Assembly (NCBI GenBank): GCA_020161615.1
Contig: JAIUPD010000003.1
Location: 248,001 to 312,000, forward strand
Length of the DNA: 64,000 nt
DNA from: Pseudomonadota bacterium
GTDB taxonomy: Bacteria > Pseudomonadota > Alphaproteobacteria > Rhodobacterales > Rhodobacteraceae
Direction of reading: 5' to 3'
Below, one piece after another: positions 1 to 64,000 of this stretch. The notes below the pieces were generated by a model. The model saw only the letters and a program-made list of their open reading frames with translations. It ran no database searches and had not been told where the DNA came from. Each line of letters begins with the position of its first letter. Positions within the stretch are counted from its first letter, which is position 1. The position numbers were made by a program, and so were the translations under genes.

Positions 1-930
1 CCCGAGACGGCGGCACCCGTCGACCGTCCCATCGGCACGCTCACGCCCGGCGCGGCGGCCGAGCTGGGGCTTGCCCCCGGTCTGCCCGTCGCCGCCGGGC
101 TGATCGACGCCTATGCGGGCGCGCTGGGCACGGTCGGCCTGCATCCCGCCGCCACGTCCGGGGAATGCCTGACGCTGATCGCCGGAACCTCGAACTGCAT
201 CATGGCGATCACGCCGCGGCCCCTGTTCGCCCCGGGCCTCTGGGGGCCCTCGCGCGACACGGTGCTGCCGGGCTTCTGGACCTCGGAGGGCGGGCAATCG
301 GCGGCCGGGGCGGCGCTGGAATACGTTCTCGACCTCTGGCCCGCGACCGGGCTCGCCGCGCGGCCCGATCATGCGACGGTGCTCGCCATCATTGCCGAGG
401 CTCTGGCCACCCAGGGCCCGGGCTTCGGCGCCGGGCTCGACGTGCTGCCCGATTTCAACGGCAACCGCTCGCCCCTTTCGGATGCCGCGGCGCGCGGGGT
501 GGTCAGCGGCCTGTCGCTCGACCGAAGCACCGAGGGGTTGGCCGCGCTCTATTGGCGGACTGCCGTGGCGCTGGCCCTGGGGGTGCGGCAGATCGTCGAG
601 CATCTGCACCGGGCGGGCAGTCGCGCGGACAGCCTGGCCATCGCCGGGGGGTTGGCCCGCACGCCCCTGCTGCAACAGCTTTTCGCCGATGTGACCGGCC
701 TGAAGGTCCTGCGGTCCGAAGCCGAGGATGTCGTCCTTCTGGGGACCGCGATCGCCGCCGCCACCGCCGCAGGCCTGCACCCCGACCTGCCGCGTGCCGC
801 AAGGGCGATGGCGCGGCTGGCCAGCGTCATCATCCCCGACCCCGCCCGCGGCAAAGCCTATGACCGCGATTACCGGGTGATGCTGCGGATGCAGGAGCAC
901 CGCGCCGAACTGGCGGCTCTCAAGGAGTGA
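1..930 (+). CDS. FGGY-family carbohydrate kinase, C-terminal part (5' end outside window)
   Basis: The reading frame is open from base 1 and ends at TGA 928-930, so the N-terminal domain is missing. The visible 309 residues are the second FGGY domain: a GLIDAYAGALGTVG stretch, the phosphate-binding GTSNC loop, a LPGFWTSEGGQSAAGAA segment and FNGNRSPLSD. These are typical of the ribulokinase-like (YpCarbK) subgroup, which phosphorylates pentuloses or related polyols with ATP in the cytoplasm. The exact sugar cannot be decided. The gene converges on the LysR gene at 935-2053, with 4 bp between stop codons. Confidence 0.85.
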   Translation, partial: PETAAPVDRPIGTLTPGAAAELGLAPGLPVAAGLIDAYAGALGTVGLHPAATSGECLTLIAGTSNCIMAITPRPLFAPGLWGPSRDTVLPGFWTSEGGQSAAGAALEYVLDLWPATGLAARPDHATVLAIIAEALATQGPGFGAGLDVLPDFNGNRSPLSDAAARGVVSGLSLDRSTEGLAALYWRTAVALALGVRQIVEHLHRAGSRADSLAIAGGLARTPLLQQLFADVTGLKVLRSEAEDVVLLGTAIAAATAAGLHPDLPRAARAMARLASVIIPDPARGKAYDRDYRVMLRMQEHRAELAALKE

Positions 931-934
931 GGGC

Positions 935-2053
935 TCAGGGGGTAAGCCCCGGCCCCGCCAGCCAGTCCGCCACGCGCGCCGCCGCGCCGCCCCGCGGCAG
1001 GGGCCGCAAGCGCGTCAGCCGCAACCCGCGCGGGACCGGCACCGCCGGGCCCAGCGGCGCGACCAGCCGTCCGTCGGCCAGCGCCCCCGCCAGCAGTGCG
1101 GTATGGCCCATCAGCACGCCCGCCCCCGCCACCGCCTCGGCCACCGCCAGCGCGTAAAGCGAATGATCCACCCCGCGCGGCACCGGTCGGCCGGGCATGA
1201 CGACGCTGGCCCAGTGCCGCCAATCCCCCGACCAGGTGGAATCGCCCAGGCATGGCAGGCGGGCCAGATCCGCCGGGCTGCGCAGGGCCGTGGCCAAAGC
1301 GGGGGCGCAGACCGGGATGAGCGCATCCTCGGCCAGCAGCCTGCCGCCGGTTTCGGCGAAAAACAGCGCCAGATCATAGGGTGCGCGCTTGGCCTCGGGC
1401 GGGCGTTCCAGCGCGGTGACCGAGACGGCGACGCCCGGCAGCGCGGCCCGCAGCGCCGGCAGGCGCGGCATGAGCCAGAGCTGCGCCACAGCGGGCAAAG
1501 TGGCGATGCGCACCGTCGTCGCGCCGATGGCCAGCGCGTCGAAGCGTGACAGCGCCCGCGACAGGCCCGGCAGCACCGCCAGCGGCTCGGCCAACGGGGT
1601 CACGCCCCGGGCATGGCGGGTGAAAAGCGGACGGCCCGCCCAATCCTCGACCCGCCGCACCTGCGCCGCCACCGCCCCGGGGCTGAGGCCCAGCCCATCG
1701 CCCGCCGTGGCGAAACCGCCCGATCTCAGCGCCGCCTCGAAGACGCGGAGCGCGCCCAGCGGCAGGGGCGGTTCCCCCAGCGGCGCCAGCGCGCGGACCA
1801 GTGCGGCGAGGCCCCGCGCCACGCCCTCGGCCAGATCTCGCGCTTCGGCCGTGGGCGTCACCCCCTGCGGCAGGGGCCGGAACAGGGTCACGCCCAACGC
1901 CCCCTCCAGCGCCCGGACCTTGACCCGCACCGCCCCCGGCGTGACCCCCATCTCGCCCGCCGCCGCCGCAAAGCCGCCCAGCCGCACCGCAGCCTCGAAG
2001 GCCGCCAGATGCGGCAGCGGCGGCAGGCGCGGCGGGGGCGGGGCGACGGGCAT
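935..2053 (-). CDS. LysR-type regulator with two tandem N-terminal HTH domains
   Basis: A 372-residue cytoplasmic transcription factor. Residues about 10-88 form one LysR-type winged HTH (LAAFEAAVRLGGFAAAAGEM onward). Residues about 96-170 form a second similar HTH (LGALRVFEAALRSGGFATAG onward). A GcvA-like effector-binding domain follows, with a TWSGDWRHW segment. Ordinary LysR proteins have one HTH and about 300 residues, so the extra 70-80 residues are accounted for by the duplicated domain. The ATG at 2053 is chosen because the longer open frame upstream runs antisense through the neighbouring enzyme gene. It is divergent from the SHMT-family gene, 96 bp away, and is its likely regulator. 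Confidence 0.85.
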   Translation of the reverse strand: MPVAPPPPRLPPLPHLAAFEAAVRLGGFAAAAGEMGVTPGAVRVKVRALEGALGVTLFRPLPQGVTPTAEARDLAEGVARGLAALVRALAPLGEPPLPLGALRVFEAALRSGGFATAGDGLGLSPGAVAAQVRRVEDWAGRPLFTRHARGVTPLAEPLAVLPGLSRALSRFDALAIGATTVRIATLPAVAQLWLMPRLPALRAALPGVAVSVTALERPPEAKRAPYDLALFFAETGGRLLAEDALIPVCAPALATALRSPADLARLPCLGDSTWSGDWRHWASVVMPGRPVPRGVDHSLYALAVAEAVAGAGVLMGHTALLAGALADGRLVAPLGPAVPVPRGLRLTRLRPLPRGGAAARVADWLAGPGLTP

Positions 2054-2065
2054 GGCAGGCTCAAG

Positions 2066-2091
2066 TTTCCTGCGCCTCAGGGGACAGGAAA
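2066..2091. promoter_or_regulatory. Inverted repeat in the LysR/SHMT-family divergent promoter
   Basis: TTTCCTG (2066-2072) and CAGGAAA (2085-2091) are perfect 7-bp inverted arms separated by 12 bp. They lie in the 96-bp space between the divergent regulator and enzyme genes, where a LysR-type regulator would be expected to bind. Binding by the adjacent double-HTH protein is inference. Confidence 0.5.
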
Positions 2092-2149
2092 TTCGGTTTG
2101 CGCGCAAGGGCCGAGGCCGGGCATCCTGCCCCCAGAACAGGAGATCCCG

Positions 2150-3469
2150 ATGACCCATCTCGCCCCCCGCCCCTGGGTCCCCGCCCAGACCGAAGCCCAT
2201 GTCCAGAGTCTCGCGACAGCCGCCGCCGCGCTGGACAGCGCCGCGCTGGATGCAAGGATCGAGGCGCTGATCCAGCAGAACCAGCGCATCCACGAGCAGG
2301 AATGCTTCAACCTCAACCCCGCGACCAACGTCATGAACCCGCGGGCCGAGGCGGCGCTGGCGCGGGGCCTCGGCAGCCGGCCCTCGCTGGGCTATCCCGG
2401 CGACAAATACGAGATGGGCCTGCAAGCCATCGAGGAAATCGAGGTGATCGCGGCGGAACTGGCGGCCGAAATCTTCGGCGCGACCCATGCCGAGATCCGC
2501 GTGGGCTCGGGCGCTTTGGCCAACCTCTATGGCTTCATGGCGCTGGCCAAACCCGGCGATACGATCATCGCCCCGCCTGCCAGCATCGGTGGCCATGTCA
2601 CCCACCACGTCGACGGTTGCGCCGGGCTTTACGGGTTGGTCACGCATCCCGCGCCGGTCGATGCCGATGGCTATACCGTGGATCTGGAGGCCCTGCGCGC
2701 GCTGGCGCTGAAGGTCCGGCCGAAGATCATCACAGTCGGGGGCTCGCTCAACCTCTTCCCGCATCCGGTGCCGCAGATCCGGGCGATTGCCGATGAGGTC
2801 GGCGCCAAGGTCCTGTTCGACGCGGCGCATCAATGCGGGATCATCGCCGGGGGTGTCTGGGCCAATCCGCTGGCCCAGGGCGCGCATCTGATGACGATGA
2901 GCACCTATAAATCGCTGGGCGGTCCGGCGGGCGGGCTGATCGTGACCAATAACGCGGCGATTGCCGAGCGGCTGGACCGCATCGCCTTCCCCGGCCTGAC
3001 TGCCAATTTCGACGCGGCCAAATCGGCGGCGCTGGCGATCAGCCTCCTGGACTGGCGCGACCACGGACGGGCCTATGCGCAGGCCATGGCCGACACCGCG
3101 CGGGCCTTTGCCGAGGCGCTGGCGGCGGCGGGCCTGCCGGTCTTCGCGGCCGAGAAGGGCTTCACCACCTCACACCAGTTCGCGGTCGAGGCGGCCGGGT
3201 TCGGCGGCGGTCAGGCGGCATCGAAGACGCTGGAAAAGGCCGGGTTCCTGGCCTGCGGCATCGGCCTGCCCATCGCCCCGGTCGAGGGCGATCTGAACGG
3301 CCTCAGGATCGGGACGCCGGAACTGGTGCGCTGGGGAGTGACCCCGGCCGATGTCCCCGAAATCGCCGCGCTGGTCGCCGAGGCGCTGCGCAGCAACGAC
3401 CCCGCCGCCGTGGCGCCCCGGACCCGGGCGCTCCGCGCGCGCTTCGACCGGCTGCACTACATCCGCTGA
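2150..3469 (+). CDS. Serine hydroxymethyltransferase family PLP enzyme (divergent member)
   Basis: A 439-residue fold-type I PLP enzyme. The SHMT-like markers are YPGDKYEMG near residue 83, GSGALANLYGFMAL, the aspartate of the FDAAH segment and the Schiff-base lysine in STYKSLGGPAGG. Canonical SHMT has YPGRRYYGG and THKTLRGPRGG, so this is a divergent branch. It could act on glycine, alpha-methylserine or another beta-hydroxy amino acid rather than being the housekeeping GlyA. A good ribosome-binding site (CAGGAG, 2138-2143) precedes the ATG. It is transcribed away from the double-HTH LysR gene. Confidence 0.8.
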   Translation: MTHLAPRPWVPAQTEAHVQSLATAAAALDSAALDARIEALIQQNQRIHEQECFNLNPATNVMNPRAEAALARGLGSRPSLGYPGDKYEMGLQAIEEIEVIAAELAAEIFGATHAEIRVGSGALANLYGFMALAKPGDTIIAPPASIGGHVTHHVDGCAGLYGLVTHPAPVDADGYTVDLEALRALALKVRPKIITVGGSLNLFPHPVPQIRAIADEVGAKVLFDAAHQCGIIAGGVWANPLAQGAHLMTMSTYKSLGGPAGGLIVTNNAAIAERLDRIAFPGLTANFDAAKSAALAISLLDWRDHGRAYAQAMADTARAFAEALAAAGLPVFAAEKGFTTSHQFAVEAAGFGGGQAASKTLEKAGFLACGIGLPIAPVEGDLNGLRIGTPELVRWGVTPADVPEIAALVAEALRSNDPAAVAPRTRALRARFDRLHYIR

Positions 3470-3473
3470 GCGC

Positions 3474-5498
3474 TTACTCGCTGGCGGCGGGTGCCTGTTG
3501 CGAACCGCCGCCCAGCAGCCGCAACAGCCCGTCCCGCGCCTGATCCTCCAGCGATTGCCCCAGCGCCTCGGAGGGCGTCTGGCCCTCGGCGGCGCCGGTG
3601 CTACCGCCCAGCCGTTCGGTGATCGCCTGTTCGGCGCGGGCGCGGGCCTCGTCCTGCAGGCGCTGGATTTCCTGCTGGGCGCGGGCTTCAAGCCGCTCGC
3701 GTTCCTCCTGCAGGCGCTGTTCGGCCATGCCCTCCAGATCCAGCCGGAAGCGGGGCTCGGACCAGGGGCCGGTGATCAGCAGCGGCACGCGCAGCGCATC
3801 GCCCGTCTCGGCATTCCGCATCGCTTCCGGGGTGACGCGGTAGTTCAGCGTCATGCCGCCCAGATCCGCGGTGCCCCGCCCGCGCACGGCAAAGAGCGGC
3901 GCGTCGAGCAGCAGATCCTCGTTCGACAGCACGCCGCCCGCCATGGTGAAGCTGGCGCCGATGCTGGTGTAGACGGTCGAGGATCCCGACCCCAGCGCCG
4001 AGGGATCGAGGTTGTTGAACATGGCGGCCAGGTCGATGCCCTGGATCTCGCCCTGACCGAATTGCAGCGTCCCCTGCCCTTCGAGCGAGCGCATGATCGC
4101 ATCGACCGACTGGCCCGACCCCAGGAAGCGCAGGTCGGCCGAGGCGGTGCCGGTCAGCCGCTCGAAACCCAGCGCCTGCCGCAGCAGGGCCATCAGGCTG
4201 ACGTTGCGCAAGGCCAGCGTGCCGCCGACCGACAGGCCGTTGCGGTTGTTGGCGACCAGCTCGCCCGAGAGCGTGCCCTCGAAGGCGCGGACCTCGTTCA
4301 GGCCCAGCACGGCCCGGGCGCGGTCGATGGTCAGCGAGCCGCGGGTCGCGTCGATGATGCCGAAGCCGGTGTTGACCGGGCCCAGCGTCAGGCCGATCTG
4401 CGCATTGGCCAGTCCCAGCGCCGAGGCGTCGATGCGGGCCGTCGGCCAGCCGGAGGCGCCCGAGGACACGCCGCTGTTGGTGCCGCCGGTGAAGCCGGTC
4501 AGGTCCAGCCCGTCGGCGCTGATCTGCCCGGCGATGTTGGGCCGCGGCCCGTCGAAGGTGGTGTCCAGCGCCAGCCGAAGACGGTTCGCGCCGATCCCCA
4601 CCAGCCCCTCCCGCAGATGCAGGCTGCCGGTCGGCGCGAGCGTGAGTTGCCCGCCCAGCGTCAGGGGCCGCGCGGCTTCGGGGATCGGTTCCGCCCCGCC
4701 CGCGCCCGCCAGTTCCAGCGCCGGGCCCAGCCGGCTGATGTCGATGCTGAGCCGCCCCTCGGCCGCCACGGGTTCCAGCCCCGCCCGCCCCTCGAACGAG
4801 CCCTGCGCCCCTTCGGCCCGGATCGAGGCGCTCACCGCCACGACCTCGCCCGCCAGCAGATCGCTGACCGAGCCCAGGCGGGCGTTGACCTCGGCCTCCT
4901 GCCCGTTGCGGTCGATGGCGATACGCAGCGTCGCGGCGCCACCCGATTCCGGCATCGACAGGTCGATCGAGACGCCCTGCACCGTCACATCGGTCCCGGC
5001 CTGCCGGTCGATGTAGCGCAGGCTGGCGCCCTCGATCTGGGCACGGTCAAGGACGATGGGCGGCAGGGTCGCGCGGCTGCCGGCCTCGGCGGTTGGCGCG
5101 TTCTGGTCGCCGATCCCGGCGAAATTCCAGTTGCCGACGCCGTTCGCATCGCGTTCCAGCACGATCTGCGGCTGGCGGGCCTCGAACCGGCGGACCACAA
5201 GGTTGCCCTGGATCAGCTGCGACAGGTCCACGCCCAGATCGACCGAATCCGCCACCAGCATCGGCCCCGCGTCCGATCCCGCCACATTGGCCAGCGTCAC
5301 CCGTTCGACCCGCGCGCCCAGCACCGGCCAGAAGGTCGGCCTCACATCCCCGTCGATGGTCAGCGCCCGGCCGGTCGCTGCCTCGAACTGGCGGGCGGCG
5401 AGGTTGGCGATACGGTCGGCGGGCAGCAGGAACAGCGCCCCCACCGCCAGGACGACCAGCAGCAAGAGCGCCCCCAGCAGCCTGAAGATCCAACGCAT
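3474..5498 (-). CDS. AsmA family protein
   Basis: A 674-residue AsmA-type protein. One N-terminal membrane anchor (residues about 4-27, LLGALLLLVVLAVGALFLL) is followed by the long periplasmic beta-rich region typical of AsmA/TamB-like proteins, thought to help move lipids between membranes or shape the outer membrane. The C-terminal 80 residues are Glu/Arg/Gln-rich (AEQRLQEERERLEARAQQE) and likely form a coiled coil. GGAGG sits about 8 bp before the ATG at 5498. The open frame continues upstream only as antisense of the acyltransferase. It converges with the SHMT-family gene and is divergent from the phospholipid genes. Confidence 0.85.
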   Translation of the reverse strand: MRWIFRLLGALLLLVVLAVGALFLLPADRIANLAARQFEAATGRALTIDGDVRPTFWPVLGARVERVTLANVAGSDAGPMLVADSVDLGVDLSQLIQGNLVVRRFEARQPQIVLERDANGVGNWNFAGIGDQNAPTAEAGSRATLPPIVLDRAQIEGASLRYIDRQAGTDVTVQGVSIDLSMPESGGAATLRIAIDRNGQEAEVNARLGSVSDLLAGEVVAVSASIRAEGAQGSFEGRAGLEPVAAEGRLSIDISRLGPALELAGAGGAEPIPEAARPLTLGGQLTLAPTGSLHLREGLVGIGANRLRLALDTTFDGPRPNIAGQISADGLDLTGFTGGTNSGVSSGASGWPTARIDASALGLANAQIGLTLGPVNTGFGIIDATRGSLTIDRARAVLGLNEVRAFEGTLSGELVANNRNGLSVGGTLALRNVSLMALLRQALGFERLTGTASADLRFLGSGQSVDAIMRSLEGQGTLQFGQGEIQGIDLAAMFNNLDPSALGSGSSTVYTSIGASFTMAGGVLSNEDLLLDAPLFAVRGRGTADLGGMTLNYRVTPEAMRNAETGDALRVPLLITGPWSEPRFRLDLEGMAEQRLQEERERLEARAQQEIQRLQDEARARAEQAITERLGGSTGAAEGQTPSEALGQSLEDQARDGLLRLLGGGSQQAPAASE

Positions 5499-5642
5499 TT
5501 TCCAACCTCCGGGCAGACCTGTACCCGGCCATGTTATCAAAGGGCCGCCCCGGCACAAGGCGGGGTGGATCACGCGGGCGCGACGGGCGCGGGGTTTTGC
5601 CACCCCTTCCCAGCCGCGCGGCGCCGTCGCATGATGCGGCGC

Positions 5643-6320
5643 ATGACCAGCGTTCCCGCCCCCGAGCCCGCCCGCCTGCCCGCCTGGCGCCGCTTCGCCG
5701 CCCGCGTCGCGGGTCAGGCCATCGTGCTCTTTGCCCGCGCCATCACCGCCGTTCATGCCGATTGGCGGGGCGTCGGCCCCTCGCCCCGCCAGCGGGTCTA
5801 TTTCGCCAACCATGTCTCGAACGGCGACATGCCGATGATCTGGTCGGTCCTGCCCCAGCATCTGCGGCTGAAGACCCGCCCGGTCGCTGCCGCCGACTAC
5901 TGGCTGAAGAGCCCGCTGCGCGCCTTTGCCGGGGGCGAGGTGTTCCGCGCCGTCCTGATCGACCGCCGGGCGGGCGAGCGGACCGACGATCCGATGGCCG
6001 CGATCCTTCAGGCGCTGGACGAGGGCGCCTCGCTCATCATCTTCCCCGAGGGGCAGCGCAATCAGGGGCCGGATCCCCTGCTGCCCTTCAAGTCGGGGCT
6101 CTACAACATCGCCAGTGCAAGGCCCGAGGTCGAGCTGGTGCCCACCTGGATCGCCAACCTCAATTCGGTGATGCCGAAGGGCGAGATCATCCCCCTGCCG
6201 CTGATGTGTTCGGTGATCTTCGGCGAGCCGGTGACGCTGCGCGAGGGCGAGGATCGCCGCGACTTCCTGACCCGCGCCGCCGCCGCGCTGGCCGCGCTGA
6301 GACCGGAGGTCCGGCCATGA
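5643..6320 (+). CDS. 1-acyl-sn-glycerol-3-phosphate acyltransferase (PlsC-like)
   Basis: About 225 residues with the lysophospholipid acyltransferase signatures: NHVSNGD, which is the HX4D catalytic motif, and IIFPEGQRN, the glycerophosphate-binding motif. It would transfer an acyl group to lysophosphatidate at the inner membrane. Three ATGs (5631, 5634, 5643) precede the conserved region and none has a clear ribosome-binding site; 5643 gives the usual N-terminus. Its stop overlaps the next ATG (ATGA), so it is translationally coupled to the CdsA-like gene, which acts on phosphatidate, the product of this step. Confidence 0.85.
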   Translation: MTSVPAPEPARLPAWRRFAARVAGQAIVLFARAITAVHADWRGVGPSPRQRVYFANHVSNGDMPMIWSVLPQHLRLKTRPVAAADYWLKSPLRAFAGGEVFRAVLIDRRAGERTDDPMAAILQALDEGASLIIFPEGQRNQGPDPLLPFKSGLYNIASARPEVELVPTWIANLNSVMPKGEIIPLPLMCSVIFGEPVTLREGEDRRDFLTRAAAALAALRPEVRP

Positions 6321-7261
6321 GCCCCCTGATGCGCGACATCGCGCTTCTGGCACTGGCCGTGGCGCTGGTGCTGCTGGCGCTGACCCTCGTCGGCGAGCGG
6401 ATGCGGGCGCGGCGCGCGCAGCCCGACACGGCGGTCGAGGTTTTCATGACCCGGGTGGACAGCTGGTGGGCGATGTTCATCCTGTTCACGCTGGCGATGC
6501 TGGCCGGAAGCTGGGCGATCATCCTGCTGTTCGCCGTGGCCTCCTTCGCGGCCTTGCGGGAATTCTACACCTATTCCGCGCGGACCAAGGCCGACCATCT
6601 GTCGCTGGCGCTGGCTTTCTACATCATCCTGCCGGTGCAATTCCTGCTGGTGTTCTTCGACCTGCAACGCGCTTTCGCGGTCTTCATCCCGGTCGGCGTC
6701 TTCCTGCTTCTGCCCTTCGTCTCGGTGCTGAGGGGCTCGACCGAACGCTTCCTGAGCCGGGTGTCCGAGACCCAATGGGGGCTGATGATCGCCGTCTTCT
6801 GCCTCAGCCACATCCCGGCGCTGATGTGGTTGCAGCGCCCGGATCAAGAGCCGGGGCGCGGGATGCTGCTGATCGCCTTTCTGGTGCTGGTGGTGCAGAC
6901 CGGGGATCTGGCGGCCTTCTATACCGGGCGCGGGCGGGGCTGGAAACGCATCGTGCCGGGGCTGTCCAGCAAGACCTGGGGCAGCGCGCTGGCCGGGCTG
7001 GCGGCGGCGGCGGCGCTGGGGCTGGTGCTGTTCTGGATCACGCCCTTCGGCCCCTTCGGCGCGGCGGCGATGGCGGCGGTCGCCTCGCTGGCCGGTCAGG
7101 TCGGGCATCTGGTGCTGCGCGCGATCAAGCGCGACCGGGGCCTGCGCGACTGGTCGCATCTGATCCCGGGTCAGGGCGGGTTCCTCGACCAGCTCGACAG
7201 CGTGATCTTCGCCGCACCGGCGTTCTTCCACCTGACCCGGCTCTGGTGGCAGACCGGCTGA
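6317..7261 (+). CDS. Phosphatidate cytidylyltransferase family membrane protein (CdsA-like)
   Basis: A 314-residue polytopic membrane protein with about eight hydrophobic segments. The C-terminal signature of the CDP-diacylglycerol synthase family is visible as IKRDRGLRDWSHLIPGQGGF followed by LDQLDS (expected pattern S-x-x-K-R-x4-K-D-x10-GG-x-x-D-R-x-D). It uses CTP and phosphatidate to make CDP-diacylglycerol. R-D and L-D replace the canonical K-D and R-x-D positions, as in the shorter paralogues found beside PlsC-like genes, so this may be a second, specialised copy. The start overlaps the acyltransferase stop by 4 bp. Confidence 0.8.
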   Translation: MSPLMRDIALLALAVALVLLALTLVGERMRARRAQPDTAVEVFMTRVDSWWAMFILFTLAMLAGSWAIILLFAVASFAALREFYTYSARTKADHLSLALAFYIILPVQFLLVFFDLQRAFAVFIPVGVFLLLPFVSVLRGSTERFLSRVSETQWGLMIAVFCLSHIPALMWLQRPDQEPGRGMLLIAFLVLVVQTGDLAAFYTGRGRGWKRIVPGLSSKTWGSALAGLAAAAALGLVLFWITPFGPFGAAAMAAVASLAGQVGHLVLRAIKRDRGLRDWSHLIPGQGGFLDQLDSVIFAAPAFFHLTRLWWQTG

Positions 7262-7332
7262 GCCCTGCCGTCACGTCGCCCTTGCCCGCGCGCCCCCGCC
7301 CTGCCAGCCTGCGCCAAACGACGGAGGAACCC

Positions 7333-8130
7333 ATGGCCGACGACCGCGTGCGCGTGACCCTCGACGACGGCATCGCCGAAGTCACGCTGACCCGCCCCGA
7401 CAAGCTGAACGCCTTCGACCTGGCGATGTTCGACGCGCTGAGCGCGGCGGGCGACCGGTTGGCCGGGGAGCCGGGCCTGCGCGCCGTGGTACTGAGGGGC
7501 GAGGGCCGGGCCTTCTGCGCCGGGATCGACATCGCCACGCTGGGCGCCTTCGCCAGTGACCTCGACCGGCTGCGGCAAGAGATCGTCTCACCCCCGGGAG
7601 GCCGGGCCGCGAACCGGTTCCAGCATCCCTGCACCGTCTGGGCCGACCTGCCGGTGCCGGTCATCGGCGCCGTGCAGGGCGTCTGTTTCGGGGCCGGGAT
7701 GCAGCTGGCGCTGGGCGCCGACATCCGCATCGCCGCACCGGATGCGCAATTCTCGATCATGGAAAGCCGCTGGGGCCTCATTCCCGACATGGGGCTGACC
7801 AAGCTGCTGCCGCCCCTGATGCGCGCCGATCAGGCCCTGGAGCTGATCCTCACCGCGCGGCAGGTCCCCGCCCCCGAGGCGCAGGCGCTGGGTCTGGTCA
7901 CGCGCCTGGCCGATGACCCGCTGGAGGCCGCGCGCGACACCGCCCGCGCCATCGCCGCCCGCAGCCCCGAGGCCGCCCGCGGCGCCAAGGCCCTCGTGCG
8001 CGCCGCCTGGCCGGGCGGCGACGCGCATCTGGCGCTGGAGGCGAGGCTTCAGGCGGCGATCATCGGCTCGGAAAACCAGATGGAGGCCGTGGCAGCCGGG
8101 ATGCAGAAACGCGCGCCGAGATTCCGCTGA
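7333..8130 (+). CDS. Crotonase/enoyl-CoA hydratase family protein
   Basis: A 265-residue crotonase-fold protein. RAFCAGIDI and GVCFGAGMQLALGADIRIA form the CoA-binding and oxyanion-hole region, and IMESRWGLIPDMG carries the glutamate equivalent to Glu164 of rat hydratase. The position equivalent to Glu144 is Gln (GAGMQLAL), so classical syn-hydration is doubtful and another crotonase reaction is possible. GGAGG lies 6 bp before the ATG. It follows the CdsA-like gene by 71 bp and converges on the pentapeptide-repeat gene. Confidence 0.85.
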   Translation: MADDRVRVTLDDGIAEVTLTRPDKLNAFDLAMFDALSAAGDRLAGEPGLRAVVLRGEGRAFCAGIDIATLGAFASDLDRLRQEIVSPPGGRAANRFQHPCTVWADLPVPVIGAVQGVCFGAGMQLALGADIRIAAPDAQFSIMESRWGLIPDMGLTKLLPPLMRADQALELILTARQVPAPEAQALGLVTRLADDPLEAARDTARAIAARSPEAARGAKALVRAAWPGGDAHLALEARLQAAIIGSENQMEAVAAGMQKRAPRFR

Positions 8131-8136
8131 GCCGCC

Positions 8137-8820
8137 TCAGCGCACCTTGAGGCCCAGCTGGCCCAACAGGTCGCCCGCCTGCGCCTTCGAGATCACCGCG
8201 CCCTTGAAGCGGCTCGCGTCCGTCAGCCGGATGCCACCCAGATCGGCGCCCCGCAGGTCCGCCCCCTCAAACCGGCAATCGGCGATATGGGCGTCCCTCA
8301 GGGAGGCGCCCGAGAACACCGCATCGCGGAAATCGCAGCCCCTCAGATCGGCCTCGGCAAAGGTCACGCCCTGAAGCTGCGCCTTGCGGAACGAGAAGTT
8401 CGGCATCAGGGCCAGGGTGAGGATCGCCTCCTCGAACCGGACATCCAGTGTCCGGGCACCGGTGAAATCCGCCCCCGTCAGCTTGCAGCCCCGGAACGCG
8501 ACCGAGGAAAGCGTTGCCGCCGCGAAGCTGGCATTGCCGAAATCCCCGCCCTCGACCCGGCAATCGGTCAGAATCGCGCCTGCGAAACTCGCCGTCGCGC
8601 CACGGCAGCCGACCAGCGCCACCCCGTCGAGCCGCGCGCCCGTGAAGCGCGCGCCGACCAGGGCGCACCGCTCGAACCGCCAGTCCGTCAGATCGAAGTC
8701 GCTCAGGTCCGCCCCGTCCAGCGTGCAGCCCTTGAGGATCACTGGCTCTCCGTCGCGCGCCAAGCGGTCAAGCTGGGCCCGCGAGGGGGTGCTGTCTTCG
8801 AGAATCGTTTCCGCCGTCAT
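8137..8820 (-). CDS. Pentapeptide-repeat protein
   Basis: A 227-residue protein. From about residue 30 to 205 it consists almost entirely of A(D/N)LXX-type pentapeptides (CTLDGADLSDFDL, TGADFTGARTLDV, GADLRGADLGG), which fold as a right-handed quadrilateral beta-helix. Length and near-continuous repeats recall the Qnr/MfpA gyrase-protecting proteins, but many unrelated pentapeptide proteins have this form. The short non-repeat C-terminus (KAQAGDLLGQLGLKVR) is a common ending in alphaproteobacterial homologues. No enzymatic motif is present. It is transcribed alone. Confidence 0.8.
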   Translation of the reverse strand: MTAETILEDSTPSRAQLDRLARDGEPVILKGCTLDGADLSDFDLTDWRFERCALVGARFTGARLDGVALVGCRGATASFAGAILTDCRVEGGDFGNASFAAATLSSVAFRGCKLTGADFTGARTLDVRFEEAILTLALMPNFSFRKAQLQGVTFAEADLRGCDFRDAVFSGASLRDAHIADCRFEGADLRGADLGGIRLTDASRFKGAVISKAQAGDLLGQLGLKVR

Positions 8821-9055
8821 TGCCGCAGGCTCCGTGCTGTCCCCGGCCGACCGGAGCGGCCCGGGCCGACAGAGGGCGGGGTGCGACGGGACCGGAGGTT
8901 TTCAGGGGTCTCAGGCGCCGCGCGCCCTCGTTCGGCCGGCACGACGCGGGGCCGGACGAACGGAGGTCCGGGCTATCAGGCCGGCCGATCCATGGCAACC
9001 TCTGCCGGCCGGGAAGCGGCCCCCCGCTGTCATGCAGCCGTCACCAAGCCGGGGG

Positions 9056-9072
9056 TGTTCCGTTAGGGAACA
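9056..9072. promoter_or_regulatory. Inverted repeat upstream of the FMN-binding glutamate-synthase-like gene
   Basis: TGTTCC (9056-9061) and GGAACA (9067-9072) are perfect arms with a 5-bp spacer, about 40 bp before the ATG at 9115 and just before a possible -10 (GCTAGT). The placement fits an operator overlapping the promoter. The regulator is unknown. Confidence 0.4.
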
Positions 9073-9114
9073 TCTGCTAGTCTGACCTCCCCGACCCCAA
9101 GCCGGAGGAGCGTC

Positions 9115-10728
9115 ATGCTCTCTCAAACCCTGCGCTTATCCACTTTTGCGCTGGTAGTTCTTCTCACCCTCCTGTCGGCGATCCTGCTCGCCTGGTCGCT
9201 CTGGTTCCTGATCCCGCTGGTGATCTTTGCCGCATTGTCGGCCATGGGCGTCTACGACCAGATCCAGCCCCACCACGCGATCCTGCGCAATTACCCGGTT
9301 CTGGGGCATCTGCGCTATTTCTTCGAGATGATCCGCCCCGAGATCCGGCAATACCTTCTGGAAGAGGATGACGCCGAAGTCCCCTTCTCGCGCGAGGATC
9401 GCAACATCGTCTACCAGCGCGCCAAGAACGTCGAGGACAAGCGCCCCTTCGGCACCAAGGAAAAGGTCTATGGCGGGGGCTATATGTGGCTCACGCATTC
9501 GATCCGGCCGAAGAAGATCACCGACCACGACTTCCGCGTCCGCGTTGGCGGCCCCGATTGCAAACAGCCTTACGATCTGTCGCTCTACAACATCTCGGCC
9601 ATGAGCTTTGGCGCGCTCTCGGCCAATGCCATCCTGTCCCTGAACAAGGGCGCCAAGATGCAGGGCTTCGCCCATGACACCGGCGAGGGCGGGATCAGCC
9701 GCTATCACCGCGAGGGCGGGGGCGACCTGATCTATGAAGTCGGCACCGGCTATTTCGGCTGCCGCGCCCCGGACGGCAGTTTCGACGCCGAGAAATTCCG
9801 CCTCGTCGCCGCCGATCCCCAAGTCAAGATGATCGAGATCAAGATGAGCCAGGGCGCCAAGCCCGGCCAGGGCGGCATCCTGCCCGCCGCCAAGATCACG
9901 CCCGAGATTGCCGAGGCGCGCGGCGTGCCGATGGGCGAGGATTGCCACTCGCCCGATGCGCATTCAGCATTCTCGACGCCCATCGAGATGATGGAGTTCA
10001 TCGCCCGGCTGCGCGAGCTTTCGGGCGGCAAGCCCATCGGCTTCAAGCTCTGCGTCGGACACCGGCGGGAATTCATGTGCATCGTCAAGGCGATGCTGAA
10101 GACCGGCATCACCCCCGATTTCATCGTCGTCGATGGCAAGGAGGGCGGCACCGGCGCGGCGCCCCTGGAATTCGCCAACCATATGGGGATGCCGCTGGTC
10201 GAGGGGCTGACCTTCGTCCACAACGCGCTCAGGGGCGCGGGGCTCAGGGACCGCATCAAGATCGGTGCCTCGGGCAAGCTGATCCATGCCTTCGACATCG
10301 CACGGGCGCTGGCGATGGGGGCCGATTGGGCCAATTCGGCGCGCGGCTTCATGTTCGCCATCGGCTGCATCCAGGCCCAGGCCTGCCACACCAACCATTG
10401 CCCCTCGGGCGTGGCGACGCAGGACAAGGCCCGTCAGCGGGCGCTGGTGGTCAGCGACAAGGCGGTGCGCGTGGCCAATTTCCACCGCAACACGATGAAG
10501 GCCCTGGGCGACATGGCGGGCGCCGCGGGCCTGTCGCATCCGTCGGATTTCCTGCCCTGGCACCTGATGATGCGCGAGAACGACCGCGACATGGTTACCG
10601 GCGAGGATGTCTTTCCCTATATGCCCGAAGGCTTCCTGCTGCGCGAGGATGACGAGCGTTTCGGCTATATGAAGCGCTGGCGCCGGGCCAGCGCCGACAG
10701 TTTCGAACCCTTCGACGAAGGGGTCTAG
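9115..10728 (+). CDS. Membrane-anchored FMN-binding glutamate synthase family protein
   Basis: A 537-residue protein. Two hydrophobic segments (residues about 9-45) are followed by the FMN-binding central/large domain of glutamate synthase: NISAMSFGALSANAI, KMSQGAKPGQGG, DFIVVDGKEGGTGAAP. Cys418, Cys424 and Cys429 have the C-x5-C-x4-C spacing of the [3Fe-4S] cluster in GltB. The amidotransferase and GXGXG domains are absent, so it is not a full glutamate synthase. Stand-alone proteins of this class are presumed oxidoreductases of unknown substrate. GGAGGAG precedes the ATG. The stop overlaps the MarR stop by 3 bp. Confidence 0.85.
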   Translation: MLSQTLRLSTFALVVLLTLLSAILLAWSLWFLIPLVIFAALSAMGVYDQIQPHHAILRNYPVLGHLRYFFEMIRPEIRQYLLEEDDAEVPFSREDRNIVYQRAKNVEDKRPFGTKEKVYGGGYMWLTHSIRPKKITDHDFRVRVGGPDCKQPYDLSLYNISAMSFGALSANAILSLNKGAKMQGFAHDTGEGGISRYHREGGGDLIYEVGTGYFGCRAPDGSFDAEKFRLVAADPQVKMIEIKMSQGAKPGQGGILPAAKITPEIAEARGVPMGEDCHSPDAHSAFSTPIEMMEFIARLRELSGGKPIGFKLCVGHRREFMCIVKAMLKTGITPDFIVVDGKEGGTGAAPLEFANHMGMPLVEGLTFVHNALRGAGLRDRIKIGASGKLIHAFDIARALAMGADWANSARGFMFAIGCIQAQACHTNHCPSGVATQDKARQRALVVSDKAVRVANFHRNTMKALGDMAGAAGLSHPSDFLPWHLMMRENDRDMVTGEDVFPYMPEGFLLREDDERFGYMKRWRRASADSFEPFDEGV

Positions 10729-11174
10729 AAGGCCTCGCCCGGGACGACCACGGCCTGCAGCAACGCGACCAGCCGCGCCCGATCCTCGGGCGCGAGCGGG
10801 GCGAGCAGCGCCTGGTTGACACCCATCGCCGCCCTGCGCCAGCCGGGGGCGGCCTGCCGCGCGGCCTCGGTGGCGAAGATCCGGTGGCTGCGGCGCGAGG
10901 CGGGATCGGCCTCGCGCGTGACGAGCCCCGCCTCCGCCAAGGCATCGAGGTAACGGCTGATCTTCCAGGCCGGCATGGCGAAGATCGCGCCCAGCTCCGC
11001 CTGGGTCAGCCCTTCGGTTTCCAGCACCGCCATCATCAGCGCGAATTGCCCCAGCGCCAGACCATGCGGGGCCAGTGCCTGTTCCATCGCCGCCTCGAAC
11101 CGCTGCGACAGGCGCTGGACCAGCCAGCCGGGGCTGGCGTGACGGGTGGCTTTCGAGGCGGGCAGTTCGTCCAT
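10725..11174 (-). CDS. MarR family transcriptional regulator
   Basis: A 149-residue winged-helix protein. The HTH is visible in LALGQFALMMAVLETEGLTQ and AELGAIFAMPAWKISRYLDAL, followed by a wing with DPASRRSHRIFAT, as in MarR proteins. The ATG at 11174 (MDELPASK) has GGAAG just upstream and is preferred to upstream in-frame starts that would overlap the promoter. It is divergent from cytochrome b561 with a 98-bp spacer holding an inverted repeat, so it probably controls itself and that gene. Confidence 0.8.
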   Translation of the reverse strand: MDELPASKATRHASPGWLVQRLSQRFEAAMEQALAPHGLALGQFALMMAVLETEGLTQAELGAIFAMPAWKISRYLDALAEAGLVTREADPASRRSHRIFATEAARQAAPGWRRAAMGVNQALLAPLAPEDRARLVALLQAVVVPGEAF

Positions 11175-11204
11175 GTCTTCCGGGTAGCATCGGTTCGTCG
11201 CTTG

Positions 11205-11223
11205 AGCAATATTTGCAATTGCT
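11205..11223. promoter_or_regulatory. Inverted repeat between MarR and cytochrome b561 genes
   Basis: AGCAAT (11205-11210) and ATTGCT (11218-11223) are perfect 6-bp arms around ATTTGCA. The site is an AT-rich patch in a GC-rich region, midway between the divergent starts. A MarR dimer site is the natural interpretation, by position only. Confidence 0.5.
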
Positions 11224-11272
11224 ACTGTTGCAGAAGTTTGCGACACTGGGCCATCCCATCCCGGAGGTTGCC

Positions 11273-11812
11273 ATGCCCGCCCCTGCCCATCCTGCCCGCT
11301 ACCACCCCGCCCTTGTCGCCCTGCACTGGCTGGTCGCCCTTCTGGTGACGCTGGCGCTGATCGCCGGCGGCCTCGTCATCTCGGACATGCCCAATGCCGA
11401 GCCCGGCAAGGTCGACGCCCTGCGCATCCACGCGCTGATGGGGCTGAGCATCGGCGCGCTGATGCTGATCCGGCTGGCGGTGCGGCTGCGCACCGCCCAT
11501 CCGGCGCCGGCCACGACCGGCATCGCCCTGGCCGACCGGCTGGCGCCGCTGGCGCATGGGGCGCTCTATGCGCTGGTGCTGCTGATGGTGGCCTCGGGCA
11601 TCGCGCTCTCGCTGCAATCGGGGCTGATGGAAGCGCTCTTTGCCGATGCGCCAATGCCCGCCGATTTCCATGTCTTCGCGCCGCGGCAGGTGCATGGCTT
11701 CCTGGCCGATCTGCTGATCGCGCTGATCGTCCTGCATCTGGCGGCGGTGCTCTATCACGCGCTGGTTCGCCGCGACGGCCTGCTCAGGCGCATGGGCTTC
11801 GGCGCCCGGTGA
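11273..11812 (+). CDS. Cytochrome b561 family protein
   Basis: A 179-residue integral membrane protein with four hydrophobic helices. The histidines expected to ligate two b-type hemes are in ALHWLVALL, RIHALMGLSIG, APRQVHGFLADL and VLHLAAVLYHAL. Members move electrons across the inner membrane, often between quinol and superoxide or a periplasmic partner. GGAGG lies 5 bp before the ATG. The divergent MarR gene suggests stress- or ligand-controlled expression. Confidence 0.85.
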   Translation: MPAPAHPARYHPALVALHWLVALLVTLALIAGGLVISDMPNAEPGKVDALRIHALMGLSIGALMLIRLAVRLRTAHPAPATTGIALADRLAPLAHGALYALVLLMVASGIALSLQSGLMEALFADAPMPADFHVFAPRQVHGFLADLLIALIVLHLAAVLYHALVRRDGLLRRMGFGAR

Positions 11813-11819
11813 CGAGGGG

Positions 11820-11926
11820 GCGAGGGGGCTGCCGCCCCCTCGCACTCCCCTGCCCGGGAGGGGGCGTGCCCCCTCCCGGACCCTCCCCTGTCCAGAAAGA
11901 CTGCGTATTTGGTGCAGAATGAAAGG
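11820..11926 (+). repeat. GC-rich double-hairpin element with TATTT tail, copy 1
   Basis: Two perfect hairpins follow the cytochrome b561 stop: GCGAGGGGGC/GCCCCCTCGC (11820-11843, loop TGCC) and a 12-bp stem at 11854-11879 (CCGGGAGGGGGC, 2-nt loop). They are followed by a tail at 11903-11926 starting GCGTATTTGGTGCAGAATGA. The same tail with one mismatch recurs at 17002-17025, again after a GC-rich hairpin, and a looser copy is at 61032-61054. This is a dispersed intergenic element, probably acting at mRNA ends. Confidence 0.6.
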
Positions 11927-11929
11927 GCT

Positions 11930-11957
11930 TTGCGGCGGACCCCGGCAGGCGTATATC
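11930..11957 (+). promoter_or_regulatory. Probable leaderless promoter of rimO
   Basis: TTGCGG (11930-11935), a 16-bp spacer and TATATC (11952-11957) end only 7 bp before the rimO ATG. No Shine-Dalgarno sequence is visible. Transcription would start at or next to the A of the start codon, giving a leaderless mRNA. Confidence 0.45.
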
Positions 11958-11964
11958 GCCGCGT

Positions 11965-13353
11965 ATGAGCCAGAACCCTCCCAGCCTCCGCCCAGACCTT
12001 GCGCCGCGTGCGCTGATCCAGGACGCCCCCCGCGACCCAAACCGTGCGGGCCAGCCGACCATCGGCATGGTCAGCCTCGGCTGCCCCAAGGCGCTTGTGG
12101 ACAGCGAGCGGATCCTGACCCGGCTCCGCGCCGAGGGCTACGCGATCAGCCCCGATTACGCCGGCGCCGATGCAGTGATCGTCAACACCTGCGGGTTTCT
12201 GGACAGCGCCAAGGCCGAGAGCCTTGAGGCGATCGGCGAGGCGCTGCGCGAGAACGGGCGGGTCATCGTCACCGGCTGCCTGGGGGCCGAGCCCGAGTAT
12301 ATCACCGGCGCCCATCCCAAGGTCATGGCAGTCACCGGGCCCCATCAATACGAGCAGGTTCTGGACGCGGTGCATGGCGCGGTGCCGCCCTCGCCCGATC
12401 CTTTCATCGACCTTCTGCCCGCGGCCGGGGTCAAGCTGACGCCCCGGCATTTCAGCTATCTGAAGATTTCCGAGGGCTGCAACCATCATTGCAAGTTCTG
12501 CATCATCCCCGACATGCGCGGCCGTCTGGTCAGCCGTCCGGCCCATGCGGTGATCCGCGAGGCCGAGAAGCTGGTCGAAGCGGGGGTTCGCGAGCTGCTG
12601 GTGATTTCGCAGGACACTTCGGCTTACGGGGTCGACCTGAAACACGCCGAGGCCAAGGGGCACCGCGCGCATATCACCGACCTCGCCCGCGATCTGGGTT
12701 CGCTCGGCGCCTGGGTGCGGCTGCATTACGTCTATCCCTATCCGCATGTGCGCGACTTGATCCCGCTGATGGCCGAGGGGCTGGTCCTGCCTTACCTCGA
12801 CATCCCCTTCCAGCACGCCCACCCGGACACGCTGAAGCGGATGGCCCGCCCGGCGGCGGCGGCGAAGACGCTGGACGAGATCGCCCGCTGGCGTTCGGAT
12901 TGCCCCGAGATCGTGCTGCGCTCGACCTTCATCGTCGGCTATCCGGGCGAGACGGAAGAGGAATTCCAGACCCTGCTCGACTGGATGGACGAGGCGCAAC
13001 TGGATCGGGTCGGCTGCTTCCAGTACGAGGATGTGGCGGGCGCGCGCTCGAACGCGCTGCCGGACCATGTGGCGCCCGAGCTGAAACAAGAGCGCTGGGA
13101 ACGCTTCATGGAAAAGGCGCAGGCGATTTCCGAGGCGAAGCTGGCGGCGAAGCTGGGCTCGGTGCAGGAGGTGATCGTCGATACGGTCGATGACGAAGGC
13201 GCCACCTGCCGCACCAAGGCAGACGCCCCCGAGATCGACGGCAATCTGTTCATCGACGAGGATTTCGAGGGGCTGCAACCCGGCGATATCGTAAAAGTGG
13301 AAGTCGAAGAGGCTTCGGACTACGATCTCTGGGGCAGATTGTTGGAAAAGTGA
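11965..13353 (+). CDS. rimO: Ribosomal protein S12 methylthiotransferase RimO
   Basis: A 462-residue radical-SAM enzyme that methylthiolates the conserved aspartate of ribosomal protein S12. The N-terminal UPF0004 domain shows [12 protein letters not shown] and [10 protein letters not shown] with the three cysteines for the auxiliary 4Fe-4S cluster. The radical-SAM motif is CNHHCKFC (CxxxCxxC) in a [17 protein letters not shown] context typical of RimO rather than MiaB, and a TRAM domain closes the protein. The start at 11965 leaves no room for a ribosome-binding site. It converges with the hydrolase at 13360, 6 bp away. Confidence 0.95.
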
Positions 13354-13359
13354 CAGCGG

Positions 13360-14211
13360 CTAGGCACCGCGAAATGTCAGCCATTCGCGGATGATTCCCG
13401 CCACCTCGGCCGGTTTCTGGTGGCAGATCCAGTGATCAGCGCCGGGAAGGCGGTGGATCGTCAGGTCGGGGCACCAAGCTTCGAGCCCCTCCAGGCAGAC
13501 CGGCAGAAGCGCCGTGTCGTCCTCGCCCCAGATCACCAGATGCGGGACCGGCACGCGCCCGGCCTCGACCGGCATCTCCGGCAGGTCGAGGGGCTCGCCC
13601 GGGCGCGCGACCCGCAGGGGTGAGGCGCGATACCAGTTCAGCATGCCGGTCAGCACCCCGGGGCGGGACCATTGCCCGAGATAGGCGTCAAGGACCGGAC
13701 CGGTCAGCCAGGACATATCCATCTTGGCTGCGAAAAGCCGCCGCAGCCCCGCGAAATCCTCGGCCGACAGCCGCGCCTCGGCGCCCGGGTCGCGCAGATA
13801 GTCGATATAGGCCGAGGCCGCGGATTGCGCCCCGCCCTTTGCCAGCTCACGCTGGAAGGGGCCGGGATGGACCCCGTTCACCACGACCAGCGCCGAGACC
13901 AGATCGGGGCGCCGGATGGCCAGCGCATAACCCACCGCCGCGCCCCAATCATGGGCGACGACCGGCAGGGGCGCGCCCAATTCCTCGATCAGCGCGGCGA
14001 TGTCGGCGACCAGATGCTTGATGCGATAGGCCTCGACCCCTTCGGGCGCGGGGCTCAGACCATAGCCCCGCTGGTCGGGGGCGATGCAGGACCGTTCCGG
14101 CAGATGCGCCGCGACCTCGGCCCAGGCGCCGCCGTATTCTGGAAAGCCGTGCAGCATAAGGAGCGGCGGTGCCGAGGGATCGCCCCAGCGGTGAAGGTGG
14201 AGGTCGGTCAT
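13360..14211 (-). CDS. Alpha/beta hydrolase, epoxide hydrolase/haloalkane dehalogenase type
   Basis: A 283-residue cytoplasmic hydrolase. LMLHGFPEYGGAW is the oxyanion-hole HGFP motif, and VVAHDWGAAVGYALA carries an aspartate nucleophile (HDWG), which separates it from serine esterases and points to epoxide hydrolase or dehalogenase chemistry. WGEDDTALL and GADHWICHQ supply the acid and the histidine. The ATG at 14211 gives MTDLHLHRWG, the normal N-terminus. It is downstream of, and co-directional with, the HEAT-like gene (31 bp gap). The substrate is unknown. Confidence 0.8.
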   Translation of the reverse strand: MTDLHLHRWGDPSAPPLLMLHGFPEYGGAWAEVAAHLPERSCIAPDQRGYGLSPAPEGVEAYRIKHLVADIAALIEELGAPLPVVAHDWGAAVGYALAIRRPDLVSALVVVNGVHPGPFQRELAKGGAQSAASAYIDYLRDPGAEARLSAEDFAGLRRLFAAKMDMSWLTGPVLDAYLGQWSRPGVLTGMLNWYRASPLRVARPGEPLDLPEMPVEAGRVPVPHLVIWGEDDTALLPVCLEGLEAWCPDLTIHRLPGADHWICHQKPAEVAGIIREWLTFRGA

Positions 14212-14242
14212 GCGGGCAGCCTCGGGCCGCGGGCCGCGCCTG

Positions 14243-15184
14243 TCAACGGGGAGAGAGGAACCAGGCCGCGCGGGCGCGGACCCCGGCATTGCGGTCCTTT
14301 GCCAGTTGCAGGGCCAAGGCCCGGGCCGCCTGCGGGTCGTGCGCGGCATAGGCTTTCAGCATCTCGGCCGCGACCTTGCGCACCTGGCTGCTGCGGTCGG
14401 CGGCGCCGAGGGCCATGACCGCGGCCACCTCCGGCGTGACGCTGAGCGGACGGCGCCCCGCCACCGGGTGATCGCCCCGCCAGCGGCACCCGCGCGGCGC
14501 GGTGTAGCTGACCTGCCCCCCGACCATCCACCACAGCGCCGAGGCGCGGAGCGAGGGATGCGCCGCCTCACGCAGCAGCATCGGCAGGGCGGCGTCAAAG
14601 GCCGGATCCCGCATCAGCCGCAGAAAGAGCGGGCGCACGGCCCGGCCCTGCCCGGTCCGAAGCACCTCGATCAGCGCCTCGGGCACCCGATCCAGAAGCG
14701 CCTGCCAGAGCCGCCGTCCGGTGGGCGAAATCCGCGAGGCGCTCTCGAGGCCCTCGCCGCGTGCCAGCGCCACCTCGGCGGCGACCCTCGGCGGGATCGC
14801 CGGCAGATGCCGGGCGAGTTGGGTCTCGGCGAGGCGGCGGACCTCGGGCACCCAATCGTCCAGCCGGGCGAGCAGCGCGGTGAGGTCGAGGGGATGCGCC
14901 GGCAGGGGCAGCCGCAGCAGCGCCGCATCGCGGTGAAAGCCGTTCGGGGAATGGATCAGCAGCCAGGCGAGATCGGGCGCCCGGGTCAGTGCCGCGCCCA
15001 TCGGCCCGGCCTGATGGAGCGTTCCGGCCACGGCCCGAATCCGCCGGGCCGTGGCCGGATACGCGGCCAGCGGCGCGGCGCGGGCCCGGGTCAGCAACGC
15101 CTCCAACGCCCCGGTATCGAGCGTTCCGGCGGCGAGTGTGGCCGACAAATGCGGGCCTTGGGCGGTGGGATCGGGCGGCATCAT
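14243..15184 (-). CDS. Hypothetical HEAT-repeat-like protein
   Basis: A 313-residue Ala/Leu/Arg-rich protein with repeated helical pairs such as LDLTALLARLDDWVPEVRRLAE, FLRLMRDPAFDAALPMLLREA and SSQVRKVAAEMLKAYAAHDPQAARALALQLAKD. These look like HEAT/armadillo repeats used as protein-binding scaffolds. No catalytic motif, signal peptide or membrane segment is seen. It starts at ATG 15184 (or 15181) and may be co-transcribed with the downstream hydrolase. The function is unknown. Confidence 0.6.
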   Translation of the reverse strand: MMPPDPTAQGPHLSATLAAGTLDTGALEALLTRARAAPLAAYPATARRIRAVAGTLHQAGPMGAALTRAPDLAWLLIHSPNGFHRDAALLRLPLPAHPLDLTALLARLDDWVPEVRRLAETQLARHLPAIPPRVAAEVALARGEGLESASRISPTGRRLWQALLDRVPEALIEVLRTGQGRAVRPLFLRLMRDPAFDAALPMLLREAAHPSLRASALWWMVGGQVSYTAPRGCRWRGDHPVAGRRPLSVTPEVAAVMALGAADRSSQVRKVAAEMLKAYAAHDPQAARALALQLAKDRNAGVRARAAWFLSPR

Positions 15185-15210
15185 GGCGGCATCCTATCCC
15201 ATCACTCGGG

Positions 15211-15390
15211 TCAGCGCCGCACGCTCGTTTGCGAGGGACGCACACACAGGATGCGCGAGATGATCGCCACCGTCGCGCCGGGCTGCGACAGGACCGGGGC
15301 GTGGTAGCAGATCGGCGCCACGGCGGCGGCGGGCAGCGGCGAGAGGATCGGAAGCAGCAGCAGGGCGGGGAGAAGGAGGAGGCGGGGCAT
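15211..15390 (-). CDS. Small exported hypothetical protein
   Basis: A 59-residue protein beginning MPRLLLLPALLLLPILSPLP, a strong hydrophobic signal sequence ending in an Ala-rich stretch, followed by a short mature part with two cysteines. GGAG lies 6 bp before the ATG at 15390; an in-frame ATG at 15402 has less support. It is 26 bp upstream of the HEAT-like gene on the same strand. Nothing further can be assigned. Confidence 0.4.
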   Translation of the reverse strand: MPRLLLLPALLLLPILSPLPAAAVAPICYHAPVLSQPGATVAIISRILCVRPSQTSVRR

Positions 15391-15497
15391 GGCTGGCTCC
15401 ATGCGGGGGTTGCGATCAGGGGACGATGGGATGACAGTAGCGCGCCCTGCCCGCCCCCGCGGTTCCCCGGGGCACAGCCCGTTTCAGGACCCGAGCC

Positions 15498-15920
15498 ATG
15501 ATCCGCCCGGCTATGCCCGACGACCTCGACCGCCTGCTGGCCATGGTGCATGCGCTGGCCGCCCATCATGGCGACCCGGCCGCCTGCACCCGCGCGGCGC
15601 TGGAACGCGACCTCTTCGGGCCCGACGCCTTTCTGACGGTGCTGATTGCCGAGGGCGGGTACACCGCGCTTTATCCCATGGTGTCGTTGCACTGGGGCGT
15701 GCGGGGGATGGAGATGCATCACCTCTATGTCGACCCTGCCCGGCGCGGCAGCGGGCTGGGCAAGGCCCTGGTCGAGGCGGCGATCGCGCAGACCCGGGCC
15801 CAGGGCGGGCGGTTCCTCGCGCTCGGCACCCATCCCGGCAACGACAAGGCGCGCGCCTTCTACGCCGCGCTGGGGTTCGAGCCCTTCCACCCCGGCGCCC
15901 GGATGCGGATCAAGTTCTGA
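15498..15920 (+). CDS. GNAT family N-acetyltransferase
   Basis: A 140-residue GNAT protein. The acetyl-CoA-binding motif A is LYVDPARRGSGLGKALVEAA (R/Q-x-x-G-x-G/A form), and the C-terminal motif B is NDKARAFYAALGFEPF. The acceptor substrate cannot be predicted. It is followed after 53 bp by the DUF1330 gene. Confidence 0.85.
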   Translation: MIRPAMPDDLDRLLAMVHALAAHHGDPAACTRAALERDLFGPDAFLTVLIAEGGYTALYPMVSLHWGVRGMEMHHLYVDPARRGSGLGKALVEAAIAQTRAQGGRFLALGTHPGNDKARAFYAALGFEPFHPGARMRIKF

Positions 15921-15973
15921 CTTGCGCCCGCCCGCCGGAACGCCAAGATCCGCCGGAAACCAAGGAGGACCCC

Positions 15974-16267
15974 ATGCCCAAAGCCTATTGGGTCGCGCAT
16001 GTCGACGTGGCCGACCCCGAGATCTATGCCAAATACCGCGAGGCCAACGCCATCCCCTTCGCCAGATACGGCGCGCGCTTCATCGTCCGGGGCGGGCCGC
16101 AAATCCAGCGCGAGGGGCAGAGCCGGGCCCGGACCGTGGTGATCGAATTCCCCGACCTCGCCGCTGCCACCGCCTGTTTCGACAGCCCCGAATACCAGGC
16201 GGCCAAGGCGATCCGTGACCCGATCTCGACCGCCGATCTGGTCATCGTCGAGGGTTACGAGGGCTAG
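15974..16267 (+). CDS. DUF1330 domain protein
   Basis: A 97-residue protein of the DUF1330 family, a dimeric alpha/beta (ferredoxin-like) barrel. Recognisable segments are [27 protein letters not shown] and a [14 protein letters not shown] motif. The biochemical role is not established for the family. AGGAGG precedes the ATG. It lies between the GNAT gene and hisB, all on the plus strand. Confidence 0.85.
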
Positions 16268-16322
16268 TCAAACGCCCCTCCCCGCCCTATACCGGCCGCG
16301 TTCCCGCGATGGACCCGGACAT

Positions 16323-16910
16323 ATGCGCAGCGCCACGATTACCCGCAAGACCTCGGAAACCGAAATCAGCGTGACGCTGGATGTCGACGGCTCGGGCCGC
16401 TACGACAACCAGACGGGCGTCGGTTTCTTCGATCACATGCTGGACCAGCTGGCCCGGCACGCGCTGTTTGACCTGACGGTCCGGGCGGATGGCGATCTGC
16501 ATATCGACGACCACCACACGGTCGAGGATACCGGGATCGCCATCGGTCAGGCGCTGGCCAAGGCGCTGGGCGACAAGCGCGGGATCCGCCGTTATGGCGA
16601 ATGCGCGCTGCCGATGGACGACGCGCAGGTGCGCTGCGCGCTGGACCTGTCGGGGCGGCCGTTCCTGGTGTGGAACGTGGCGCTGCCGACGCAGAAGATC
16701 GGCACTTTCGACACCGAACTGGTGCGCGAATTCTTCCAGGCGCTGAGCACCCATAGCGGGATCACCCTGCACCTCGACCAGGTGCATGGGGTGAACAGCC
16801 ACCACATCGCCGAAGCCGCGTTCAAAGCCGTGGCCCGCGCCCTTCGCGACGCCTGCGAGGTCGATCCGCGCAAGGCGGATGCGGTGCCCTCGACCAAGGG
16901 CACGCTGTAA
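16323..16910 (+). CDS. hisB: Imidazoleglycerol-phosphate dehydratase
   Basis: A 195-residue monofunctional HisB catalysing the sixth step of histidine biosynthesis (imidazoleglycerol phosphate to imidazoleacetol phosphate). The manganese-binding signatures are [23 protein letters not shown] and [16 protein letters not shown]. Length matches the monofunctional family. hisH follows after 180 bp, interrupted by a GC-rich repeat element. Confidence 0.95.
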
Positions 16911-16913
16911 CAA

Positions 16914-17025
16914 GCGCGCCACGGTCACTCCCCCCCGCCCGCCCCGTTCCCGTGGCGCGCGGCGCCCTGCCCCGGCGGCGGGTCACGGGGCGGGGTTGCA
17001 GGCGTATTTGGGGCAGAATGAAAGG
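16914..17025 (+). repeat. GC-rich hairpin element with TATTT tail, copy 2
   Basis: An 11-bp perfect stem (GCGCGCCACGG at 16914-16924, CCGTGGCGCGC at 16950-16960) starts right after the hisB stop. A smaller GCCCCG/CGGGGC hairpin and the tail at 17002-17025 (GCGTATTTGGGGCAGAATGA at its start) follow. The tail differs from copy 1 at one of 24 positions. The element fills the hisB-hisH gap. Confidence 0.6.
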
Positions 17026-17090
17026 CGGGCATGGTTCTGGACCATCGCCGTCACCTGCGCTAGGGGAAAGCCGCACAAGGGGTTTCAGCC

Positions 17091-17729
17091 ATGCTCACCG
17101 TCCTCGTCGATTACGAATCCGGCAACCTGCATTCGGCGCAGAAGGCCTTCGAGCGGATGGCGGCCGAGACCGGCACCGGCGCGGTGCGCGTGACCAACCG
17201 CCCCGAGGACGTGCTGGTCGCCGACCGCATCGTCCTGCCCGGCGACGGCGCCTTTCCCGCCTGCAAGCGCGAGCTTCTGGCCGCGACCGGCATGGTCGAG
17301 GCGCTGGAAGAAGCGGTGATCCGGCAGGGCAAGCCTTTCCTCGGCATCTGCGTCGGCATGCAGTTGCTGGCCACCGCCGGGCATGAATACGAAACCACCC
17401 CGGGCCTGGGCTGGATCGGCGGCGACGTGGTGCGGATCACGCCCTCGCAGCCCGCGATGAAGGTCCCGCACATGGGCTGGAACGACATGATCCTCGACCG
17501 GCCGCATCCGGTTCTGGCGGGGCTCAGGACCGGCGATCACGCCTATTTCGTCCATTCCTACCGCTTTCAGGTCGCCGATCCGGCGCATCTGCTGGCGCAT
17601 GTCGAGTATGGCGGGCCGGTGACCGCCATCGTCGGGCGCGACAACATCCTCGGCACGCAGTTCCACCCGGAAAAGAGCCAGTCGGCGGGCCTTCGCCTGA
17701 TCGCCAATTTCCTGCGCTGGAAACCCTGA
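17091..17729 (+). CDS. hisH: Imidazole glycerol phosphate synthase, glutamine amidotransferase subunit
   Basis: A 212-residue class I glutaminase that feeds ammonia to HisF in histidine biosynthesis. The catalytic cysteine is in FLGICVGMQLL and the His-Glu pair in GTQFHPEKSQ. The N-terminal DYESGNLHS is diagnostic of HisH. The partner hisF is not within the window downstream; a MurA-family gene follows instead. Confidence 0.95.
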   Translation: MLTVLVDYESGNLHSAQKAFERMAAETGTGAVRVTNRPEDVLVADRIVLPGDGAFPACKRELLAATGMVEALEEAVIRQGKPFLGICVGMQLLATAGHEYETTPGLGWIGGDVVRITPSQPAMKVPHMGWNDMILDRPHPVLAGLRTGDHAYFVHSYRFQVADPAHLLAHVEYGGPVTAIVGRDNILGTQFHPEKSQSAGLRLIANFLRWKP

Positions 17730-17799
17730 CCCGGGCGTCAAACCCGGTTCCCGTGCCGCCCTTCCTTTGCTAGATGTGGTAAAAAAGCAGGCGGCAGAC

Positions 17800-19110
17800 A
17801 TGGCACAGGCACAACCACACGAGCGTATCCAGTATATCGTCGAGGGCGGGCATCGCCTCTCGGGCGAGATCGAGCCTTCGGGCAACAAGAATGCGGCGCT
17901 GCCCATCGTGGCGGCGGCGCTGCTCACCGACGAGCGGGTGGAACTGACCAACGTTCCCCGCATCCGCGACATCGAGGTTCTGGTCGAGCTGATCCAGTCG
18001 GTCGGCGCCGAGGCCCGCTGGCTGGGGCGCAACCATCTGGAGATCCGCGCGGCGACCCTCAGGCCCGCCGACCTCGACCCCGATCTCTGTGCCCGGGTCC
18101 GGGCCTCGATCCTGCTGGCGGGGCCGATGCTGGCCCGCTGCGGCGAGGTCACGCTGCCCCCGCCCGGGGGCGATGTGATCGGCCGGCGCAGGGTCGACAC
18201 GCATTTCCTGGCGCTGCAGGAACTGGGCGCCGAGATCACCACCAACGGCCATTACGCCTTTCGCGCCAAGACGCTGACCGGCAAGGATGTGTTCCTGGAC
18301 GAACCCTCGGTCACCGCGACCGAGAACGCGCTTTGCGCCGCGGTTTGCGCCCGGGGCACGACGATCCTGCGCAATTGCGCGTCGGAGCCGCATGTGCAGG
18401 ATCTGGCGCGGTTCCTGATCGCCATGGGGGCCGAGATCGAGGGCATCGGCACCAACACGATGACGATCCATGGCGGGCGCAAGCTGAGGGGCTGCTCGCA
18501 CCGGATCGGGCCCGACCATATCGAGGTCGGCTCGCTGATCGGCCTCGCCGCCGTCACCAAATCCGAAATCACCATCAAGAACGCCGGCACCGAGCATCTG
18601 CGCTCGACCCTCATGGGGTTCGAGCGGCTGGGCATCCGCTGCCAGATCAAGGGCGACGACCTGCATATTCCCGCCGATCAGGAGATGAAGGTGCAGGCCG
18701 ATTTCGGCGGGCATATCCCGACGATTTCCGACCAGCCCTGGCCCGCCTTCCCGGCCGATACGATGTCGATCGCCATCGTCACCGCCTCGCAATGCGAGGG
18801 CGTGGTGATGCTGTTCGAGAAGATGTTCGAAAGCCGGATGTTCTTTGTCGACAAGCTGATCGCCATGGGCGCGCGCATCGTGCTGTGCGACCCGCACCGG
18901 GCCATCGTCGCCGGTCCCTCGCAGATGCGCGGCTCGCGGCTGGAGAGCCCGGATATCCGCGCCGGCATGGCGATGCTGATTGCGGCGATGTGCGCCGAGG
19001 GAACCTCGACCATCAACAACGCGCAGCAGATCGAGCGCGGCTATGAACGCATCGACGAGCGGCTGAACGCGATGGGGGCGAAGATTACCCGGGTTCCGGC
19101 CCGCGCCTGA
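17800..19110 (+). CDS. UDP-N-acetylglucosamine 1-carboxyvinyltransferase family (MurA-like, Asp for catalytic Cys)
   Basis: A 436-residue EPSP-synthase-fold enzyme. SGNKNAALP (Lys30, Asn31) and ARVRASILLAGP (Arg101) match the MurA active site, and FPADTMSI and ERIDERLNAMGAKI match the remaining conserved residues. The loop that carries Cys115 in E. coli MurA reads PPGGDVIGRRRVD here, with Asp125. A natural Cys-to-Asp change, as in mycobacterial MurA, keeps activity and makes the enzyme insensitive to fosfomycin. It may be the housekeeping murA or a paralogue. ATG 17800 is preferred over an in-frame TTG at 17767 on length. A terminator follows. Confidence 0.85.
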   Translation: MAQAQPHERIQYIVEGGHRLSGEIEPSGNKNAALPIVAAALLTDERVELTNVPRIRDIEVLVELIQSVGAEARWLGRNHLEIRAATLRPADLDPDLCARVRASILLAGPMLARCGEVTLPPPGGDVIGRRRVDTHFLALQELGAEITTNGHYAFRAKTLTGKDVFLDEPSVTATENALCAAVCARGTTILRNCASEPHVQDLARFLIAMGAEIEGIGTNTMTIHGGRKLRGCSHRIGPDHIEVGSLIGLAAVTKSEITIKNAGTEHLRSTLMGFERLGIRCQIKGDDLHIPADQEMKVQADFGGHIPTISDQPWPAFPADTMSIAIVTASQCEGVVMLFEKMFESRMFFVDKLIAMGARIVLCDPHRAIVAGPSQMRGSRLESPDIRAGMAMLIAAMCAEGTSTINNAQQIERGYERIDERLNAMGAKITRVPARA

Positions 19111-19127
19111 GCCCCGGCGATTGCCCG

Positions 19128-19154
19128 AAGGCCCGCCCCAATGGCGGGCCTTTT
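19128..19154 (+). terminator. Rho-independent terminator of the MurA-family gene
   Basis: AAGGCCCGCC (19128-19137) and GGCGGGCCTT (19143-19152) pair around a 5-nt loop and run into TTTT. It sits 18 bp after the MurA-like stop and marks the border to the leftward catabolic operon. Confidence 0.85.
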
Positions 19155-19164
19155 GCGTTGCGCC

Positions 19165-20253
19165 TCAGACGAGGGGTTCACTCGCATCCCGCACCCAGCC
19201 GCCGATCAGCGCCGCCACCGCATCGCTGTTCTTCTCCAGCATCATCGCATGGCCGTTGCCACGCAGCCCGTGGTCCTCCAGCCGGACGTGATCGCAGCCG
19301 ACCCCGGCCTGACGCAGGAAATCCACCGTGCCATGGTTGTCATGCGCCATCCACGAGGCCTCGGCGGTGAAGATCGTCACCGGCACCTGCGCCAGACGCG
19401 GCAGCTGGCGGGCGGGTTCGGCCTGGACGAGGCAGGTCGCATCCCTCGGCCGCCCCGGGGCGCGGTTTTCGCGGGCGATCTCCTCGGGGCTGGCGGCGGG
19501 CGGGTCGAAGCTCAGCGGCGCGGCGGTCAGGCCCCAACTGAGCGTCCCCGTCGGACGCGAGGCGAAGGGCGGGCCTACCGGCTCGACCGCGAGGAGCGCC
19601 CGCACCAGATCGGGGCGCGCATCCGCCGCCAGCCAGCCGGTCGGTGCCCCGGCGCTGTGGGTCAGCACCACGGAGGGGCCGATCCGCTCCAGCAGTTCGA
19701 CCAGCCCCCGCTGGCAATCGAGGTGGTGGCGCGCGAGGTCGGTCATCATCGGACCGGACCCTGCAAGGAAGGCGTCGAAACCCGGATCGCCGGGCCGCCC
19801 GCCATCCGGCCATTGGTCATGGCGCGCGGCGCTCGGATATTGCTCGGGCCAGCCCTCGGGCCGGGTGAACATCCGCTCGATGAAACCGGGCGGCGGCAGG
19901 GGACCCATGGCGCCCATCGCGTCCGGGTGGTGGGGCGAGCGGCCGTGGCCGGGGCGGTCCACCACATAGACCGGATGCCCCGCACGGACGAAATGCTGCA
20001 CCCAGCCCGAGCGGCCATCGGCCGTGCCCAGCATGTCGAGCCCCTGCCCGCCCCCGCCATGCACCAGCACCAAAGGCGTCCTGTAGCCCAGTGCGGCGGG
20101 GATCCAGTATTCCACATACATCTGCCCGCGGATCGCCGGGCCGCCCGCGGTCTCGACCCATTCGATCCCGGTCCAGAAGAAGCCCTGCGCGGCGAGTGTC
20201 AGGGGCGTGGGGCTGGCGGCGTGGAGGTCCTCGGGACGGAAGGAACGGGTCAT
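19165..20253 (-). CDS. Alpha/beta-fold serine hydrolase
   Basis: A 362-residue hydrolase. VLVHGGGGQGLDML is the oxyanion region, VVLTHSAGAPTGW carries the serine nucleophile (HSAGA variant of GxSxG), and a C-terminal GNGHAMMLEKN offers the histidine. It is larger than a typical esterase of about 280 residues, with an N-terminal extension. It is the last gene of the leftward operon that contains the ring-cleaving dioxygenase and ALDH, so it may hydrolyse an ester or ring-fission product. ATG 20253 is preferred; one upstream in-frame ATG exists at 20271. Confidence 0.75.
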   Translation of the reverse strand: MTRSFRPEDLHAASPTPLTLAAQGFFWTGIEWVETAGGPAIRGQMYVEYWIPAALGYRTPLVLVHGGGGQGLDMLGTADGRSGWVQHFVRAGHPVYVVDRPGHGRSPHHPDAMGAMGPLPPPGFIERMFTRPEGWPEQYPSAARHDQWPDGGRPGDPGFDAFLAGSGPMMTDLARHHLDCQRGLVELLERIGPSVVLTHSAGAPTGWLAADARPDLVRALLAVEPVGPPFASRPTGTLSWGLTAAPLSFDPPAASPEEIARENRAPGRPRDATCLVQAEPARQLPRLAQVPVTIFTAEASWMAHDNHGTVDFLRQAGVGCDHVRLEDHGLRGNGHAMMLEKNSDAVAALIGGWVRDASEPLV

Positions 20254-20319
20254 CGGCAACCTGCGGGGCAAGAAAGGGGGAGGCCCGCCACCCCCAGGGA
20301 GAGGCGGCGGGCGGACGCG

Positions 20320-21327
20320 TCAGGCCCGGACGGGCTTTGACGCGGGCTCGGTGATCAGCGTGCCATCGGCACGCCGCGGGTTGGTGATCGGCGTCAGTTC
20401 GCGTTCCAGCTTGGCGCGCAGCGGCTCGACGCGCTTGGACAAGGCCAGCCGCTCGCCCAGCTCCTCCTTGGTTTGATCGACCAGAAAGCCGGGGCCGGCG
20501 CTGGTCAGCTCGATGATCGCCGGGGTGTTGGTATAGCAGGAATCGAAGACGTGGTGGTCATAGACCGGCGTGGTCCTCAGCGGCCCCTCGTTCGAGAAAT
20601 CGCGCCAGCCCTGCAGGTTCTCCTCGGCATCGAGCGCGAGGTGATGCCAGACGCCGACCGCGATCTCCTGAAACGGCAGCGGGTTCGGCGCGGGGTTGGA
20701 ATACCAGCGCGACGAGCGCGTGGTGCCTTGCAATTCGAACCGGCCGAGGCTGTCGTTGCGGGTGAAACCCAGATGCTCGGCATAGGGCGCGATCTGGTCG
20801 AGCGAGGCGTTGGTGCGGATCCCCTCGATCCCGGTGATCCGGTACTCGGCCGGGATGTCCGAGGCCGGGAAAGCCTGCGGCGGGTCCGTCGCGTCGGTGG
20901 CGATCAGCTCGACATTATGGCCCTCGGGGTCCTGGAAAACCAGCCTACGGGGTTGGGTCGGGTCGAGGCGGATCAGTTCGCTATAGACCTGCTCCTGCGT
21001 CAGGCGGTCCATCCAGTAATCGAGCGCGGCATGGCTCTGCACCCGCAGGATCGCCGCGTGATGGTTGCCGCGTCCCGGCAGGCCCCGGGGAAATTCCTTG
21101 AACTCCAGGAAGGTGACGACGCTGCCGACATCGCCATCGGCATTGCCGAAATAGGTGTGATAGCGGAAGGTCGTCTCGAAGTTCAGCGTCTTCTTGACGA
21201 AGCGCAACCCCATGATCCGGCTCCAGAAATCCACATTCGCCGTGACATCCGCGGTGATGCCGGTGATGTGGTGATTGCCGTTGAGGGGCCGGTTCGGCCG
21301 CGTCGGCCTTGCGTCAGTCTTGGGCAT
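20320..21327 (-). CDS. Ring-cleaving extradiol-type dioxygenase, VOC superfamily (PcpA/MhqO-like)
   Basis: A 335-residue two-module VOC protein. GNHHITGITADVTANVDFW opens the first module, with a metal-ligand His at 19 or 20. VWHHLALDAEEN and AIIELTSAGPG in the second module supply the second His and the Glu. This arrangement matches the hydroquinone-cleaving PcpA/LinE/MhqO group, which opens para-diols with Fe(II) or Mn(II) and O2. GGAGGAA precedes the ATG at 21327. The ALDH and carboxymuconolactone-decarboxylase genes upstream in the operon fit processing of a muconic semialdehyde. Confidence 0.85.
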   Translation of the reverse strand: MPKTDARPTRPNRPLNGNHHITGITADVTANVDFWSRIMGLRFVKKTLNFETTFRYHTYFGNADGDVGSVVTFLEFKEFPRGLPGRGNHHAAILRVQSHAALDYWMDRLTQEQVYSELIRLDPTQPRRLVFQDPEGHNVELIATDATDPPQAFPASDIPAEYRITGIEGIRTNASLDQIAPYAEHLGFTRNDSLGRFELQGTTRSSRWYSNPAPNPLPFQEIAVGVWHHLALDAEENLQGWRDFSNEGPLRTTPVYDHHVFDSCYTNTPAIIELTSAGPGFLVDQTKEELGERLALSKRVEPLRAKLERELTPITNPRRADGTLITEPASKPVRA

Positions 21328-21396
21328 CAGGGTTCCTCCCGCTGTGCTGTCTGGATCGACTTGGGCGCCGCGGCCGAGGGTGGCCACGGCCGAAGC

Positions 21397-21777
21397 TCAG
21401 GCCTTGGGCTGCGCATCCAGCACCCGCCGGGCGATGCGGAAGCATTCGACCCCACAGGGCACGCCGCCGTAAATCGCCACGACATGGATCGCGGCGCGCA
21501 CCTGCTCGCGGCTGACACCGTTGTTGAGCGCGCCCTTGAGATGCGTCTCCCATTCCGACCAGCGGCCCAGCACCCCCAGCAGCGCCAGATTCATCAGGCT
21601 GCGGGTCTTGGGGTCAATGGCCTCGTCCCCCCAGCCGAAGCCCCAGCACCAGGCCGTCATCGCCTCCTGGAACGGGCGCGAGAACTCGTCGGCCGCGTCG
21701 AGATTGCGCTGGACGTATTCGGCCCCCAGCGTGGCCTTGCGGGCGGCGAGGCCGTCGGCGAAGTGATCGGATGACAT
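21397..21777 (-). CDS. Carboxymuconolactone decarboxylase family protein
   Basis: A 126-residue all-helical protein of the AhpD/CMD superfamily. KTRSLMNLALLGVLGRWSEWETHLKGAL, NNGVSREQVRAAIHVVAIYGG and the CGVECFRIARRVL ending match PcaC-type 4-carboxymuconolactone decarboxylase. It lies between the ALDH and the ring-cleaving dioxygenase genes. In a para-diol pathway no carboxymuconolactone is expected, so it may act on a related lactone or serve another role. Confidence 0.85.
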   Translation of the reverse strand: MSSDHFADGLAARKATLGAEYVQRNLDAADEFSRPFQEAMTAWCWGFGWGDEAIDPKTRSLMNLALLGVLGRWSEWETHLKGALNNGVSREQVRAAIHVVAIYGGVPCGVECFRIARRVLDAQPKA

Positions 21778-21834
21778 GGCCTGTGTTCCTTCCTGGCTGT
21801 CTGTCGATGGGCTCGCGGCCCCGCCGGGGCGGGA

Positions 21835-23301
21835 TCAGCGAATGATGAACGGGTTGGCGACGGAGGTTTCGGTGGCGATCCAGACGGATTTCACCTGCAG
21901 GTATTCCTTGATCGATTCCATCCCGCTCTCGCGGCCGATGCCGCTGCGTTTGTAGCCCCCGAAGGGCGAGGTGTAGCTGACCGCGCGGTAGGTATTGACC
22001 CAAACGGTCCCCGCCTTCAGCCGTTCGGATAATCTGAGCGCGCGGCCCATGTCGCGGGTCCAGACCCCGGCAGCCAGGCCGAAGGGGATGTCGTTGGCGA
22101 TGGCAACCGCCTCGCCCTCGTCCTCGAAGGGAATGACAGCCAGCACCGGGCCGAAGACCTCTTCCTGGGCGATGCGCATCCTGTTGTGGACGCCGGCGAA
22201 GATGGTGGGCTGCACGAATTGCCCGCCCGGCGCCGCCTCGACCGGCCCGCCGCCCAGCACGCAATGCGCGCCTTCGTTCCGGGCAATCTCGATATACTCC
22301 AGCACCTTGCGGTATTGCGGCGGGGTTGTGACGGGGCCGACATGGGTCTCCGCCGCCATCGGATCGCCGATCTTCGCCGCGCCCGCCACCTCGACCAACC
22401 GCTCCACGAACCGGTCATGGATCGAGCGTTGCAGCAAGAGGCGCGAGCCGGCAATGCAGGTCTGCCCAGTGGCGGCGAAGATGCCCGAAATCGCGCCCAT
22501 CACCGCCGCTTCCAGATCGGCATCCTCGAAGACGATGTTGGGCGACTTGCCGCCCAGTTCCAGCGAGACCGGCTTGATCTGCCGCGCCGCCGCCTCATAG
22601 ACCCGGGCGCCGCCGACATCCGAACCGGTGAAGGCGATCTTGGCGACCTGAGGGTGATCGACCAGCGGCGCGCCAGCCTCGGCCCCGAAGCCGGTCACGG
22701 TGTTGACCACGCCCGCCGGGAACCCGGCCTTGGCGAAGAGGGGCATGAATTCCAGCGTCGAGGCCGAGGTGAATTCCGAGGGCTTGATCACCGCCGCATT
22801 CCCCGCCGCCAGCGCCGCGCCGAGTTTCCAGGCCAGCAGCAAGAGCGGCGAGTTCCAGGGGGTGATCATCCCCACCACGCCCAGCGGTTCGTAGCGGGTG
22901 AAGTTGAAGACACCGGCCTTGTCCGAGGGGATGACATGCCCCTCGATCTTGTCGGCCAGCCCGCCGAAATAGCGATACCATTCCGCGATATAGCCGGTCT
23001 GTGCCCGCATCTCGGCATAGAGCTTGCCATTGTCGCGGACCTCGATCTCGGCCAGATGGTCGGCGTGACCCTCGATCAGATCGGCGAGCCGCACCAGCGC
23101 CTTGCCGCGCGCCGTGGCGGTCAGCGCCGCCCATTCGGCCTGCCCCGCGACCGCCGCCTCGACCGCGCGGGCCACATCGGCGGCATCGCCCCGGGCGATC
23201 TCGGCCCAGGGTTCGCCGGTATAGGGGTTCGCGGTCTCGAACCAGCGGCCCGCGATGGGATCGACGTAGTTACCGGCGATGAAATGTCCGTAGCGCTGCA
23301 T
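21835..23301 (-). CDS. Aldehyde dehydrogenase (hydroxymuconic semialdehyde dehydrogenase type)
   Basis: A 488-residue NAD(P)-dependent aldehyde dehydrogenase. The catalytic pair is Glu in SLELGGKSPN and Cys in GQTCIAGSRLL. TPWNSPLLLLAWKLGAAL and FTGSDVGG belong to the cofactor site. In this operon, next to a PcpA-like dioxygenase, oxidation of 4-hydroxymuconic semialdehyde to maleylacetate is the most economical role; this is inference. Only 4 bp separate it from the MBL gene upstream. Confidence 0.9.
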   Translation of the reverse strand: MQRYGHFIAGNYVDPIAGRWFETANPYTGEPWAEIARGDAADVARAVEAAVAGQAEWAALTATARGKALVRLADLIEGHADHLAEIEVRDNGKLYAEMRAQTGYIAEWYRYFGGLADKIEGHVIPSDKAGVFNFTRYEPLGVVGMITPWNSPLLLLAWKLGAALAAGNAAVIKPSEFTSASTLEFMPLFAKAGFPAGVVNTVTGFGAEAGAPLVDHPQVAKIAFTGSDVGGARVYEAAARQIKPVSLELGGKSPNIVFEDADLEAAVMGAISGIFAATGQTCIAGSRLLLQRSIHDRFVERLVEVAGAAKIGDPMAAETHVGPVTTPPQYRKVLEYIEIARNEGAHCVLGGGPVEAAPGGQFVQPTIFAGVHNRMRIAQEEVFGPVLAVIPFEDEGEAVAIANDIPFGLAAGVWTRDMGRALRLSERLKAGTVWVNTYRAVSYTSPFGGYKRSGIGRESGMESIKEYLQVKSVWIATETSVANPFIIR

Positions 23302-23305
23302 CGGC

Positions 23306-24106
23306 TCACTCCTTCGGATCGGCGTCGAGCCGGGCTGCGATGCCTTCGAGCCCGGGCGCGGCGGCGGGATAGCGGCCAAGGACCAGCGGGTCATGCCCGG
23401 GGATCACGCCCCGGCGGTCGCTGGCCAGCGCGTAAAGGCGGCGATAGCCTTCCAGCGTGTCCTCGAGGCTGTGCAGGATCGGGAAGGCGCGCCCCGTCTC
23501 CATGTTGGAATAGAAATGGCTCGCGTCCGAGGCCAGCACCATCCAGCCCCGCCGGGTCATCACCCGCACCACCTGCAAGCCCTTGGAATGTCCGCCGATC
23601 TTGTGCAGCGTGAGGCCCGGGGCCAGTTGGATGTCGCCGTCATGGAAGGTGACGCGGCCGTCGAAGACCTTGCCCACCATGTCGGTGACATCCTCCTTCT
23701 CGAAGGGATGGCGCAGCGCGCCGTGGCACATGCAGCGCCCGGTGCAATATGCCATCTCGGCGTCCTGCAGGTGGTAGCGGGCGCGCGGGAACAGGGCGTG
23801 ATTGCCGCAATGGTCGAAATGCATATGCGAGAGGATCACATCCTCGACCGTATCGGGGTTGATGCCCAGCGCGCTCAGCCCCTCGCCCGGGCAGCGCAGA
23901 TGCGCGCGGCCGCGTTTCGCACCCATCGCCTTGTCATAGCCGGTGTCCAGAACGAAGGTCCGCCCGTTGCCCCGGATCGCCCAGACGAAGTAATCCAGCG
24001 GCATCGGCCCGTCGTGCGGATCGCCGCCCAGATGGTTCCCGGCCGCGGTTGCCCCGGCATTGTGGCCGTATCTGACGGCAAAGACCTCGTAGGGTTCGAT
24101 GGACAT
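23306..24106 (-). CDS. MBL-fold hydrolase, N-acyl-homoserine-lactonase family
   Basis: A 266-residue metallo-beta-lactamase-fold protein. The zinc motif is LSHMHFDHCGN (HxHxDH), with further ligands in GGHSKG, LASDASHF and IPGHDP. The arrangement and length match the AiiA-like lactonase branch. In an aromatic catabolic operon it more likely opens a pathway lactone such as a muconolactone than quenches quorum signals, but either is possible. It is 9 bp after the cupin gene and 4 bp before the ALDH gene. Confidence 0.85.
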   Translation of the reverse strand: MSIEPYEVFAVRYGHNAGATAAGNHLGGDPHDGPMPLDYFVWAIRGNGRTFVLDTGYDKAMGAKRGRAHLRCPGEGLSALGINPDTVEDVILSHMHFDHCGNHALFPRARYHLQDAEMAYCTGRCMCHGALRHPFEKEDVTDMVGKVFDGRVTFHDGDIQLAPGLTLHKIGGHSKGLQVVRVMTRRGWMVLASDASHFYSNMETGRAFPILHSLEDTLEGYRRLYALASDRRGVIPGHDPLVLGRYPAAAPGLEGIAARLDADPKE

Positions 24107-24115
24107 CGCCCGCCC

Positions 24116-24532
24116 TCAGCCCTGCGGCGCCTGGGCGGCGGCGTAATCGGCGTCGCTCACCAGTTCCAGCCAGTCGGCGACCTGGCCGTCCTCGCTTTCC
24201 TGCATCGAGATATGGGTCATGGCGACGGTCGAGGTCGCGCCATGCCAATGCTTGACGCCGGGCGGGATCCAGATGCTGTCGCCGGGGTTGATGACCTCGG
24301 CCGCCGCGCCCCAGCGCTGGATCAGCCCCTGCCCGGCGGTGACGAACAGCGCCTGCCCCATCGGATGCGTGTGCCAGGCGGTGCGGGCGCCGGGCTCGAA
24401 GGTCACGACATTCGACGACAGAAGCCCGGGCTTCGGCATCTTCACGATCTGGTCCTGCCAGACGGTGCCGCTGAAGCGACTGGCAGGGGCCCGGAACGAG
24501 GCCCGGCTGCCGCTGCGCGAAATCTCGATCAT
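24116..24532 (-). CDS. Cupin domain protein
   Basis: A 138-residue single-domain cupin. The metal-binding motif 1 is GARTAWHTHPMGQALFVTAG (G-x5-H-x-H-x3,4-E/Q-x6-G) and motif 2 is PGDSIWIPPGVKHWHG. Similar small cupins accompany carboxymuconolactone decarboxylase genes and act as lyases, isomerases or dioxygenases. GGGGAGGA lies before the ATG at 24532. The reaction is not assigned. Confidence 0.85.
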   Translation of the reverse strand: MIEISRSGSRASFRAPASRFSGTVWQDQIVKMPKPGLLSSNVVTFEPGARTAWHTHPMGQALFVTAGQGLIQRWGAAAEVINPGDSIWIPPGVKHWHGATSTVAMTHISMQESEDGQVADWLELVSDADYAAAQAPQG

Positions 24533-24572
24533 GGTATCCTCCCCTGTCGTCGCGGCGAAAGCGGTGCCATCC

Positions 24573-25451
24573 TCAGCCCCGGGCCTGAACCCCCGCACGC
24601 TCTTCCGTCAGAGTGACGATGCGGGTGAAATCCGACCCCGCCCCCAATTTCTCCAGCGCCTCGTCCCAGGCGGCCAACACCGAGCGGCAGCCGGGCAGGT
24701 CCAGCCCCAGCTCCTCGGCCGTGCGCACGAAAAGCGCCACGTCCTTCTGCATCAGCCCGGTGTGGAAGCCGTAGTCGAAAGCGCCGTTGAGGATAGATTG
24801 CGGGAATTTCTGCATCGTCGCGGTGTTGCGGCCGCTGCCTGCGTTGATCACCTCGACCACGGTGCGGGCGTCGATCCCCGCCTTCACGCCCATCACCACG
24901 GCCTCGGACGACAGCGTCATCGCCGCCGCCGAGAGGCAATTGTTCACCAGCTTCATGGTCTGGGCGAGCCCCGGCTCGGCGCCGATGTAGAAGGGCTTGC
25001 CCAGCGCCTTCAGCATGTCCTGCAGATCGTCGAAATCCTCGCGCGGGCCCGAGAACATCACCGCCAGCGTCCCGGCCACGGCACCGCCGACCCCGCCGCT
25101 GACCGGGCTGTCGAGCCAGCGCACCCCGCGCGCGCCCAGCGCGGCCGAGAGTTCGCGCGACTTCTGCGGCCCGGTGGTCGACAGGTCGATCACCCGGCGC
25201 AGCGCCTTGCCCTGCAACTGGCGGCCGACCGCCTCGACAATCGGCGGCGTCGGAAGCGAAAGGAACACCGTGTCGACCGCATCGCTCAGGGCCTGCGCGC
25301 TGTCGACCGACCGGGCACCGGCTTCGACCAGCGAGGCCACGGCCGCCGCATTGGCGTCGTGGATCACCAGGTCGAAGCCGGCCGCCATCAGCCGCTCCGC
25401 CATCGGACGGCCCATGTTCCCAACCCCGATGAAGCCGATCGTTCTGCCCAT
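24573..25451 (-). CDS. NAD(P)-dependent beta-hydroxyacid dehydrogenase (3-hydroxyisobutyrate dehydrogenase family)
   Basis: A 292-residue dehydrogenase. IGFIGVGNMGRPMAERLMAAG is the Rossmann GxGxxG motif, DSPVSGGVGGAVAGTLAVMF is the substrate-binding signature, and MKLVNNCLSA carries the catalytic Lys. It oxidises or reduces a short beta-hydroxy acid or a semialdehyde. It is the first gene of the leftward operon running through cupin, MBL, ALDH, CMD and dioxygenase. An AT-rich candidate operator and a terminator of the preceding unit lie just upstream, so a promoter is expected here. Confidence 0.85.
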   Translation of the reverse strand: MGRTIGFIGVGNMGRPMAERLMAAGFDLVIHDANAAAVASLVEAGARSVDSAQALSDAVDTVFLSLPTPPIVEAVGRQLQGKALRRVIDLSTTGPQKSRELSAALGARGVRWLDSPVSGGVGGAVAGTLAVMFSGPREDFDDLQDMLKALGKPFYIGAEPGLAQTMKLVNNCLSAAAMTLSSEAVVMGVKAGIDARTVVEVINAGSGRNTATMQKFPQSILNGAFDYGFHTGLMQKDVALFVRTAEELGLDLPGCRSVLAAWDEALEKLGAGSDFTRIVTLTEERAGVQARG

Positions 25452-25483
25452 TCCCGTTCCTCCAGAATCTCTATGATCATACT

Positions 25484-25493
25484 ATAATACAAT
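25484..25493 (-). promoter_or_regulatory. Candidate operator A of the ATTGTATNAT regulon
   Basis: Read on the minus strand the site is ATTGTATTAT, in an AT-rich run between the start of the dehydrogenase gene (25451) and the terminator of the preceding gene. It fits the FadR-subfamily pattern t.GTa.tAc (TTGTATTAT). The flank TACTATAAT is shared with site C. Confidence 0.55.
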
Positions 25494-25572
25494 ATTCTCC
25501 ACCGCAACGCCCGACCGCCAAGTTCTTTTCAAAGCGGTGTTTTTTTGCTGATCCCCGACAGGGCACCAAACC

Positions 25573-25605
25573 AAAAAAGGGGCGACCGACATCGTCGATC
25601 GCCCC
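25573..25605 (-). terminator. Rho-independent terminator after the TRAP substrate-binding gene
   Basis: On the minus strand GGGGCGA and TCGCCCC (25599-25605 and 25579-25585) form a 7-bp stem with a 13-nt loop followed by six T residues (25573-25578). It lies about 30 bp after the DctP stop and separates that unit from the dehydrogenase operon. Confidence 0.75.
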
Positions 25606-25635
25606 CGCCGCAGCCTGTGATCGGGGAGGCGGCGC

Positions 25636-26682
25636 TCAGTTCGCGGCGGCTTCGATCTCGGCCAGGACGGCGTTGTATTCGGCCACGAAGGCGTCATAGA
25701 TCGCCTGCCCGTTGTCGGTCTCGGCCAGCCAGGTCTCGGTGATCGGCGCCAGACGCTCCAGCCAGAGCGCGCGCTCTTCCTCGGGCAGCGAATATTGGTG
25801 CAGCGTCCCCGCTTCGATCAGCTGGTCGTTGAATTGCGCGCGCAGCACGTCCTGTTCACGCCCCAGATGCCGCGAAAGCCGCTCGCCGCTCCAGGCGTCG
25901 ATCGAGGCGCGGGCATCGGGTTCGAGGTTGGCATAGCTGTCGCGGTTCATGATGAAGGCGATGACCGACAGGCCAAAGGACACGTTGTCGACCTCGTATT
26001 CCAGCATCTCGTTGAAGCGGAAGACGACCAGCGAGTTGCCGTTGCCCACGGCCCCGTCAACCACGCCGCGGCTGATCGCCTGATAGGCCTCGCTGAACGA
26101 GATCGACACCGGCGAGGCGCCGAGCGCGGTCAGCGCCGCCGAGGTCTCGCGCCCGGTCGAGCGCACGCGCATCCCGGCCAGATCGTCCAGCGATTGCACC
26201 GGCGTCCTCGAATAGAGCGACAGCGCCATCGGCGTATAGAGGCCGAGGACATGCACCTGCTCGAACGTGTCGTCCAGCATCCCCTGTTCGTAGAGGCGCC
26301 ACAGCGCGGCCGAGGCGGCCTCGGCATTCGACGCGAGCCCCGGCAGCGAGGCGACGGCGGTGCGCTGGAACGGCAGGCCGGTCGCATAGGTGATCATGTT
26401 GCCGATATCGGCCACGCCTGCCGTCACCCGGTCCCACATATTGTCGGCAGCGGCAAAAGGCGGCGGATAAGGGGCCACGTCCAGCGTGCCGTTCGAGCCC
26501 TCGTTCAGCGCGTCGATCCAGGGCTGATAGCAGCAGCGCATGATGATGCTGTCGGGCGCCTGCGCCGTGGCGAAGCGCAGATGCTGCTGCGCGGGCGCCG
26601 CCATCGGCAGCACCGACAGCGCCAGCGCCGAGATCAGCGCGCGGGCGAACCGGCGGCTCGGGGTCTTCCTCGTATTCGTCAT
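25636..26682 (-). CDS. TRAP transporter substrate-binding protein (DctP family)
   Basis: A 348-residue periplasmic binding protein with a cleavable signal peptide (residues 1-32, ending SVLPMAAPAQQ). The DctP fold shows LAGMRVRSTGRETSAALTALGASPVSISFSEAYQAISRGVVDG, with the conserved Arg that clamps a carboxylate ligand. GGAGGAG precedes the ATG at 26682. It follows the FAD monooxygenase gene by 67 bp and presumably works with the fused DctQM permease at 28086-30053. Confidence 0.9.
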   Translation of the reverse strand: MTNTRKTPSRRFARALISALALSVLPMAAPAQQHLRFATAQAPDSIIMRCCYQPWIDALNEGSNGTLDVAPYPPPFAAADNMWDRVTAGVADIGNMITYATGLPFQRTAVASLPGLASNAEAASAALWRLYEQGMLDDTFEQVHVLGLYTPMALSLYSRTPVQSLDDLAGMRVRSTGRETSAALTALGASPVSISFSEAYQAISRGVVDGAVGNGNSLVVFRFNEMLEYEVDNVSFGLSVIAFIMNRDSYANLEPDARASIDAWSGERLSRHLGREQDVLRAQFNDQLIEAGTLHQYSLPEEERALWLERLAPITETWLAETDNGQAIYDAFVAEYNAVLAEIEAAAN

Positions 26683-26749
26683 GGTCTCTCCTCCCAGAGT
26701 GAATTGGCCGACCGGCGCGCGCCGGATCGGATCTTGGCCCCGCCCGCCC

Positions 26750-27922
26750 CTAAAGGCTGGATCGCATCGAGCGGGCAAACGGGACCTGCGCCCGAACGGC
26801 GTCGGGATCGGTCGCAAGGCGGCGTACGGCGCGCAGCTGGTTTTCCAGCAGGCTTCCGGCATAGGCGTGAAAGATCATCTGCTTGTTCTGAACCGCGCGG
26901 GGCGAGGCAATCTCGAGAAAGATGCGGCGCCTGTCATCGGAATAGCGGTCGAGAAGCTCGTGCGGGGCGCCCTCGTTGACGATCGCGTTGAGGATGTCGA
27001 GCAGGAAATAGAGGTCCAGCAGGCCCGAGGTCAGTCCAAGCCCCCCGGTGGGGTTGGTGATATGCGCGGCGTCGCCCGCCAGGATCACCCGCCCCACCCG
27101 CATCGTATCGGCGCAGCGCTGGTGCATCCGGTAGGGGGAATATTGCACCAGGTCGTAATCCTCGACCCCCGGGGCATAGGCGCGGTAGAAGGCATCGATC
27201 CGCCGGGTCACGCTGTCGAGGGGGAGCGACGCATCCTCCATGAAGGTGACGCGCCAGAGGTCGGACTTGTCGAGCTTGGCGATGATCGCGCCATGCACGT
27301 CGTCCATCACCATATTGGCCCGGGCATAGCCGAAGGATTCTAAGGGCAGGCGGACATTGGTGGCGATGAAGCGTTCGGGATGGGTGATGCCGAAGAAGTT
27401 GAGCTTCAGCGCCTTCTCGCGCACCGTGCTGCCGCCGCCATCGGCGCCGATCAGCCAGTCGAAACGCTCGACCGTCTCGCCCGCGGGACCGGACAGGCGC
27501 GCGGTCACGCCGCTGGCGTCCTGGGTGACATCGGTGAGGCGCGTGGCGAAGCGGACCTCGGCACTGGCGAAGCGCTCCAGGTGACGGCAGGCGATACGGG
27601 CCAGATCGTTCTGGCCCAGATGCAGGTTGAAGGGATAGGGCGCGACCTCGGCCAGCGGGGCCAGCGACCAGTGGATGCGCTCGTTGGTGCGGAACACCCA
27701 ATGGCAATAGTCCTGCTTGGCGAAGCCGGTTTCCAGCGCCTCGTCCAGGATGCCCAGCTGCTTCAGCCCGTCCAGCACATACCAGTGATAGACCGCGGCG
27801 CGGGGGGAATCGACGATATCGGGCTCGGCCTCGACCAGCGTGACCCTGAGGCCGCGCTGCGCAAGGCCCAGCGCGGTCAGGAACCCGACGGGCCCGCCTC
27901 CGGCGACCAGGACATGCTGCAT
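26750..27922 (-). CDS. FAD-dependent aromatic monooxygenase, paralogue 1
   Basis: A 390-residue class A flavoprotein monooxygenase. VLVAGGGPVGFLTALGLA is the GxGxxG FAD motif, FDWLIGADGGGSTVRE the DG motif, and RVILAGDAAHITNPTGGLGL the GD motif. Such enzymes hydroxylate phenols or benzoates with NAD(P)H and O2. It lacks the thioredoxin-like C-terminal domain of the 550-600-residue phenol hydroxylases. Two close paralogues are at 30085-31272 and 55623-56807. Candidate operator B lies 25 bp upstream of the ATG. Confidence 0.85.
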   Translation of the reverse strand: MQHVLVAGGGPVGFLTALGLAQRGLRVTLVEAEPDIVDSPRAAVYHWYVLDGLKQLGILDEALETGFAKQDYCHWVFRTNERIHWSLAPLAEVAPYPFNLHLGQNDLARIACRHLERFASAEVRFATRLTDVTQDASGVTARLSGPAGETVERFDWLIGADGGGSTVREKALKLNFFGITHPERFIATNVRLPLESFGYARANMVMDDVHGAIIAKLDKSDLWRVTFMEDASLPLDSVTRRIDAFYRAYAPGVEDYDLVQYSPYRMHQRCADTMRVGRVILAGDAAHITNPTGGLGLTSGLLDLYFLLDILNAIVNEGAPHELLDRYSDDRRRIFLEIASPRAVQNKQMIFHAYAGSLLENQLRAVRRLATDPDAVRAQVPFARSMRSSL

Positions 27923-27946
27923 CTCGACCCTCCTGATTGTGATACA

Positions 27947-27956
27947 GTAATACGAT
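27947..27956 (-). promoter_or_regulatory. Candidate operator B of the ATTGTATNAT regulon
   Basis: The minus strand reads ATCGTATTAC, 8 of 10 identical to site A, and its TCGTATTAC fits the FadR-subfamily pattern t.GTa.tAc exactly. It is 25-34 bp upstream of FAD monooxygenase paralogue 1. Confidence 0.5.
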
Positions 27957-28039
27957 ATGCTAGAGAGCGGACGACCGGCCTGTCAATCGCGCATCGCGCC
28001 CGAAAGACACAATAAAACGCCGTGATTTCCGTGCCTTGC

Positions 28040-28060
28040 GCAGGGCGAACACCGCCCTGC
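28040..28060 (-). terminator. Stem-loop downstream of the first DctQM gene
   Basis: GCAGGGCG (28040-28047) pairs with CGCCCTGC (28053-28060) around a 5-nt loop, 26 bp past the stop of the TRAP permease. No T-run follows directly, so it may be a factor-assisted terminator or a 3'-end stabiliser. Confidence 0.4.
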
Positions 28061-28085
28061 CCTTGCCTTGCCGAATCGCCCCGCC

Positions 28086-30053
28086 TCAGAGGAACCCGGG
28101 CAGCCAGAGGATCAGCATGGGGAAGCCGATCAGCAGCGCGAGCTTGATCAGATCGGCCAGCAGGAAGGGCATGACCCCGGCGTAAAGCTGTCCGAGCGGC
28201 AGTTTCGGCGCCACCGATTTCAGCATGAACAGGTTCAGGCCGAAGGGCGGGGTCATCACGCCGATCTCGACCACCACCACCATGATCACCGCCCACCAGA
28301 TCGGGTCGTAACCATAGGCGCCGACGATCCCGGCGGTCAGGCTGGCGGTGATCATCATGATCGCCATGCTGTCAAGGATGAAGCCCAGCAGGATATAGCC
28401 CACACAGAGCAAGACCACGATCACCCAGCCCGGGGCGTTCAGGGCGGCGACGGCATCGGTCATCGCCGTGGAAAGCCCGGTTGCCGAGAAGAGGAAGGTG
28501 GTGATCAACGCGCCGATGATCAGGAAATAGATCATCGAGGTGGAGCGCGTGGTCTCGGCCATGACCTTCCAGAACCCGCCGCCCTTCAGCCCGCCCCTGA
28601 GCACCAGGATGGCGAAGGCGATGACGGCGCCCAGCCCCGCGGCCTCGGTCGCGGTGCAGACGCCGAAGAAGATCCCGCCGAAGACCAGCAGGAACATCAC
28701 CACGACGGGCAGCGAGCGCAGGCCGCTGGTCACGATCTCGCGCCCGTTCCAGGGCTCGCCCTTGGGGGCGGCCGAAGGGACGAAGGTGACGGTCAGACCG
28801 ATGGCGATCATGTAGAAGATCACCGTCATCAGCGCCGGGATCAGCATGGCGATGTAGATCGCACCGATGGATTGCTCGACCAGCAGCGCATAGACCACGG
28901 CGACCGTCGAGGGCGGCAGCAACTGGCCCAGCGTCCCGCCCGAGGTGATCGCGCCGGCCGCCAGCTTTGGCGAATAGCCGCGGCGCTCCATCTCGGGGTA
29001 AGCGACCGAGCCGATGGTGGCGACAGTGGCGACCGAGGAGCCGGTCAGCGCCCCGAAGCCTGCCGAGCCGCCGATCGTGGCCAGCGCCAGCCCGCCGCGG
29101 AAGGGCGCGAAGATCGCCTGCGCGAAAGCGTAGATGTCGCGCGACATGCCGCTTTGCACGGCGAATCCGCCCATCATCAGGAAGAAGGGCACCACCGCCA
29201 GATCGAGGCTGATCAGCAGGCCCTTGGTCTCGGCCCCGGCGATGTTGACCGCCTGCATCGGGCCGAAGATGCCCAGGATCCCCAGCGTGGCGCAGGCGGT
29301 CAGCGCCGCGGCCAGCGGCACGTAGAGCAGCATCAGCACCCAGAGCAGCCCGACCAGCGCGGCGGCGGCGGTCAGCATGTTCATCAGGAAGAAGGTCTGC
29401 AGCGACAGGAACAGCCAGACGGCTCCGACCGACAGGCCCAGCCCCAGCGCGAAGACGACGATCACGCCGACATACCAGCGCTGGGTCAGATCGGCCGCGG
29501 CCCGCAACGCCACCATCAGCTGCGCCGGGATGCAGAGGACGAAGAAGGCCGTGATGACCGCATACCAGGGCCAGAGCCGCCATTGCATGATCGTCGTGAC
29601 CTTGCCCTGGTTGAAGGCCGAGAGCGTCTGCCGCCACACCGCATAGGCAATGAGCGCCACGGTCACGGTGAAGAGGACCGCGCCGAAGGCCCGCAGCCAG
29701 GCGATGGTCCGGGCCTTCAGCATCAAACCCAGAAGGTCGATCTCCAGCGTCGCGCGGGCGGAAAGGCCCGCCGCCAGCACCGCGGCGATGGCGGTCGGAA
29801 AAACCGTGTGGAAGATCTCGTTCGAGCCGGGGATCGGCGCGTTGAATATCCAGCGCAGGACCACGACGTCGAAGGTCGTGACCAGTGCCACGCCCAGCAT
29901 GGTCAGCGCGCCCGCGGTGGCGACGACCCGCGCCAGCCGCCCGACCCCCTCGTCCATCGCCGCCAGCCCGTCGCGCACCCGCGAGGGCCGCAGCGGCGCC
30001 GGGGCGGGCGGGGCGGCGGGCATTTCTCCGGTATCGGTCTCGGGCCGGGTCAT
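28086..30053 (-). CDS. TRAP transporter permease, fused small and large subunits (DctQ-DctM)
   Basis: A 655-residue inner-membrane protein. Residues about 35-200 are the four-helix DctQ part (FDVVVLRWIFNAPIPGSNEIF). From about 215 onward is the DctM part, with GGSAGFGALTGSSVATVATIGSVAYPEM, TSGGTLGQLLPPSTVAVVYALLV and MTPPFGLNLFMLKSV. It couples sodium or proton flow to uptake of the solute delivered by DctP. It starts 31 bp after FAD monooxygenase paralogue 2 and is probably co-transcribed with it, suggesting import of that enzyme's substrate. Confidence 0.92.
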   Translation of the reverse strand: MTRPETDTGEMPAAPPAPAPLRPSRVRDGLAAMDEGVGRLARVVATAGALTMLGVALVTTFDVVVLRWIFNAPIPGSNEIFHTVFPTAIAAVLAAGLSARATLEIDLLGLMLKARTIAWLRAFGAVLFTVTVALIAYAVWRQTLSAFNQGKVTTIMQWRLWPWYAVITAFFVLCIPAQLMVALRAAADLTQRWYVGVIVVFALGLGLSVGAVWLFLSLQTFFLMNMLTAAAALVGLLWVLMLLYVPLAAALTACATLGILGIFGPMQAVNIAGAETKGLLISLDLAVVPFFLMMGGFAVQSGMSRDIYAFAQAIFAPFRGGLALATIGGSAGFGALTGSSVATVATIGSVAYPEMERRGYSPKLAAGAITSGGTLGQLLPPSTVAVVYALLVEQSIGAIYIAMLIPALMTVIFYMIAIGLTVTFVPSAAPKGEPWNGREIVTSGLRSLPVVVMFLLVFGGIFFGVCTATEAAGLGAVIAFAILVLRGGLKGGGFWKVMAETTRSTSMIYFLIIGALITTFLFSATGLSTAMTDAVAALNAPGWVIVVLLCVGYILLGFILDSMAIMMITASLTAGIVGAYGYDPIWWAVIMVVVVEIGVMTPPFGLNLFMLKSVAPKLPLGQLYAGVMPFLLADLIKLALLIGFPMLILWLPGFL

Positions 30054-30084
30054 CGGGGCCTCGCAGATGGGAAGGATGAAGGGC

Positions 30085-31272
30085 TCAGAGCGTCGATTGC
30101 AGCTGCCGCGTGAAGGTGGCCTGCGCCAGAACCGCGTCGCGATCCGTCGCCAGCCGCCGCACCTGGGCCAGTTCGCGGTCGAACCACTCGCCTTGATGGG
30201 CGTGGAACACCCGCTGCTTGTTGCGGCTGGCCTGCGGCGAGGCGATTTCCAGGAAGATCCGCCGCCGCTCGTCGGAATAGCGGTCGAGCAGGTCATGCGA
30301 GGCGCCTTCGTTGACGATGGCATTCATGATCGCGGTCAGGAAATACGAATCGAAAAGGCCCGAGGTGAGACCCAGCCCGCCCGTGGGATTGGTGATATGC
30401 GCGGCGTCCCCGGCCAGGATCACCCGCCCGACCCGCATCGTATCGGCGCAGCGCTGGTGCATCCGGTAGGGCGAGAATTGCACGAGTTCGTAATCCTCGC
30501 GCCCCAGCCCCGGCACATAGGCCTGATAGAAATGGTGAATCCGGTCGCGGATACCCTCCAGCGGCAGGCTCGCGTCCTCCATGAAGGTGACGCGCCACAG
30601 GTCGTCGCGGTCGATCTTGGCGATGATCGCGCCATAAACATCGTCCATGACCATGTTCGCCCGGGCATAGCCGTAGGATTCGAACGGCAGTTTCACATTG
30701 GTGGCGACGAATCGCTCGGGCCAGGTGATGCCGAAGAAATTCAGCTTCAGGATCTTCTCGCGCACCGTGCTGCCGCCGCCATCGGCCGCGATCACCCAGT
30801 CGAACCGCTCTTCGGTGGCCCCGTCCGGCCCCTCCAGCCTGGCGGTGACGCCGTGGTCGTCCTGGGCAAGGCCGGAGATCTTCGTGCCGAAGCGAATCGT
30901 CGCCAGCGGGTTGGTTTCCAGCCGGCGCCAGGCGATCTCGGCCAGGTCGTTCTGGCCCAGATGCAGGTTGTAGGGATGCTTCGTCTCTGATTCGAGCGCG
31001 TCGAGCGACCAGTGGATCCGCTCATCCGTGCGGTGCACGACGAAGCTGTAATCCTGCTTGGTGAAGCCGCGGTCCATGGCCTCCTGCAGGATGCCCAGAT
31101 CCTCGAGCCCCTGCAGGACCGACCAGTGATAGACCATCGCGCGGGGCGAATTGACGATCTGCGGTTCGGCCTCGACCAGCGTCACCTTGATCCCGTAGCG
31201 GCCGGCCAGCCCCAGGGCGGTGATGAAGCCCGCCGGGCCGCCACCGGCGACCAGCACATGTTGAGTTCCCAC
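30085..31272 (-). CDS. FAD-dependent aromatic monooxygenase, paralogue 2
   Basis: A 395-residue class A flavin monooxygenase very similar to paralogues 1 and 3. It shows the GxGxxG motif in VLVAGGGPAGFITALGLAG, the DG motif in AADGGGSTVRE, and the shared block SPYRMHQRCADTMRVGRVI leading into the GDAAHITNP motif. It is the first gene of a unit with the fused TRAP permease. Operator C lies 22-39 bp before the ATG, inside a 352-bp divergent promoter region shared with the intradiol dioxygenase operon. Confidence 0.85.
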   Translation of the reverse strand: MGTQHVLVAGGGPAGFITALGLAGRYGIKVTLVEAEPQIVNSPRAMVYHWSVLQGLEDLGILQEAMDRGFTKQDYSFVVHRTDERIHWSLDALESETKHPYNLHLGQNDLAEIAWRRLETNPLATIRFGTKISGLAQDDHGVTARLEGPDGATEERFDWVIAADGGGSTVREKILKLNFFGITWPERFVATNVKLPFESYGYARANMVMDDVYGAIIAKIDRDDLWRVTFMEDASLPLEGIRDRIHHFYQAYVPGLGREDYELVQFSPYRMHQRCADTMRVGRVILAGDAAHITNPTGGLGLTSGLFDSYFLTAIMNAIVNEGASHDLLDRYSDERRRIFLEIASPQASRNKQRVFHAHQGEWFDRELAQVRRLATDRDAVLAQATFTRQLQSTL

Positions 31273-31293
31273 GGGCTCCTCCCCAGGCGTGAG

Positions 31294-31311
31294 TATGATT
31301 GTATGATTATA
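31294..31311 (-). promoter_or_regulatory. Candidate operator C of the ATTGTATNAT regulon
   Basis: The 18-bp plus-strand sequence TATGATTGTATGATTATA is identical to that at 56864-56881, upstream of FAD monooxygenase paralogue 3. The core ATTGTATGAT is at 31298-31307. The site lies just upstream of the paralogue 2 ribosome-binding site. Confidence 0.65.
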
Positions 31312-31532
31312 GTACTGAGCGCTTCAGCCGAATGTCAACCGACCTGATGCGTCCGCCGCGCTGCCTGCCGTCGGCGGCAGTATCGAAACAGCCCGAGACG
31401 GAAGTCAAATCAGCTATCGCCGGGTTAACATAGCTCGGCGTTATTCTGGTCATTGCCCCGGCGGCTGCCGGGCGGGTTCGGGCCCTGCCTGCGTGCCGAC
31501 GCGCGGATTTCGGCAATCCCACCGCCGGGTAG

Positions 31533-31562
31533 ATAGCAAATCGCTATATTGAACGGCGTTCA
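31533..31562 (+). promoter_or_regulatory. Twin palindromes before the intradiol dioxygenase operon
   Basis: ATAGC-N5-GCTAT (31533-31547) and TGAAC-N3-GTTCA (31550-31562) are adjacent perfect inverted repeats, about 60-90 bp upstream of the ATG at 31625. They differ from the ATTGTATNAT motif, so this operon may answer to another regulator, for example one of the two LysR proteins of the island. Confidence 0.45.
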
Positions 31563-31624
31563 TTTCATCATACGGGGCGCATTCTTCGGCCATCGTGACG
31601 GCGGGAGCTGGGAGGTCCCCGATC

Positions 31625-32548
31625 ATGCGTCACGCCGCGCCAAGCCCGTTCCTGGCCGAGGATTACCTGTCCCCGCTTGGCGCCTTCCGGGCGCGCATTG
31701 CCAGGGGACCGGCGGCCTCGGACCCGTCACAGGCCCGGCTGGCGGCGGCGATGATGGCCGTCGCGGACCATTTGCAGGCGCTGATGGACGAACTGCGCCC
31801 CAACGCCGAGGATCTGCGCGCGCTGGTCGGCTTCCTGACCGAGGTCGGCTATTACACCGACCCTCGGCGCCAGGAATGGGTGTTGCTGGCCGATGCGCTG
31901 GGACTTTCGGCCGCGATCGAGGATCTGAACGCCCCCCGCCCGCCCGGCGCCACGCCGAACACCCCCGCCGGCCCCTTCTACCGCGCCGATGCGCCCGAGG
32001 TGCCGCTGGGCGGTAGCCTGTCGCTCGACGGGCGGGGCGAGGCGATGGCGGTGACGGGACGGGTCACGGATCTGGATCAGGCCCCGGTCGCGGGCGCGCG
32101 GGTCGAGGTCTGGCACGCCAATGCCCAGGGTCTCTACGAAAATCAGGAACCCGACCTGCAGCCCGAATTCAACCTGCGCGGCCGCCTGACCGCCGACGAG
32201 CGCGGGCATTTCGCCTTCGCCACCATCCGGCCGGCCGGCTACACCCTGCCGGGCGACGGGCCGGTGGCGGCGCTGCTGACCCGGCTGGGCCTGTCGCTGG
32301 ACCGGCCCGCGCATCTGCATTTCCGCGTCTCGGCCCCCGGGTTCCAGACGCTCACCACCCAGATTTTCGACCAGGCGGATCCCGCCATCGGTCGCGATGC
32401 CGTCTTCGGGGTCAAACCCGAACTTCTGGCCGAGTTCCGCATGCTGGCGTCCCCTGAGGGACCCCGCCGCCATGCGCTCGACCTCAACCTCGTGCTCTGC
32501 CCCGAGGGGCAGCACGCATCCGGCCCAGTGGGAGGAGCCCGACTATGA
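31625..32548 (+). CDS. Intradiol ring-cleavage dioxygenase (catechol/hydroxyquinol 1,2-dioxygenase family), copy 1
   Basis: A 307-residue Fe(III) dioxygenase. An N-terminal helical dimerisation domain is followed by the beta-sandwich catalytic domain. The four iron ligands are present: Tyr in QGLYENQEP, Tyr in PAGYTLPGDGP, and two His in RPAHLHFRVSAPG. It opens catechol or 1,2,4-trihydroxybenzene between the hydroxyls. ATG 31625 has GGGAGG upstream; a GTG at 31595 is less likely. Its stop overlaps the next ATG (ATGA). Confidence 0.88.
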   Translation: MRHAAPSPFLAEDYLSPLGAFRARIARGPAASDPSQARLAAAMMAVADHLQALMDELRPNAEDLRALVGFLTEVGYYTDPRRQEWVLLADALGLSAAIEDLNAPRPPGATPNTPAGPFYRADAPEVPLGGSLSLDGRGEAMAVTGRVTDLDQAPVAGARVEVWHANAQGLYENQEPDLQPEFNLRGRLTADERGHFAFATIRPAGYTLPGDGPVAALLTRLGLSLDRPAHLHFRVSAPGFQTLTTQIFDQADPAIGRDAVFGVKPELLAEFRMLASPEGPRRHALDLNLVLCPEGQHASGPVGGARL

Positions 32549-33504
32549 GCCAAATCAGCGGTTATCATCACCTGACCATGTCGACCGACGGTGCCCAGGA
32601 AGATTTCGACTTCTACACCAAGGATCTCGGCCTGCATTCGGTCAAGCGCACCGTGCTGTTCGACGGCGTGATCCCGGTCTATCACCTGTACTACGGCTCG
32701 CCCAATGGCGATGCCTCGACCATCATCACCACCTTCCCCTTCCGCAAGCCCGGCATCTACGGCCGCCGCGGCACTAATCAGGCCCGCACCATCATGCAGG
32801 CCATCCCGATGGGCGCCGCCGATTTCTGGGTCGACCGGCTGAACGGTCGCGGCATCGAGGCGAAGAAGATCACCCGCTTCGGCGCCGACCGCGTGGCCTT
32901 TGCCCATCCCTGCGGCATCCCGCACGAGCTGGTCGAAAGCGACAACGACCCGCGCGAGCCGATCACCAACGCCACCCAGGGCATCGGCAAGGCGCATGGC
33001 ATCAAGGGGATCTACGGCGGTCTGGTCGCCTGTTTCGACCGCACCGCGATGGATGACTTCCTGACCATCGCGCTCCCCCTGACCAAGGAGGCCGACAACC
33101 ACGAAGGCACCGTCTACCGCGTGCCGGATGCCAATGGCGTGATCCAGCGGGTCGAGGTGATCGACGACCGCTCCTCGCCGCAGGGGACCTGGACGCTCTC
33201 GGGCGGGACGATCCACCACATCGCGCTGAACACCGGCGACGAGGACAGCCAGCTGAAACTCCGCGCGCATATCGAGGGGCTGGGCTTCACCGACATCTCG
33301 GAACAGAAGGACCGGATGTATTTCAAGTCCTGCTACGTCCGCAGCCCGGGCGGGGCGCTGTTCGAACTCGCCTGGACCACGCCCGAAGGCTGGGCCAAGG
33401 ACGAGGCCCCCGGCGAGATCGGCAAGACGCTGGTCTTCCCGCCGTGGTTCAAGAACCGCGAGGACGAGCTGCGCTCGGGTCTGGAAGAGGCCGCGTTCGT
33501 CTGA
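32545..33504 (+). CDS. Ring-cleaving dioxygenase, VOC superfamily (second copy)
   Basis: A 319-residue two-module VOC protein. SGYHHLTMSTDG supplies the first His ligand, and GGTIHHIALNTGDEDSQLK and GALFELAW supply the second His and the Glu. It belongs to the same PcpA/MhqO-like group as the protein at 20320-21327 but is clearly diverged. Translational coupling to an intradiol dioxygenase puts two different ring-opening chemistries in one operon. Its stop overlaps the next start by one base. Confidence 0.85.
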   Translation: MSQISGYHHLTMSTDGAQEDFDFYTKDLGLHSVKRTVLFDGVIPVYHLYYGSPNGDASTIITTFPFRKPGIYGRRGTNQARTIMQAIPMGAADFWVDRLNGRGIEAKKITRFGADRVAFAHPCGIPHELVESDNDPREPITNATQGIGKAHGIKGIYGGLVACFDRTAMDDFLTIALPLTKEADNHEGTVYRVPDANGVIQRVEVIDDRSSPQGTWTLSGGTIHHIALNTGDEDSQLKLRAHIEGLGFTDISEQKDRMYFKSCYVRSPGGALFELAWTTPEGWAKDEAPGEIGKTLVFPPWFKNREDELRSGLEEAAFV

Positions 33505-34160
33505 TGGCCCAGACCGGCCCCCTGCGACGCGGCGTGCGGGGCCCGGGGGCGAAGGCGCTCTGCGTCTTCGTTCACGGCCGCAGCCAGTCGCCCGAAGAGA
33601 TGGAAAGCCATGTCCTGGCACGGCTCGACGTGCCGGGGGTGGCCTTCCACCTGCCCCGCGCCGAGCGCGGCGCCTGGTACGACGCCAAGGCGGTGGACCC
33701 GCTGGTGCCCGATTGCCGGGCGCAGCTTTCCGCCTCGCTCGACCAGCTAGGCGCCGAGATCGCCGCCTTCCGCGCCGAGCATCCGGGCCTGCCGCTCTTG
33801 CTGGCCGGATTCTCGCAGGGGGCGTGCCTGTCGCTCGAATACGCCTTCAGCGGCGCGTCCCCGCCCGAGGCACTGGCCGCGCTCACCGGCTGCCGAGTCG
33901 GCACGCCGAATTGCGCAAGGGCCAGCGCCCTGCCCCCGGGCCTGCCGGTCTATCTGACCGGCGGCGACCAGGATCCCTGGATCCCGGTCCATGCCTTCGC
34001 CGAGGCGGCGCAGGAATTGGGCGAGGGCGGGGCGCGGCTCAGGGCGGATCTGTTCCCGGGCCGCGGGCATGAGGTCGCCGATGCCGAAATCGCCATGCTG
34101 GGCCGGATCCTGGCGGATCTGTGCGCAGGGCGCGCGCTGCGCATGGCGGCGGCCCGATGA
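33504..34160 (+). CDS. Alpha/beta hydrolase, carboxylesterase/phospholipase type
   Basis: A 218-residue serine esterase. LCVFVHGRSQSPEEM is the oxyanion loop, LLAGFSQGACLSLEYAF the nucleophile elbow (GFSQG), and TGGDQDPWIP and FPGRGHEV supply Asp and His. Genes of this type are often paired with VOC ring-cleaving dioxygenases and may hydrolyse ring-fission or quinone-conjugate products. It is the third gene of the overlapping dioxygenase operon. Confidence 0.85.
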   Translation: MAQTGPLRRGVRGPGAKALCVFVHGRSQSPEEMESHVLARLDVPGVAFHLPRAERGAWYDAKAVDPLVPDCRAQLSASLDQLGAEIAAFRAEHPGLPLLLAGFSQGACLSLEYAFSGASPPEALAALTGCRVGTPNCARASALPPGLPVYLTGGDQDPWIPVHAFAEAAQELGEGGARLRADLFPGRGHEVADAEIAMLGRILADLCAGRALRMAAAR

Positions 34161-34293
34161 ACCGAGGCGGAGCGCGCGCAACCGTGCGGGCGCGCTCTGC
34201 GACCCAGACGAAGGACACGGCCGATTGGCCGCGGGACAGACAGCGTGAGGAGGCGCCCGTCCCCCGGCCCCTGAAACCCAAGGGAGGATTACC

Positions 34294-35568
34294 ATGTTCA
34301 CCAGACGCAGATTCCTGACCACCACTTCGGCGACCGGGCTCACGCTCGCCGCTTCGGGCCTCGCCGCCCCCGCCATCGCCCAGGGCCGCAAGATCAAGCT
34401 GGGCTATGTCTCGCCGCAGACCGGGCCGCTGGCCGGTTTCGCCGAAAGCGACGCCTATAACATCGCCCGCTTCCTGGCGACCGAGGCGGGCCAGAATTTC
34501 GAGGTCATCGTCAAGGACAGCCAGTCCAACCCGACCCGCGCCGCGGATGTGGCCAAGGATCTGATCATCTCGGACGAGATCGACCTGATGCTGGTCGCCT
34601 CGACGCCCGAGAACACGAACCCCGTCGCCACCACCTGCGAGGCCGAGGGGATCCCGGTCATCTCGACCAAGGCGCCCTGGCAACCCTGGTTCATCGGCCA
34701 GCAGGGCAACCCGGGCGATCCCGCCAGCTGGCGGCCCTTCGACTTCGCCTTCCATTATTTCTGGGGGATGGAGGACATGGGCGCGGTCTTCACCGCCATG
34801 TGGAACCAGTTGGAGACCAACCGCCAGATCGGCGGGCTCTTCCCCAACGACGCCGACGGGAACGCGCTGGGCGACCCGAACCTCGGCCTGCCCGCGATCT
34901 ATGCCGCGGCGGGCTATACCACCCATGACCCGGGCCGCTATCAGAACCTCAGCGACGATTTCACCGCGCAGATCAACGCCTTCAAGGCCGCGAATGCCGA
35001 GATCGTCACCGGCGTGGTGATCCCGCCCGATTTCACCACCTTCTGGAACCAGGCCCGCCAGCAGGGCTTCAGCCCCAAGGCCATTTCGGTGGCGAAGGCG
35101 CTGCTCTTCCCGCAATCGGTCGAGACACTGGGCGCGGCCGGGCACAACCTGTCGTGCGAGATCTGGTGGTCGCCGTCGCATCCGTTCCGTTCGTCGCTGA
35201 CCGGGCAATCGGCGCGGGAACTGGCCGACGACTACGAGGCCGACAGCGGCCGCCCCTGGACCCAGCCCATCGGCTTCATCCATTCGCTGTTCGAGGTCGC
35301 CTCGGACGTGATGGGCCGCGTGACCAGCCCCGAGGATCCCGAGGAAGTCGCCGCCGCCATCGCCGCCACGGACCTTGAGACCATGGTCGGCCGCGTCGCC
35401 TGGAACGGCGAAGGCGTGCCCGATTTCGCCGCCGCCAATGTCTGCAAGACGCCGCTGGTCGGCGGTCAGTGGCGTCGGCGCGAGGATGGCGGCTTCGATC
35501 TCGTCTGCGTCGAAAACGGCAGCGCCCCGCAGATCCCGACCGCCGACACGATGCAGCCCTTGGGCTGA
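34294..35568 (+). CDS. ABC transporter substrate-binding protein, branched-chain amino acid type (Tat-exported)
   Basis: A 424-residue periplasmic binding protein of the LivJ/LivK (type I) family. The N-terminus MFTRRRFLTTTSATG is a twin-arginine signal, followed by the Ala-rich export region ending AAPAIAQG. KIKLGYVSPQTGPLAGFAES begins the mature binding domain. Family members near aromatic catabolic genes bind aromatic acids rather than leucine. It heads a five-gene importer unit and follows the esterase gene by 133 bp. Confidence 0.9.
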   Translation: MFTRRRFLTTTSATGLTLAASGLAAPAIAQGRKIKLGYVSPQTGPLAGFAESDAYNIARFLATEAGQNFEVIVKDSQSNPTRAADVAKDLIISDEIDLMLVASTPENTNPVATTCEAEGIPVISTKAPWQPWFIGQQGNPGDPASWRPFDFAFHYFWGMEDMGAVFTAMWNQLETNRQIGGLFPNDADGNALGDPNLGLPAIYAAAGYTTHDPGRYQNLSDDFTAQINAFKAANAEIVTGVVIPPDFTTFWNQARQQGFSPKAISVAKALLFPQSVETLGAAGHNLSCEIWWSPSHPFRSSLTGQSARELADDYEADSGRPWTQPIGFIHSLFEVASDVMGRVTSPEDPEEVAAAIAATDLETMVGRVAWNGEGVPDFAAANVCKTPLVGGQWRRREDGGFDLVCVENGSAPQIPTADTMQPLG

Positions 35569-35621
35569 TCCCTGCCGGGGCGGCCCCGCGCCGCCCCGCT
35601 TCCGCCCAGGAGGGACGAAGG

Positions 35622-36338
35622 ATGATGCTCACCCTCGACAATGTGTCGAAATCCTTTGGCGCGCTGACGGTCACCGATGGCGTCAGCCTCAGCGTGCCCA
35701 AGGGGCAGGCCCTGGGGATCATCGGACCGAACGGCGCCGGGAAATCCACGCTCTTCAACCTGATCACCGGCAACCTCATGGTCAGCTCCGGCCGGATCGA
35801 GCTGATGGGCCGCGACGTCACGCGCCTGCCGGCGATGAAGCGGGTGCGCATGGGGGTCGGGCGCAGCTTCCAGATCCCGCAGCCGTTCGAGGGGCTGACC
35901 GTCTTTGAAAACCTGTTGACCGCCGCCCGGTTCGGCGGTGCCGCCGTCCATGACCGCGCGGTCCACGATTGCGCCGAGATCCTGCGCGAGACCGGCATGC
36001 TGCCCCGCGCCAACCAGCTGGCGGGCGAACTGAGCCTCTTGGACCGCAAGCGGCTGGAACTGGCCCGGGCGCTGGCCACCGGGCCGGACCTGCTGCTGCT
36101 GGACGAGATCGCGGGCGGCCTGACCGAGGGTGAATGCCGCGCGCTGATCGAGACGATCCGCGCCATCCACGCGGGCGGCACGACGATCATCTGGATCGAG
36201 CATGTGCTGCACGCGCTGACCTCGGTCGTCGAACGCCTCGCCGTCCTCGATTTCGGGCGGCTCATTGGCGTGGGCGAGCCCGAGGAAATCATGGCCTCGC
36301 GCGAGGTGCGCGAAATCTATCTGGGGATCGAGGTCTGA
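35622..36338 (+). CDS. ABC transporter ATP-binding protein, LivG type
   Basis: A 238-residue nucleotide-binding subunit. Walker A is GPNGAGKST, Walker B is LLLLDEIAGGL, and the H-loop lies in TTIIWIEHVLHAL. The signature segment reads ELSLLDRKRLELARAL in place of LSGGQ, a known variant in LivG-like subunits. It pairs with the LivF-type subunit to power import. The stop overlaps the next ATG by one base. Confidence 0.92.
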   Translation: MMLTLDNVSKSFGALTVTDGVSLSVPKGQALGIIGPNGAGKSTLFNLITGNLMVSSGRIELMGRDVTRLPAMKRVRMGVGRSFQIPQPFEGLTVFENLLTAARFGGAAVHDRAVHDCAEILRETGMLPRANQLAGELSLLDRKRLELARALATGPDLLLLDEIAGGLTEGECRALIETIRAIHAGGTTIIWIEHVLHALTSVVERLAVLDFGRLIGVGEPEEIMASREVREIYLGIEV

Positions 36339-37042
36339 TGCTGCTGGAAACCCGATCCCTCGACGCGGGCTATGGACGGTTCCGGGCGCTGTTCGGCGTC
36401 GACATCCGGGTCGATGCCGGCGAATGCGTCGCCATCATCGGCGCGAATGGTGCCGGGAAATCCACGCTCATGCGCTCCATCGCCGGGGTCCTGCCCAACG
36501 CGCCCGACATGATCCGGCACAGGGGCGAGCCCATCGGCGCGCTCAGCGCCGCCGCCATCCTGCAACGCGGCATCGCCATGGTGCCCGAGGGACGCAAGCT
36601 CTTCCCCTCGCTCTCGGTCGAGGAAAACCTGCTGATCGGCGGCCAGAAGCGGCGCGGCAACGGGCAATGGACGCTCGACAGCCTCTATGCCCTGTTCCCG
36701 ATCCTACGCGAAAAGCGCGCCATGCCGGGCACGGCGCTGTCGGGCGGGCAACAGCAGATGGTCGCCATCGGCCGGGCGCTGATGTCGAACCCCGAATTGC
36801 TGCTCTGCGACGAGATCAGCCTGGGCCTGGCCCCGGTCGTGATCCGCGACATCTACGCCGCCCTGCCCCGCATCCGCGAAACGGGCGCGGCGGTCATCGT
36901 GGTGGAACAGGACATCACCCAGGCGCTGCGCGTCGCCGACCGGGTCTATTGCCTGATGGAGGGGCGCGTCACCCTCAGCGGCACCCCGGCGGAGCTGACG
37001 CGCGAGGCGATCCACAGCGCCTATTTCGGAGGCCACGCATGA
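36338..37042 (+). CDS. ABC transporter ATP-binding protein, LivF type
   Basis: A 234-residue nucleotide-binding subunit with Walker A GANGAGKST, signature ALSGGQQQMVAIGRAL, Walker B LLLCDEISLGLAP and the D-loop region. It forms the heterodimeric ATPase with the LivG-type protein. It is coupled by overlaps on both sides (1 bp with the previous gene, 4 bp with the next). Confidence 0.92.
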   Translation: MLLETRSLDAGYGRFRALFGVDIRVDAGECVAIIGANGAGKSTLMRSIAGVLPNAPDMIRHRGEPIGALSAAAILQRGIAMVPEGRKLFPSLSVEENLLIGGQKRRGNGQWTLDSLYALFPILREKRAMPGTALSGGQQQMVAIGRALMSNPELLLCDEISLGLAPVVIRDIYAALPRIRETGAAVIVVEQDITQALRVADRVYCLMEGRVTLSGTPAELTREAIHSAYFGGHA

Positions 37043-37902
37043 TCTGGCTCGACACCATCGTGCAGGGCATCCTGCTGGGCGGGCTCTATGCCCTCTTTGC
37101 CACCGGGCTCAGCCTGGTCTTCGGCATCATGCGGCTGGTGAACCTCGCGCATGGCGACATGATCGTGCTGGCGGCCTACCTCATTCTGGTGCTGGTCACC
37201 GGGCTGGGGCTCTCGCCCTGGCTGGCGGTCCTGATCGCGGCGCCCCTGATGTTCGCCCTCGGCTGGCTGTTGCAACGGGTCGTGCTGAACCGGGTGCTCG
37301 GCCCCGATATCCTGCCGCCGCTGCTGGTCACCTTTGGGCTGTCGATCGCCATCCAGAACGCGCTCCTCGAGGGCTTCTCGGCCGACAGCCGCCGCATCCC
37401 GAACCCGGATCTGGAGGGCGCCTCGGTCGCGCTGGGGCCGGTCACCGTGGGGGTGATGCCGGTCCTCACCTTCGCCTCGGCGGTGCTGGTCATCGTCATC
37501 CTGAACCGGGTGATCTATGGCACGCCCTTGGGCCGGTCGTTCCGCGCCACCTCGGACGATCCGGTCACGGCGGGGCTGATGGGGATCGAGCCGATGAAGG
37601 TCTTCGCCGTCGCCACCGGCATCGCCATGATGGTCGTCACCGTCGCCGCGCTCTACCTCGGCACGCGGGCCAATTTCGACCCGGCCATCGGCCCCGCCCG
37701 GCTGATCTATGCCTTTCAGGCGGTAATCATCGGCGGGCTCGGCAGCCTCTGGGGGACGCTGGCGGGCGGCGTGATCATCGGCGTGGCGCAGACGCTGGGC
37801 GCTGCGGTCAATCCCGAATGGCAGATCCTCGCCGGGCATCTCGCCTTCCTCCTCGTGCTGCTGGTCCGGCCGCGCGGGCTCTTCCCCCGCGCCCGCGATT
37901 GA
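37039..37902 (+). CDS. Branched-chain amino acid-type ABC permease, LivH type
   Basis: A 287-residue inner-membrane permease with about eight transmembrane helices. LFATGLSLVFGIMRLVNLAHGDMIVLAAYL is the family signature near the N-terminus, and the cytoplasmic EAA-like loop is in GRSFRATSDDPVTAGLMGI. It overlaps the LivF-type gene by 4 bp. Confidence 0.92.
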   Translation: MIWLDTIVQGILLGGLYALFATGLSLVFGIMRLVNLAHGDMIVLAAYLILVLVTGLGLSPWLAVLIAAPLMFALGWLLQRVVLNRVLGPDILPPLLVTFGLSIAIQNALLEGFSADSRRIPNPDLEGASVALGPVTVGVMPVLTFASAVLVIVILNRVIYGTPLGRSFRATSDDPVTAGLMGIEPMKVFAVATGIAMMVVTVAALYLGTRANFDPAIGPARLIYAFQAVIIGGLGSLWGTLAGGVIIGVAQTLGAAVNPEWQILAGHLAFLLVLLVRPRGLFPRARD

Positions 37903-37916
37903 AACGGAGCTTGCCG

Positions 37917-38984
37917 ATGTCCTCCCCCTCCGCCCCCTGGCGCGCGACGACGCGGACTCGCACCGGAACCCTGGTGGCGCTTCTGGCGCTGGCACTGATC
38001 GTCGCCGGGCTGGTCCTGCCCGCTTTCGCCTCGCGCCGGTTGATCCAGGACCTGTTCTATATCCTGACCATGCTGACGCTGGCCCAGATCTGGAACCTGC
38101 TGGCGGGCTATGGCGGGCTTGTATCGGTCGGGCAGCAGGCCTTCGTCGGCATCGGCGCCTATGCCCTCTTCGGTGGCGTGATCCTGGGCGGCATGGACCC
38201 GCTTCTGGCGATCCTCTTGGGCGGGGCCGCGGGCCTCGTTCTGGCGATCCCCATGGCGTTTTTCGCCTTCCGCCTGCACGGCGCCTATTTCGCCATCGGC
38301 ACCTGGGTGATCGCCGAAACGACGCGGCTGCTCATTGCCCAATGGAAGGCGCTGGGCGGCGGCACCGGCACCTCGCTGCCCCGCGCGGCGACCAGCGACA
38401 TGATCGGCGTGGCGCAGGTGGCCGAGCTTTTCGGCGTCCGGGACGCGGCAGCGCGGGACATCCTGGCCTATTGGATCGCGCTGCTGCTGGCGGTGGCGCT
38501 GATCGCCGGGATCTACGCGCTTCTGCGCAGCCGTCTGGGCCTCGCCCTGATCGCCGTGCGCGACAATGCCGAGGCCGCGGCCTCGGTCGGCGTCGATGTG
38601 CGCTGGCTGAAATGGGCGGTGTTCCTGATCGCCTCGGTCGCGACCGGCCTGACCGGCGCGCTGATCTTCCTGCAGACCGCCCGCATCTCGCCCGATGCGG
38701 CCTTTGCCATCACCGACTGGACGGCCTATGTCATCTTCATCGTGGTGATCGGCGGGATTGGCACCATCGAGGGGCCGATCCTGGGGGTGCTGGTGTTCTT
38801 CGCCCTGCGCAGCACGCTGGCCGATTACGGGTCCTGGTATCTGCTGACGCTGGGGCTGACCGCAATCGTGGCGATGATCTTCGCGCCGAAGGGCCTCTGG
38901 GGGCTGCTGTCGGCGCGGACCGGGTGGCATCTGTTCCCGATCCGTCACCGGCTGATCGGCCCGGCCGACGGGGGCGAGCGCTGA
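37917..38984 (+). CDS. Branched-chain amino acid-type ABC permease, LivM type
   Basis: A 355-residue permease. LAGYGGLVSVGQQAFVGIGAYA is the LivM signature, and RLGLALIAVRDNAEAAASVGVDV is the coupling loop that contacts the ATPases. It is the last gene of the importer unit and converges on the maleylacetate reductase gene, 16 bp away. Confidence 0.92.
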   Translation: MSSPSAPWRATTRTRTGTLVALLALALIVAGLVLPAFASRRLIQDLFYILTMLTLAQIWNLLAGYGGLVSVGQQAFVGIGAYALFGGVILGGMDPLLAILLGGAAGLVLAIPMAFFAFRLHGAYFAIGTWVIAETTRLLIAQWKALGGGTGTSLPRAATSDMIGVAQVAELFGVRDAAARDILAYWIALLLAVALIAGIYALLRSRLGLALIAVRDNAEAAASVGVDVRWLKWAVFLIASVATGLTGALIFLQTARISPDAAFAITDWTAYVIFIVVIGGIGTIEGPILGVLVFFALRSTLADYGSWYLLTLGLTAIVAMIFAPKGLWGLLSARTGWHLFPIRHRLIGPADGGER

Positions 38985-39000
38985 GCGCCCACCCGCCTGG

Positions 39001-40065
39001 TCACGCGCCGGGGCGGCTCCCGTCCCAAGCCTGTTGCAACAGCGCGCGGATGTCGTCGCGGCTGAAGTCGCGCGGATTGGAATAGCGGTTCTCGACCGCG
39101 AGCGCGGCGGCGCGGTCGAGGTCGGCTTCCGCAATCCCCACCTCCTTCAGGCTGAGGGGCGAGCCCACCTCACGCGCGAAATCCCACAGCCCGCCTCCGG
39201 CCGAGCCACCACCGAAAGCCTCGGCGATGGGCGCCAGGGCGTCCGGCACCGCGGCCTCGTTGAAGGCGGTGGTATAGGGCAGCAGGATCGCATGTGTCTC
39301 GGCATGCGGCGTATCGAAGGACCCGCCGAAGACATGCGCCAGCTTGTGGTGCAAGGCCATCGAGACATAGCCCAGCGCCGTCGAGCAGCACCAGGCGGCA
39401 TAGAGCGCCCGCGCCCGGGCCGGTTGCGAGCGGGGATCGGCGATCAGCGCCGGGATGCCCGACTTGAAGGCCTGCATCGCGTCGCGGCACATGAGTTCGA
39501 TCACCGGCGAGCGGTCGGGGGCGTAGAAGGCCTCCATGGCGTGCGCGATGGCGTTCATCGCCGAGGTGACGGTCAGCCCGACCGGCAGGGTCAGCGTCAG
39601 GTCCACGTCATAGATCACGGTTTCCGGCCGGATCGCGGGATCGCGGCGGGTGGTCTTCCGGCCCGCCGCCGTCTCGCCCAGAATGTCGGTCATCTCGGAG
39701 CCCGCGTAGGTAGTCGGGATCACCACCTGATCGGCGCCGGTGCGCAGCGCGATGGCCTTGCCGAGCCCGGTGGTCGATCCGCCGCCCAGGCTGACCACCG
39801 CCCCAGCGCCGCTTTTCTGAAAGGCGGCAATGGCCTTTTCCGTCACCTCGACCGGCGTGTGCATGGCGGCACCGGCAAAGACCCCGGCCGTGCGCCCGCC
39901 CAAGGCCTCGGCCAGCCGCTGCGCATCGGCTTCCTGATGCGGGGTCGAGAGGACCAGCGCCTTGCCCTGACCCAGCCGGTCGAGTTCGGCCCCGGCCTGC
40001 GCCAGCGTGCCCGAGCCGAAGACAACGCGGGTCGTCATGCCGGGAAATACGAAGGAATCCATCAT
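39001..40065 (-). CDS. Maleylacetate reductase
   Basis: A 354-residue iron-type alcohol dehydrogenase fold. SLGGGSTTGLGKAIALRTG and PTTYAGSEMTDILGE are the NAD(P)-binding and maleylacetate reductase signatures, and AHAMEAFYAPD, HHKLAHVFGGSF and PHAETHAILLPY line the active site. It reduces maleylacetate to beta-ketoadipate (3-oxoadipate), the step shared by hydroxyquinol, chlorocatechol and hydroquinone pathways. This is the best anchor for the island's biochemistry. AAAGGA is 8 bp before the ATG at 40065. Confidence 0.9.
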   Translation of the reverse strand: MMDSFVFPGMTTRVVFGSGTLAQAGAELDRLGQGKALVLSTPHQEADAQRLAEALGGRTAGVFAGAAMHTPVEVTEKAIAAFQKSGAGAVVSLGGGSTTGLGKAIALRTGADQVVIPTTYAGSEMTDILGETAAGRKTTRRDPAIRPETVIYDVDLTLTLPVGLTVTSAMNAIAHAMEAFYAPDRSPVIELMCRDAMQAFKSGIPALIADPRSQPARARALYAAWCCSTALGYVSMALHHKLAHVFGGSFDTPHAETHAILLPYTTAFNEAAVPDALAPIAEAFGGGSAGGGLWDFAREVGSPLSLKEVGIAEADLDRAAALAVENRYSNPRDFSRDDIRALLQQAWDGSRPGA

Positions 40066-40202
40066 TCTCTGTCCTTTCGGCCCCAAGGGCCATGGGTTGC
40101 TGCCCGCCGGCCTTCCCCTCGGGGGTGCCAGACAGGCCAGCGCCCGCCCGCTGCCCCCAGGGGGGCGCGGACGGGCGGGATAGGGCGCGCGCGCGGCGCG
40201 GA

Positions 40203-41960
40203 TCAGCGCGCCAGAACCTGCCGCAGCACGCGGAAGAGGTCGCCCTCGGGATCCTCGGTCATCGCCGTCGCCCGCCAGGCGACATGCTGGTCGGGGCGCA
40301 CGAGCAGGCAGCCGCTGTCCCGGATCTCGCAGATCCGGGCCCAGTCGCCGCCATGGTCGACATAGGGCTGTCGCGGGCCGATGACATGGGAGACAAGCTC
40401 GATCCCCAGCGCCTCGGCCACTTTGGCCGCGGCTTCGGTCCAGGCCTCGCCGCCGAGCCCCGTCAGGATCGTGAACCGACCCTTGCCGCAGAGGTCCAGC
40501 GTCGAGGTCTCGGCGCCATTGTCGCGCCGATAGAGCCAGGCATGCGGCAGCCGCGCGCCGGGCCAGGTGGTCGGCTGGTAATAGAGGTCGGCATCCAGTT
40601 CCAGCGCGGGTTCCATCTGCCCGTCCGTCACCACCGCCGAGGAGCGGTAGCGCTGGTTCATCTCGACCCCATGGGCGTCGAATTCGTATTTCTTGAAGGC
40701 GATGGCCTTGCGGATCGCCTCGCGCTGGGCCTCGGCCGCGGGCGTGCCGTCGCAGCGCGCCTCCAGATTGGCCTGCATCTGCGCCGGGTCAACCCCTTCC
40801 GCCATGCCGAGCGCGGCGAAGATCGGCCCGGTCTCGGCGATCGACTGGTTGGCGCGGGTGACGATCTGCTTGGCGATCGGCGCGCGTTCGGCGTCGTAGC
40901 TGTCCAGAAGCCGCTCGCCCGCCTGCCCCTTCAGCACCATGGCGAGTTTCCAGGCCAGGTTGAACGCATCCTGGATCGAAGTGTTCGACCCCAGCCCGTT
41001 CGATGGCGGATGCCGGTGGATCGCGTCGCCCATGCAGAAGACCCGGCCGTTCGAGACCCGCGTCGCGTAGTAATTGTTCACGGTCCAGGTGCTGACCGAC
41101 AGAAGCTCGATATCCAGTCCGGGATCGCCGATCAGCTGCCGCGCCACGCCGGTGGCGAATTCGGGCGTCACCTCGGGCTCGGGACCGTTGATGTCATAGC
41201 CCCAGACGATCAGCCATTCGTTCCAGGGCCGCACCATCCGCACCAGCCCCATGCCGATCCCGCCGACATCCGCCCCGGGCTGCATCACCCAATAGAGGAC
41301 CGAGGGCCGATGCGCCACATAGCGCGAGAGGTCCGCCCGGAACAGGATGTTCATCGAGCCACCGACGCCCATCTTGCCCTCGAAGGGCAGGCCCGCGTGT
41401 TCGGCGACCAGCGATTTGCCGCCATCGGCGCCGATCAGGTATTTGGAGCGGACCGTCACCTCCTTGCCGGTCAGGCGGTCGCGCAAGACACTGGTCACGC
41501 CCTCGGCATCCTGTTCGTGGCGCAGGTATTCGGTCGACATCCTCGCCTGGGTGCCGCGCGAACAGGCGGTCTTGAAGAGCAAAGGCTCCATGAAGGTCTG
41601 CGGCAGGTCGTTCATCCGCGTGGGGGATGCCATCTGATGCGCGGCGCGGGACAGCGGATGGTTGCCCCAGGCCTTCATCCGGCCGATTTCCTCGCCCGCC
41701 AGACTTTCGCAGAAGATGTTCTCGCCCATCAATTCCTGATGCGTGGCGAAGAGATAGGCCTCATCCTCGACCTCACGGCCGAGGTCGCGCAGGACCTCCA
41801 TGGTGCGCTGGTTGGTGATATGGGCACGAGGCGTATTGGCCAGCCAGCGGTAGCGGTTCACGGCCATCGTCTCGATCCCATAGCTCGACAAGAGCGCGGC
41901 AGACGCCGCCCCCGCCGGGCCCGTCCCGATGATCAGCACATCCGTCGAAATATCGGCCAT
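40203..41960 (-). CDS. FAD-dependent phenol hydroxylase (TfdB / resorcinol hydroxylase type)
   Basis: A 585-residue class A flavin monooxygenase. LIIGTGPAGAASAALLSSYG is the FAD GxGxxG motif, YLIGADGGKSLV the DG motif, and RVFCMGDAIHRHPPSNGLGS the GD motif. A C-terminal thioredoxin-like domain follows. Length and motifs match 2,4-dichlorophenol 6-monooxygenase (TfdB) and related phenol or resorcinol hydroxylases. With the hydroxyquinol-type dioxygenase and maleylacetate reductase nearby, hydroxylation of a phenol toward hydroxyquinol is plausible. It is divergent from a LysR regulator. Confidence 0.88.
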   Translation of the reverse strand: MADISTDVLIIGTGPAGAASAALLSSYGIETMAVNRYRWLANTPRAHITNQRTMEVLRDLGREVEDEAYLFATHQELMGENIFCESLAGEEIGRMKAWGNHPLSRAAHQMASPTRMNDLPQTFMEPLLFKTACSRGTQARMSTEYLRHEQDAEGVTSVLRDRLTGKEVTVRSKYLIGADGGKSLVAEHAGLPFEGKMGVGGSMNILFRADLSRYVAHRPSVLYWVMQPGADVGGIGMGLVRMVRPWNEWLIVWGYDINGPEPEVTPEFATGVARQLIGDPGLDIELLSVSTWTVNNYYATRVSNGRVFCMGDAIHRHPPSNGLGSNTSIQDAFNLAWKLAMVLKGQAGERLLDSYDAERAPIAKQIVTRANQSIAETGPIFAALGMAEGVDPAQMQANLEARCDGTPAAEAQREAIRKAIAFKKYEFDAHGVEMNQRYRSSAVVTDGQMEPALELDADLYYQPTTWPGARLPHAWLYRRDNGAETSTLDLCGKGRFTILTGLGGEAWTEAAAKVAEALGIELVSHVIGPRQPYVDHGGDWARICEIRDSGCLLVRPDQHVAWRATAMTEDPEGDLFRVLRQVLAR

Positions 41961-42138
41961 GAGCCCCTGTCCTTTCTCGTCTCCCTCGGCGCGGAGGACC
42001 CGCCCTGCCCCCCGTGAAGGGGCATATCGGCGAAGGAAGCAGACCGCGCCGCCCGGCGCCCCCCGGGGGGCGGGTCCGATGCGCGGCCGGACTCCTCCCG
42101 TCCCGGCCGTCCGACCCTAGCCCGACGAGCAGACAATA

Positions 42139-42167
42139 TTGATCGCATCCTGCCCAGCTTATATAGC
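42139..42167 (+). promoter_or_regulatory. Promoter of LysR gene 1 with overlapping inverted repeat
   Basis: TTGATC (42139-42144), a 17-bp spacer and TATAGC (42162-42167) end 8 bp before the LysR ATG, with no ribosome-binding site, suggesting a leaderless transcript. AGCT-TATAT-AGCT (42156-42168) overlaps the -10 and would suit autoregulation by the encoded protein. Confidence 0.5.
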
Positions 42168-42175
42168 TTGTCAGC

Positions 42176-43123
42176 ATGAAACTCAGCGCCGAACACCTGG
42201 AAATCCTGGCCGTCATCGTCGAGAAGGGCGGTCTGACCGAAGGCTCCGAGGCCTTGGGCAAGTCGCAGCCCTCGGTCTCGCGCAGCATGGCCCTGCTCGA
42301 ACAGCGGGTCGGCATGCCGCTCTTCGAGCCGGGACGCCGCCCGCTCAGGCCCACGGAACTGGGCCTGAGCCTGGCCAAGGCGGGGGCGCGGATCCGCGCC
42401 GCGGGGATCGAGGCCGGGCAGATGGTCCGCCGCTTCCAGCAGGGACAGGCGGGGCGGCTTCGGGTCGGGGGCACGCCCGTGTTCATGGATGGCGTCGTCT
42501 CGGGCATCATCGCCGATTTCCAGTCGCGCAACGCCGATGTGCAGATCGAACAGGTTTACGGCTATCTCGACGCGCTGGCGACCAGCCTGCGCAATGGCAC
42601 GCTGGATCTGGCGATCCTGCCGATGCACCCGACCCAGGTCCCGCGCGAGATGACCTTTACGCCCCTGCTGGCGGGGCACAACGTCATCGCCTGCCGGGCC
42701 GGGCATCCGCTGACCCGCCGCAAGGGCCTGACCATGGCCGATATCGAGGATTTCAGCTGGATCGCGCCGCCCAGCGACAGCCCGCTCTACCGCGACCTGC
42801 AACGCGCCCTGCGTTCCATCGGTCGCGAGGATTTCCAGGTCAGTTTCTCGGGCGGCACGCTGTCCTCGATCCTGGCGGTACTCTCGGCCTCGGACGCGCT
42901 GACGGTCCTGCCCTATTCGGTGGCCTTTCTTGCGCGGCGGACGACGCCGCTGGAAATCCTGCCGGTGCGCATCGAACACCCCGACCGCCAGCTGGGCATC
43001 CTCACCGCGGCCGAGGGGCGCGAGGCGCGGACGCTGAAGGCTTTCGCGGCCTTTGTCGGGGACGAGCTGCACCGGCTGCAGAACCGGATGGATCACGAGC
43101 GGCAGGTCCGCCGCCGCGGCTGA
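42176..43123 (+). CDS. LysR-type transcriptional regulator 1
   Basis: A 315-residue LysR protein. The HTH (residues about 4-62) has LEILAVIVEKGGLTEGSEAL and SQPSVSRSMALLEQRVGMPL, and the effector domain begins GRLRVGGTPVFMDG. It is divergent from the TfdB-like hydroxylase with a 215-bp spacer and probably controls it. The protein at 45333-46283 is a clear paralogue, sharing the RRPL segment after the HTH and a G(R/V)VRVGG-PFFMD-like start of the effector domain. Confidence 0.9.
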   Translation: MKLSAEHLEILAVIVEKGGLTEGSEALGKSQPSVSRSMALLEQRVGMPLFEPGRRPLRPTELGLSLAKAGARIRAAGIEAGQMVRRFQQGQAGRLRVGGTPVFMDGVVSGIIADFQSRNADVQIEQVYGYLDALATSLRNGTLDLAILPMHPTQVPREMTFTPLLAGHNVIACRAGHPLTRRKGLTMADIEDFSWIAPPSDSPLYRDLQRALRSIGREDFQVSFSGGTLSSILAVLSASDALTVLPYSVAFLARRTTPLEILPVRIEHPDRQLGILTAAEGREARTLKAFAAFVGDELHRLQNRMDHERQVRRRG

Positions 43124-43126
43124 GGT

Positions 43127-43459
43127 CTATTTCGTCGCCAGATAGGTGCTGCCGTCGAGCGCGGTGAACCGCACCGCCGAATGCAGGCCGGTGAACCGCC
43201 GCACGGCGTCGCGCAGAAGGACCGCCACCTGCTCCATAAGATCGCGCGTGCGGCTGGGTGCGGGCAGATAGCTCATTTCCAGATTGACGGGCGGCTGGTC
43301 GGCCAGCCCCGCCACCTCGATGGCGGCAAGCTGGCAGGCGGCCTTCTGCACGCCCAGATGCTGCACCACGATCTCGCGCAGTTCGGCCATCAGCGCCGGC
43401 ATCTGGCCGCGCGCCTCGGGGTGGCGCGCCAGATCGACATAGAGCTTGATGTTCGGCAT
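43127..43459 (-). CDS. Tautomerase-superfamily protein
   Basis: A 110-residue protein beginning MPNIKLYVDLARHP, so removal of Met exposes an N-terminal proline, the catalytic base of the tautomerase (4-oxalocrotonate tautomerase/MIF) fold. The length fits CHMI-like isomerases rather than the 62-residue 4-OT. It is 7 bp downstream of the intradiol dioxygenase gene and may isomerise its enol product. The assignment rests on the N-terminus and context. Confidence 0.6.
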   Translation of the reverse strand: MPNIKLYVDLARHPEARGQMPALMAELREIVVQHLGVQKAACQLAAIEVAGLADQPPVNLEMSYLPAPSRTRDLMEQVAVLLRDAVRRFTGLHSAVRFTALDGSTYLATK

Positions 43460-43466
43460 CGCGGGG

Positions 43467-44303
43467 TCAGGCCGGGACCAGAACGAAATCGTACGCCGAC
43501 CGCCAGAGTGTCTCGGCGCCCTCGAGCCGCTCGTAGGGTGCCACCAGCGAGCTTTTCACGCCGAACACCGCGTCCGAGGTCAGATAGGAATCGTCGCCGA
43601 CGAAAGTATGCGTCACCAGCTTCTGAAAGCCCGGCGCGGTGACGAGGTAATGCATATGCGCCGGCCGATAGGGGTGGCGCCCGAGGTGGCCGAGCATCTG
43701 GCCGACGGGGCCGTCATCGGGGATTGGATAGGCCACCGGCTTGATGCCGCGGAAGGCATAGCGGCCGTCCTTCCCGGTGTAGAAGCGGCCGCGGTTGTTC
43801 CATTTCGGCTGGATGCCGGGCTGCTGCACGTCATAGAAACCCTCGGCATTGTCGGACCAGACATCGACGCAGGCGCCCTCGACCGGGTTGCCGTCCAGAT
43901 CGCGCACCACGCCCTCGAAAAGGCAGCTCTCGCCCTTGCCGTCGAGCGAAATGTTGTCGCCCATCTGCCGGATCGGCGCATCGGCGACGTGGAAGGGGCC
44001 GAAGACCGTGTTCTCGGTCGCGCCCGCGGGGCGGCGGTTGTTGATCGCATCGACCAGCATCGAGAACCCCAGAACGTCGGACAACAGGATGAATTCCTGC
44101 CGCTCGTCCGAGCACATCTGGCCGGTGCGGGTCAGGAAGCCGATGCCGTATTCCCATTCCTCCTGGGTCAGCGAGACATCGACGGCAAAGGCGTGCAGAT
44201 GGCGCACCAGGCTTTCCATGACCTGCCGCAGGCGGGCGTCGGTCTGGGGACCCATCCGGCTGTTGACGGTCTCGGCCGAACGGGCTTCATCGAAATAGCT
44301 CAT
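43467..44303 (-). CDS. Intradiol dioxygenase, probably hydroxyquinol 1,2-dioxygenase
   Basis: A 278-residue Fe(III) dioxygenase. The iron ligands are Tyr in EGFYDVQQP, Tyr in PVAYPIPDDGP, and two His in RPAHMHYLVTAPG. The GPFHVADAP segment (His where catechol dioxygenases have Tyr) is characteristic of hydroxyquinol 1,2-dioxygenases, which turn 1,2,4-trihydroxybenzene into maleylacetate, the substrate of the reductase at 39001-40065. ATG 44303 gives the family N-terminus. A 13-bp perfect inverted repeat lies 163 bp upstream. Confidence 0.88.
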   Translation of the reverse strand: MSYFDEARSAETVNSRMGPQTDARLRQVMESLVRHLHAFAVDVSLTQEEWEYGIGFLTRTGQMCSDERQEFILLSDVLGFSMLVDAINNRRPAGATENTVFGPFHVADAPIRQMGDNISLDGKGESCLFEGVVRDLDGNPVEGACVDVWSDNAEGFYDVQQPGIQPKWNNRGRFYTGKDGRYAFRGIKPVAYPIPDDGPVGQMLGHLGRHPYRPAHMHYLVTAPGFQKLVTHTFVGDDSYLTSDAVFGVKSSLVAPYERLEGAETLWRSAYDFVLVPA

Positions 44304-44465
44304 GGTCACAGGGCCCCTGCTCTGCGGCCCGGGGATCGCCGGGCCTGGACGGTTCCGACCCCGGCAGACCCGCAAGACAAGGCCCCTGCCCCGCCCCGCC
44401 ACGCCGCCGTGTCGTCCCGGCCCTTATCCGGGATCGCCCCCGTTCAGGTCAAATGCGCATCCCGT

Positions 44466-44496
44466 GGCGCAATATACCGTTGGGGTATATTGCGCC
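44466..44496. promoter_or_regulatory. Perfect 13-bp inverted repeat upstream of the hydroxyquinol dioxygenase
   Basis: GGCGCAATATACC (44466-44478) and GGTATATTGCGCC (44484-44496) are perfect arms around GTTGG. The site lies between the end of the GntR gene and the start of the dioxygenase operon. No T-run follows on either strand, so an operator is more likely than a terminator. Confidence 0.6.
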
Positions 44497-44527
44497 CGAG
44501 CGCAGCCCGAGAGGCATGAGAGCGGGG

Positions 44528-45241
44528 TCAGGAGGCGTCCGGCGCCGGCTCTTCCAAGCGGCCCAGGGCGGCGATGGCGGCGTTGCGGACATGCAGCGAC
44601 ACCGCCTCGCGCGCGGCCTTGGCATCGCGGCGCTGGATCGCGTCGATCACCGCGCCCAGTTCCGCCAGGCTGTGCTCGGTCCGTCCCGGCGCGCTGAGCG
44701 AGGCCGAGCGCAAGAGCGTGATCCGCGAATTCAGCATCCGCAGCGTGTCGCCCACCGCCTGGTTGTCGGCGGCCTTGATCAGCACGTCGTAGAAATGGTT
44801 CTTCGCCACCAGCCGGTCCAGCACATCGGCGCTTTGCATCGCCACGCGCAACTGGTCGAAGGCCGCGGCCAGCCCCGCCACGGCGGCGTCATCGGCCTCG
44901 GTCGCGACCAGTTCGGCCGCCAGCCCTTCGAGCAGGCTGCGCACGCGGTAGATGTCCTCGGCCTGCTTGCGCGAGAGCTTGGTCACCATCGGCCCGCGGT
45001 TGGCATGAACCTCGATCAGGCCCTCGGTCTCGAGCTGGCGCAGGGATTCACGCACCAGCGTTCGGCTGACCCCGGCCATCTCGCATAATTCGCGTTCACG
45101 CAGGCGTTGTCCCGGCTTGAAATGCCCCAGCGCAATCGCGTTGCGGATGCTGTCTGTCACCTGCTGACGCAGGGGCGCCGCCACTCTCTCGACCAGAAAC
45201 GTCACGTTCACTCCGGCTTTGTCGACATCGGCCCTCAGCAT
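44528..45241 (-). CDS. GntR family transcriptional regulator, FCD subfamily
   Basis: A 237-residue regulator. The N-terminal winged HTH shows RNAIALGHFKPGQRLRERELCEM and SRTLVRESLRQLETEGLIEV, and the C-terminal helical FCD domain contains DIYRVRSLLEGLAAELVA and AVSLHVRNA. FCD domains bind small carboxylic acids through a metal. AGGAGG lies 6 bp before the ATG at 45241, so upstream in-frame starts are rejected. It is the best candidate to bind the ATTGTATNAT sites. A weak copy lies in front of its own gene. Confidence 0.9.
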   Translation of the reverse strand: MLRADVDKAGVNVTFLVERVAAPLRQQVTDSIRNAIALGHFKPGQRLRERELCEMAGVSRTLVRESLRQLETEGLIEVHANRGPMVTKLSRKQAEDIYRVRSLLEGLAAELVATEADDAAVAGLAAAFDQLRVAMQSADVLDRLVAKNHFYDVLIKAADNQAVGDTLRMLNSRITLLRSASLSAPGRTEHSLAELGAVIDAIQRRDAKAAREAVSLHVRNAAIAALGRLEEPAPDAS

Positions 45242-45266
45242 ATCAACCCTCCTGACATGCATGACG

Positions 45267-45276
45267 GTAACACAAT
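45267..45276 (-). promoter_or_regulatory. Weak ATTGTATNAT-like site upstream of the GntR gene
   Basis: The minus strand reads ATTGTGTTAC, 8 of 10 identical to site A, and keeps the t.GTa.tAc skeleton. It is 26-35 bp before the GntR start. If real, it implies autoregulation. Confidence 0.35.
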
Positions 45277-45332
45277 CCATAGCGCATGGAGGGCCAACAG
45301 GAAAGGGAGAGCGGCGGGCGCCCGCCCCGGGG

Positions 45333-46283
45333 TCAGCGGCCCCAGACCACGGCATTCTCGTGCCGCTGGATGATGTGGCGCAGCGCGTCGAAGGCGGTCA
45401 TGATATAATGCGCCAGCCGGTCGGCGGCGGGCGACCGCGGCACCCCCGCCAGCCGCAGGATGCCCAGCGAGCGGTTGGGCTGGGGAATATCGAAGGGCAG
45501 CACCGTGACCCGGTTCTCCTTGCGCTGGGCAAAGACCACCGAGAAGGGCAGCACCGCCAGCGCATCCGATCCCGACAGGAAGCTGATCACGCTCATCAGC
45601 GAGCCGCCGGCGTAGCGGATGCTGAGTTCCGAGACGCCGATGCTCATGAGGATCATCTGCAAATCCGACATCAGCGGCGAGCCGGGCAAGGGCGCGATCC
45701 AGGGATAGGCGGTCAGGTCCACCGCCTGCAGCCGGCTGCGGCGCATCAGCGGATGGCCGGGACGGCAGGCAACGATGTTGCGCCCGGGCAGGAGTTCCAC
45801 AAAGTCGAAGGCCGGGCCGGGATGCGCCGACCCCACAGGCACGATGCCCATGTCGATCAATCCCGCCTCCAGCGCAACGGTCATTTCCGGCAGGTTGCCA
45901 TAGCTCTGCTCGACCGTGACCTCGGGTTCCTCGCCGTGGAAGCTGGCGATCATCTGGCTGATCATCGCATCCATGAAGAAGGGCACGCCGCCCACGCGGA
46001 CCACGCCCCGCGCCCCGGTCACATAGCCCCGCACCGCATCCGTGGCATGGCGCGAGGCGGCAAGGATGGCGCGGCCGTGGATCGCCAGCTGCTCGCCCAG
46101 GGGCGTGGCCTTCAGCGGCCGGCGCCCCCGCACGAAAAGCGGCTGTTCGACGCGGGCCTCCAGCATGCTCAGCGAGCGGCTGACGGCCGATTGCGTCATG
46201 CCCAGAAGCGCCGCGCCCTCGGACACGCTGCCGGTGTCGAGGACGGCCGCCAATTGCATCAGATGGCGCTCGTTCAGCTTCAT
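45333..46283 (-). CDS. LysR-type transcriptional regulator 2
   Basis: A 316-residue LysR protein. The HTH region is LMQLAAVLDTGSVSEGAALL and TQSAVSRSLSMLEARVEQPL, and the effector domain opens with GVVRVGGVPFFMDAM. It is paralogous to the protein at 42176-43123. It lies upstream of, and co-directional with, the GntR gene (91 bp apart), forming a regulator cluster. A TATAGA-N7-ATG arrangement without a ribosome-binding site suggests a leaderless mRNA. Confidence 0.9.
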   Translation of the reverse strand: MKLNERHLMQLAAVLDTGSVSEGAALLGMTQSAVSRSLSMLEARVEQPLFVRGRRPLKATPLGEQLAIHGRAILAASRHATDAVRGYVTGARGVVRVGGVPFFMDAMISQMIASFHGEEPEVTVEQSYGNLPEMTVALEAGLIDMGIVPVGSAHPGPAFDFVELLPGRNIVACRPGHPLMRRSRLQAVDLTAYPWIAPLPGSPLMSDLQMILMSIGVSELSIRYAGGSLMSVISFLSGSDALAVLPFSVVFAQRKENRVTVLPFDIPQPNRSLGILRLAGVPRSPAADRLAHYIMTAFDALRHIIQRHENAVVWGR

Positions 46284-46290
46284 GGGGCAA

Positions 46291-46319
46291 TCTATAGGCT
46301 CCGCTCAGGGACCCGGCAA
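46291..46319 (-). promoter_or_regulatory. Probable leaderless promoter of LysR gene 2
   Basis: On the minus strand TTGCCG (46314-46319), a 17-bp spacer and TATAGA (46291-46296) end 7 bp before the ATG at 46283. No Shine-Dalgarno sequence is present in the short remaining gap. Confidence 0.5.
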
Positions 46320-46375
46320 TGACGATTGTCCGACCGGCGGGCGATCGGACCACGCCCCGCCGGGCAAGGGGGCGC

Positions 46376-47311
46376 TCAGGCGTATTGCGCATGCACCCGG
46401 TCGACCAGCGCGTCGCAATCGGCATCGGCGCGAAAGCCCAGCCGCACGGCCATCTCGGCCTTGAGCGGCGGTTGCCAGAACATCGCCTCGATCTTCGGAT
46501 CGGGCGCGAAGCGCACGCGCTCGGTCACATCGGGGCCATAGCGCCGGGCCAAGGCCGCCACCAGATCGCCCATCCGCACGGTCAGCGCGGGCAAGGCCCA
46601 ATGCCGCCGCGCGGGCAGGGCCGAGGCCGGAAGCCGCGCCGCCAGTTGCAGGTTGAAGACCATCTCCTGCCGCGAAATCAGCCAGGTCGTCATGTCGGGG
46701 CTGCAGGGCAGGACGATCTCTCCCCCCTCCCGCGCCACATGGAAGACGTTGTTGAGAAAGGCGGAAGAGGTGCTGGAAAACCCCGGCGTCCGCGCCATCA
46801 CGCCCGACAGCCGCAGCGACAGCCCGTCGACATGGCCGCGCCGGGTGAAATCGTCCAGCAGGATCTCGCTGACCAGCTTCTGCGAGGCATAGCTGCTGTT
46901 GGCGTTGGGCAGGGTGTAATCATGCACCTCGGACGGGACGGGTGAGCCATAGACAGCCACGGAACTGGCGTTGACGATGCGGGCGCCCGGGGCTTTCTCG
47001 GTCGCGGTCTCCATCAGGGTGAGGATGCTGTGCAGATTGGCGTCAAGGCCCGCGTGCAGGTCGGGTTCCGCCACCATGCCCAGCGCCGCCGCCAGATGCC
47101 AGACGACATCCGCACCGCCCGCCATCGCCTCGGCCATCAGCGAGCGGTCGCTGGCCGACCCCTCCATGAGCCGCACCCGGCCCCGTCCCTGCACCGGCTC
47201 AAGCTGCCGGTCGATCAAGACCAGTTCGTCCGTTTCGGCCATCAGCGGCGCCAGCGCGGCGACGAGGCCCCGGCCGACAAAACCCTCGGCCCCGGTCACG
47301 ATCATCTTCAT
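46376..47311 (-). CDS. NAD-dependent epimerase/dehydratase family protein (DenD-like)
   Basis: A 311-residue extended SDR. MIVTGAEGFVGRGLVAAL is the NAD-binding motif, and the catalytic residues are in NASSVAVYGS (Ser) and SSYASQKLVSE (YxxxK). Overall form and the RLSGVMARTPG and TWLISRQEMVFNL segments resemble D-erythronate dehydrogenase (DenD) and close relatives. It is downstream of the SDR and TRAP genes, 10 bp after the SDR stop. The substrate is probably a hydroxy acid, by analogy only. Confidence 0.8.
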   Translation of the reverse strand: MKMIVTGAEGFVGRGLVAALAPLMAETDELVLIDRQLEPVQGRGRVRLMEGSASDRSLMAEAMAGGADVVWHLAAALGMVAEPDLHAGLDANLHSILTLMETATEKAPGARIVNASSVAVYGSPVPSEVHDYTLPNANSSYASQKLVSEILLDDFTRRGHVDGLSLRLSGVMARTPGFSSTSSAFLNNVFHVAREGGEIVLPCSPDMTTWLISRQEMVFNLQLAARLPASALPARRHWALPALTVRMGDLVAALARRYGPDVTERVRFAPDPKIEAMFWQPPLKAEMAVRLGFRADADCDALVDRVHAQYA

Positions 47312-47321
47312 GGTTTTCCTC

Positions 47322-48137
47322 TCACTCCTGCTCGAAGGCCGCCAGCAGCGCGCCCATCCGCCGCTCGATCCGGTCGCGCTGTTCGGGGTGGGTGATGGCG
47401 TAAAGCGCGCCCTGGCGCAGCGCCCGCACCACCGCCTCGGCCGCATCCTCGGGCGGGCGCCAGGGGATCGCGTTACGGTAATGCGCCATGGTCGAGACAT
47501 CGACATCGGCCAGCCCTCCCGGCGCGGCCTCGCCCTGCCGGTGGCGCATCGAGCGGCCGATGTTCGTGCGGATCGGCCCGGGGCAGAGGAGCGTCGCGCC
47601 CACCTTCGCCCCGTCGCTGGCCAGTTCCAGCGCCAGCGTCTCGGTCAGGCCGGCCACGCCGTATTTCGCCGTGACATAGGCGCCCAGCCCCTCGACCGGG
47701 CTGAGGCCCCCCATCGAGGCGGTATTGACCACCCAGCCGCCCCGCGGATTGGCCTTCAGCAGCGGCAGGAAGACATGCAGCCCGTGGATCACGCCCCAGA
47801 GGTTGACCTCCAGCATCCATTTCCAGTCCGCCAGCGTCAGATCCGCCAGCCGCCCCGCAGGACCGACGCCCGCGTTGTTGCAGATCAGATCGACGCTGCC
47901 ATGCGCCGCGAGCGTCGCCTCGGCCAGGGCCTCGACCTCGCCCACCCGGCTCACGTCGACCGGCACGGCCAGCGCATTGATCTCGGCCGCGGCGACCGCC
48001 AGCGCCTCGGCGTCGATGTCGGCGATGACCAGGTTCATGCCCTCGGCCCTGAGGCGCCGGGCAATCGCCAGTCCGATCCCCGAGGCCCCGCCGGTCACCA
48101 CCGCCGTCCGCCCCTCAAAACCGCCGAATCCGGCCAT
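47322..48137 (-). CDS. Short-chain dehydrogenase/reductase (SDR)
   Basis: A 271-residue classical SDR. VVTGGASGIGLAIARRL is the TGxxxGxG cofactor motif, ICNNAGVG the NNAG motif, and NTASMGG plus YVTAKYG give the catalytic Ser and YxxxK. Substrate unknown. It follows the TRAP permease gene by 31 bp and precedes the DenD-like gene by 10 bp, so these probably share a transcript. Confidence 0.9.
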   Translation of the reverse strand: MAGFGGFEGRTAVVTGGASGIGLAIARRLRAEGMNLVIADIDAEALAVAAAEINALAVPVDVSRVGEVEALAEATLAAHGSVDLICNNAGVGPAGRLADLTLADWKWMLEVNLWGVIHGLHVFLPLLKANPRGGWVVNTASMGGLSPVEGLGAYVTAKYGVAGLTETLALELASDGAKVGATLLCPGPIRTNIGRSMRHRQGEAAPGGLADVDVSTMAHYRNAIPWRPPEDAAEAVVRALRQGALYAITHPEQRDRIERRMGALLAAFEQE

Positions 48138-48168
48138 GTCCCTCTCCTTGTTTCCGACCGGCCGCCGC

Positions 48169-50106
48169 TCAGGAAAGCAGCAGCAGGGGCAGCCCCGGCA
48201 GGGCGATGAGTAGCGCGACTTTCAGAAGATCGGCCACAACGAAGGGGATCACGCCCCGGTACATCTCGGTCAGGCCGAGTTCCGGCGCGACCGAGCGCAT
48301 CATGAAAAGGTTGATGCCAAAGGGCGGGGTGATCACGCCGATCTCGACCACGACGACCATCATCACGCCCCACCAGATCAGGTCATAGCCCAGCCCCTGC
48401 ATCAGCGCCCCGGTGGTCGAGGCGGTGATCATCATGATCGTCATGCTGTCCATGATCGTGCCCAGCAGGATGAACAGCACCGCGATCAGCGACACGATCA
48501 TCCAGGGCGCCAGCTGGGTGTCGAGCAGCATGCGCGAGAGTTCCTGCGCCACCCCGGTCGAGGACATGAGGAAGGTCAGCGTCAAGGCGCCGATGATCAG
48601 GAAATAGATCATCGAGGTCGATTTCGTGGTGTCCGACGCGACTTGCAGGAAGTTCTGCCGGGTCAGGCGCCCGCGCAGCAGCGTCACCGCCACCGCCAGG
48701 ATCGCGCCCAGCGAGGCCGCTTCCGTCGCGGTGAAGACGCCGAAGAAGATGCCGCCGATGACCAGCCCGAACAGGATGAAGGCCGGGATGCAGCGGAAAG
48801 CCGCCGCGCCGATCTCGCGCGGGTTCCAGGGCTCGCCGGCCGGTCCCGCTGCGCCCAGCCGCACCGAAAGGACGATGGCCACCATGTAGAGCGCCAGCGT
48901 GACCGCCGCCGGGATCAGGAGCGCCATGTAGAGGGACCCGATCGATTCCTCGACCAGCAGGGCATAGACGACAATCGCCGTCGAGGGCGGGGTCAGCTGG
49001 CCCAGCGTGCCGCCCGCCGTGATCGTCCCGGCCGAGAGTGCCGGCGAATAGCCGCGCTTCTTCATCTCGGGGAAGGCGGCCGAGCCGATGGTGGCGACCG
49101 TGGCGATGGAGGATCCGGTCAGCGCCCCGAAACCGGCGCAGCCTGCCACCGTGGCCAGCGCCAGCCCGCCCCGGAAGGGCGAGAACAGCGCATTGGCCAG
49201 CCGGTAGATATCGCTCGCCATGCCGCTGGTGACTGCGAAGCTGCCCATCATCAGGAAGAAGGGGATGATGGCGAGGTCGGCCGAGGTGAGCAGGCCCACC
49301 GTCTCGGACCCCAGCACGCTGACCGCGGCGCCGCTGCCGAAGAAGCCCATGACGCCCACCAGCGCGCAGAAGGTCAGCGCCGCGGCGACGGGCACGAAGA
49401 GCAGGATCATGACCCAGAGCACCAGGACCAGCCACAGCGCGCTCATCATCATGTTGCCGAGGAAATAGGTCTGGTAGCTCGCGGCAAGCCAGTAGCCCAG
49501 CGCCAGAACGCCCGCGCCCGCGACCAGCGCGGACAGGCCCCCCGCCACCGGCGCCCCGGGGATTTCCCGCGCCTGAAGGGCGATATTGACCAGACCCACC
49601 GGCAACGAGACCAGCAGCGCCAGCAGGATCATCGCATAGGAATACCAATGCGGGATCTGGAACAGCAGCGACTGCGAGCCGGTCGCCCAGGCCATCTCGA
49701 CCTGCCCCCAGATCGCCCAGGCCAGCGCCACCAGGCAGCCGGCGAAGATCGTGGCGCCGAGGCACCTGAGCCAGGCCACGACCCGGGCCGGAAAGGTATT
49801 GACCAGAAGGTCCATCTCCAGGATCGCCCGCGCCGCCAGCCCGTTCGGCATGACCAGCGCGATGGCCGTGCACATCAGCGCCGCATAGATCTCGTTCGAG
49901 CCGGGGATCGAGACGACGAAGATGGTGCGCAGGATCACCACATCGACCGACATGGTGGCGCCGACCACCAGGAAAAGCCCGATACCGATCACCGCCATCG
50001 CGCTGGTCAGGCCCGAAAGCACCCGTGCCAGACGGTCGAGGCCGCCCGTCGGAACAGGGGCGGTCTCGGCCGCGGTGAGGGTGAGGTCTGCGTTCTCTTG
50101 AGCCAT
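48169..50106 (-). CDS. TRAP transporter permease, fused DctQ-DctM, second copy
   Basis: A 645-residue membrane protein with the same fused layout as 28086-30053. The DctQ part (residues about 25-190) includes ILRTIFVVSIPGSNEIYAAL. The DctM part has AGCAGFGALTGSSIATVATIGSAAFPEM, TAGGTLGQLTPPSTAIVVYALLV and ITPPFGINLFMMRSV. It works with the binding protein at 50228-51253 just upstream. The two fused permeases of the window are paralogues. Confidence 0.92.
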   Translation of the reverse strand: MAQENADLTLTAAETAPVPTGGLDRLARVLSGLTSAMAVIGIGLFLVVGATMSVDVVILRTIFVVSIPGSNEIYAALMCTAIALVMPNGLAARAILEMDLLVNTFPARVVAWLRCLGATIFAGCLVALAWAIWGQVEMAWATGSQSLLFQIPHWYSYAMILLALLVSLPVGLVNIALQAREIPGAPVAGGLSALVAGAGVLALGYWLAASYQTYFLGNMMMSALWLVLVLWVMILLFVPVAAALTFCALVGVMGFFGSGAAVSVLGSETVGLLTSADLAIIPFFLMMGSFAVTSGMASDIYRLANALFSPFRGGLALATVAGCAGFGALTGSSIATVATIGSAAFPEMKKRGYSPALSAGTITAGGTLGQLTPPSTAIVVYALLVEESIGSLYMALLIPAAVTLALYMVAIVLSVRLGAAGPAGEPWNPREIGAAAFRCIPAFILFGLVIGGIFFGVFTATEAASLGAILAVAVTLLRGRLTRQNFLQVASDTTKSTSMIYFLIIGALTLTFLMSSTGVAQELSRMLLDTQLAPWMIVSLIAVLFILLGTIMDSMTIMMITASTTGALMQGLGYDLIWWGVMMVVVVEIGVITPPFGINLFMMRSVAPELGLTEMYRGVIPFVVADLLKVALLIALPGLPLLLLS

Positions 50107-50187
50107 CTGCCCAAGCCCCTTTCAACAGGCCGGCGGCCGGTGCTTGCTGGCGGCCCCTGCCCGATCTCTGCATTCGACAGGCCGGGA

Positions 50188-50217
50188 CCGGGGCGCGGCT
50201 GGATCCGCGCGCCCCGG
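50188..50217 (-). other. Intercistronic stem-loop between DctP and DctQM genes
   Basis: CCGGGGCGCG (50188-50197) and CGCGCCCCGG (50208-50217) form a perfect 10-bp stem with a 10-nt loop, just after the DctP stop and before the permease start. Such hairpins can protect the DctP message and allow more binding protein than permease. No T-run follows. Confidence 0.55.
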
Positions 50218-50227
50218 CCCCCCGGGA

Positions 50228-51253
50228 TCACTCGGCGCGGCGGTAGGCCGCAACACGCTCCCGATAGGAGTCGAGGATCGCGGCGCCGTTGTCGGTGCTC
50301 TCGACCCAGTTGCGGATCGCGGGTTCGGTCGCCACCTGCCAGATCGCCAGTTCCTCGGGCGAAAGGTCGGTCATCTCGACCGCGCCGACCAGCACCTGAC
50401 GCGACTCGGCGTCGATCTCGTCCATGGCCCGGCCGATGAAGACCGACAGGTCCAGCCCGGTGACCTCGGCCAGCGCCGCCCGGCCCTCGTCCGTCAGGCG
50501 GTCATAGGATTGGCGGTTCATGATGACCGCGCCCGGCACCAGACCGAAGGCGAAATTCTCGACCCCGTAGCTGACCACCTCGTTGAAGTGGAAAGCGGCG
50601 ACGGCATTGATCGCGGTGGTCAGCCCCTCGACCACGCCGCGGTCCAGCGCCTGATAGACCTCGGTGATCGAGATCGAGGTCGGCGCCCCGCCCAAGGCCT
50701 CGATCACGTCCGAGGTGGCGCGGCCGGTGATGCGGATGCGGCGGCCCTGCAGGTCGGCGGCGGCATGGACCGGGAAGCGGGTGAAGAGCCGCGGCGCGGT
50801 GGCGGTCACGAAGCCCAAGAGCACGAATTGCTCGCTCAGCGCCGCGTCCAGCATGCCGTCCTCATAGAGCCCCCAGAGCGCGGCCATCGCCGCCTCGGAA
50901 CTGCTGGTCAGGTTCGGCAGGCCGATCACATCGGTGCGCGGGAAGGGCACGCCGATGGCGGGCATCTGGATGATGCCGATATCGGCCACGCCCGAGACCA
51001 CGCGGTCCAGCATATTGGTGTTGGTGGCAAAGGGCGGCGGGAAGGGCTGGATGGTGAATTCCCCGGCCGCGGCTTCGTTGGCGCGCTCGATGAACGGGGT
51101 GTAGACCTCGTTCATGTAGAGGTGGTTTTCCGGCAGGGCCGTCGCCATGCGCAGCAGGGTCTGCGCCCCTGCCCCGCCGGTGGTGGCGGCCATCAGGCTC
51201 AGCGCGGCCAGCGCAGAGGCGCCCAGGCGCCCCAGTGTCGTCGTCATGTTCAT
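50228..51253 (-). CDS. TRAP transporter substrate-binding protein (DctP family), second copy
   Basis: A 341-residue periplasmic binding protein with a signal peptide (residues 1-30, SALAALSLMAATTGGAGAQ). The ligand domain shows LQGRRIRITGRATSDVIEALGGAPTSISITEVYQALDRGVVEG, with the carboxylate-binding Arg. It is paralogous to 25636-26682. GGAGGGA precedes the ATG at 51253. It is the first gene of a unit running through DctQM, the SDR and the epimerase. Confidence 0.9.
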   Translation of the reverse strand: MNMTTTLGRLGASALAALSLMAATTGGAGAQTLLRMATALPENHLYMNEVYTPFIERANEAAAGEFTIQPFPPPFATNTNMLDRVVSGVADIGIIQMPAIGVPFPRTDVIGLPNLTSSSEAAMAALWGLYEDGMLDAALSEQFVLLGFVTATAPRLFTRFPVHAAADLQGRRIRITGRATSDVIEALGGAPTSISITEVYQALDRGVVEGLTTAINAVAAFHFNEVVSYGVENFAFGLVPGAVIMNRQSYDRLTDEGRAALAEVTGLDLSVFIGRAMDEIDAESRQVLVGAVEMTDLSPEELAIWQVATEPAIRNWVESTDNGAAILDSYRERVAAYRRAE

Positions 51254-51344
51254 CGGTCCCTCCCTGGATCCTTGATGTCGGACGGATCGTGCGGCCGCCT
51301 CCTCGGGCCGGAACGATCCGATATCGGGCCGCGCCGCCCCGGCT

Positions 51345-52523
51345 TCAGGCCGGGATCAGGCGCAGCGGCACCCGGGCAAAGCCCGCGGCATTGTTGTTGA
51401 TCTTGCGCTCGGCCGGCCCCGCGGGCTCGATCCGGCGGACGCGGGACACCAGCGCCCCGACGATGGCCGAGAATTCCATCCGCGACAGCGCCTGCCCGGC
51501 GCAGGCATGGACGCCAGCGCCGAAGGCCATGTGGCCCAGCACCTTGCGCCGGTCGACGCGGAAGCTGTCGGGCTCTTCCCAGACCGAAGGGTCGCGCCCC
51601 ACCACGTTGAGGAAAGCCGCCACCTTGTCCCCGGCCCTGAGCGGCACACCCCAGAGGTCGGTGTCGCGCGCCACGCCCCGGCCGACGGTGCGCGCGGGCG
51701 GCTCCATGCGCAGCGTCTCTTCAAATGCCGTGCGCACCAGTTCCGGCGCCTCGCGCAGGCGGTCCCATTGGTCGGGGTTGTCCGCAAGCAGCTTCAAGCC
51801 GTTGCCGATGGCCAGGATCGTCGTGTCGAATCCGGCGCTGAAGATGATGACCACCAGCGTCTGCGCGTCTTCCTGCGACAGGATCCCCTCGTCCGCCATG
51901 CGGAAGATGGCGCCGCCCATGCTGTCGGGCCGGAAATTCTCGCGCCGCATCTGATGGGCGAACCATTCCAGCACATCGCCGCTGCGCGCCTTGCTGTCGA
52001 GGAAGATCTGATTGCCCGGCACGTTGGAATTGAACGCAAGGTCGGCCCAGGGCAGCAGCCGGGGACGGTCCATGTCGATCACGCCCAGAATGTCGGGAAA
52101 GACCTTCAGCACGTAACGGGCGGCGATGTCTTCCACACCGTCGACCTCGCCCATCGCCACGATCTCGTCGGCCATCTTTTCGGCCTCGGCGCGGAAATAG
52201 GCGTCGTATCCCTTCAACGCCAAGGGGGAGAACAGGCTCATCATCGGCTTGCGCACCCGGGCGTGATCGGGCGGATCCTCCTGCACCAGGGTCTTGCGGA
52301 TGAACTCGCGCTCGCCGAAGGCCTTCACGGTCGAGGTGAAAACCTCCCATTCCTTGAACATGACCTGCGCCAGCGCGTGCTGGCCGGTGACATAGACGCC
52401 GTAAGGCTCAAGCCAGCACACCGGCGCCTGCGCCAGCGCCTGGCGCATGATCTCCAGATTGTCGGGAATGGTTTCGTAGGTGAACGGATCGAGGGCGATC
52501 CGGGGCACATCCAGAAGCGTCAT
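51345..52523 (-). CDS. Cytochrome P450
   Basis: A 392-residue soluble bacterial P450. The I-helix oxygen-activation motif is FSAGFDTT, the K-helix ExxR is EETLR, and the heme-thiolate loop is AFGAGVHACAGQALSRMEF, with Cys near residue 340. Bacterial P450s of this size beside aromatic genes often O-demethylate or hydroxylate substituted benzoates or phenols. No ferredoxin or ferredoxin reductase gene is in the window. The upstream 384-bp region, shared with the MmgE/PrpD operon, carries two candidate operators. Confidence 0.92.
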   Translation of the reverse strand: MTLLDVPRIALDPFTYETIPDNLEIMRQALAQAPVCWLEPYGVYVTGQHALAQVMFKEWEVFTSTVKAFGEREFIRKTLVQEDPPDHARVRKPMMSLFSPLALKGYDAYFRAEAEKMADEIVAMGEVDGVEDIAARYVLKVFPDILGVIDMDRPRLLPWADLAFNSNVPGNQIFLDSKARSGDVLEWFAHQMRRENFRPDSMGGAIFRMADEGILSQEDAQTLVVIIFSAGFDTTILAIGNGLKLLADNPDQWDRLREAPELVRTAFEETLRMEPPARTVGRGVARDTDLWGVPLRAGDKVAAFLNVVGRDPSVWEEPDSFRVDRRKVLGHMAFGAGVHACAGQALSRMEFSAIVGALVSRVRRIEPAGPAERKINNNAAGFARVPLRLIPA

Positions 52524-52633
52524 GGCTCCTCCTTCGCGCGGCCGGGCCGGGGCCCGGTGCGGCAGCACATTTCGCCCCTGGGGCCGCTACCCTCCTTGCG
52601 GTGATGGCCGGGTCGAACTGATTACTGTATAGC

Positions 52634-52648
52634 AATCATACAATCATA
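52634..52648 (-). promoter_or_regulatory. Candidate operator D of the ATTGTATNAT regulon
   Basis: The plus strand reads AATCATACAATCATA, which contains ATTGTATGAT on the minus strand and shares 15 consecutive bases with sites C and F. It is about 110 bp upstream of the P450 start. Confidence 0.6.
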
Positions 52649-52775
52649 ACTCAAGAAGAATGCCCTTGACCTGGAAAACCGGGACAGCGCGCCGGTTTCG
52701 TGTTTCTTTTCAATCGGATGGATGCAGCGGTTCCCCGTCATGGTCGCGGGTGAGTTTACGGTTGATTATGGTAGT

Positions 52776-52785
52776 ATTGTATGAT
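52776..52785 (+). promoter_or_regulatory. Candidate operator E of the ATTGTATNAT regulon
   Basis: ATTGTATGAT on the plus strand, preceded by TATGGTAGT. It is about 120 bp upstream of the first MmgE/PrpD gene. The core is identical to sites C, D and F, while the flanks differ. Confidence 0.55.
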
Positions 52786-52907
52786 GATTCTGAACCTAAC
52801 CCCCGACTCAAGGCGTTATCCCCGTGGCCAAGCCGCGAATCGCCGGACCGGGCGGTGCCTTTCCCGCGGGCCAGCGCGCCCCCGACCATCGACCCGAGGA
52901 GAATCCG

Positions 52908-54272
52908 ATGACCGCAAATGCTACGCCACAGGGCGTGTCGCAGGCCCTGGCCGCGCATCTCGCCACCCAGCGCCCCGAGGCCCTGACCGAGGCCGACCGC
53001 CACGAAGCCCGCCGCGCGCTGGTCAATATCGTCGGCTGCGCCCTGGGCGGGGCCGAGCATGAGGCGGTCGGGATCGCCATCGCCGCCCGCGGCCCCTTCG
53101 CCGGGGCGCCGACCGCCCGGGCGCTGGGCCGGCGCGAGGGGTTCGACCCGCTGCTGGCGTCCCTGATCAACGGCATCAGCTCGCATGTGCACGATTTCGA
53201 CGACACCACGCCCTCGAATTACATCCACCCGACCTCGCCCGTGGCCTCGGCGCTTTTTGCCTATGCCAGCGCCAACCCGGTCAGCGGCGCGGATTTCCTG
53301 CATGCCTTCATCCTGGGGTATGAGGCGGTCACCCGCATCGGCAACGCCACCTATCCCGCGCATTACCAGGCAGGCTGGCATTCGACCGGTTCCATCGGCG
53401 TCTTCGGCGCGGCTGCGGCCATCGGCCGGCTGATGGGCCTGAACGCCGAGCAGATGCGCCACGCGCTGGGGCTGGCCGCGACGCAGGCCGCCGGGATCCG
53501 CGACAATTTCGGCGCGATGGCGAAATCGCTGCACCCCGGCCGCTCGGCCGAGGCGGGCTATATGGCGGCGCTGCTGGCGGCAAACGGCTTCACCGCCGGG
53601 CCGACGCCGCTGGAAGGCCCGCGCGGCTTTGCCCATGTCACGACCGGCACCTCGGGCAGCTTCGATCTGTCGCTCATCACCCGTGACCTCGGCCGCGACA
53701 CGCTGCTGCACGAGAATACCTACAAGCCCTTCCCCTGCGGCATCGTCGTGCATCCGACCATCGACGCCTGCCTGCAACTGGTCGCGGCGCATGGCCTGAC
53801 GCCCGAGATGATCGAGGCGGTCGAGCTGGACGTGGCACCGCTGGTCCTCGACCTCTGCAACCAGAAGGACTTCACCGTCGGCCTGCAGGGCAAGTTCTCG
53901 ATCTACCACGCCGCCGGGATCGCGCTGGCCCGCCACCGCGCCGGGCGCGCGGAATTCAGCGACGAGACGGTGAACGCCGCCGATGTGAAGGCGATGCGCG
54001 CCCGCGTCACGCCCCGGGCGTCGGACAAGGTGCCCGAGGACGGGGTGCATGTGACGCTCCGGCTCAAGGACGGGCGGGTGCTGACCAAGGAGTTGGACGC
54101 CTCCATCGGCAACATCCGCAGGCCGTTGTCCGACGACCAGCTGGCGCAGAAGTTCCGCGATCAGGCCGAGGTCCTGAAACCCGTGCGGACCGAAGCGCTG
54201 ATCGAGGCGCTCTGGTCCCTCGACAGCGCGGCCGACATGGGGGCCATCATCGCCCTGGCCACGCCGGAATGA
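52908..54272 (+). CDS. MmgE/PrpD family protein 1
   Basis: A 454-residue MmgE/PrpD protein. An N-terminal all-helical domain with GISSHVHDFDDTTPSN, HYQAGWHSTGSIGVFGAAAA and GAMAKSLHPGRSAEAGYMAA is followed by the smaller C-terminal lid. Members include 2-methylcitrate dehydratase, cis-aconitate decarboxylase and iminodisuccinate-processing enzymes, acting on di- or tricarboxylic acids. Its exact reaction is unknown. It overlaps the second MmgE/PrpD gene by 4 bp. Confidence 0.88.
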   Translation: MTANATPQGVSQALAAHLATQRPEALTEADRHEARRALVNIVGCALGGAEHEAVGIAIAARGPFAGAPTARALGRREGFDPLLASLINGISSHVHDFDDTTPSNYIHPTSPVASALFAYASANPVSGADFLHAFILGYEAVTRIGNATYPAHYQAGWHSTGSIGVFGAAAAIGRLMGLNAEQMRHALGLAATQAAGIRDNFGAMAKSLHPGRSAEAGYMAALLAANGFTAGPTPLEGPRGFAHVTTGTSGSFDLSLITRDLGRDTLLHENTYKPFPCGIVVHPTIDACLQLVAAHGLTPEMIEAVELDVAPLVLDLCNQKDFTVGLQGKFSIYHAAGIALARHRAGRAEFSDETVNAADVKAMRARVTPRASDKVPEDGVHVTLRLKDGRVLTKELDASIGNIRRPLSDDQLAQKFRDQAEVLKPVRTEALIEALWSLDSAADMGAIIALATPE

Positions 54273-55591
54273 GCGCGCCCTCCCCCTCGGCCGCGCTGGC
54301 CCGCTTCGCCGCCGAGACCCCGACCGGGGCGATCCCGCCCGCGCTGCGCAACCTCGCCCGGCGTTCCGTGACCAGCGCGCTGGCCGCGGGCATTGCCGCC
54401 CGCCGAGACCTCGATGCGGCGGCGATGCTGCGGGTGCTGGCCCGGCTCTCTGGTCCCCCACGCGCCGGGGTGATCGCGGGCGGTCCGCGGCTCGACGTGA
54501 CGCGGGCGGCCTTCGCCAATGCCATGCTCTGCAACCTCCTCGATTTCGACGACACCCATGCGCCGACCATCCTGCACCCGACCGCACCCGTCCTCGGCGC
54601 GGTCATGGCGCTGGCCGAGGATCTGGGCACGCCCCCGGCCGAGGCGATGACCGCCTTCACGCTGGGCTGCGAAATGGCCTGTCGTCTGGCCGATGCCGTC
54701 TCGCCCGAACACTACCGCCGCGGTTGGCACATCACCGCCACGACCGGCGCGCTGGGGGCGGCGCTGGCGGCGGCCCGGCTTCTGGGCCTCGATGCCCGGC
54801 GCAGTCTCTGGGCGCTGGGCCATGCCACGGCGCAGGCCTCGGGCACGGTCGAGACGCTGGGCACCATGGCCAAGAGCACGGGCGTTGGCAATGCGGCGCA
54901 AGCCGGGGTGTTGGCGGCGCTGATGGCGGCCGAGGGCGTGGCAGGGCCGGAAACGCCGCTGGAAGGTCCGCGCGGCTATCTGCGGCTGGTGACGGACCGG
55001 CCGGATCTGGAGGGGCTGGCGCGGGGCCTCGGGCAGGATTGGTCCTTTGCCCGCAACATGCCTAAGCCCTATCCCTGCGGCGTGGTGCTGAACCCGGTGA
55101 TCGAGGCGGCGCTGGCGCTGCGGGCGGAGCTCGGCGCCGCGCCCATCGCCCGGATCGAGATCGCCGGCTGCCAGCTGCTTCTCGACCGCACCGACCGCCC
55201 CCTCGCCCGCCTGCCGCGCGACCTTCAGGTCTGCGCCCAGCATTGCGTCAGCGCGGCGCTGCTGCGCGGTCGTTTCGGCCCGGCCGAGGTCGATGCCGAG
55301 GCCGCCAATGACCCGCAGATCGCCGCCCTCCGTACCCGGGTGGGCCCCATGATCGTGGATCCCGGCCTTACCGTCGATGGCGCCCGCGTGACGCTCTGGC
55401 TGGAAGACGGCCGCAGCCTCTCGCGCACCATCATCGAGGCCGAGGGCAGCCCCCGCCGTCCCCTGAGCGACGCGGCGCTGGCGGCGAAACTGCGGGCGCA
55501 ATGTAGCGATCCGGCCGAAGCCGAGGCGCTGCTGACAGCGCTGGCCGGGATCTGGACCGACGTACCACTTTCAGCCCTGACCGGCCAATGA
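54269..55591 (+). CDS. MmgE/PrpD family protein 2
   Basis: A 440-residue paralogue of the preceding protein, with matching FDDTHAPTILHPTAPVLGAV, YRRGWHITATTGALGAALAA and TMAKSTGVGNAAQAGVLAAL segments. The sequence is well diverged from copy 1, so the two may form a heterodimer or act on successive intermediates. A strong bidirectional terminator follows immediately. Confidence 0.88.
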   Translation: MSAPSPSAALARFAAETPTGAIPPALRNLARRSVTSALAAGIAARRDLDAAAMLRVLARLSGPPRAGVIAGGPRLDVTRAAFANAMLCNLLDFDDTHAPTILHPTAPVLGAVMALAEDLGTPPAEAMTAFTLGCEMACRLADAVSPEHYRRGWHITATTGALGAALAAARLLGLDARRSLWALGHATAQASGTVETLGTMAKSTGVGNAAQAGVLAALMAAEGVAGPETPLEGPRGYLRLVTDRPDLEGLARGLGQDWSFARNMPKPYPCGVVLNPVIEAALALRAELGAAPIARIEIAGCQLLLDRTDRPLARLPRDLQVCAQHCVSAALLRGRFGPAEVDAEAANDPQIAALRTRVGPMIVDPGLTVDGARVTLWLEDGRSLSRTIIEAEGSPRRPLSDAALAAKLRAQCSDPAEAEALLTALAGIWTDVPLSALTGQ

Positions 55592-55593
55592 GG

Positions 55594-55619
55594 AAAAAGG
55601 GCGCCGCGGCGCCCTTTTT
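55594..55619. terminator. Bidirectional Rho-independent terminator
   Basis: AAAAAGGGCGCC (55594-55605) and GGCGCCCTTTTT (55608-55619) form a 12-bp stem with A- and T-tracts at the outer ends. It sits between two convergent stops (55591 and 55623) and can terminate both transcripts. Confidence 0.9.
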
Positions 55620-55622
55620 CTG

Positions 55623-56807
55623 TCAACGTTCCATGTGGGTTTCCAGCGTCTTGGTGAACCCGGCCATCTGGCGCACCACATCGGGCTCATGCGGCAGACG
55701 GCGCAGGAAGGCCAGCCGTTCCTCCAGCCAGCTATCCTGATAGGCGTGGAAGATCAGCCGCTTGTTCGCCACCGCCTGCGGCGAGGCGCGCTCGATGAAC
55801 ATCTGCCGGCGGCGGTCGGAATAGGTGTCGAGGTGATCCTCGGACGCCCCTTCCAACAGGATCGCCGTCATCACCTCCAGCAGGTGATAGACATCGAAGA
55901 GGCCCGAGGTCAGACCCAGCCCGCCCGTCGGATTGGTGATATGCGCCGCATCCCCGGCCAGCACCACGCGGCCCACCCGCATCGTATCGGCGCAGCGCTG
56001 GTGCATCCGGTAGGGCGAGTATTGCACCAGCTCGTAGTCGCCAATCCCCGGGGCATAGGTGCGATAGAAGGCATCCATCCGCTCGGGCACACCATCAAGC
56101 GGCAGCGAGGCATCCTCCATCACCGTGATCCGCCACAGATCGCTGTCGTCGATCCGCACAATGATCGCGCCATAGACCGGATCCATGGTCAGGTTCGACA
56201 GCAGGAACCCGTGCTGGCGGAAATCGTGGCGAACATTTGTGGCGATGAAGCGCTCGGGATGGGTGATGCCGAAGAAATTGAGCTTCAGCAGCTTCTCGCG
56301 CACCGTGCTGCCGCCGCCATCGGCGCCGATCACCCAATCATAGCGCTCCTCCACCGGCCCCTGCGGGGTCTGCAGGGTCACGCTGACGCCCGAGGCATCC
56401 TGCGAAAGCCCGCTGATCCTGGTGCCGAACCGCACCGAGGTCCCCGGCAGCCGTTCCAGATGCTGCCAGGCGATCCGCGCCAACTCGTTCTGGCCCAGAT
56501 GCAGGTTGTAGGGATAGGGCGTGATCGGATCCAGCGCGTCGAGCGACCAGTTGATCCGCTCATTGGTGCGGAACACCCAATGCGAGAATTCCTGCTTCAC
56601 GAAGCCGGTCTTGCGCGCATCGTCCAGGACCCCCAGCCGGTCCAGCCCTTCCAGCACCGACCAATGGTAGACCATGGCGCGCGGCGAATCGACGATCTCG
56701 GGCTCGGCTTCGACCAGCGAGACGCGGATACCCGCCCGGGCCAGCCCCAGCGCCGTCAGAAAACCGACCGGCCCACCGCCGACCACCAGAACTTGTTTGT
56801 CGCTCAT
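55623..56807 (-). CDS. FAD-dependent aromatic monooxygenase, paralogue 3
   Basis: A 394-residue class A flavin monooxygenase closely related to 26750-27922 and 30085-31272. It has VLVVGGGPVGFLTALGLARAG, the DG motif GADGGGSTVRE, and the shared block SPYRMHQRCADTMRVGRVV leading to GDAAHITNP. The region around residues 215-235 (RHDFRQHGFLLSNLTMDPVYG) differs from the other two, in what should be the substrate domain, so its substrate may differ. Operator F lies 57-74 bp upstream. It appears monocistronic. Confidence 0.85.
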   Translation of the reverse strand: MSDKQVLVVGGGPVGFLTALGLARAGIRVSLVEAEPEIVDSPRAMVYHWSVLEGLDRLGVLDDARKTGFVKQEFSHWVFRTNERINWSLDALDPITPYPYNLHLGQNELARIAWQHLERLPGTSVRFGTRISGLSQDASGVSVTLQTPQGPVEERYDWVIGADGGGSTVREKLLKLNFFGITHPERFIATNVRHDFRQHGFLLSNLTMDPVYGAIIVRIDDSDLWRITVMEDASLPLDGVPERMDAFYRTYAPGIGDYELVQYSPYRMHQRCADTMRVGRVVLAGDAAHITNPTGGLGLTSGLFDVYHLLEVMTAILLEGASEDHLDTYSDRRRQMFIERASPQAVANKRLIFHAYQDSWLEERLAFLRRLPHEPDVVRQMAGFTKTLETHMER

Positions 56808-56863
56808 GCATCCCCTCTCCTGCGTCCTGCCGCCCGGGCGATGGCGGCTGACGAGGAAAGTGA

Positions 56864-56881
56864 TATGATTGTATGATTATA
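56864..56881 (-). promoter_or_regulatory. Candidate operator F of the ATTGTATNAT regulon
   Basis: TATGATTGTATGATTATA, identical over 18 bp to site C more than 25 kb away, in front of the third FAD monooxygenase paralogue. The core ATTGTATGAT is at 56868-56877. Confidence 0.65.
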
Positions 56882-57027
56882 TGTGTCAAGTGCTGCCACC
56901 CGGAGGGCGACGCCCCGCCTCGGCCGCAGCATGCCGCTTGCCGTGGCGCGCAAGGCAACAACGGCGGGAACCGCCTTACCCGGTCCAGCGCTCGGCGATA
57001 GGCGGGGCCGCAGCCCCGCCCCCGCTG

Positions 57028-57657
57028 TCAGCGCCCCAGGGAGACCCCGAGACCGTCGCTGTCGAGGGAAACGCCGAGACCATGCTCGCCGCCCAGACCT
57101 GCGTTGATGCCACCGGTGTTGTTGCTGCCGGCACCCGTTCCGCCGCCGCCCAGATCAATGTTGATGCCGCCCTCGTTGTCGGAAGCGGCGTTGTCGCCGA
57201 CCCCGACATTCAGTCCGCCGCTGTTGCCCGAGGCCGCCTCGGTCCCGGCCCCGACATTCACGCCGCCGCCGTTCCCCGACGCCGCGCTGGTGCCGACGCC
57301 GGCATTGATGCCGCCGCCATTGCCCGAAGCCGCGGAATCGCCAAGGCCGATATCGACCCCGCCGCCACCGATCTCGACGGCAACGCCGCCGCCGCCCGTG
57401 CCGGGATTGGTGCCGGGATTGGTGCCCGGGTTCGGGGTGACACCCGGGTTGGGCACGGTCGGCGTCCCGCCCGCGCCCGGCTGATCGCGCGCCGTCGCCT
57501 GCTGGCAATACCCGGCAAGCACCTGGCGCATTTCAGCCGCTGACAGGTTGCGGGCAGGTTGGTCGCAAAAGCTTGATCCGCTCTGGCTGAAAGTCGGAGC
57601 GGGAAAGCCCGCGCCGACCAGGGTCAAAGCGATGATCATTGGGTTTTTGATCTTCAT
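57028..57657 (-). CDS. Secreted Gly/Asn-rich tandem-repeat protein
   Basis: A 209-residue protein of unrecognised family. Residues 1-25 are a signal peptide (MIIALTLVGAGFPAPTFSQ). A short domain with two cysteines (Cys31, Cys51) follows, then a Pro/Asn/Gly/Thr linker (69-87) and four 16-residue repeats (108-171) of the type AASGNGGGINAGVGT, ending in a Gly-rich tail. The alternating hydrophobic and Asn/Gly pattern could form a beta-solenoid or amyloid-like fibre. It may be a surface or matrix protein; this is inference from composition. Confidence 0.65.
   Translation of the reverse strand: MKIKNPMIIALTLVGAGFPAPTFSQSGSSFCDQPARNLSAAEMRQVLAGYCQQATARDQPGAGGTPTVPNPGVTPNPGTNPGTNPGTGGGGVAVEIGGGGVDIGLGDSAASGNGGGINAGVGTSAASGNGGGVNVGAGTEAASGNSGGLNVGVGDNAASDNEGGINIDLGGGGTGAGSNNTGGINAGLGGEHGLGVSLDSDGLGVSLGR
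57145..57336 (-). repeat. Four in-frame 48-bp tandem repeats
   Basis: The region encodes four consecutive 16-residue units of the secreted repeat protein (residues 108-171), with conserved AAS-N-GG-N--G- positions. DNA copies have drifted, but the unit length is kept, so the array could still vary by recombination. Confidence 0.6.
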
Positions 57658-58509
57658 CGTTCTTCTCCCGTGTGGTGAAAGGGTGCGTCAGGATCGCGAC
57701 CCCACTGTCCCCCAACCGAGGAGTTCAGCGCAAAGTTTCAATCCTTAAATTGAAGGTTAAATTAAAATTTTTCATGAACGGCGGCCAAATGGGGCTCCGA
57801 ATGCCATTCATGCAGGCAATACCGCCGCTCCCATCCCAGCAACCAAAACCGCCCCAAAACGCGGATTTTTCTGGTGGCGGTCAATTGAAATTATGGAAGT
57901 GATCCTCGATACCATAAATCGACTTATCATTTGTTTATACTTGATTTTTTCGGAAGAATCTCTGCCCCTTCCCGCATTCCGGGACGCATGACTGTATCGG
58001 ACGATACCCGAATTTCTATCCCTGCCGCCCGCCAATCCCGCCGCGCAAAACGGGCGCAATCTGACGCAGCCCGGGGCAGCCCGCGTTCGTCGTTTCCAAC
58101 CCCGGCGGGCGCTGAATATGCGGATCCGCCCCCGGACAAATCCGGTCTCTCGGCAAACCCATCGCGGCAAGGAGAAAGCTCCAGATCGCCATGATCCCAC
58201 GCTATCGACCCAGCGCATCCGCAACGAAGCAGCCCGGCGCGGGCGCGTGAAATCACCTCGACCGCGGGGTCTGGGGGAGGTCACCAAGGCGTTTCGCGCA
58301 CCCGATCCTGTCCCCCGAAACGCCCGGTGATCGGCCCCGCCGTCAGAAACAGGCGGGCCCACTTCCCTGCAGGGGTTACGACGGTGGATCGGCCCGAGCG
58401 GCGGCTGCGTCCGCCGCCTCGAAGCGGCACAGGGGCAACCCCGGACGCGGCCCGGAACGGCGGGCAGATCCCGGACGTGCCCGGCTTCAACGATGATCAA
58501 GGAAGAATG
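57658..58509. other. Region without a supported gene, partly AT-rich
   Basis: Between the repeat-protein start and tRNA-Met lie 852 bp. The part about 57,720-57,960 is much more AT-rich than the rest of the window and has no long frame with coding character. Open frames at 57808-58542 and 57927-58256 on the minus strand lack recognisable motifs, and one begins inside the tRNA. The region may hold promoter or regulatory DNA for the repeat protein or decayed sequence. TTATGG and CCATAA near 57,893-57,920 form a small inverted repeat. Confidence 0.5.
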
Positions 58510-58586
58510 TGGTAGCGGAGGAGGGACTTGAACCCCCGACACGCGGATTATGATTCCGCTGCTCTAACCAACTGAGCTACTCCGCC
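58510..58586 (-). tRNA. tRNA-Met (anticodon CAU, elongator type)
   Basis: On the minus strand the 77-nt gene starts GGCGGAGTAGCTCAG and ends with an encoded CCA. The acceptor, D, anticodon and T stems all pair (G1-U72 is a wobble), and the anticodon loop is ATCATAA with CAT. The first-pair and D-arm features are those of elongator tRNA-Met in alphaproteobacteria. A lysidine-modified tRNA-Ile(CAU) cannot be fully excluded from the anticodon alone. Confidence 0.92.
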
Positions 58587-58632
58587 ACGCTGCCGGCGCC
58601 GGATCTTCGACCCGTATCGCTTGGCTGGCGGC

Positions 58633-58661
58633 TTCCTAGGGCAGGCGTCTGGCAGCGTCAA
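58633..58661 (-). promoter_or_regulatory. Sigma-70-type promoter of tRNA-Met
   Basis: On the minus strand TTGACG (58656-58661), a 17-bp spacer (58639-58655) and TAGGAA (58633-58638) stand about 46 bp upstream of the mature tRNA end. Confidence 0.6.
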
Positions 58662-58760
58662 GAGGGAAATCGACCGGGGTTTCCCCCGCGCCGGGGCGGC
58701 GCTTTGACCCCTCGCTTCGGGGCTTCTGCCGGGCTAGGAAAAGGGCAAAGCGGAGGCGCC

Positions 58761-60923
58761 ATGCAGACCCTTCCCCAGACCCGCGATCTGGTCCTTGTCG
58801 GCGGCGGTCATGCCCATGCGCTGGTGCTGCTGCGCTGGGCCATGGCGCCGCTGGCAGGCGCCCGGCTGACGCTGATCGACCCTAACCCGACCGCGCCCTA
58901 TACCGGCATGCTGCCGGGGCTCATCGCCGGGCATTATCGCGCGGCCGAGCTGGAAATGGACCTGGTGGCGCTGGCCCGGCACGCGGGCGCCAGACTGATT
59001 CTGGGCCGCGCCACCGGGCTTGATCCCGAGGCGCGGCTGATCGAGGTCGCGGGGCGCCCGCCCGTGGCCTATGACGTGGCCTCGCTGGATATCGGCATCA
59101 CCTCGGACCTGCCCGCGCTGCCGGGCTTTGCCACCCATGCCACCGCCGCCAAGCCGTTGGGCGGCTATGCCGAACGCTGGGCCGCCTTCGCCGCCGCGCC
59201 GCCGCCCGAGCCCAGGATCGCCGTGCTGGGCGCGGGCGTGGGGGGCGTGGAACTGGCACTGGCCATGCACCATCGCCTGCCTGACGCCCGGATCACGCTG
59301 GTCGAACGGGCCGGGGCGCTGCCGCATCTCGGCACGGCGGCCCGCCGTCATCTGCTGGGCCTTCTGGCCGGCCGGGGCATCGCGCTGGAAACCGGGGCCG
59401 AAGCGGTCGCGGTCGAGGCCGAGGCCGTGGTATTGGCCGATGGCCGCCGCCTGCCCTCGGATTTCACCCTGGGCGCTGCGGGCAGCCGGCCGCAGGACTG
59501 GCTTGCCACGACCGGCCTTGCCCTGACCGGGGGGTACGTGACCGTGGATCCGATGCTGCGCTCGGTCTCGCATCCCGGGGTCTTTGCCGCCGGGGATTGC
59601 GCGCATATGGCCGAAAACCCGCGCCCCAAGGCCGGGGTCTTTGCCGTGCGGCAGGCGCCGATCCTGCACCACAACCTGCGCGCCGCGCTCTCGGGCGGGG
59701 CGATGCGCCCATTCCATCCGCAGCGCGATTACCTGAAGCTGATCTCGCTGGGCGAGCGCGAGGCGCTGGCCGACAAATGGGGGCTGCCGCTGCATGGCCG
59801 GGCGATGTGGTGGCTGAAGGATCGCATCGACCGCAGGTTCATGCGGATGTTCCACGCGCTTCCCGCCATGCCCGCGCCCCCCCTGCCCGCCGAGCGCAGC
59901 CTCGGCCTGGCCGAGGCGCTGGGCGACAAGCCGATGTGCGGCGGCTGCGGCGCCAAGGTCGGCCCCGACGCGCTGCGCCGGGCGCTGAGCGCGCTGCCGC
60001 CGGCGGCGACGCTGGAACTGGGCGCGGGGGATGACGCGGCGGTGCTGGAGCTGGGCGGGCAGCGGCAGGTCCTGGCGACCGACCATCTGCGCGCGGTGAC
60101 CGAGGATCCCTGGATGATGGCCCGCATCGCCGCGGTGCATGCGCTGGGCGATGTCTGGGCGATGGGGGCCCGGCCACAGGCGGCGCTGGTCAGCCTGATC
60201 CTGCCGCGGCTGTCCGAGGAGCTGCAGGGCCGGACGTTGGCCGAGATCATGGCGGGCCTCGGCGGGGTGCTGACCGAGGCGGGTGCCGCCATCGCCGGGG
60301 GCCATACAACGCAGGGCGCGGAACTGACCATCGGCCTGACCGTCACCGGCATCGCCGGGGACCGGATCCTGACCAAGGGCGGCGCGCGCCCTGGCGAGGT
60401 GCTGATCCTGACGAAGCCCCTGGGCTCGGGCACGCTGCTGGCGGCCGAGATGCAGAAACGCGCGCCCGGCCGCGCCATCGCCGGGCTCTGGCCGTTCCTG
60501 ACGCAAGGCCAGGGCGCAGCGGCGGCGATCCTCGCGCCCCGGGCCAGCGCCATGACCGATGTCACGGGCTTCGGCCTGGCCGGTCATCTGGACGAGATGC
60601 TGAGGGCGGGCGGGGTGGCGGCCGAGATCGACCTCGGCGCGGTCCCTTTCTACGAGGGGGCCGAGGCGCTGGCGGCGGACGGCGTGGCCTCGACCATCGC
60701 TCCGGCCAACCGCGCCGCCCTGATCGGCCGCATCGCGGCGCCGCCCGGGGCGCGCACGGCGCTCCTCTACGATCCGCAGACGGCGGGCGGGCTTCTGGCC
60801 TCGGTGCCCGAACGGGAAGCAGAGCGCCTTCTGACCGCGCTGCGCGAGGCGGGCTATACCGCCGCCGCGATCGGGCGGATCCAGGCGCTGGAGGCGGGAC
60901 CCGCGCTGCGGGTGCAGGGCTGA
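58761..60923 (+). CDS. selD: Selenide, water dikinase fused to an NAD(P)/FAD-dependent oxidoreductase
   Basis: A 720-residue two-domain protein. Residues 1 to about 365 form a pyridine nucleotide-disulfide oxidoreductase-like domain (LVLVGGGHAHALVLLRWAMA, GAGVGGVELALAMHH, GVFAAGDCAHM). Residues about 380-720 are SelD, which makes selenophosphate from selenide and ATP: CGGCGAKVG, with Cys396 and Lys399 matching E. coli Cys17 and Lys20, then GAGDDAAVLE and DPQTAGGLLAS. The intervening residue at E. coli Cys19 is Ala. The fused domain may supply reduced selenium. CGGAGG precedes the ATG at 58761. No other selenium gene is in the window. Confidence 0.92.
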   Translation: MQTLPQTRDLVLVGGGHAHALVLLRWAMAPLAGARLTLIDPNPTAPYTGMLPGLIAGHYRAAELEMDLVALARHAGARLILGRATGLDPEARLIEVAGRPPVAYDVASLDIGITSDLPALPGFATHATAAKPLGGYAERWAAFAAAPPPEPRIAVLGAGVGGVELALAMHHRLPDARITLVERAGALPHLGTAARRHLLGLLAGRGIALETGAEAVAVEAEAVVLADGRRLPSDFTLGAAGSRPQDWLATTGLALTGGYVTVDPMLRSVSHPGVFAAGDCAHMAENPRPKAGVFAVRQAPILHHNLRAALSGGAMRPFHPQRDYLKLISLGEREALADKWGLPLHGRAMWWLKDRIDRRFMRMFHALPAMPAPPLPAERSLGLAEALGDKPMCGGCGAKVGPDALRRALSALPPAATLELGAGDDAAVLELGGQRQVLATDHLRAVTEDPWMMARIAAVHALGDVWAMGARPQAALVSLILPRLSEELQGRTLAEIMAGLGGVLTEAGAAIAGGHTTQGAELTIGLTVTGIAGDRILTKGGARPGEVLILTKPLGSGTLLAAEMQKRAPGRAIAGLWPFLTQGQGAAAAILAPRASAMTDVTGFGLAGHLDEMLRAGGVAAEIDLGAVPFYEGAEALAADGVASTIAPANRAALIGRIAAPPGARTALLYDPQTAGGLLASVPEREAERLLTALREAGYTAAAIGRIQALEAGPALRVQG

Positions 60924-61250
60924 GGGAGGGGTTTCGCCCTCGCCCCCCGCTGTCGCGGGCGCCTCGGGCGACCAGCGGCGCCGCGTTCCGCGGCGCCGCA
61001 AAGCCGGGGGACGCTGCCCCCCGGACCCCCCGGGATATTTAAGGCGCAAAGAAGGGCTGCGGGTTGTGCCGGAGGGGCGCAACGGGGCGCGGCGGCTTTT
61101 TTGGGGCGGGCTCGGCAGCGGCTGGCGCCCGGGCCTGCCGGCAGGGCGCGGCGGCGCTTCCTCGCCAACGGGTCGGCGGCGGGGCGCGGGCGGTCGCGTT
61201 TTTCTGGTCAGGCGGTCCCGGGCGCGGCAGGATGGCGGGGGAGGTGCCCA
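60924..61250. other. Intergenic region with hairpin element copy 3
   Basis: No gene is supported in these 327 bp between selD and the DoeB-like gene. GCGGCGCCGC arms (60975-60984, 60990-60999) form a perfect hairpin with loop GTTCC. They are followed by a GGGGG/CCCCC stem and a tail at 61032-61054 (GGATATTTAAGGCGCAAAGA) resembling the tails at 11903 and 17002. The rest is very GC-rich without clear signals, apart from GGGAGGTG just before 61251. Confidence 0.55.
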
Positions 61251-62243
61251 ATGCCCGACAATCCGATCCGCCCGACCATTGCCCTCGACGCGCCCGGCAA
61301 GCGGCACGGGTTCCTCAAGCTGCCGCATTCGCGCAATGACAGCGCCTGGGGGGCGCAGATGATCCCCCTGACGGTGATCCAGGGCGCGCCGGGACCGACC
61401 GCGCTGCTGACCGGCGCCAATCACGGCGACGAATACGAGGGGCCGATCGCCCTGCAGGCCCTGGCGCATGAGCTGGAGCCGGACGATCTGACCGGGCGGC
61501 TGATCATCCTGCCCTTTTTCAACCATCCGGCCTTTCGCGCCGGGACCCGGGTCTCGCCGATCGACGGCGTTAACCTTAACCGCGCGTTTCCCGGGGCGCC
61601 CGATGGCAGCGTCACCCAGAAGATCGCCGATTACGTGGCGCGGCAGTTGGTGCCGCTGGCCGATCTGGTGGTCGATTTCCATTCGGGGGGCAAGACGCTG
61701 GATTTCCTGCCGCAGGCCTGCGCGCATGTGCTGGAGGATGCCGGGCAGCAGGCGCGCTGCGTCGCCGCCGCCCGGGCCTTCGCCGCGCCCTATACGCTGA
61801 TGCTGCGCGAGATCGATGCGGTCGGCATGTATGACAGCGAGGTCGAGGGTCAGGGCAAGACCTTCGTGACCACCGAACTGGGCGGCGGCGGGACGGCGAC
61901 GGCACGCTCGGCCCGGATCGCGCGGCGCGGGCTCAGGAACGTGCTGATCCACGCCGGGCACCTGCGGGGCGCGATGGATGACCCCGGCACCGTGATGCTC
62001 GATATGCCGGGCGACGAATGCTATCACGCCGCGCCCTGCAGCGGGCTGGTGGAACCTCTGGTCGATCTGGGCGAGCCGGTGCATCGGGGCATGGCCCTGG
62101 CGCGGATCTGGCCCATCGAGCGCAGCGGCGGCGCACCCGAGACGATCCTGGCGCAAGGCGCGGGGATCCTGGCGGCGCGGCATTTCCCGGGGCTTGCCCA
62201 GATCGGCGACACGCTGGCGGTGGTGGCCGTGCCGCGGACGTAG
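61251..62243 (+). CDS. Succinylglutamate desuccinylase/aspartoacylase family protein (DoeB/EutE-like)
   Basis: A 330-residue zinc-dependent deacylase. GANHGDEYEG gives the first His and the Glu ligands, VDFHSGGKT the second His, and TTELGGGG the catalytic Glu. Length and the NRAFPGAPDGSVTQKIADYV segment match N-alpha-acetyl-diaminobutyrate deacetylase (DoeB/EutE) of ectoine degradation. None of the partner genes (DoeA, DoeC, DoeD, DoeX) is adjacent, so the substrate is uncertain. GGGAGG lies before the ATG. Confidence 0.8.
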   Translation: MPDNPIRPTIALDAPGKRHGFLKLPHSRNDSAWGAQMIPLTVIQGAPGPTALLTGANHGDEYEGPIALQALAHELEPDDLTGRLIILPFFNHPAFRAGTRVSPIDGVNLNRAFPGAPDGSVTQKIADYVARQLVPLADLVVDFHSGGKTLDFLPQACAHVLEDAGQQARCVAAARAFAAPYTLMLREIDAVGMYDSEVEGQGKTFVTTELGGGGTATARSARIARRGLRNVLIHAGHLRGAMDDPGTVMLDMPGDECYHAAPCSGLVEPLVDLGEPVHRGMALARIWPIERSGGAPETILAQGAGILAARHFPGLAQIGDTLAVVAVPRT

Positions 62244-62270
62244 GCATTCACTTTGTCAATAATCGGCAGC

Positions 62271-62299
62271 AAAAAGGGCGGGCGAAATCCGCCCGCCCT
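62271..62299 (-). terminator. Rho-independent terminator of the small exported protein gene
   Basis: AGGGCGGGC (62275-62283) and GCCCGCCCT (62291-62299) form a 9-bp stem with a 7-nt loop. On the minus strand it is followed by TTTTT (62271-62275). It lies 26 bp after the stop at 62325. Confidence 0.8.
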
Positions 62300-62324
62300 G
62301 TCACTTTCCCAACAAAACCGATTC

Positions 62325-62762
62325 TCAGACTCCGACGCCCGGGCCCAGGCAACCCAGCGGCGCCTGGCTTTGCTCGACCTCGTAGAGTTCGGTCGACGGC
62401 CCGTCGAGGCCCTGGAATACCGCCCTCAGCCCGTCGCCCTCGGCGAAGAAGCGCCAGCATTGTTCGTCGTCCGGCGCGTTGTCATAGACGAAGCAGATGT
62501 TGCCCGCGCGTTCGTACCAGCTGCCGTCCTGGCATTCCTGACCGATGAAGGTCCAGCGCACGCGGCGGTCGGGCAGGTATTGCTCGACCCCATAGGGGGT
62601 GCCCTGAAAGACGTAGCTCAGCGTCCGGCCCAGCGTATAGGCGTCGAATTCCTCGGCGCTCATCGGGGTGGGTCCCCCGGCGGCGGGCGGCGGGGTCTCG
62701 GCGGCCAGCGGCAGGGCGACGCTCAGCGCGGTGGCAAGAACCAGAAAATTGGCGCGGATCAT
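62325..62762 (-). CDS. Exported hypothetical protein
   Basis: A 145-residue protein with a signal peptide (MIRANFLVLATALSVALPLAAE). The mature part contains TLGRTLSYVFQGTPYGVEQYL, a FIGQECQDGSWYERAGNICFVYD stretch and four cysteines, which may form disulfides in the periplasm. Similar small exported proteins are common in Rhodobacterales, but no function is known. GGGAG precedes the ATG at 62762. It is the last gene of its transcript. Confidence 0.7.
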   Translation of the reverse strand: MIRANFLVLATALSVALPLAAETPPPAAGGPTPMSAEEFDAYTLGRTLSYVFQGTPYGVEQYLPDRRVRWTFIGQECQDGSWYERAGNICFVYDNAPDDEQCWRFFAEGDGLRAVFQGLDGPSTELYEVEQSQAPLGCLGPGVGV

Positions 62763-62873
62763 GGCAAGACTCCCTGGCAGGTTCCGGGCACTCTGCCAGA
62801 GGGCCGGACAAAGGGCCAGCCGCCCGGCCGTCACGATGCCGCGAGTCGGGAGGCGCAAGTCGGACGCCGCGCC

Positions 62874-63920
62874 TCAGCCCCGCAGCAGCGCCTCGGCGCT
62901 GGGCAGGGGGGCGGCGTCGTGCTGGGCCAGGACCTCGGCCAGACGCTTGTCCATCACCGCCTTCCACAGGGGCGGCACCAGCGCCAGCATGGCCATGGCC
63001 GGCAGCGGCGCGGGCAGCATGGCCGACCCCTCGGGCACGGTGAGCTGCGGATAGGGCCGCGCGGGATGGGCATGGTGGTCCGAATGGCGCGGCGCGTTCA
63101 GCGTCACGGCCGAGGAATACCAGCCGACCGAATTCCAGGCGTGCCAGGGCCCGGCCGGTTCGAACTTGCCATTGGCCAGCCGCCGCCGCTTCAGCCCGTA
63201 ATGCTGGACGTAATCGGCGACCAGCATCTGCGACTGGGTATGGGCGCAGAGCGCCACGTAGATCAGCAGCCCCTTCAGCCCGAAAAGCGCGAAGGCCAGA
63301 ACCAGAAGCGTCACCTCGCCGGTCATGTAGAAGACATAAGGGTTGATGCGCTTGCGCCCCGAGCGGCGGGTCATCGCCTTTTCCGCCCGATAGCCGGTGA
63401 TGAAACTACCGTACCAGGCCTTGGGCAGGAAGGACCAGAAGCCCACCCCCTTGTCGGCCGACACCGGGTCCTGCGGCGTCGCCACATAGGGATGATGCAC
63501 GAAGCGATGGGCCGAGACATGGTGGCCGAAAAGGAAACCGATATAGACCGCCGTGCCGAGCCCGGTCATGAACCGGTCCGAACGGTGGATCAGCTCATGC
63601 GAGGCGGGGTTGCCGATCTGGCCGAAAAACAGGCCGAAGCCCAGGATTCCGGCCACCCAATCCAGCCCGTGCAGGTTATGGGTCAGCGCCCAAACACCCA
63701 GGGGCAGATGCGTCAGCTGCAGGAAGCCCAGCAGGATCAGCAGGTTGTCGCCCACCGGCATCTCGCTTTCGTCGGCCGGGTCGGGGAATTGATCGACGGC
63801 GATCCACATCAGGCCGATCGAGACCGGGGCAAGCCAGATGGCCCAGCCGCCATGGAAGGCGCCCCAGGCCAGCAAAGCCGCCGGCAGAAGGGTGGCGAAA
63901 GTGAAGATGGTCAGGCGCAT
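62874..63920 (-). CDS. AlkB-type membrane alkane monooxygenase
   Basis: A 348-residue integral-membrane non-heme diiron hydroxylase. The three histidine boxes are present: HELIH, HHVSAHRFVHH and RHSDHHAHP, together with DYVQHYGL, the NYxxHYG-like motif of alkane hydroxylases. It oxidises terminal C-H bonds of medium alkanes or related chains using rubredoxin. No rubredoxin gene is in the window. ATG 63920 gives the expected N-terminus; an in-frame ATG at 63983 would add 21 residues and has no ribosome-binding site. Confidence 0.88.
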   Translation of the reverse strand: MRLTIFTFATLLPAALLAWGAFHGGWAIWLAPVSIGLMWIAVDQFPDPADESEMPVGDNLLILLGFLQLTHLPLGVWALTHNLHGLDWVAGILGFGLFFGQIGNPASHELIHRSDRFMTGLGTAVYIGFLFGHHVSAHRFVHHPYVATPQDPVSADKGVGFWSFLPKAWYGSFITGYRAEKAMTRRSGRKRINPYVFYMTGEVTLLVLAFALFGLKGLLIYVALCAHTQSQMLVADYVQHYGLKRRRLANGKFEPAGPWHAWNSVGWYSSAVTLNAPRHSDHHAHPARPYPQLTVPEGSAMLPAPLPAMAMLALVPPLWKAVMDKRLAEVLAQHDAAPLPSAEALLRG

Positions 63921-64000
63921 GAGCGGGTCCAGAGCACGGGTACGGTTAACGGATACGCGCGGATTTGGGCAAGCATAAGGCATTGCGCCCCTTCCATCCA

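Follow-up and report, generated by a model that had tools for sequence, protein, structure and literature searches.

Tandem octamer sites in a Rhodobacteraceae catabolic island and their probable regulator, an FCD/GntR protein

Six transcription units of a catabolic island in a Rhodobacteraceae genome are each preceded by a similar AT-rich site, which raises the question of whether these sites belong to one regulon and, if so, which protein binds them. We analysed the 64,000-nucleotide stretch of DNA that holds the island (the window) alongside its host genome and related genomes. The sites, here called A-F, very likely serve as operators for the FCD/GntR protein whose gene lies at 44528-45241; each is a tandem-octamer array on which dimers would sit on neighbouring octamers and repress.

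Six sites nearly confined to one island

The genes that matter to the argument are the following.

23306 to 24106, minus strand: hydrolase with a metallo-beta-lactamase fold, akin to 4-pyridoxolactonase and AHL lactonase; 8 of 11 gntR orthologue loci have a homologue
24573 to 25451, minus strand: 2-hydroxymethylglutarate / tartronate-semialdehyde-type dehydrogenase; 9 of the 11 loci have a homologue
26750 to 27922, minus strand: FAD monooxygenase 1, 71% identical to FAD monooxygenase 2
30085 to 31272, minus strand: FAD monooxygenase 2; HspB is its nearest relative of solved structure
42176 to 43123 and 45333 to 46283: the two LysR genes of the island
44528 to 45241, minus strand: GntR/FCD transcriptional regulator, 237 aa (Pfam GntR and FCD), putative binder of A-F
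51345 to 52568, minus strand: cytochrome P450
52824 to 55591, plus strand: two MmgE/PrpD-family genes
55623 to 56807, minus strand: FAD monooxygenase 3, 64-66% identical to monooxygenases 1 and 2

The sites are as follows.

25471 to 25500 (core 25484-25493), minus strand: operator A, found with non-window models and kept in P. aggregans; about 24 bp 5' of the 2-hydroxymethylglutarate-dehydrogenase-like gene, in a unit running from 25451 down to about 20320 (HIBADH, cupin, MBL lactonase, ALDH, CMD and glyoxalase-fold genes)
27934 to 27963 (core 27947-27956), minus strand: operator B, 16 bp 5' of FAD monooxygenase 1 and DctP1
31291 to 31315, plus strand: operator C, 19 bp 5' of FAD monooxygenase 2 and a DctQM transporter gene
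52622 to 52651 (core 52635-52644), minus strand: operator D, about 66 bp 5' of the P450 reading frame, in a unit P450-DctP2-DctQM2-SDR-epimerase that possibly continues to LysR2-gntR-hydroxyquinol dioxygenase
52761 to 52790, plus strand: operator E, 38 bp 5' of the two MmgE/PrpD genes
56861 to 56884, plus strand: operator F, 54 bp 5' of FAD monooxygenase 3
45262 to 45283 (core 45267-45276), minus strand: weak operator-like copy in the gntR leader, at background

An earlier note on this DNA had listed sites of one shared kind before these units, and all of them are present, A, B, D and the gntR-leader copy on the minus strand and C, E and F on the plus strand; the 18-bp identity of C and F that it reported was confirmed. 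By coordinates, A-F lie 16-66 bp upstream of six start codons. Operators D and E occupy one common divergent region, and a terminator-like stem of 13 pairs (25606-25578) separates operator A from the preceding gene.

Exact ATTGTATNAT occurs five times in the window against 0.06 expected (shuffle mean), and none of 100 shuffles reached five copies. With two mismatches allowed, which is the distance of both operator B and the gntR-leader copy from ATTGTATNAT, the pattern is not enriched in the window (25 found versus 26.3 expected), so that "close variants" alone prove nothing, and for this reason the loose statistic gave way to exact and model-based tests. A search of the whole genome, which the earlier note had suggested as a check, finds the motif nearly confined to the island: all four copies of ATTGTATGAT lie within it (reversed control 0), as do five of the six exact copies of ATTGTATNAY in the 4.87-Mb host genome (reversed control 2). 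At no more than one mismatch, five of the seven host matches of the tandem pattern are island sites, and at no more than two there are 22 genome-wide against 21 for the reversed control. Three further host matches of the tandem pattern or ATTGTATNAY, at C6:5642, C6:199496 and C14:59758, were compared with reading frames; the last lies inside candidate frames. Among 394 genomes of the family, the 12-mer TGATTGTATGAT was matched in 19, with three copies in the host and one in each other genome; it is too narrow as a marker, since two genomes with gntR orthologues (G128 and G239) have no copy.

Linkage of the motif to gntR orthologues

With the window excluded, a 16-bp motif derived de novo from the 330-bp leaders of seven gntR orthologues scored 146.7-148.9. 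At equal effort, scores ranged over 114.1-122.2 for eight dinucleotide-shuffled sets and over 117.2-125.6 for eight sets of stretches drawn at random from those loci; six single-base-shuffled sets, run at lower effort (3 restarts of 60 rounds versus 12 of 120), gave 107.1-113.4. All 17 of the best window matches of the orthologue-leader motif fall inside A-F, with all six sites matched, compared with 0-2 of 17 for the 16 control sets. The assignment to the FCD/GntR protein, which the earlier note had inferred, thereby passes a blind test. Each of the seven leaders that trained the motif has an assigned operator site; in contrast, the window's own gntR leader has a degenerate site at best.

For model-based ranking, 37 sites were collected. 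A non-window profile used 20 of them, leaving out the 6 window sites, 6 from P. aggregans and 5 weaker ones (L028 10557, L034 9277 and 16512, L059 3346 and 10653), and a 19-site model further omitted L034 16590, which is almost the same as L033 16602. Locus L035, a near duplicate of L034, was left out of site collection and alignment, L041 and L046 were dropped because both cover the 3,719-bp contig region already represented by L002, and eight regions were taken from a plasmid search with 124 records, 30 of them listed. With the 19-site model, which comes from other genomes and uses sequence alone, A-F rank first to sixth in the window, B being lowest at 9.1 bits. The gntR-leader copy, which the earlier note had counted as a weak operator, is at background level: it scores 4.5 bits (E 3.8), tied with a match at 31560-31573, and is absent among the 30 best window matches listed for the de novo motif. 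Neither the de novo motif nor the 19-site model found a strong site in the window upstream of the hydroxyquinol genes or the ABC-transporter operon, and the regulon therefore covers part of the island, not all of it.

Across the whole host genome, the 19-site model returned four matches only, namely E, C, F and A, and in P. aggregans five, all at conserved sites on the island's contig; it returned none in the same-genus genome G222, in which gntR itself is without a match at E<=1e-50. As these genome-wide matches have E values of 0.14-1.4, their rank rather than their individual significance is the evidence; host sites B and D are not among them. All six operators are conserved in P. aggregans, B with a motif-preserving change.

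Sites are present in all 11 orthologue loci (52-57% identity) from alphaproteobacteria, in leaders or neighbouring intergenic regions; seven of these served to train the motif, one (L035) is almost a duplicate of L034, and two (L033 and L045) score weakly with a matrix of window sites only. By that matrix the best match in L033 (18.8) equals the best of 10 shuffles and is not clearly above chance, nor is that in L045 (16.1, with no shuffle comparison). In 3 of the 11 loci (L044, L057 and L059) the nearest collected site is about 1.2-1.3 kb from gntR. Each of the eight gntR-bearing genomes tested has ATTGTATNAY at least once within 20 kb of that gene; the binomial P ranges from 1.6e-12 in P. 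aggregans to 0.021 in G775, where one of three sites is so placed. The motif is absent from all three paralogue loci (47-50% identity; 3.7 kb scanned for two, 19.5 kb for one), and three genomes (G574, G775 and G777) have it at their 57% orthologue loci and not at their 47-50% paralogue loci. Proteins that go with the motif have the recognition helix GVSRT(L/A)VRE(A/S)(L/M)RQLE(S/T)EG, and the motif-free paralogues GVSRPSVREALRELESEG. The earlier note had proposed a single regulon under the FCD regulator; its six units and its likely binder stand on the orthologue linkage and the motif-free paralogues, while an extension to the whole island does not.

Sites built of tandem octamers

Direct repetition at 8 bp reaches z 10.2-10.9 (10.2 over 25 sites, 19 non-window and 6 window) and autocorrelation peaks at 8 and 16 bp, whereas palindromic symmetry over the 25 sites gives z 0.8; a FadR-type palindrome was rejected on that comparison (z 0.8 versus 10.2). 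Sites were collected with a two-unit model that itself favours an offset of 8, and only the offset-16 signal (z 6.0-7.2) escapes this preference. In the MAFFT alignment 3 of 19 sites were out of register, by 8 columns exactly. Two to three direct repeats of 8 bp, about TGTATGAT or TGTATTAC, make up the operator, which does not follow the FadR pattern t.GTa.tAc that had been read into it, there being no significant dyad symmetry.

The protein scores above the Pfam cutoffs for both GntR (67.3 bits) and FCD (79.1 bits), which places it in the FadR subfamily. Each octamer has GT-NNN-AY, near the GTNNNAC of FadR-type operators (TKGT...ACMA), but these differ in their symmetry across the operator. 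A palindromic TKGT/ACMA operator, counted as a mark of the subfamily, was not found; this is not a defining failure, given exceptions such as NanR (excerpt of PMC4494728), and membership stands on the protein. NanR of Escherichia coli is likewise a FadR-subfamily GntR protein controlling a catabolic regulon through 8-bp direct repeats (excerpt of PMC4494728), but its octamer is TGGTATAW, its target genes differ, and it has a 32-residue N-terminal extension where about 24 residues, fewer in some orthologues, precede the winged helix here. The operator looks built like that of NanR; the protein is not a NanR (56 bits versus a model cutoff of 260). The array brings a further octamer to the class of FadR-subfamily operators made of direct repeats, of which NanR gives the known case.

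The footprinted motif of StsR, a GntR-family protein of Streptococcus mutans that controls sugar transporters, is TATAATTGTATTATA and contains ATTGTATTAT exactly, as operator A does; the site, which lies in AT-rich sequence, is described as a palindrome of 15 bp (excerpt of PMC6340165). By eye an imperfect 8-bp tandem, TATAATTG-TATTATA, can also be seen in it, a reading made here and not by the authors; StsR was compared by operator letters and description alone. The letters ATTGTAT in an excerpt of PMC9817140 are part of an RpoN site.

A candidate repressor and the pathway it may serve

A local repressor regulon appears to be the best reading. By analogy with NanR, of which three dimers bind a (GGTATA)3 operator cooperatively in repression (excerpt of PMC8012715), dimers of the regulator would most likely bind neighbouring octamers cooperatively and block RNA polymerase, until a pathway intermediate, probably a carboxylate, releases them.

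That the same regulator activates, or both activates and represses, from the same tandem sites is unlikely. Site position alone would be compatible with it, as would D and E in one divergent region, but for five of the six sites the distance to the start codon is below 60 bp, and operator B follows directly 3' of the promoter-like pair TTGACA-18-TAGCAT (27986-27957) while C overlaps the -10 of TTGACA-18-TACTAT (31338-31309, minus strand). Such pairs number four in the scanned region against 0.9 expected, those for monooxygenases 1 and 2 only being in gene direction and those near E and F oppositely oriented. Moreover, NanR, an FCD regulator with tandem repeats, is a repressor (excerpt of PMC8012715).

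Binding by one of the island's own LysR proteins is less probable still. Both genes lie within the island, and LysR proteins often use AT-rich boxes, but in the stretches (3.7 to about 36 kb) fetched for 11 orthologue loci outside Pararhodobacter, where the motif is nevertheless present, tblastn finds neither of them at E<=1e-12, and sites adjacent to start codons suit a repressor better than a LysR activator. It is scarcely credible that the sites are a dispersed repeat or promoter cassette copied with gene duplication and lacking a regulator of its own: the monooxygenases, at 64-71% identity, are paralogues and C and F share an exact 18-bp stretch, but short-word BLAST of the three monooxygenase leaders gave that stretch as its main match and an overlapping 13 bp as its sole other, and the motif precedes unrelated genes here and adjoins gntR in distant genomes while being near absent elsewhere in the host.

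Under the repressor reading, the older core of the regulon would be a module of lactonase-like, 2-hydroxymethylglutarate-dehydrogenase-like, carboxymuconolactone-decarboxylase-like and MmgE/PrpD genes, the three duplicated HspB-like monooxygenases and the P450 having probably come later under the same switch in the Pararhodobacter lineage. The three monooxygenases are absent from six gntR-bearing genomes outside Pararhodobacter, and the overall picture suggests that an older regulator took control of catabolic genes that had recently been duplicated. The closest solved structure to monooxygenase 2 is HspB (6-hydroxy-3-succinoylpyridine 3-monooxygenase of nicotine degradation, PDB 7da9; E 3e-112, nearly full length), a likeness known from sequence only, with the difference that three copies stand here under a predicted GntR operator. 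The regulon perhaps serves a heterocycle or aromatic pathway, and the linked enzymes may together define a pathway. We regard a bolder version as possible though doubtful: an FCD orthologue group, not yet described, would use NanR-like arrays of a different octamer with one dimer per octamer, Pararhodobacter would have captured the triplicated monooxygenases and the P450 through newly gained tandem operators, and array length and register would tune the promoters of an N-heterocycle pathway.

In a search of open-licence papers none was found on this regulator, which falls below the curated cutoffs of all 16 NCBIfam models matched and to which a putative operator and regulon can now be assigned. 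A GntR/FCD group on Rhizobiaceae plasmids (44-46% identical; L036-L039) likewise adjoins HIBADH-type and CMD genes; its sites are ATTGTCTGAT rather than ATTGTATGAT, and its recognition helix is GVGRTSVREALRQLEAEG. The natural series ATTGTATGAT, ATTGTCTGAT and no site tracks a few recognition-helix residues, which makes it useful for the study of GntR specificity.

Candidate operators and the units they precede

The earlier note had claimed that one AT-rich operator is shared by six units of the island (the catabolic gene region of the window), and every site it listed is present in the window at the position it named. The window contains five exact copies of ATTGTATNAT where 0.06 are expected, a count that 0 of 100 shuffles reached. 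When two mismatches are permitted, the same type of pattern is found 25 times against 26.3 expected, i.e., without enrichment. A pattern match by itself is therefore no ground for accepting the "close variants". Across the whole host genome (4.87 Mb; window at G000:C3:248001-312000), all four copies of ATTGTATGAT lie in the island (reversed control, 0), as do five of the six copies of ATTGTATNAY (reversed control, 2).

Gene identities come from Pfam and PDB comparisons, which gave six units with an operator; we infer the unit boundaries from the order of the genes.

Site A, 25471..25500: gene run starting with a 2-hydroxymethylglutarate-dehydrogenase-like gene
Site B, 27934..27963: FAD monooxygenase FMO1 (26750-27922) and a TRAP binding-protein gene
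Site C, 31291..31315: FMO2 (30085-31272) and TRAP membrane genes
Site D, 52622..52651: P450, a second TRAP set, an SDR and an epimerase
Site E, 52761..52790: two MmgE/PrpD genes
Site F, 56861..56884: FMO3 (55623-56807)
39001-44402: hydroxyquinol branch (2-hydroxybiphenyl-3-monooxygenase-like flavin hydroxylase, maleylacetate reductase, hydroxyquinol 1,2-dioxygenase)
44528-45241 (-): gntR, GntR/FCD regulator, the proposed binder of A-F
45262..45283: weak copy in the gntR leader

The closest match of FMO2 in the PDB comparison is HspB, 6-hydroxy-3-succinoylpyridine 3-monooxygenase (3e-112). The hydroxyquinol branch is interleaved with the GntR regulon, and the island also includes an ABC-transporter operon; neither showed a strong site in window scans with the de novo motif and 19-site model described below. 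A weak motif-like site, ATATTGTCTGCT, lies at 42123-42144 between the 2-hydroxybiphenyl-monooxygenase-like gene and LysR1 (42176-43123), and P. aggregans has it too. At 58704-60923, AIR-synthase-related (SelD-like) domains share a single reading frame with a pyridine-nucleotide-disulphide oxidoreductase domain.

Linking the motif to the GntR/FCD regulator

Orthologues of the regulator, 52-57% identical to it, were found besides the host in two genomes among 394 of the family, three further genomes among 385 of the class, three of 43 genomes in the order of G574, one MAG contig (L002, the same contig as G464 of the class search) and four plasmids, including one from G239, among 124 that matched. 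A Gibbs sampler run on the 330-bp leaders of seven orthologues, with the window sequence excluded, returned a 16-bp motif scoring 146.7 (148.9 in a repeat run), against equal-effort controls of 114.1-122.2 for eight dinucleotide-shuffled sets and 117.2-125.6 for eight random-stretch sets from the same loci. Scanned across the window, this motif placed all of its 17 top matches within A-F and touched all six sites, the 18th match falling inside a gene at 56329; control motifs placed 0-2 of 17 there.

A sequence-only model built from 19 non-window sites ranked A-F first to sixth in the window, followed by the gntR-leader copy (4.5 bits, E 3.8), level with a match at 31560. At E<=10, its four matches in the whole host genome were E, C, F and A, with B and D not among them, and the five in the genome of Pararhodobacter aggregans, the nearest named relative found (GntR 98% identical), all fell at conserved sites on the island's contig. 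The genome-wide E-values are 0.14-1.4, so the ranking is what counts. The whole genome of the same-genus G222 gave no model match at E<=10 and no gntR match at E<=1e-50. With a matrix from window sites only, orthologue loci L033 and L045 were not clearly above chance.

All eight gntR-bearing genomes tested have at least one ATTGTATNAY within 20 kb of gntR (binomial P 1.6e-12 to 0.021). In two independent annotated records, pLA6_008 (three sites) and R. daejeonense (four), all seven sites lie between listed genes, the gene table being incomplete. The motif is present at the 57% orthologue loci of G574, G775 and G777, and the paralogue loci (47-50%) in these genomes had best scores of only 13.0, 7.9 and 6.7. 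A Rhizobiaceae plasmid group (L036-L039), with a regulator 44-46% identical, has ATTGTCTGAT in place of the window motif, which suggests a second operator specificity in this sister group. The recognition helix is distinct in each of the three groups. The ATTGTCTGAT sites lie near the regulator's own gene and near HIBADH/CMD genes. Neither LysR gene of the window (LysR1, or LysR2 at 45333-46283) has a homologue at E<=1e-12 within the stretches fetched for the 11 non-Pararhodobacter orthologue loci.

Operator architecture and probable mode of regulation

Self-identity over 31 sites (P. aggregans excluded) shows two peaks, one at an offset of 8 (z 10.9) and one at 16 (z 7.2). Over 25 sites, direct repeats reach z 10.2 at 8 bp and z 6.0 at 16 bp, and palindromes z 0.8; the site-picking two-unit model inflates the offset-8 value, and the offset-16 value is free of that bias. 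Unprompted, MAFFT displaced three of the 19 sites it aligned, each by precisely eight columns. The operator is NanR-like in architecture: that of NanR is described as direct repeats of TGGTATAW (PMC4494728), and NanR as a repressor of which three dimers bind (GGTATA)3 cooperatively (PMC8012715). The regulator itself falls short of the curated NanR model (56 against 260 bits) and by that measure is not a NanR. The operator letters are not unique. They recur in the footprinted motif TATAATTGTATTATA of StsR, a GntR-family protein that regulates sugar transporters in Streptococcus mutans; the authors describe that motif as a palindrome (PMC6340165).

The operators lie 16-66 bp upstream of start codons, taken as reading-frame starts. 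Sites B and C fall after or over the -10 of promoter-like pairs whose TTGACA is perfect, and a TTGACA immediately adjoins F at FMO3. The promoter-pair scan found no pair oriented with the gene at A, D, E or F; two pairs near E and F run in the opposite direction. By analogy with the FadR subfamily, the regulator would most likely block transcription sterically at these candidate operators and be released by a pathway carboxylate. Metal-binding FCD proteins carry D..FH. The FCD domain of 44528-45241 has KN.FY instead, so its effector site may possibly be metal-free.

Evolution of the proposed regulon

Outside Pararhodobacter, the window neighbours that recur at the 11 orthologue loci are a HIBADH-type dehydrogenase (9/11), an MBL lactonase (8/11), CMD (8/11) and MmgE/PrpD (7/11). 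Of these loci, only those from the genus to which G574, G775 and G777 belong also have TRAP genes; neither FMO nor P450 had a match in any of the 11. At E<=1e-60, FMO2 has three homologous copies in the host and none in the seven other genomes that were searched whole (G128, G239, G574, G770, G775, G777 and G222). All three FMOs are present in P. aggregans, where six of six sites A-F are kept, and the three FMO leaders show no match to one another beyond the operators. Given the unmatched leaders, the kept sites and the FMO distribution, the operators upstream of the monooxygenases look like lineage-specific additions maintained by selection.

On a separate contig of the gntR-bearing genome G128, a ATTGTATGAC site (L060 ~2147-2156; G128:C14:80146) lies ~60 bp upstream of a reading frame. 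TRAP-like and aldehyde-dehydrogenase matches occur in the same stretch, and the site possibly marks a distant member of the regulon.
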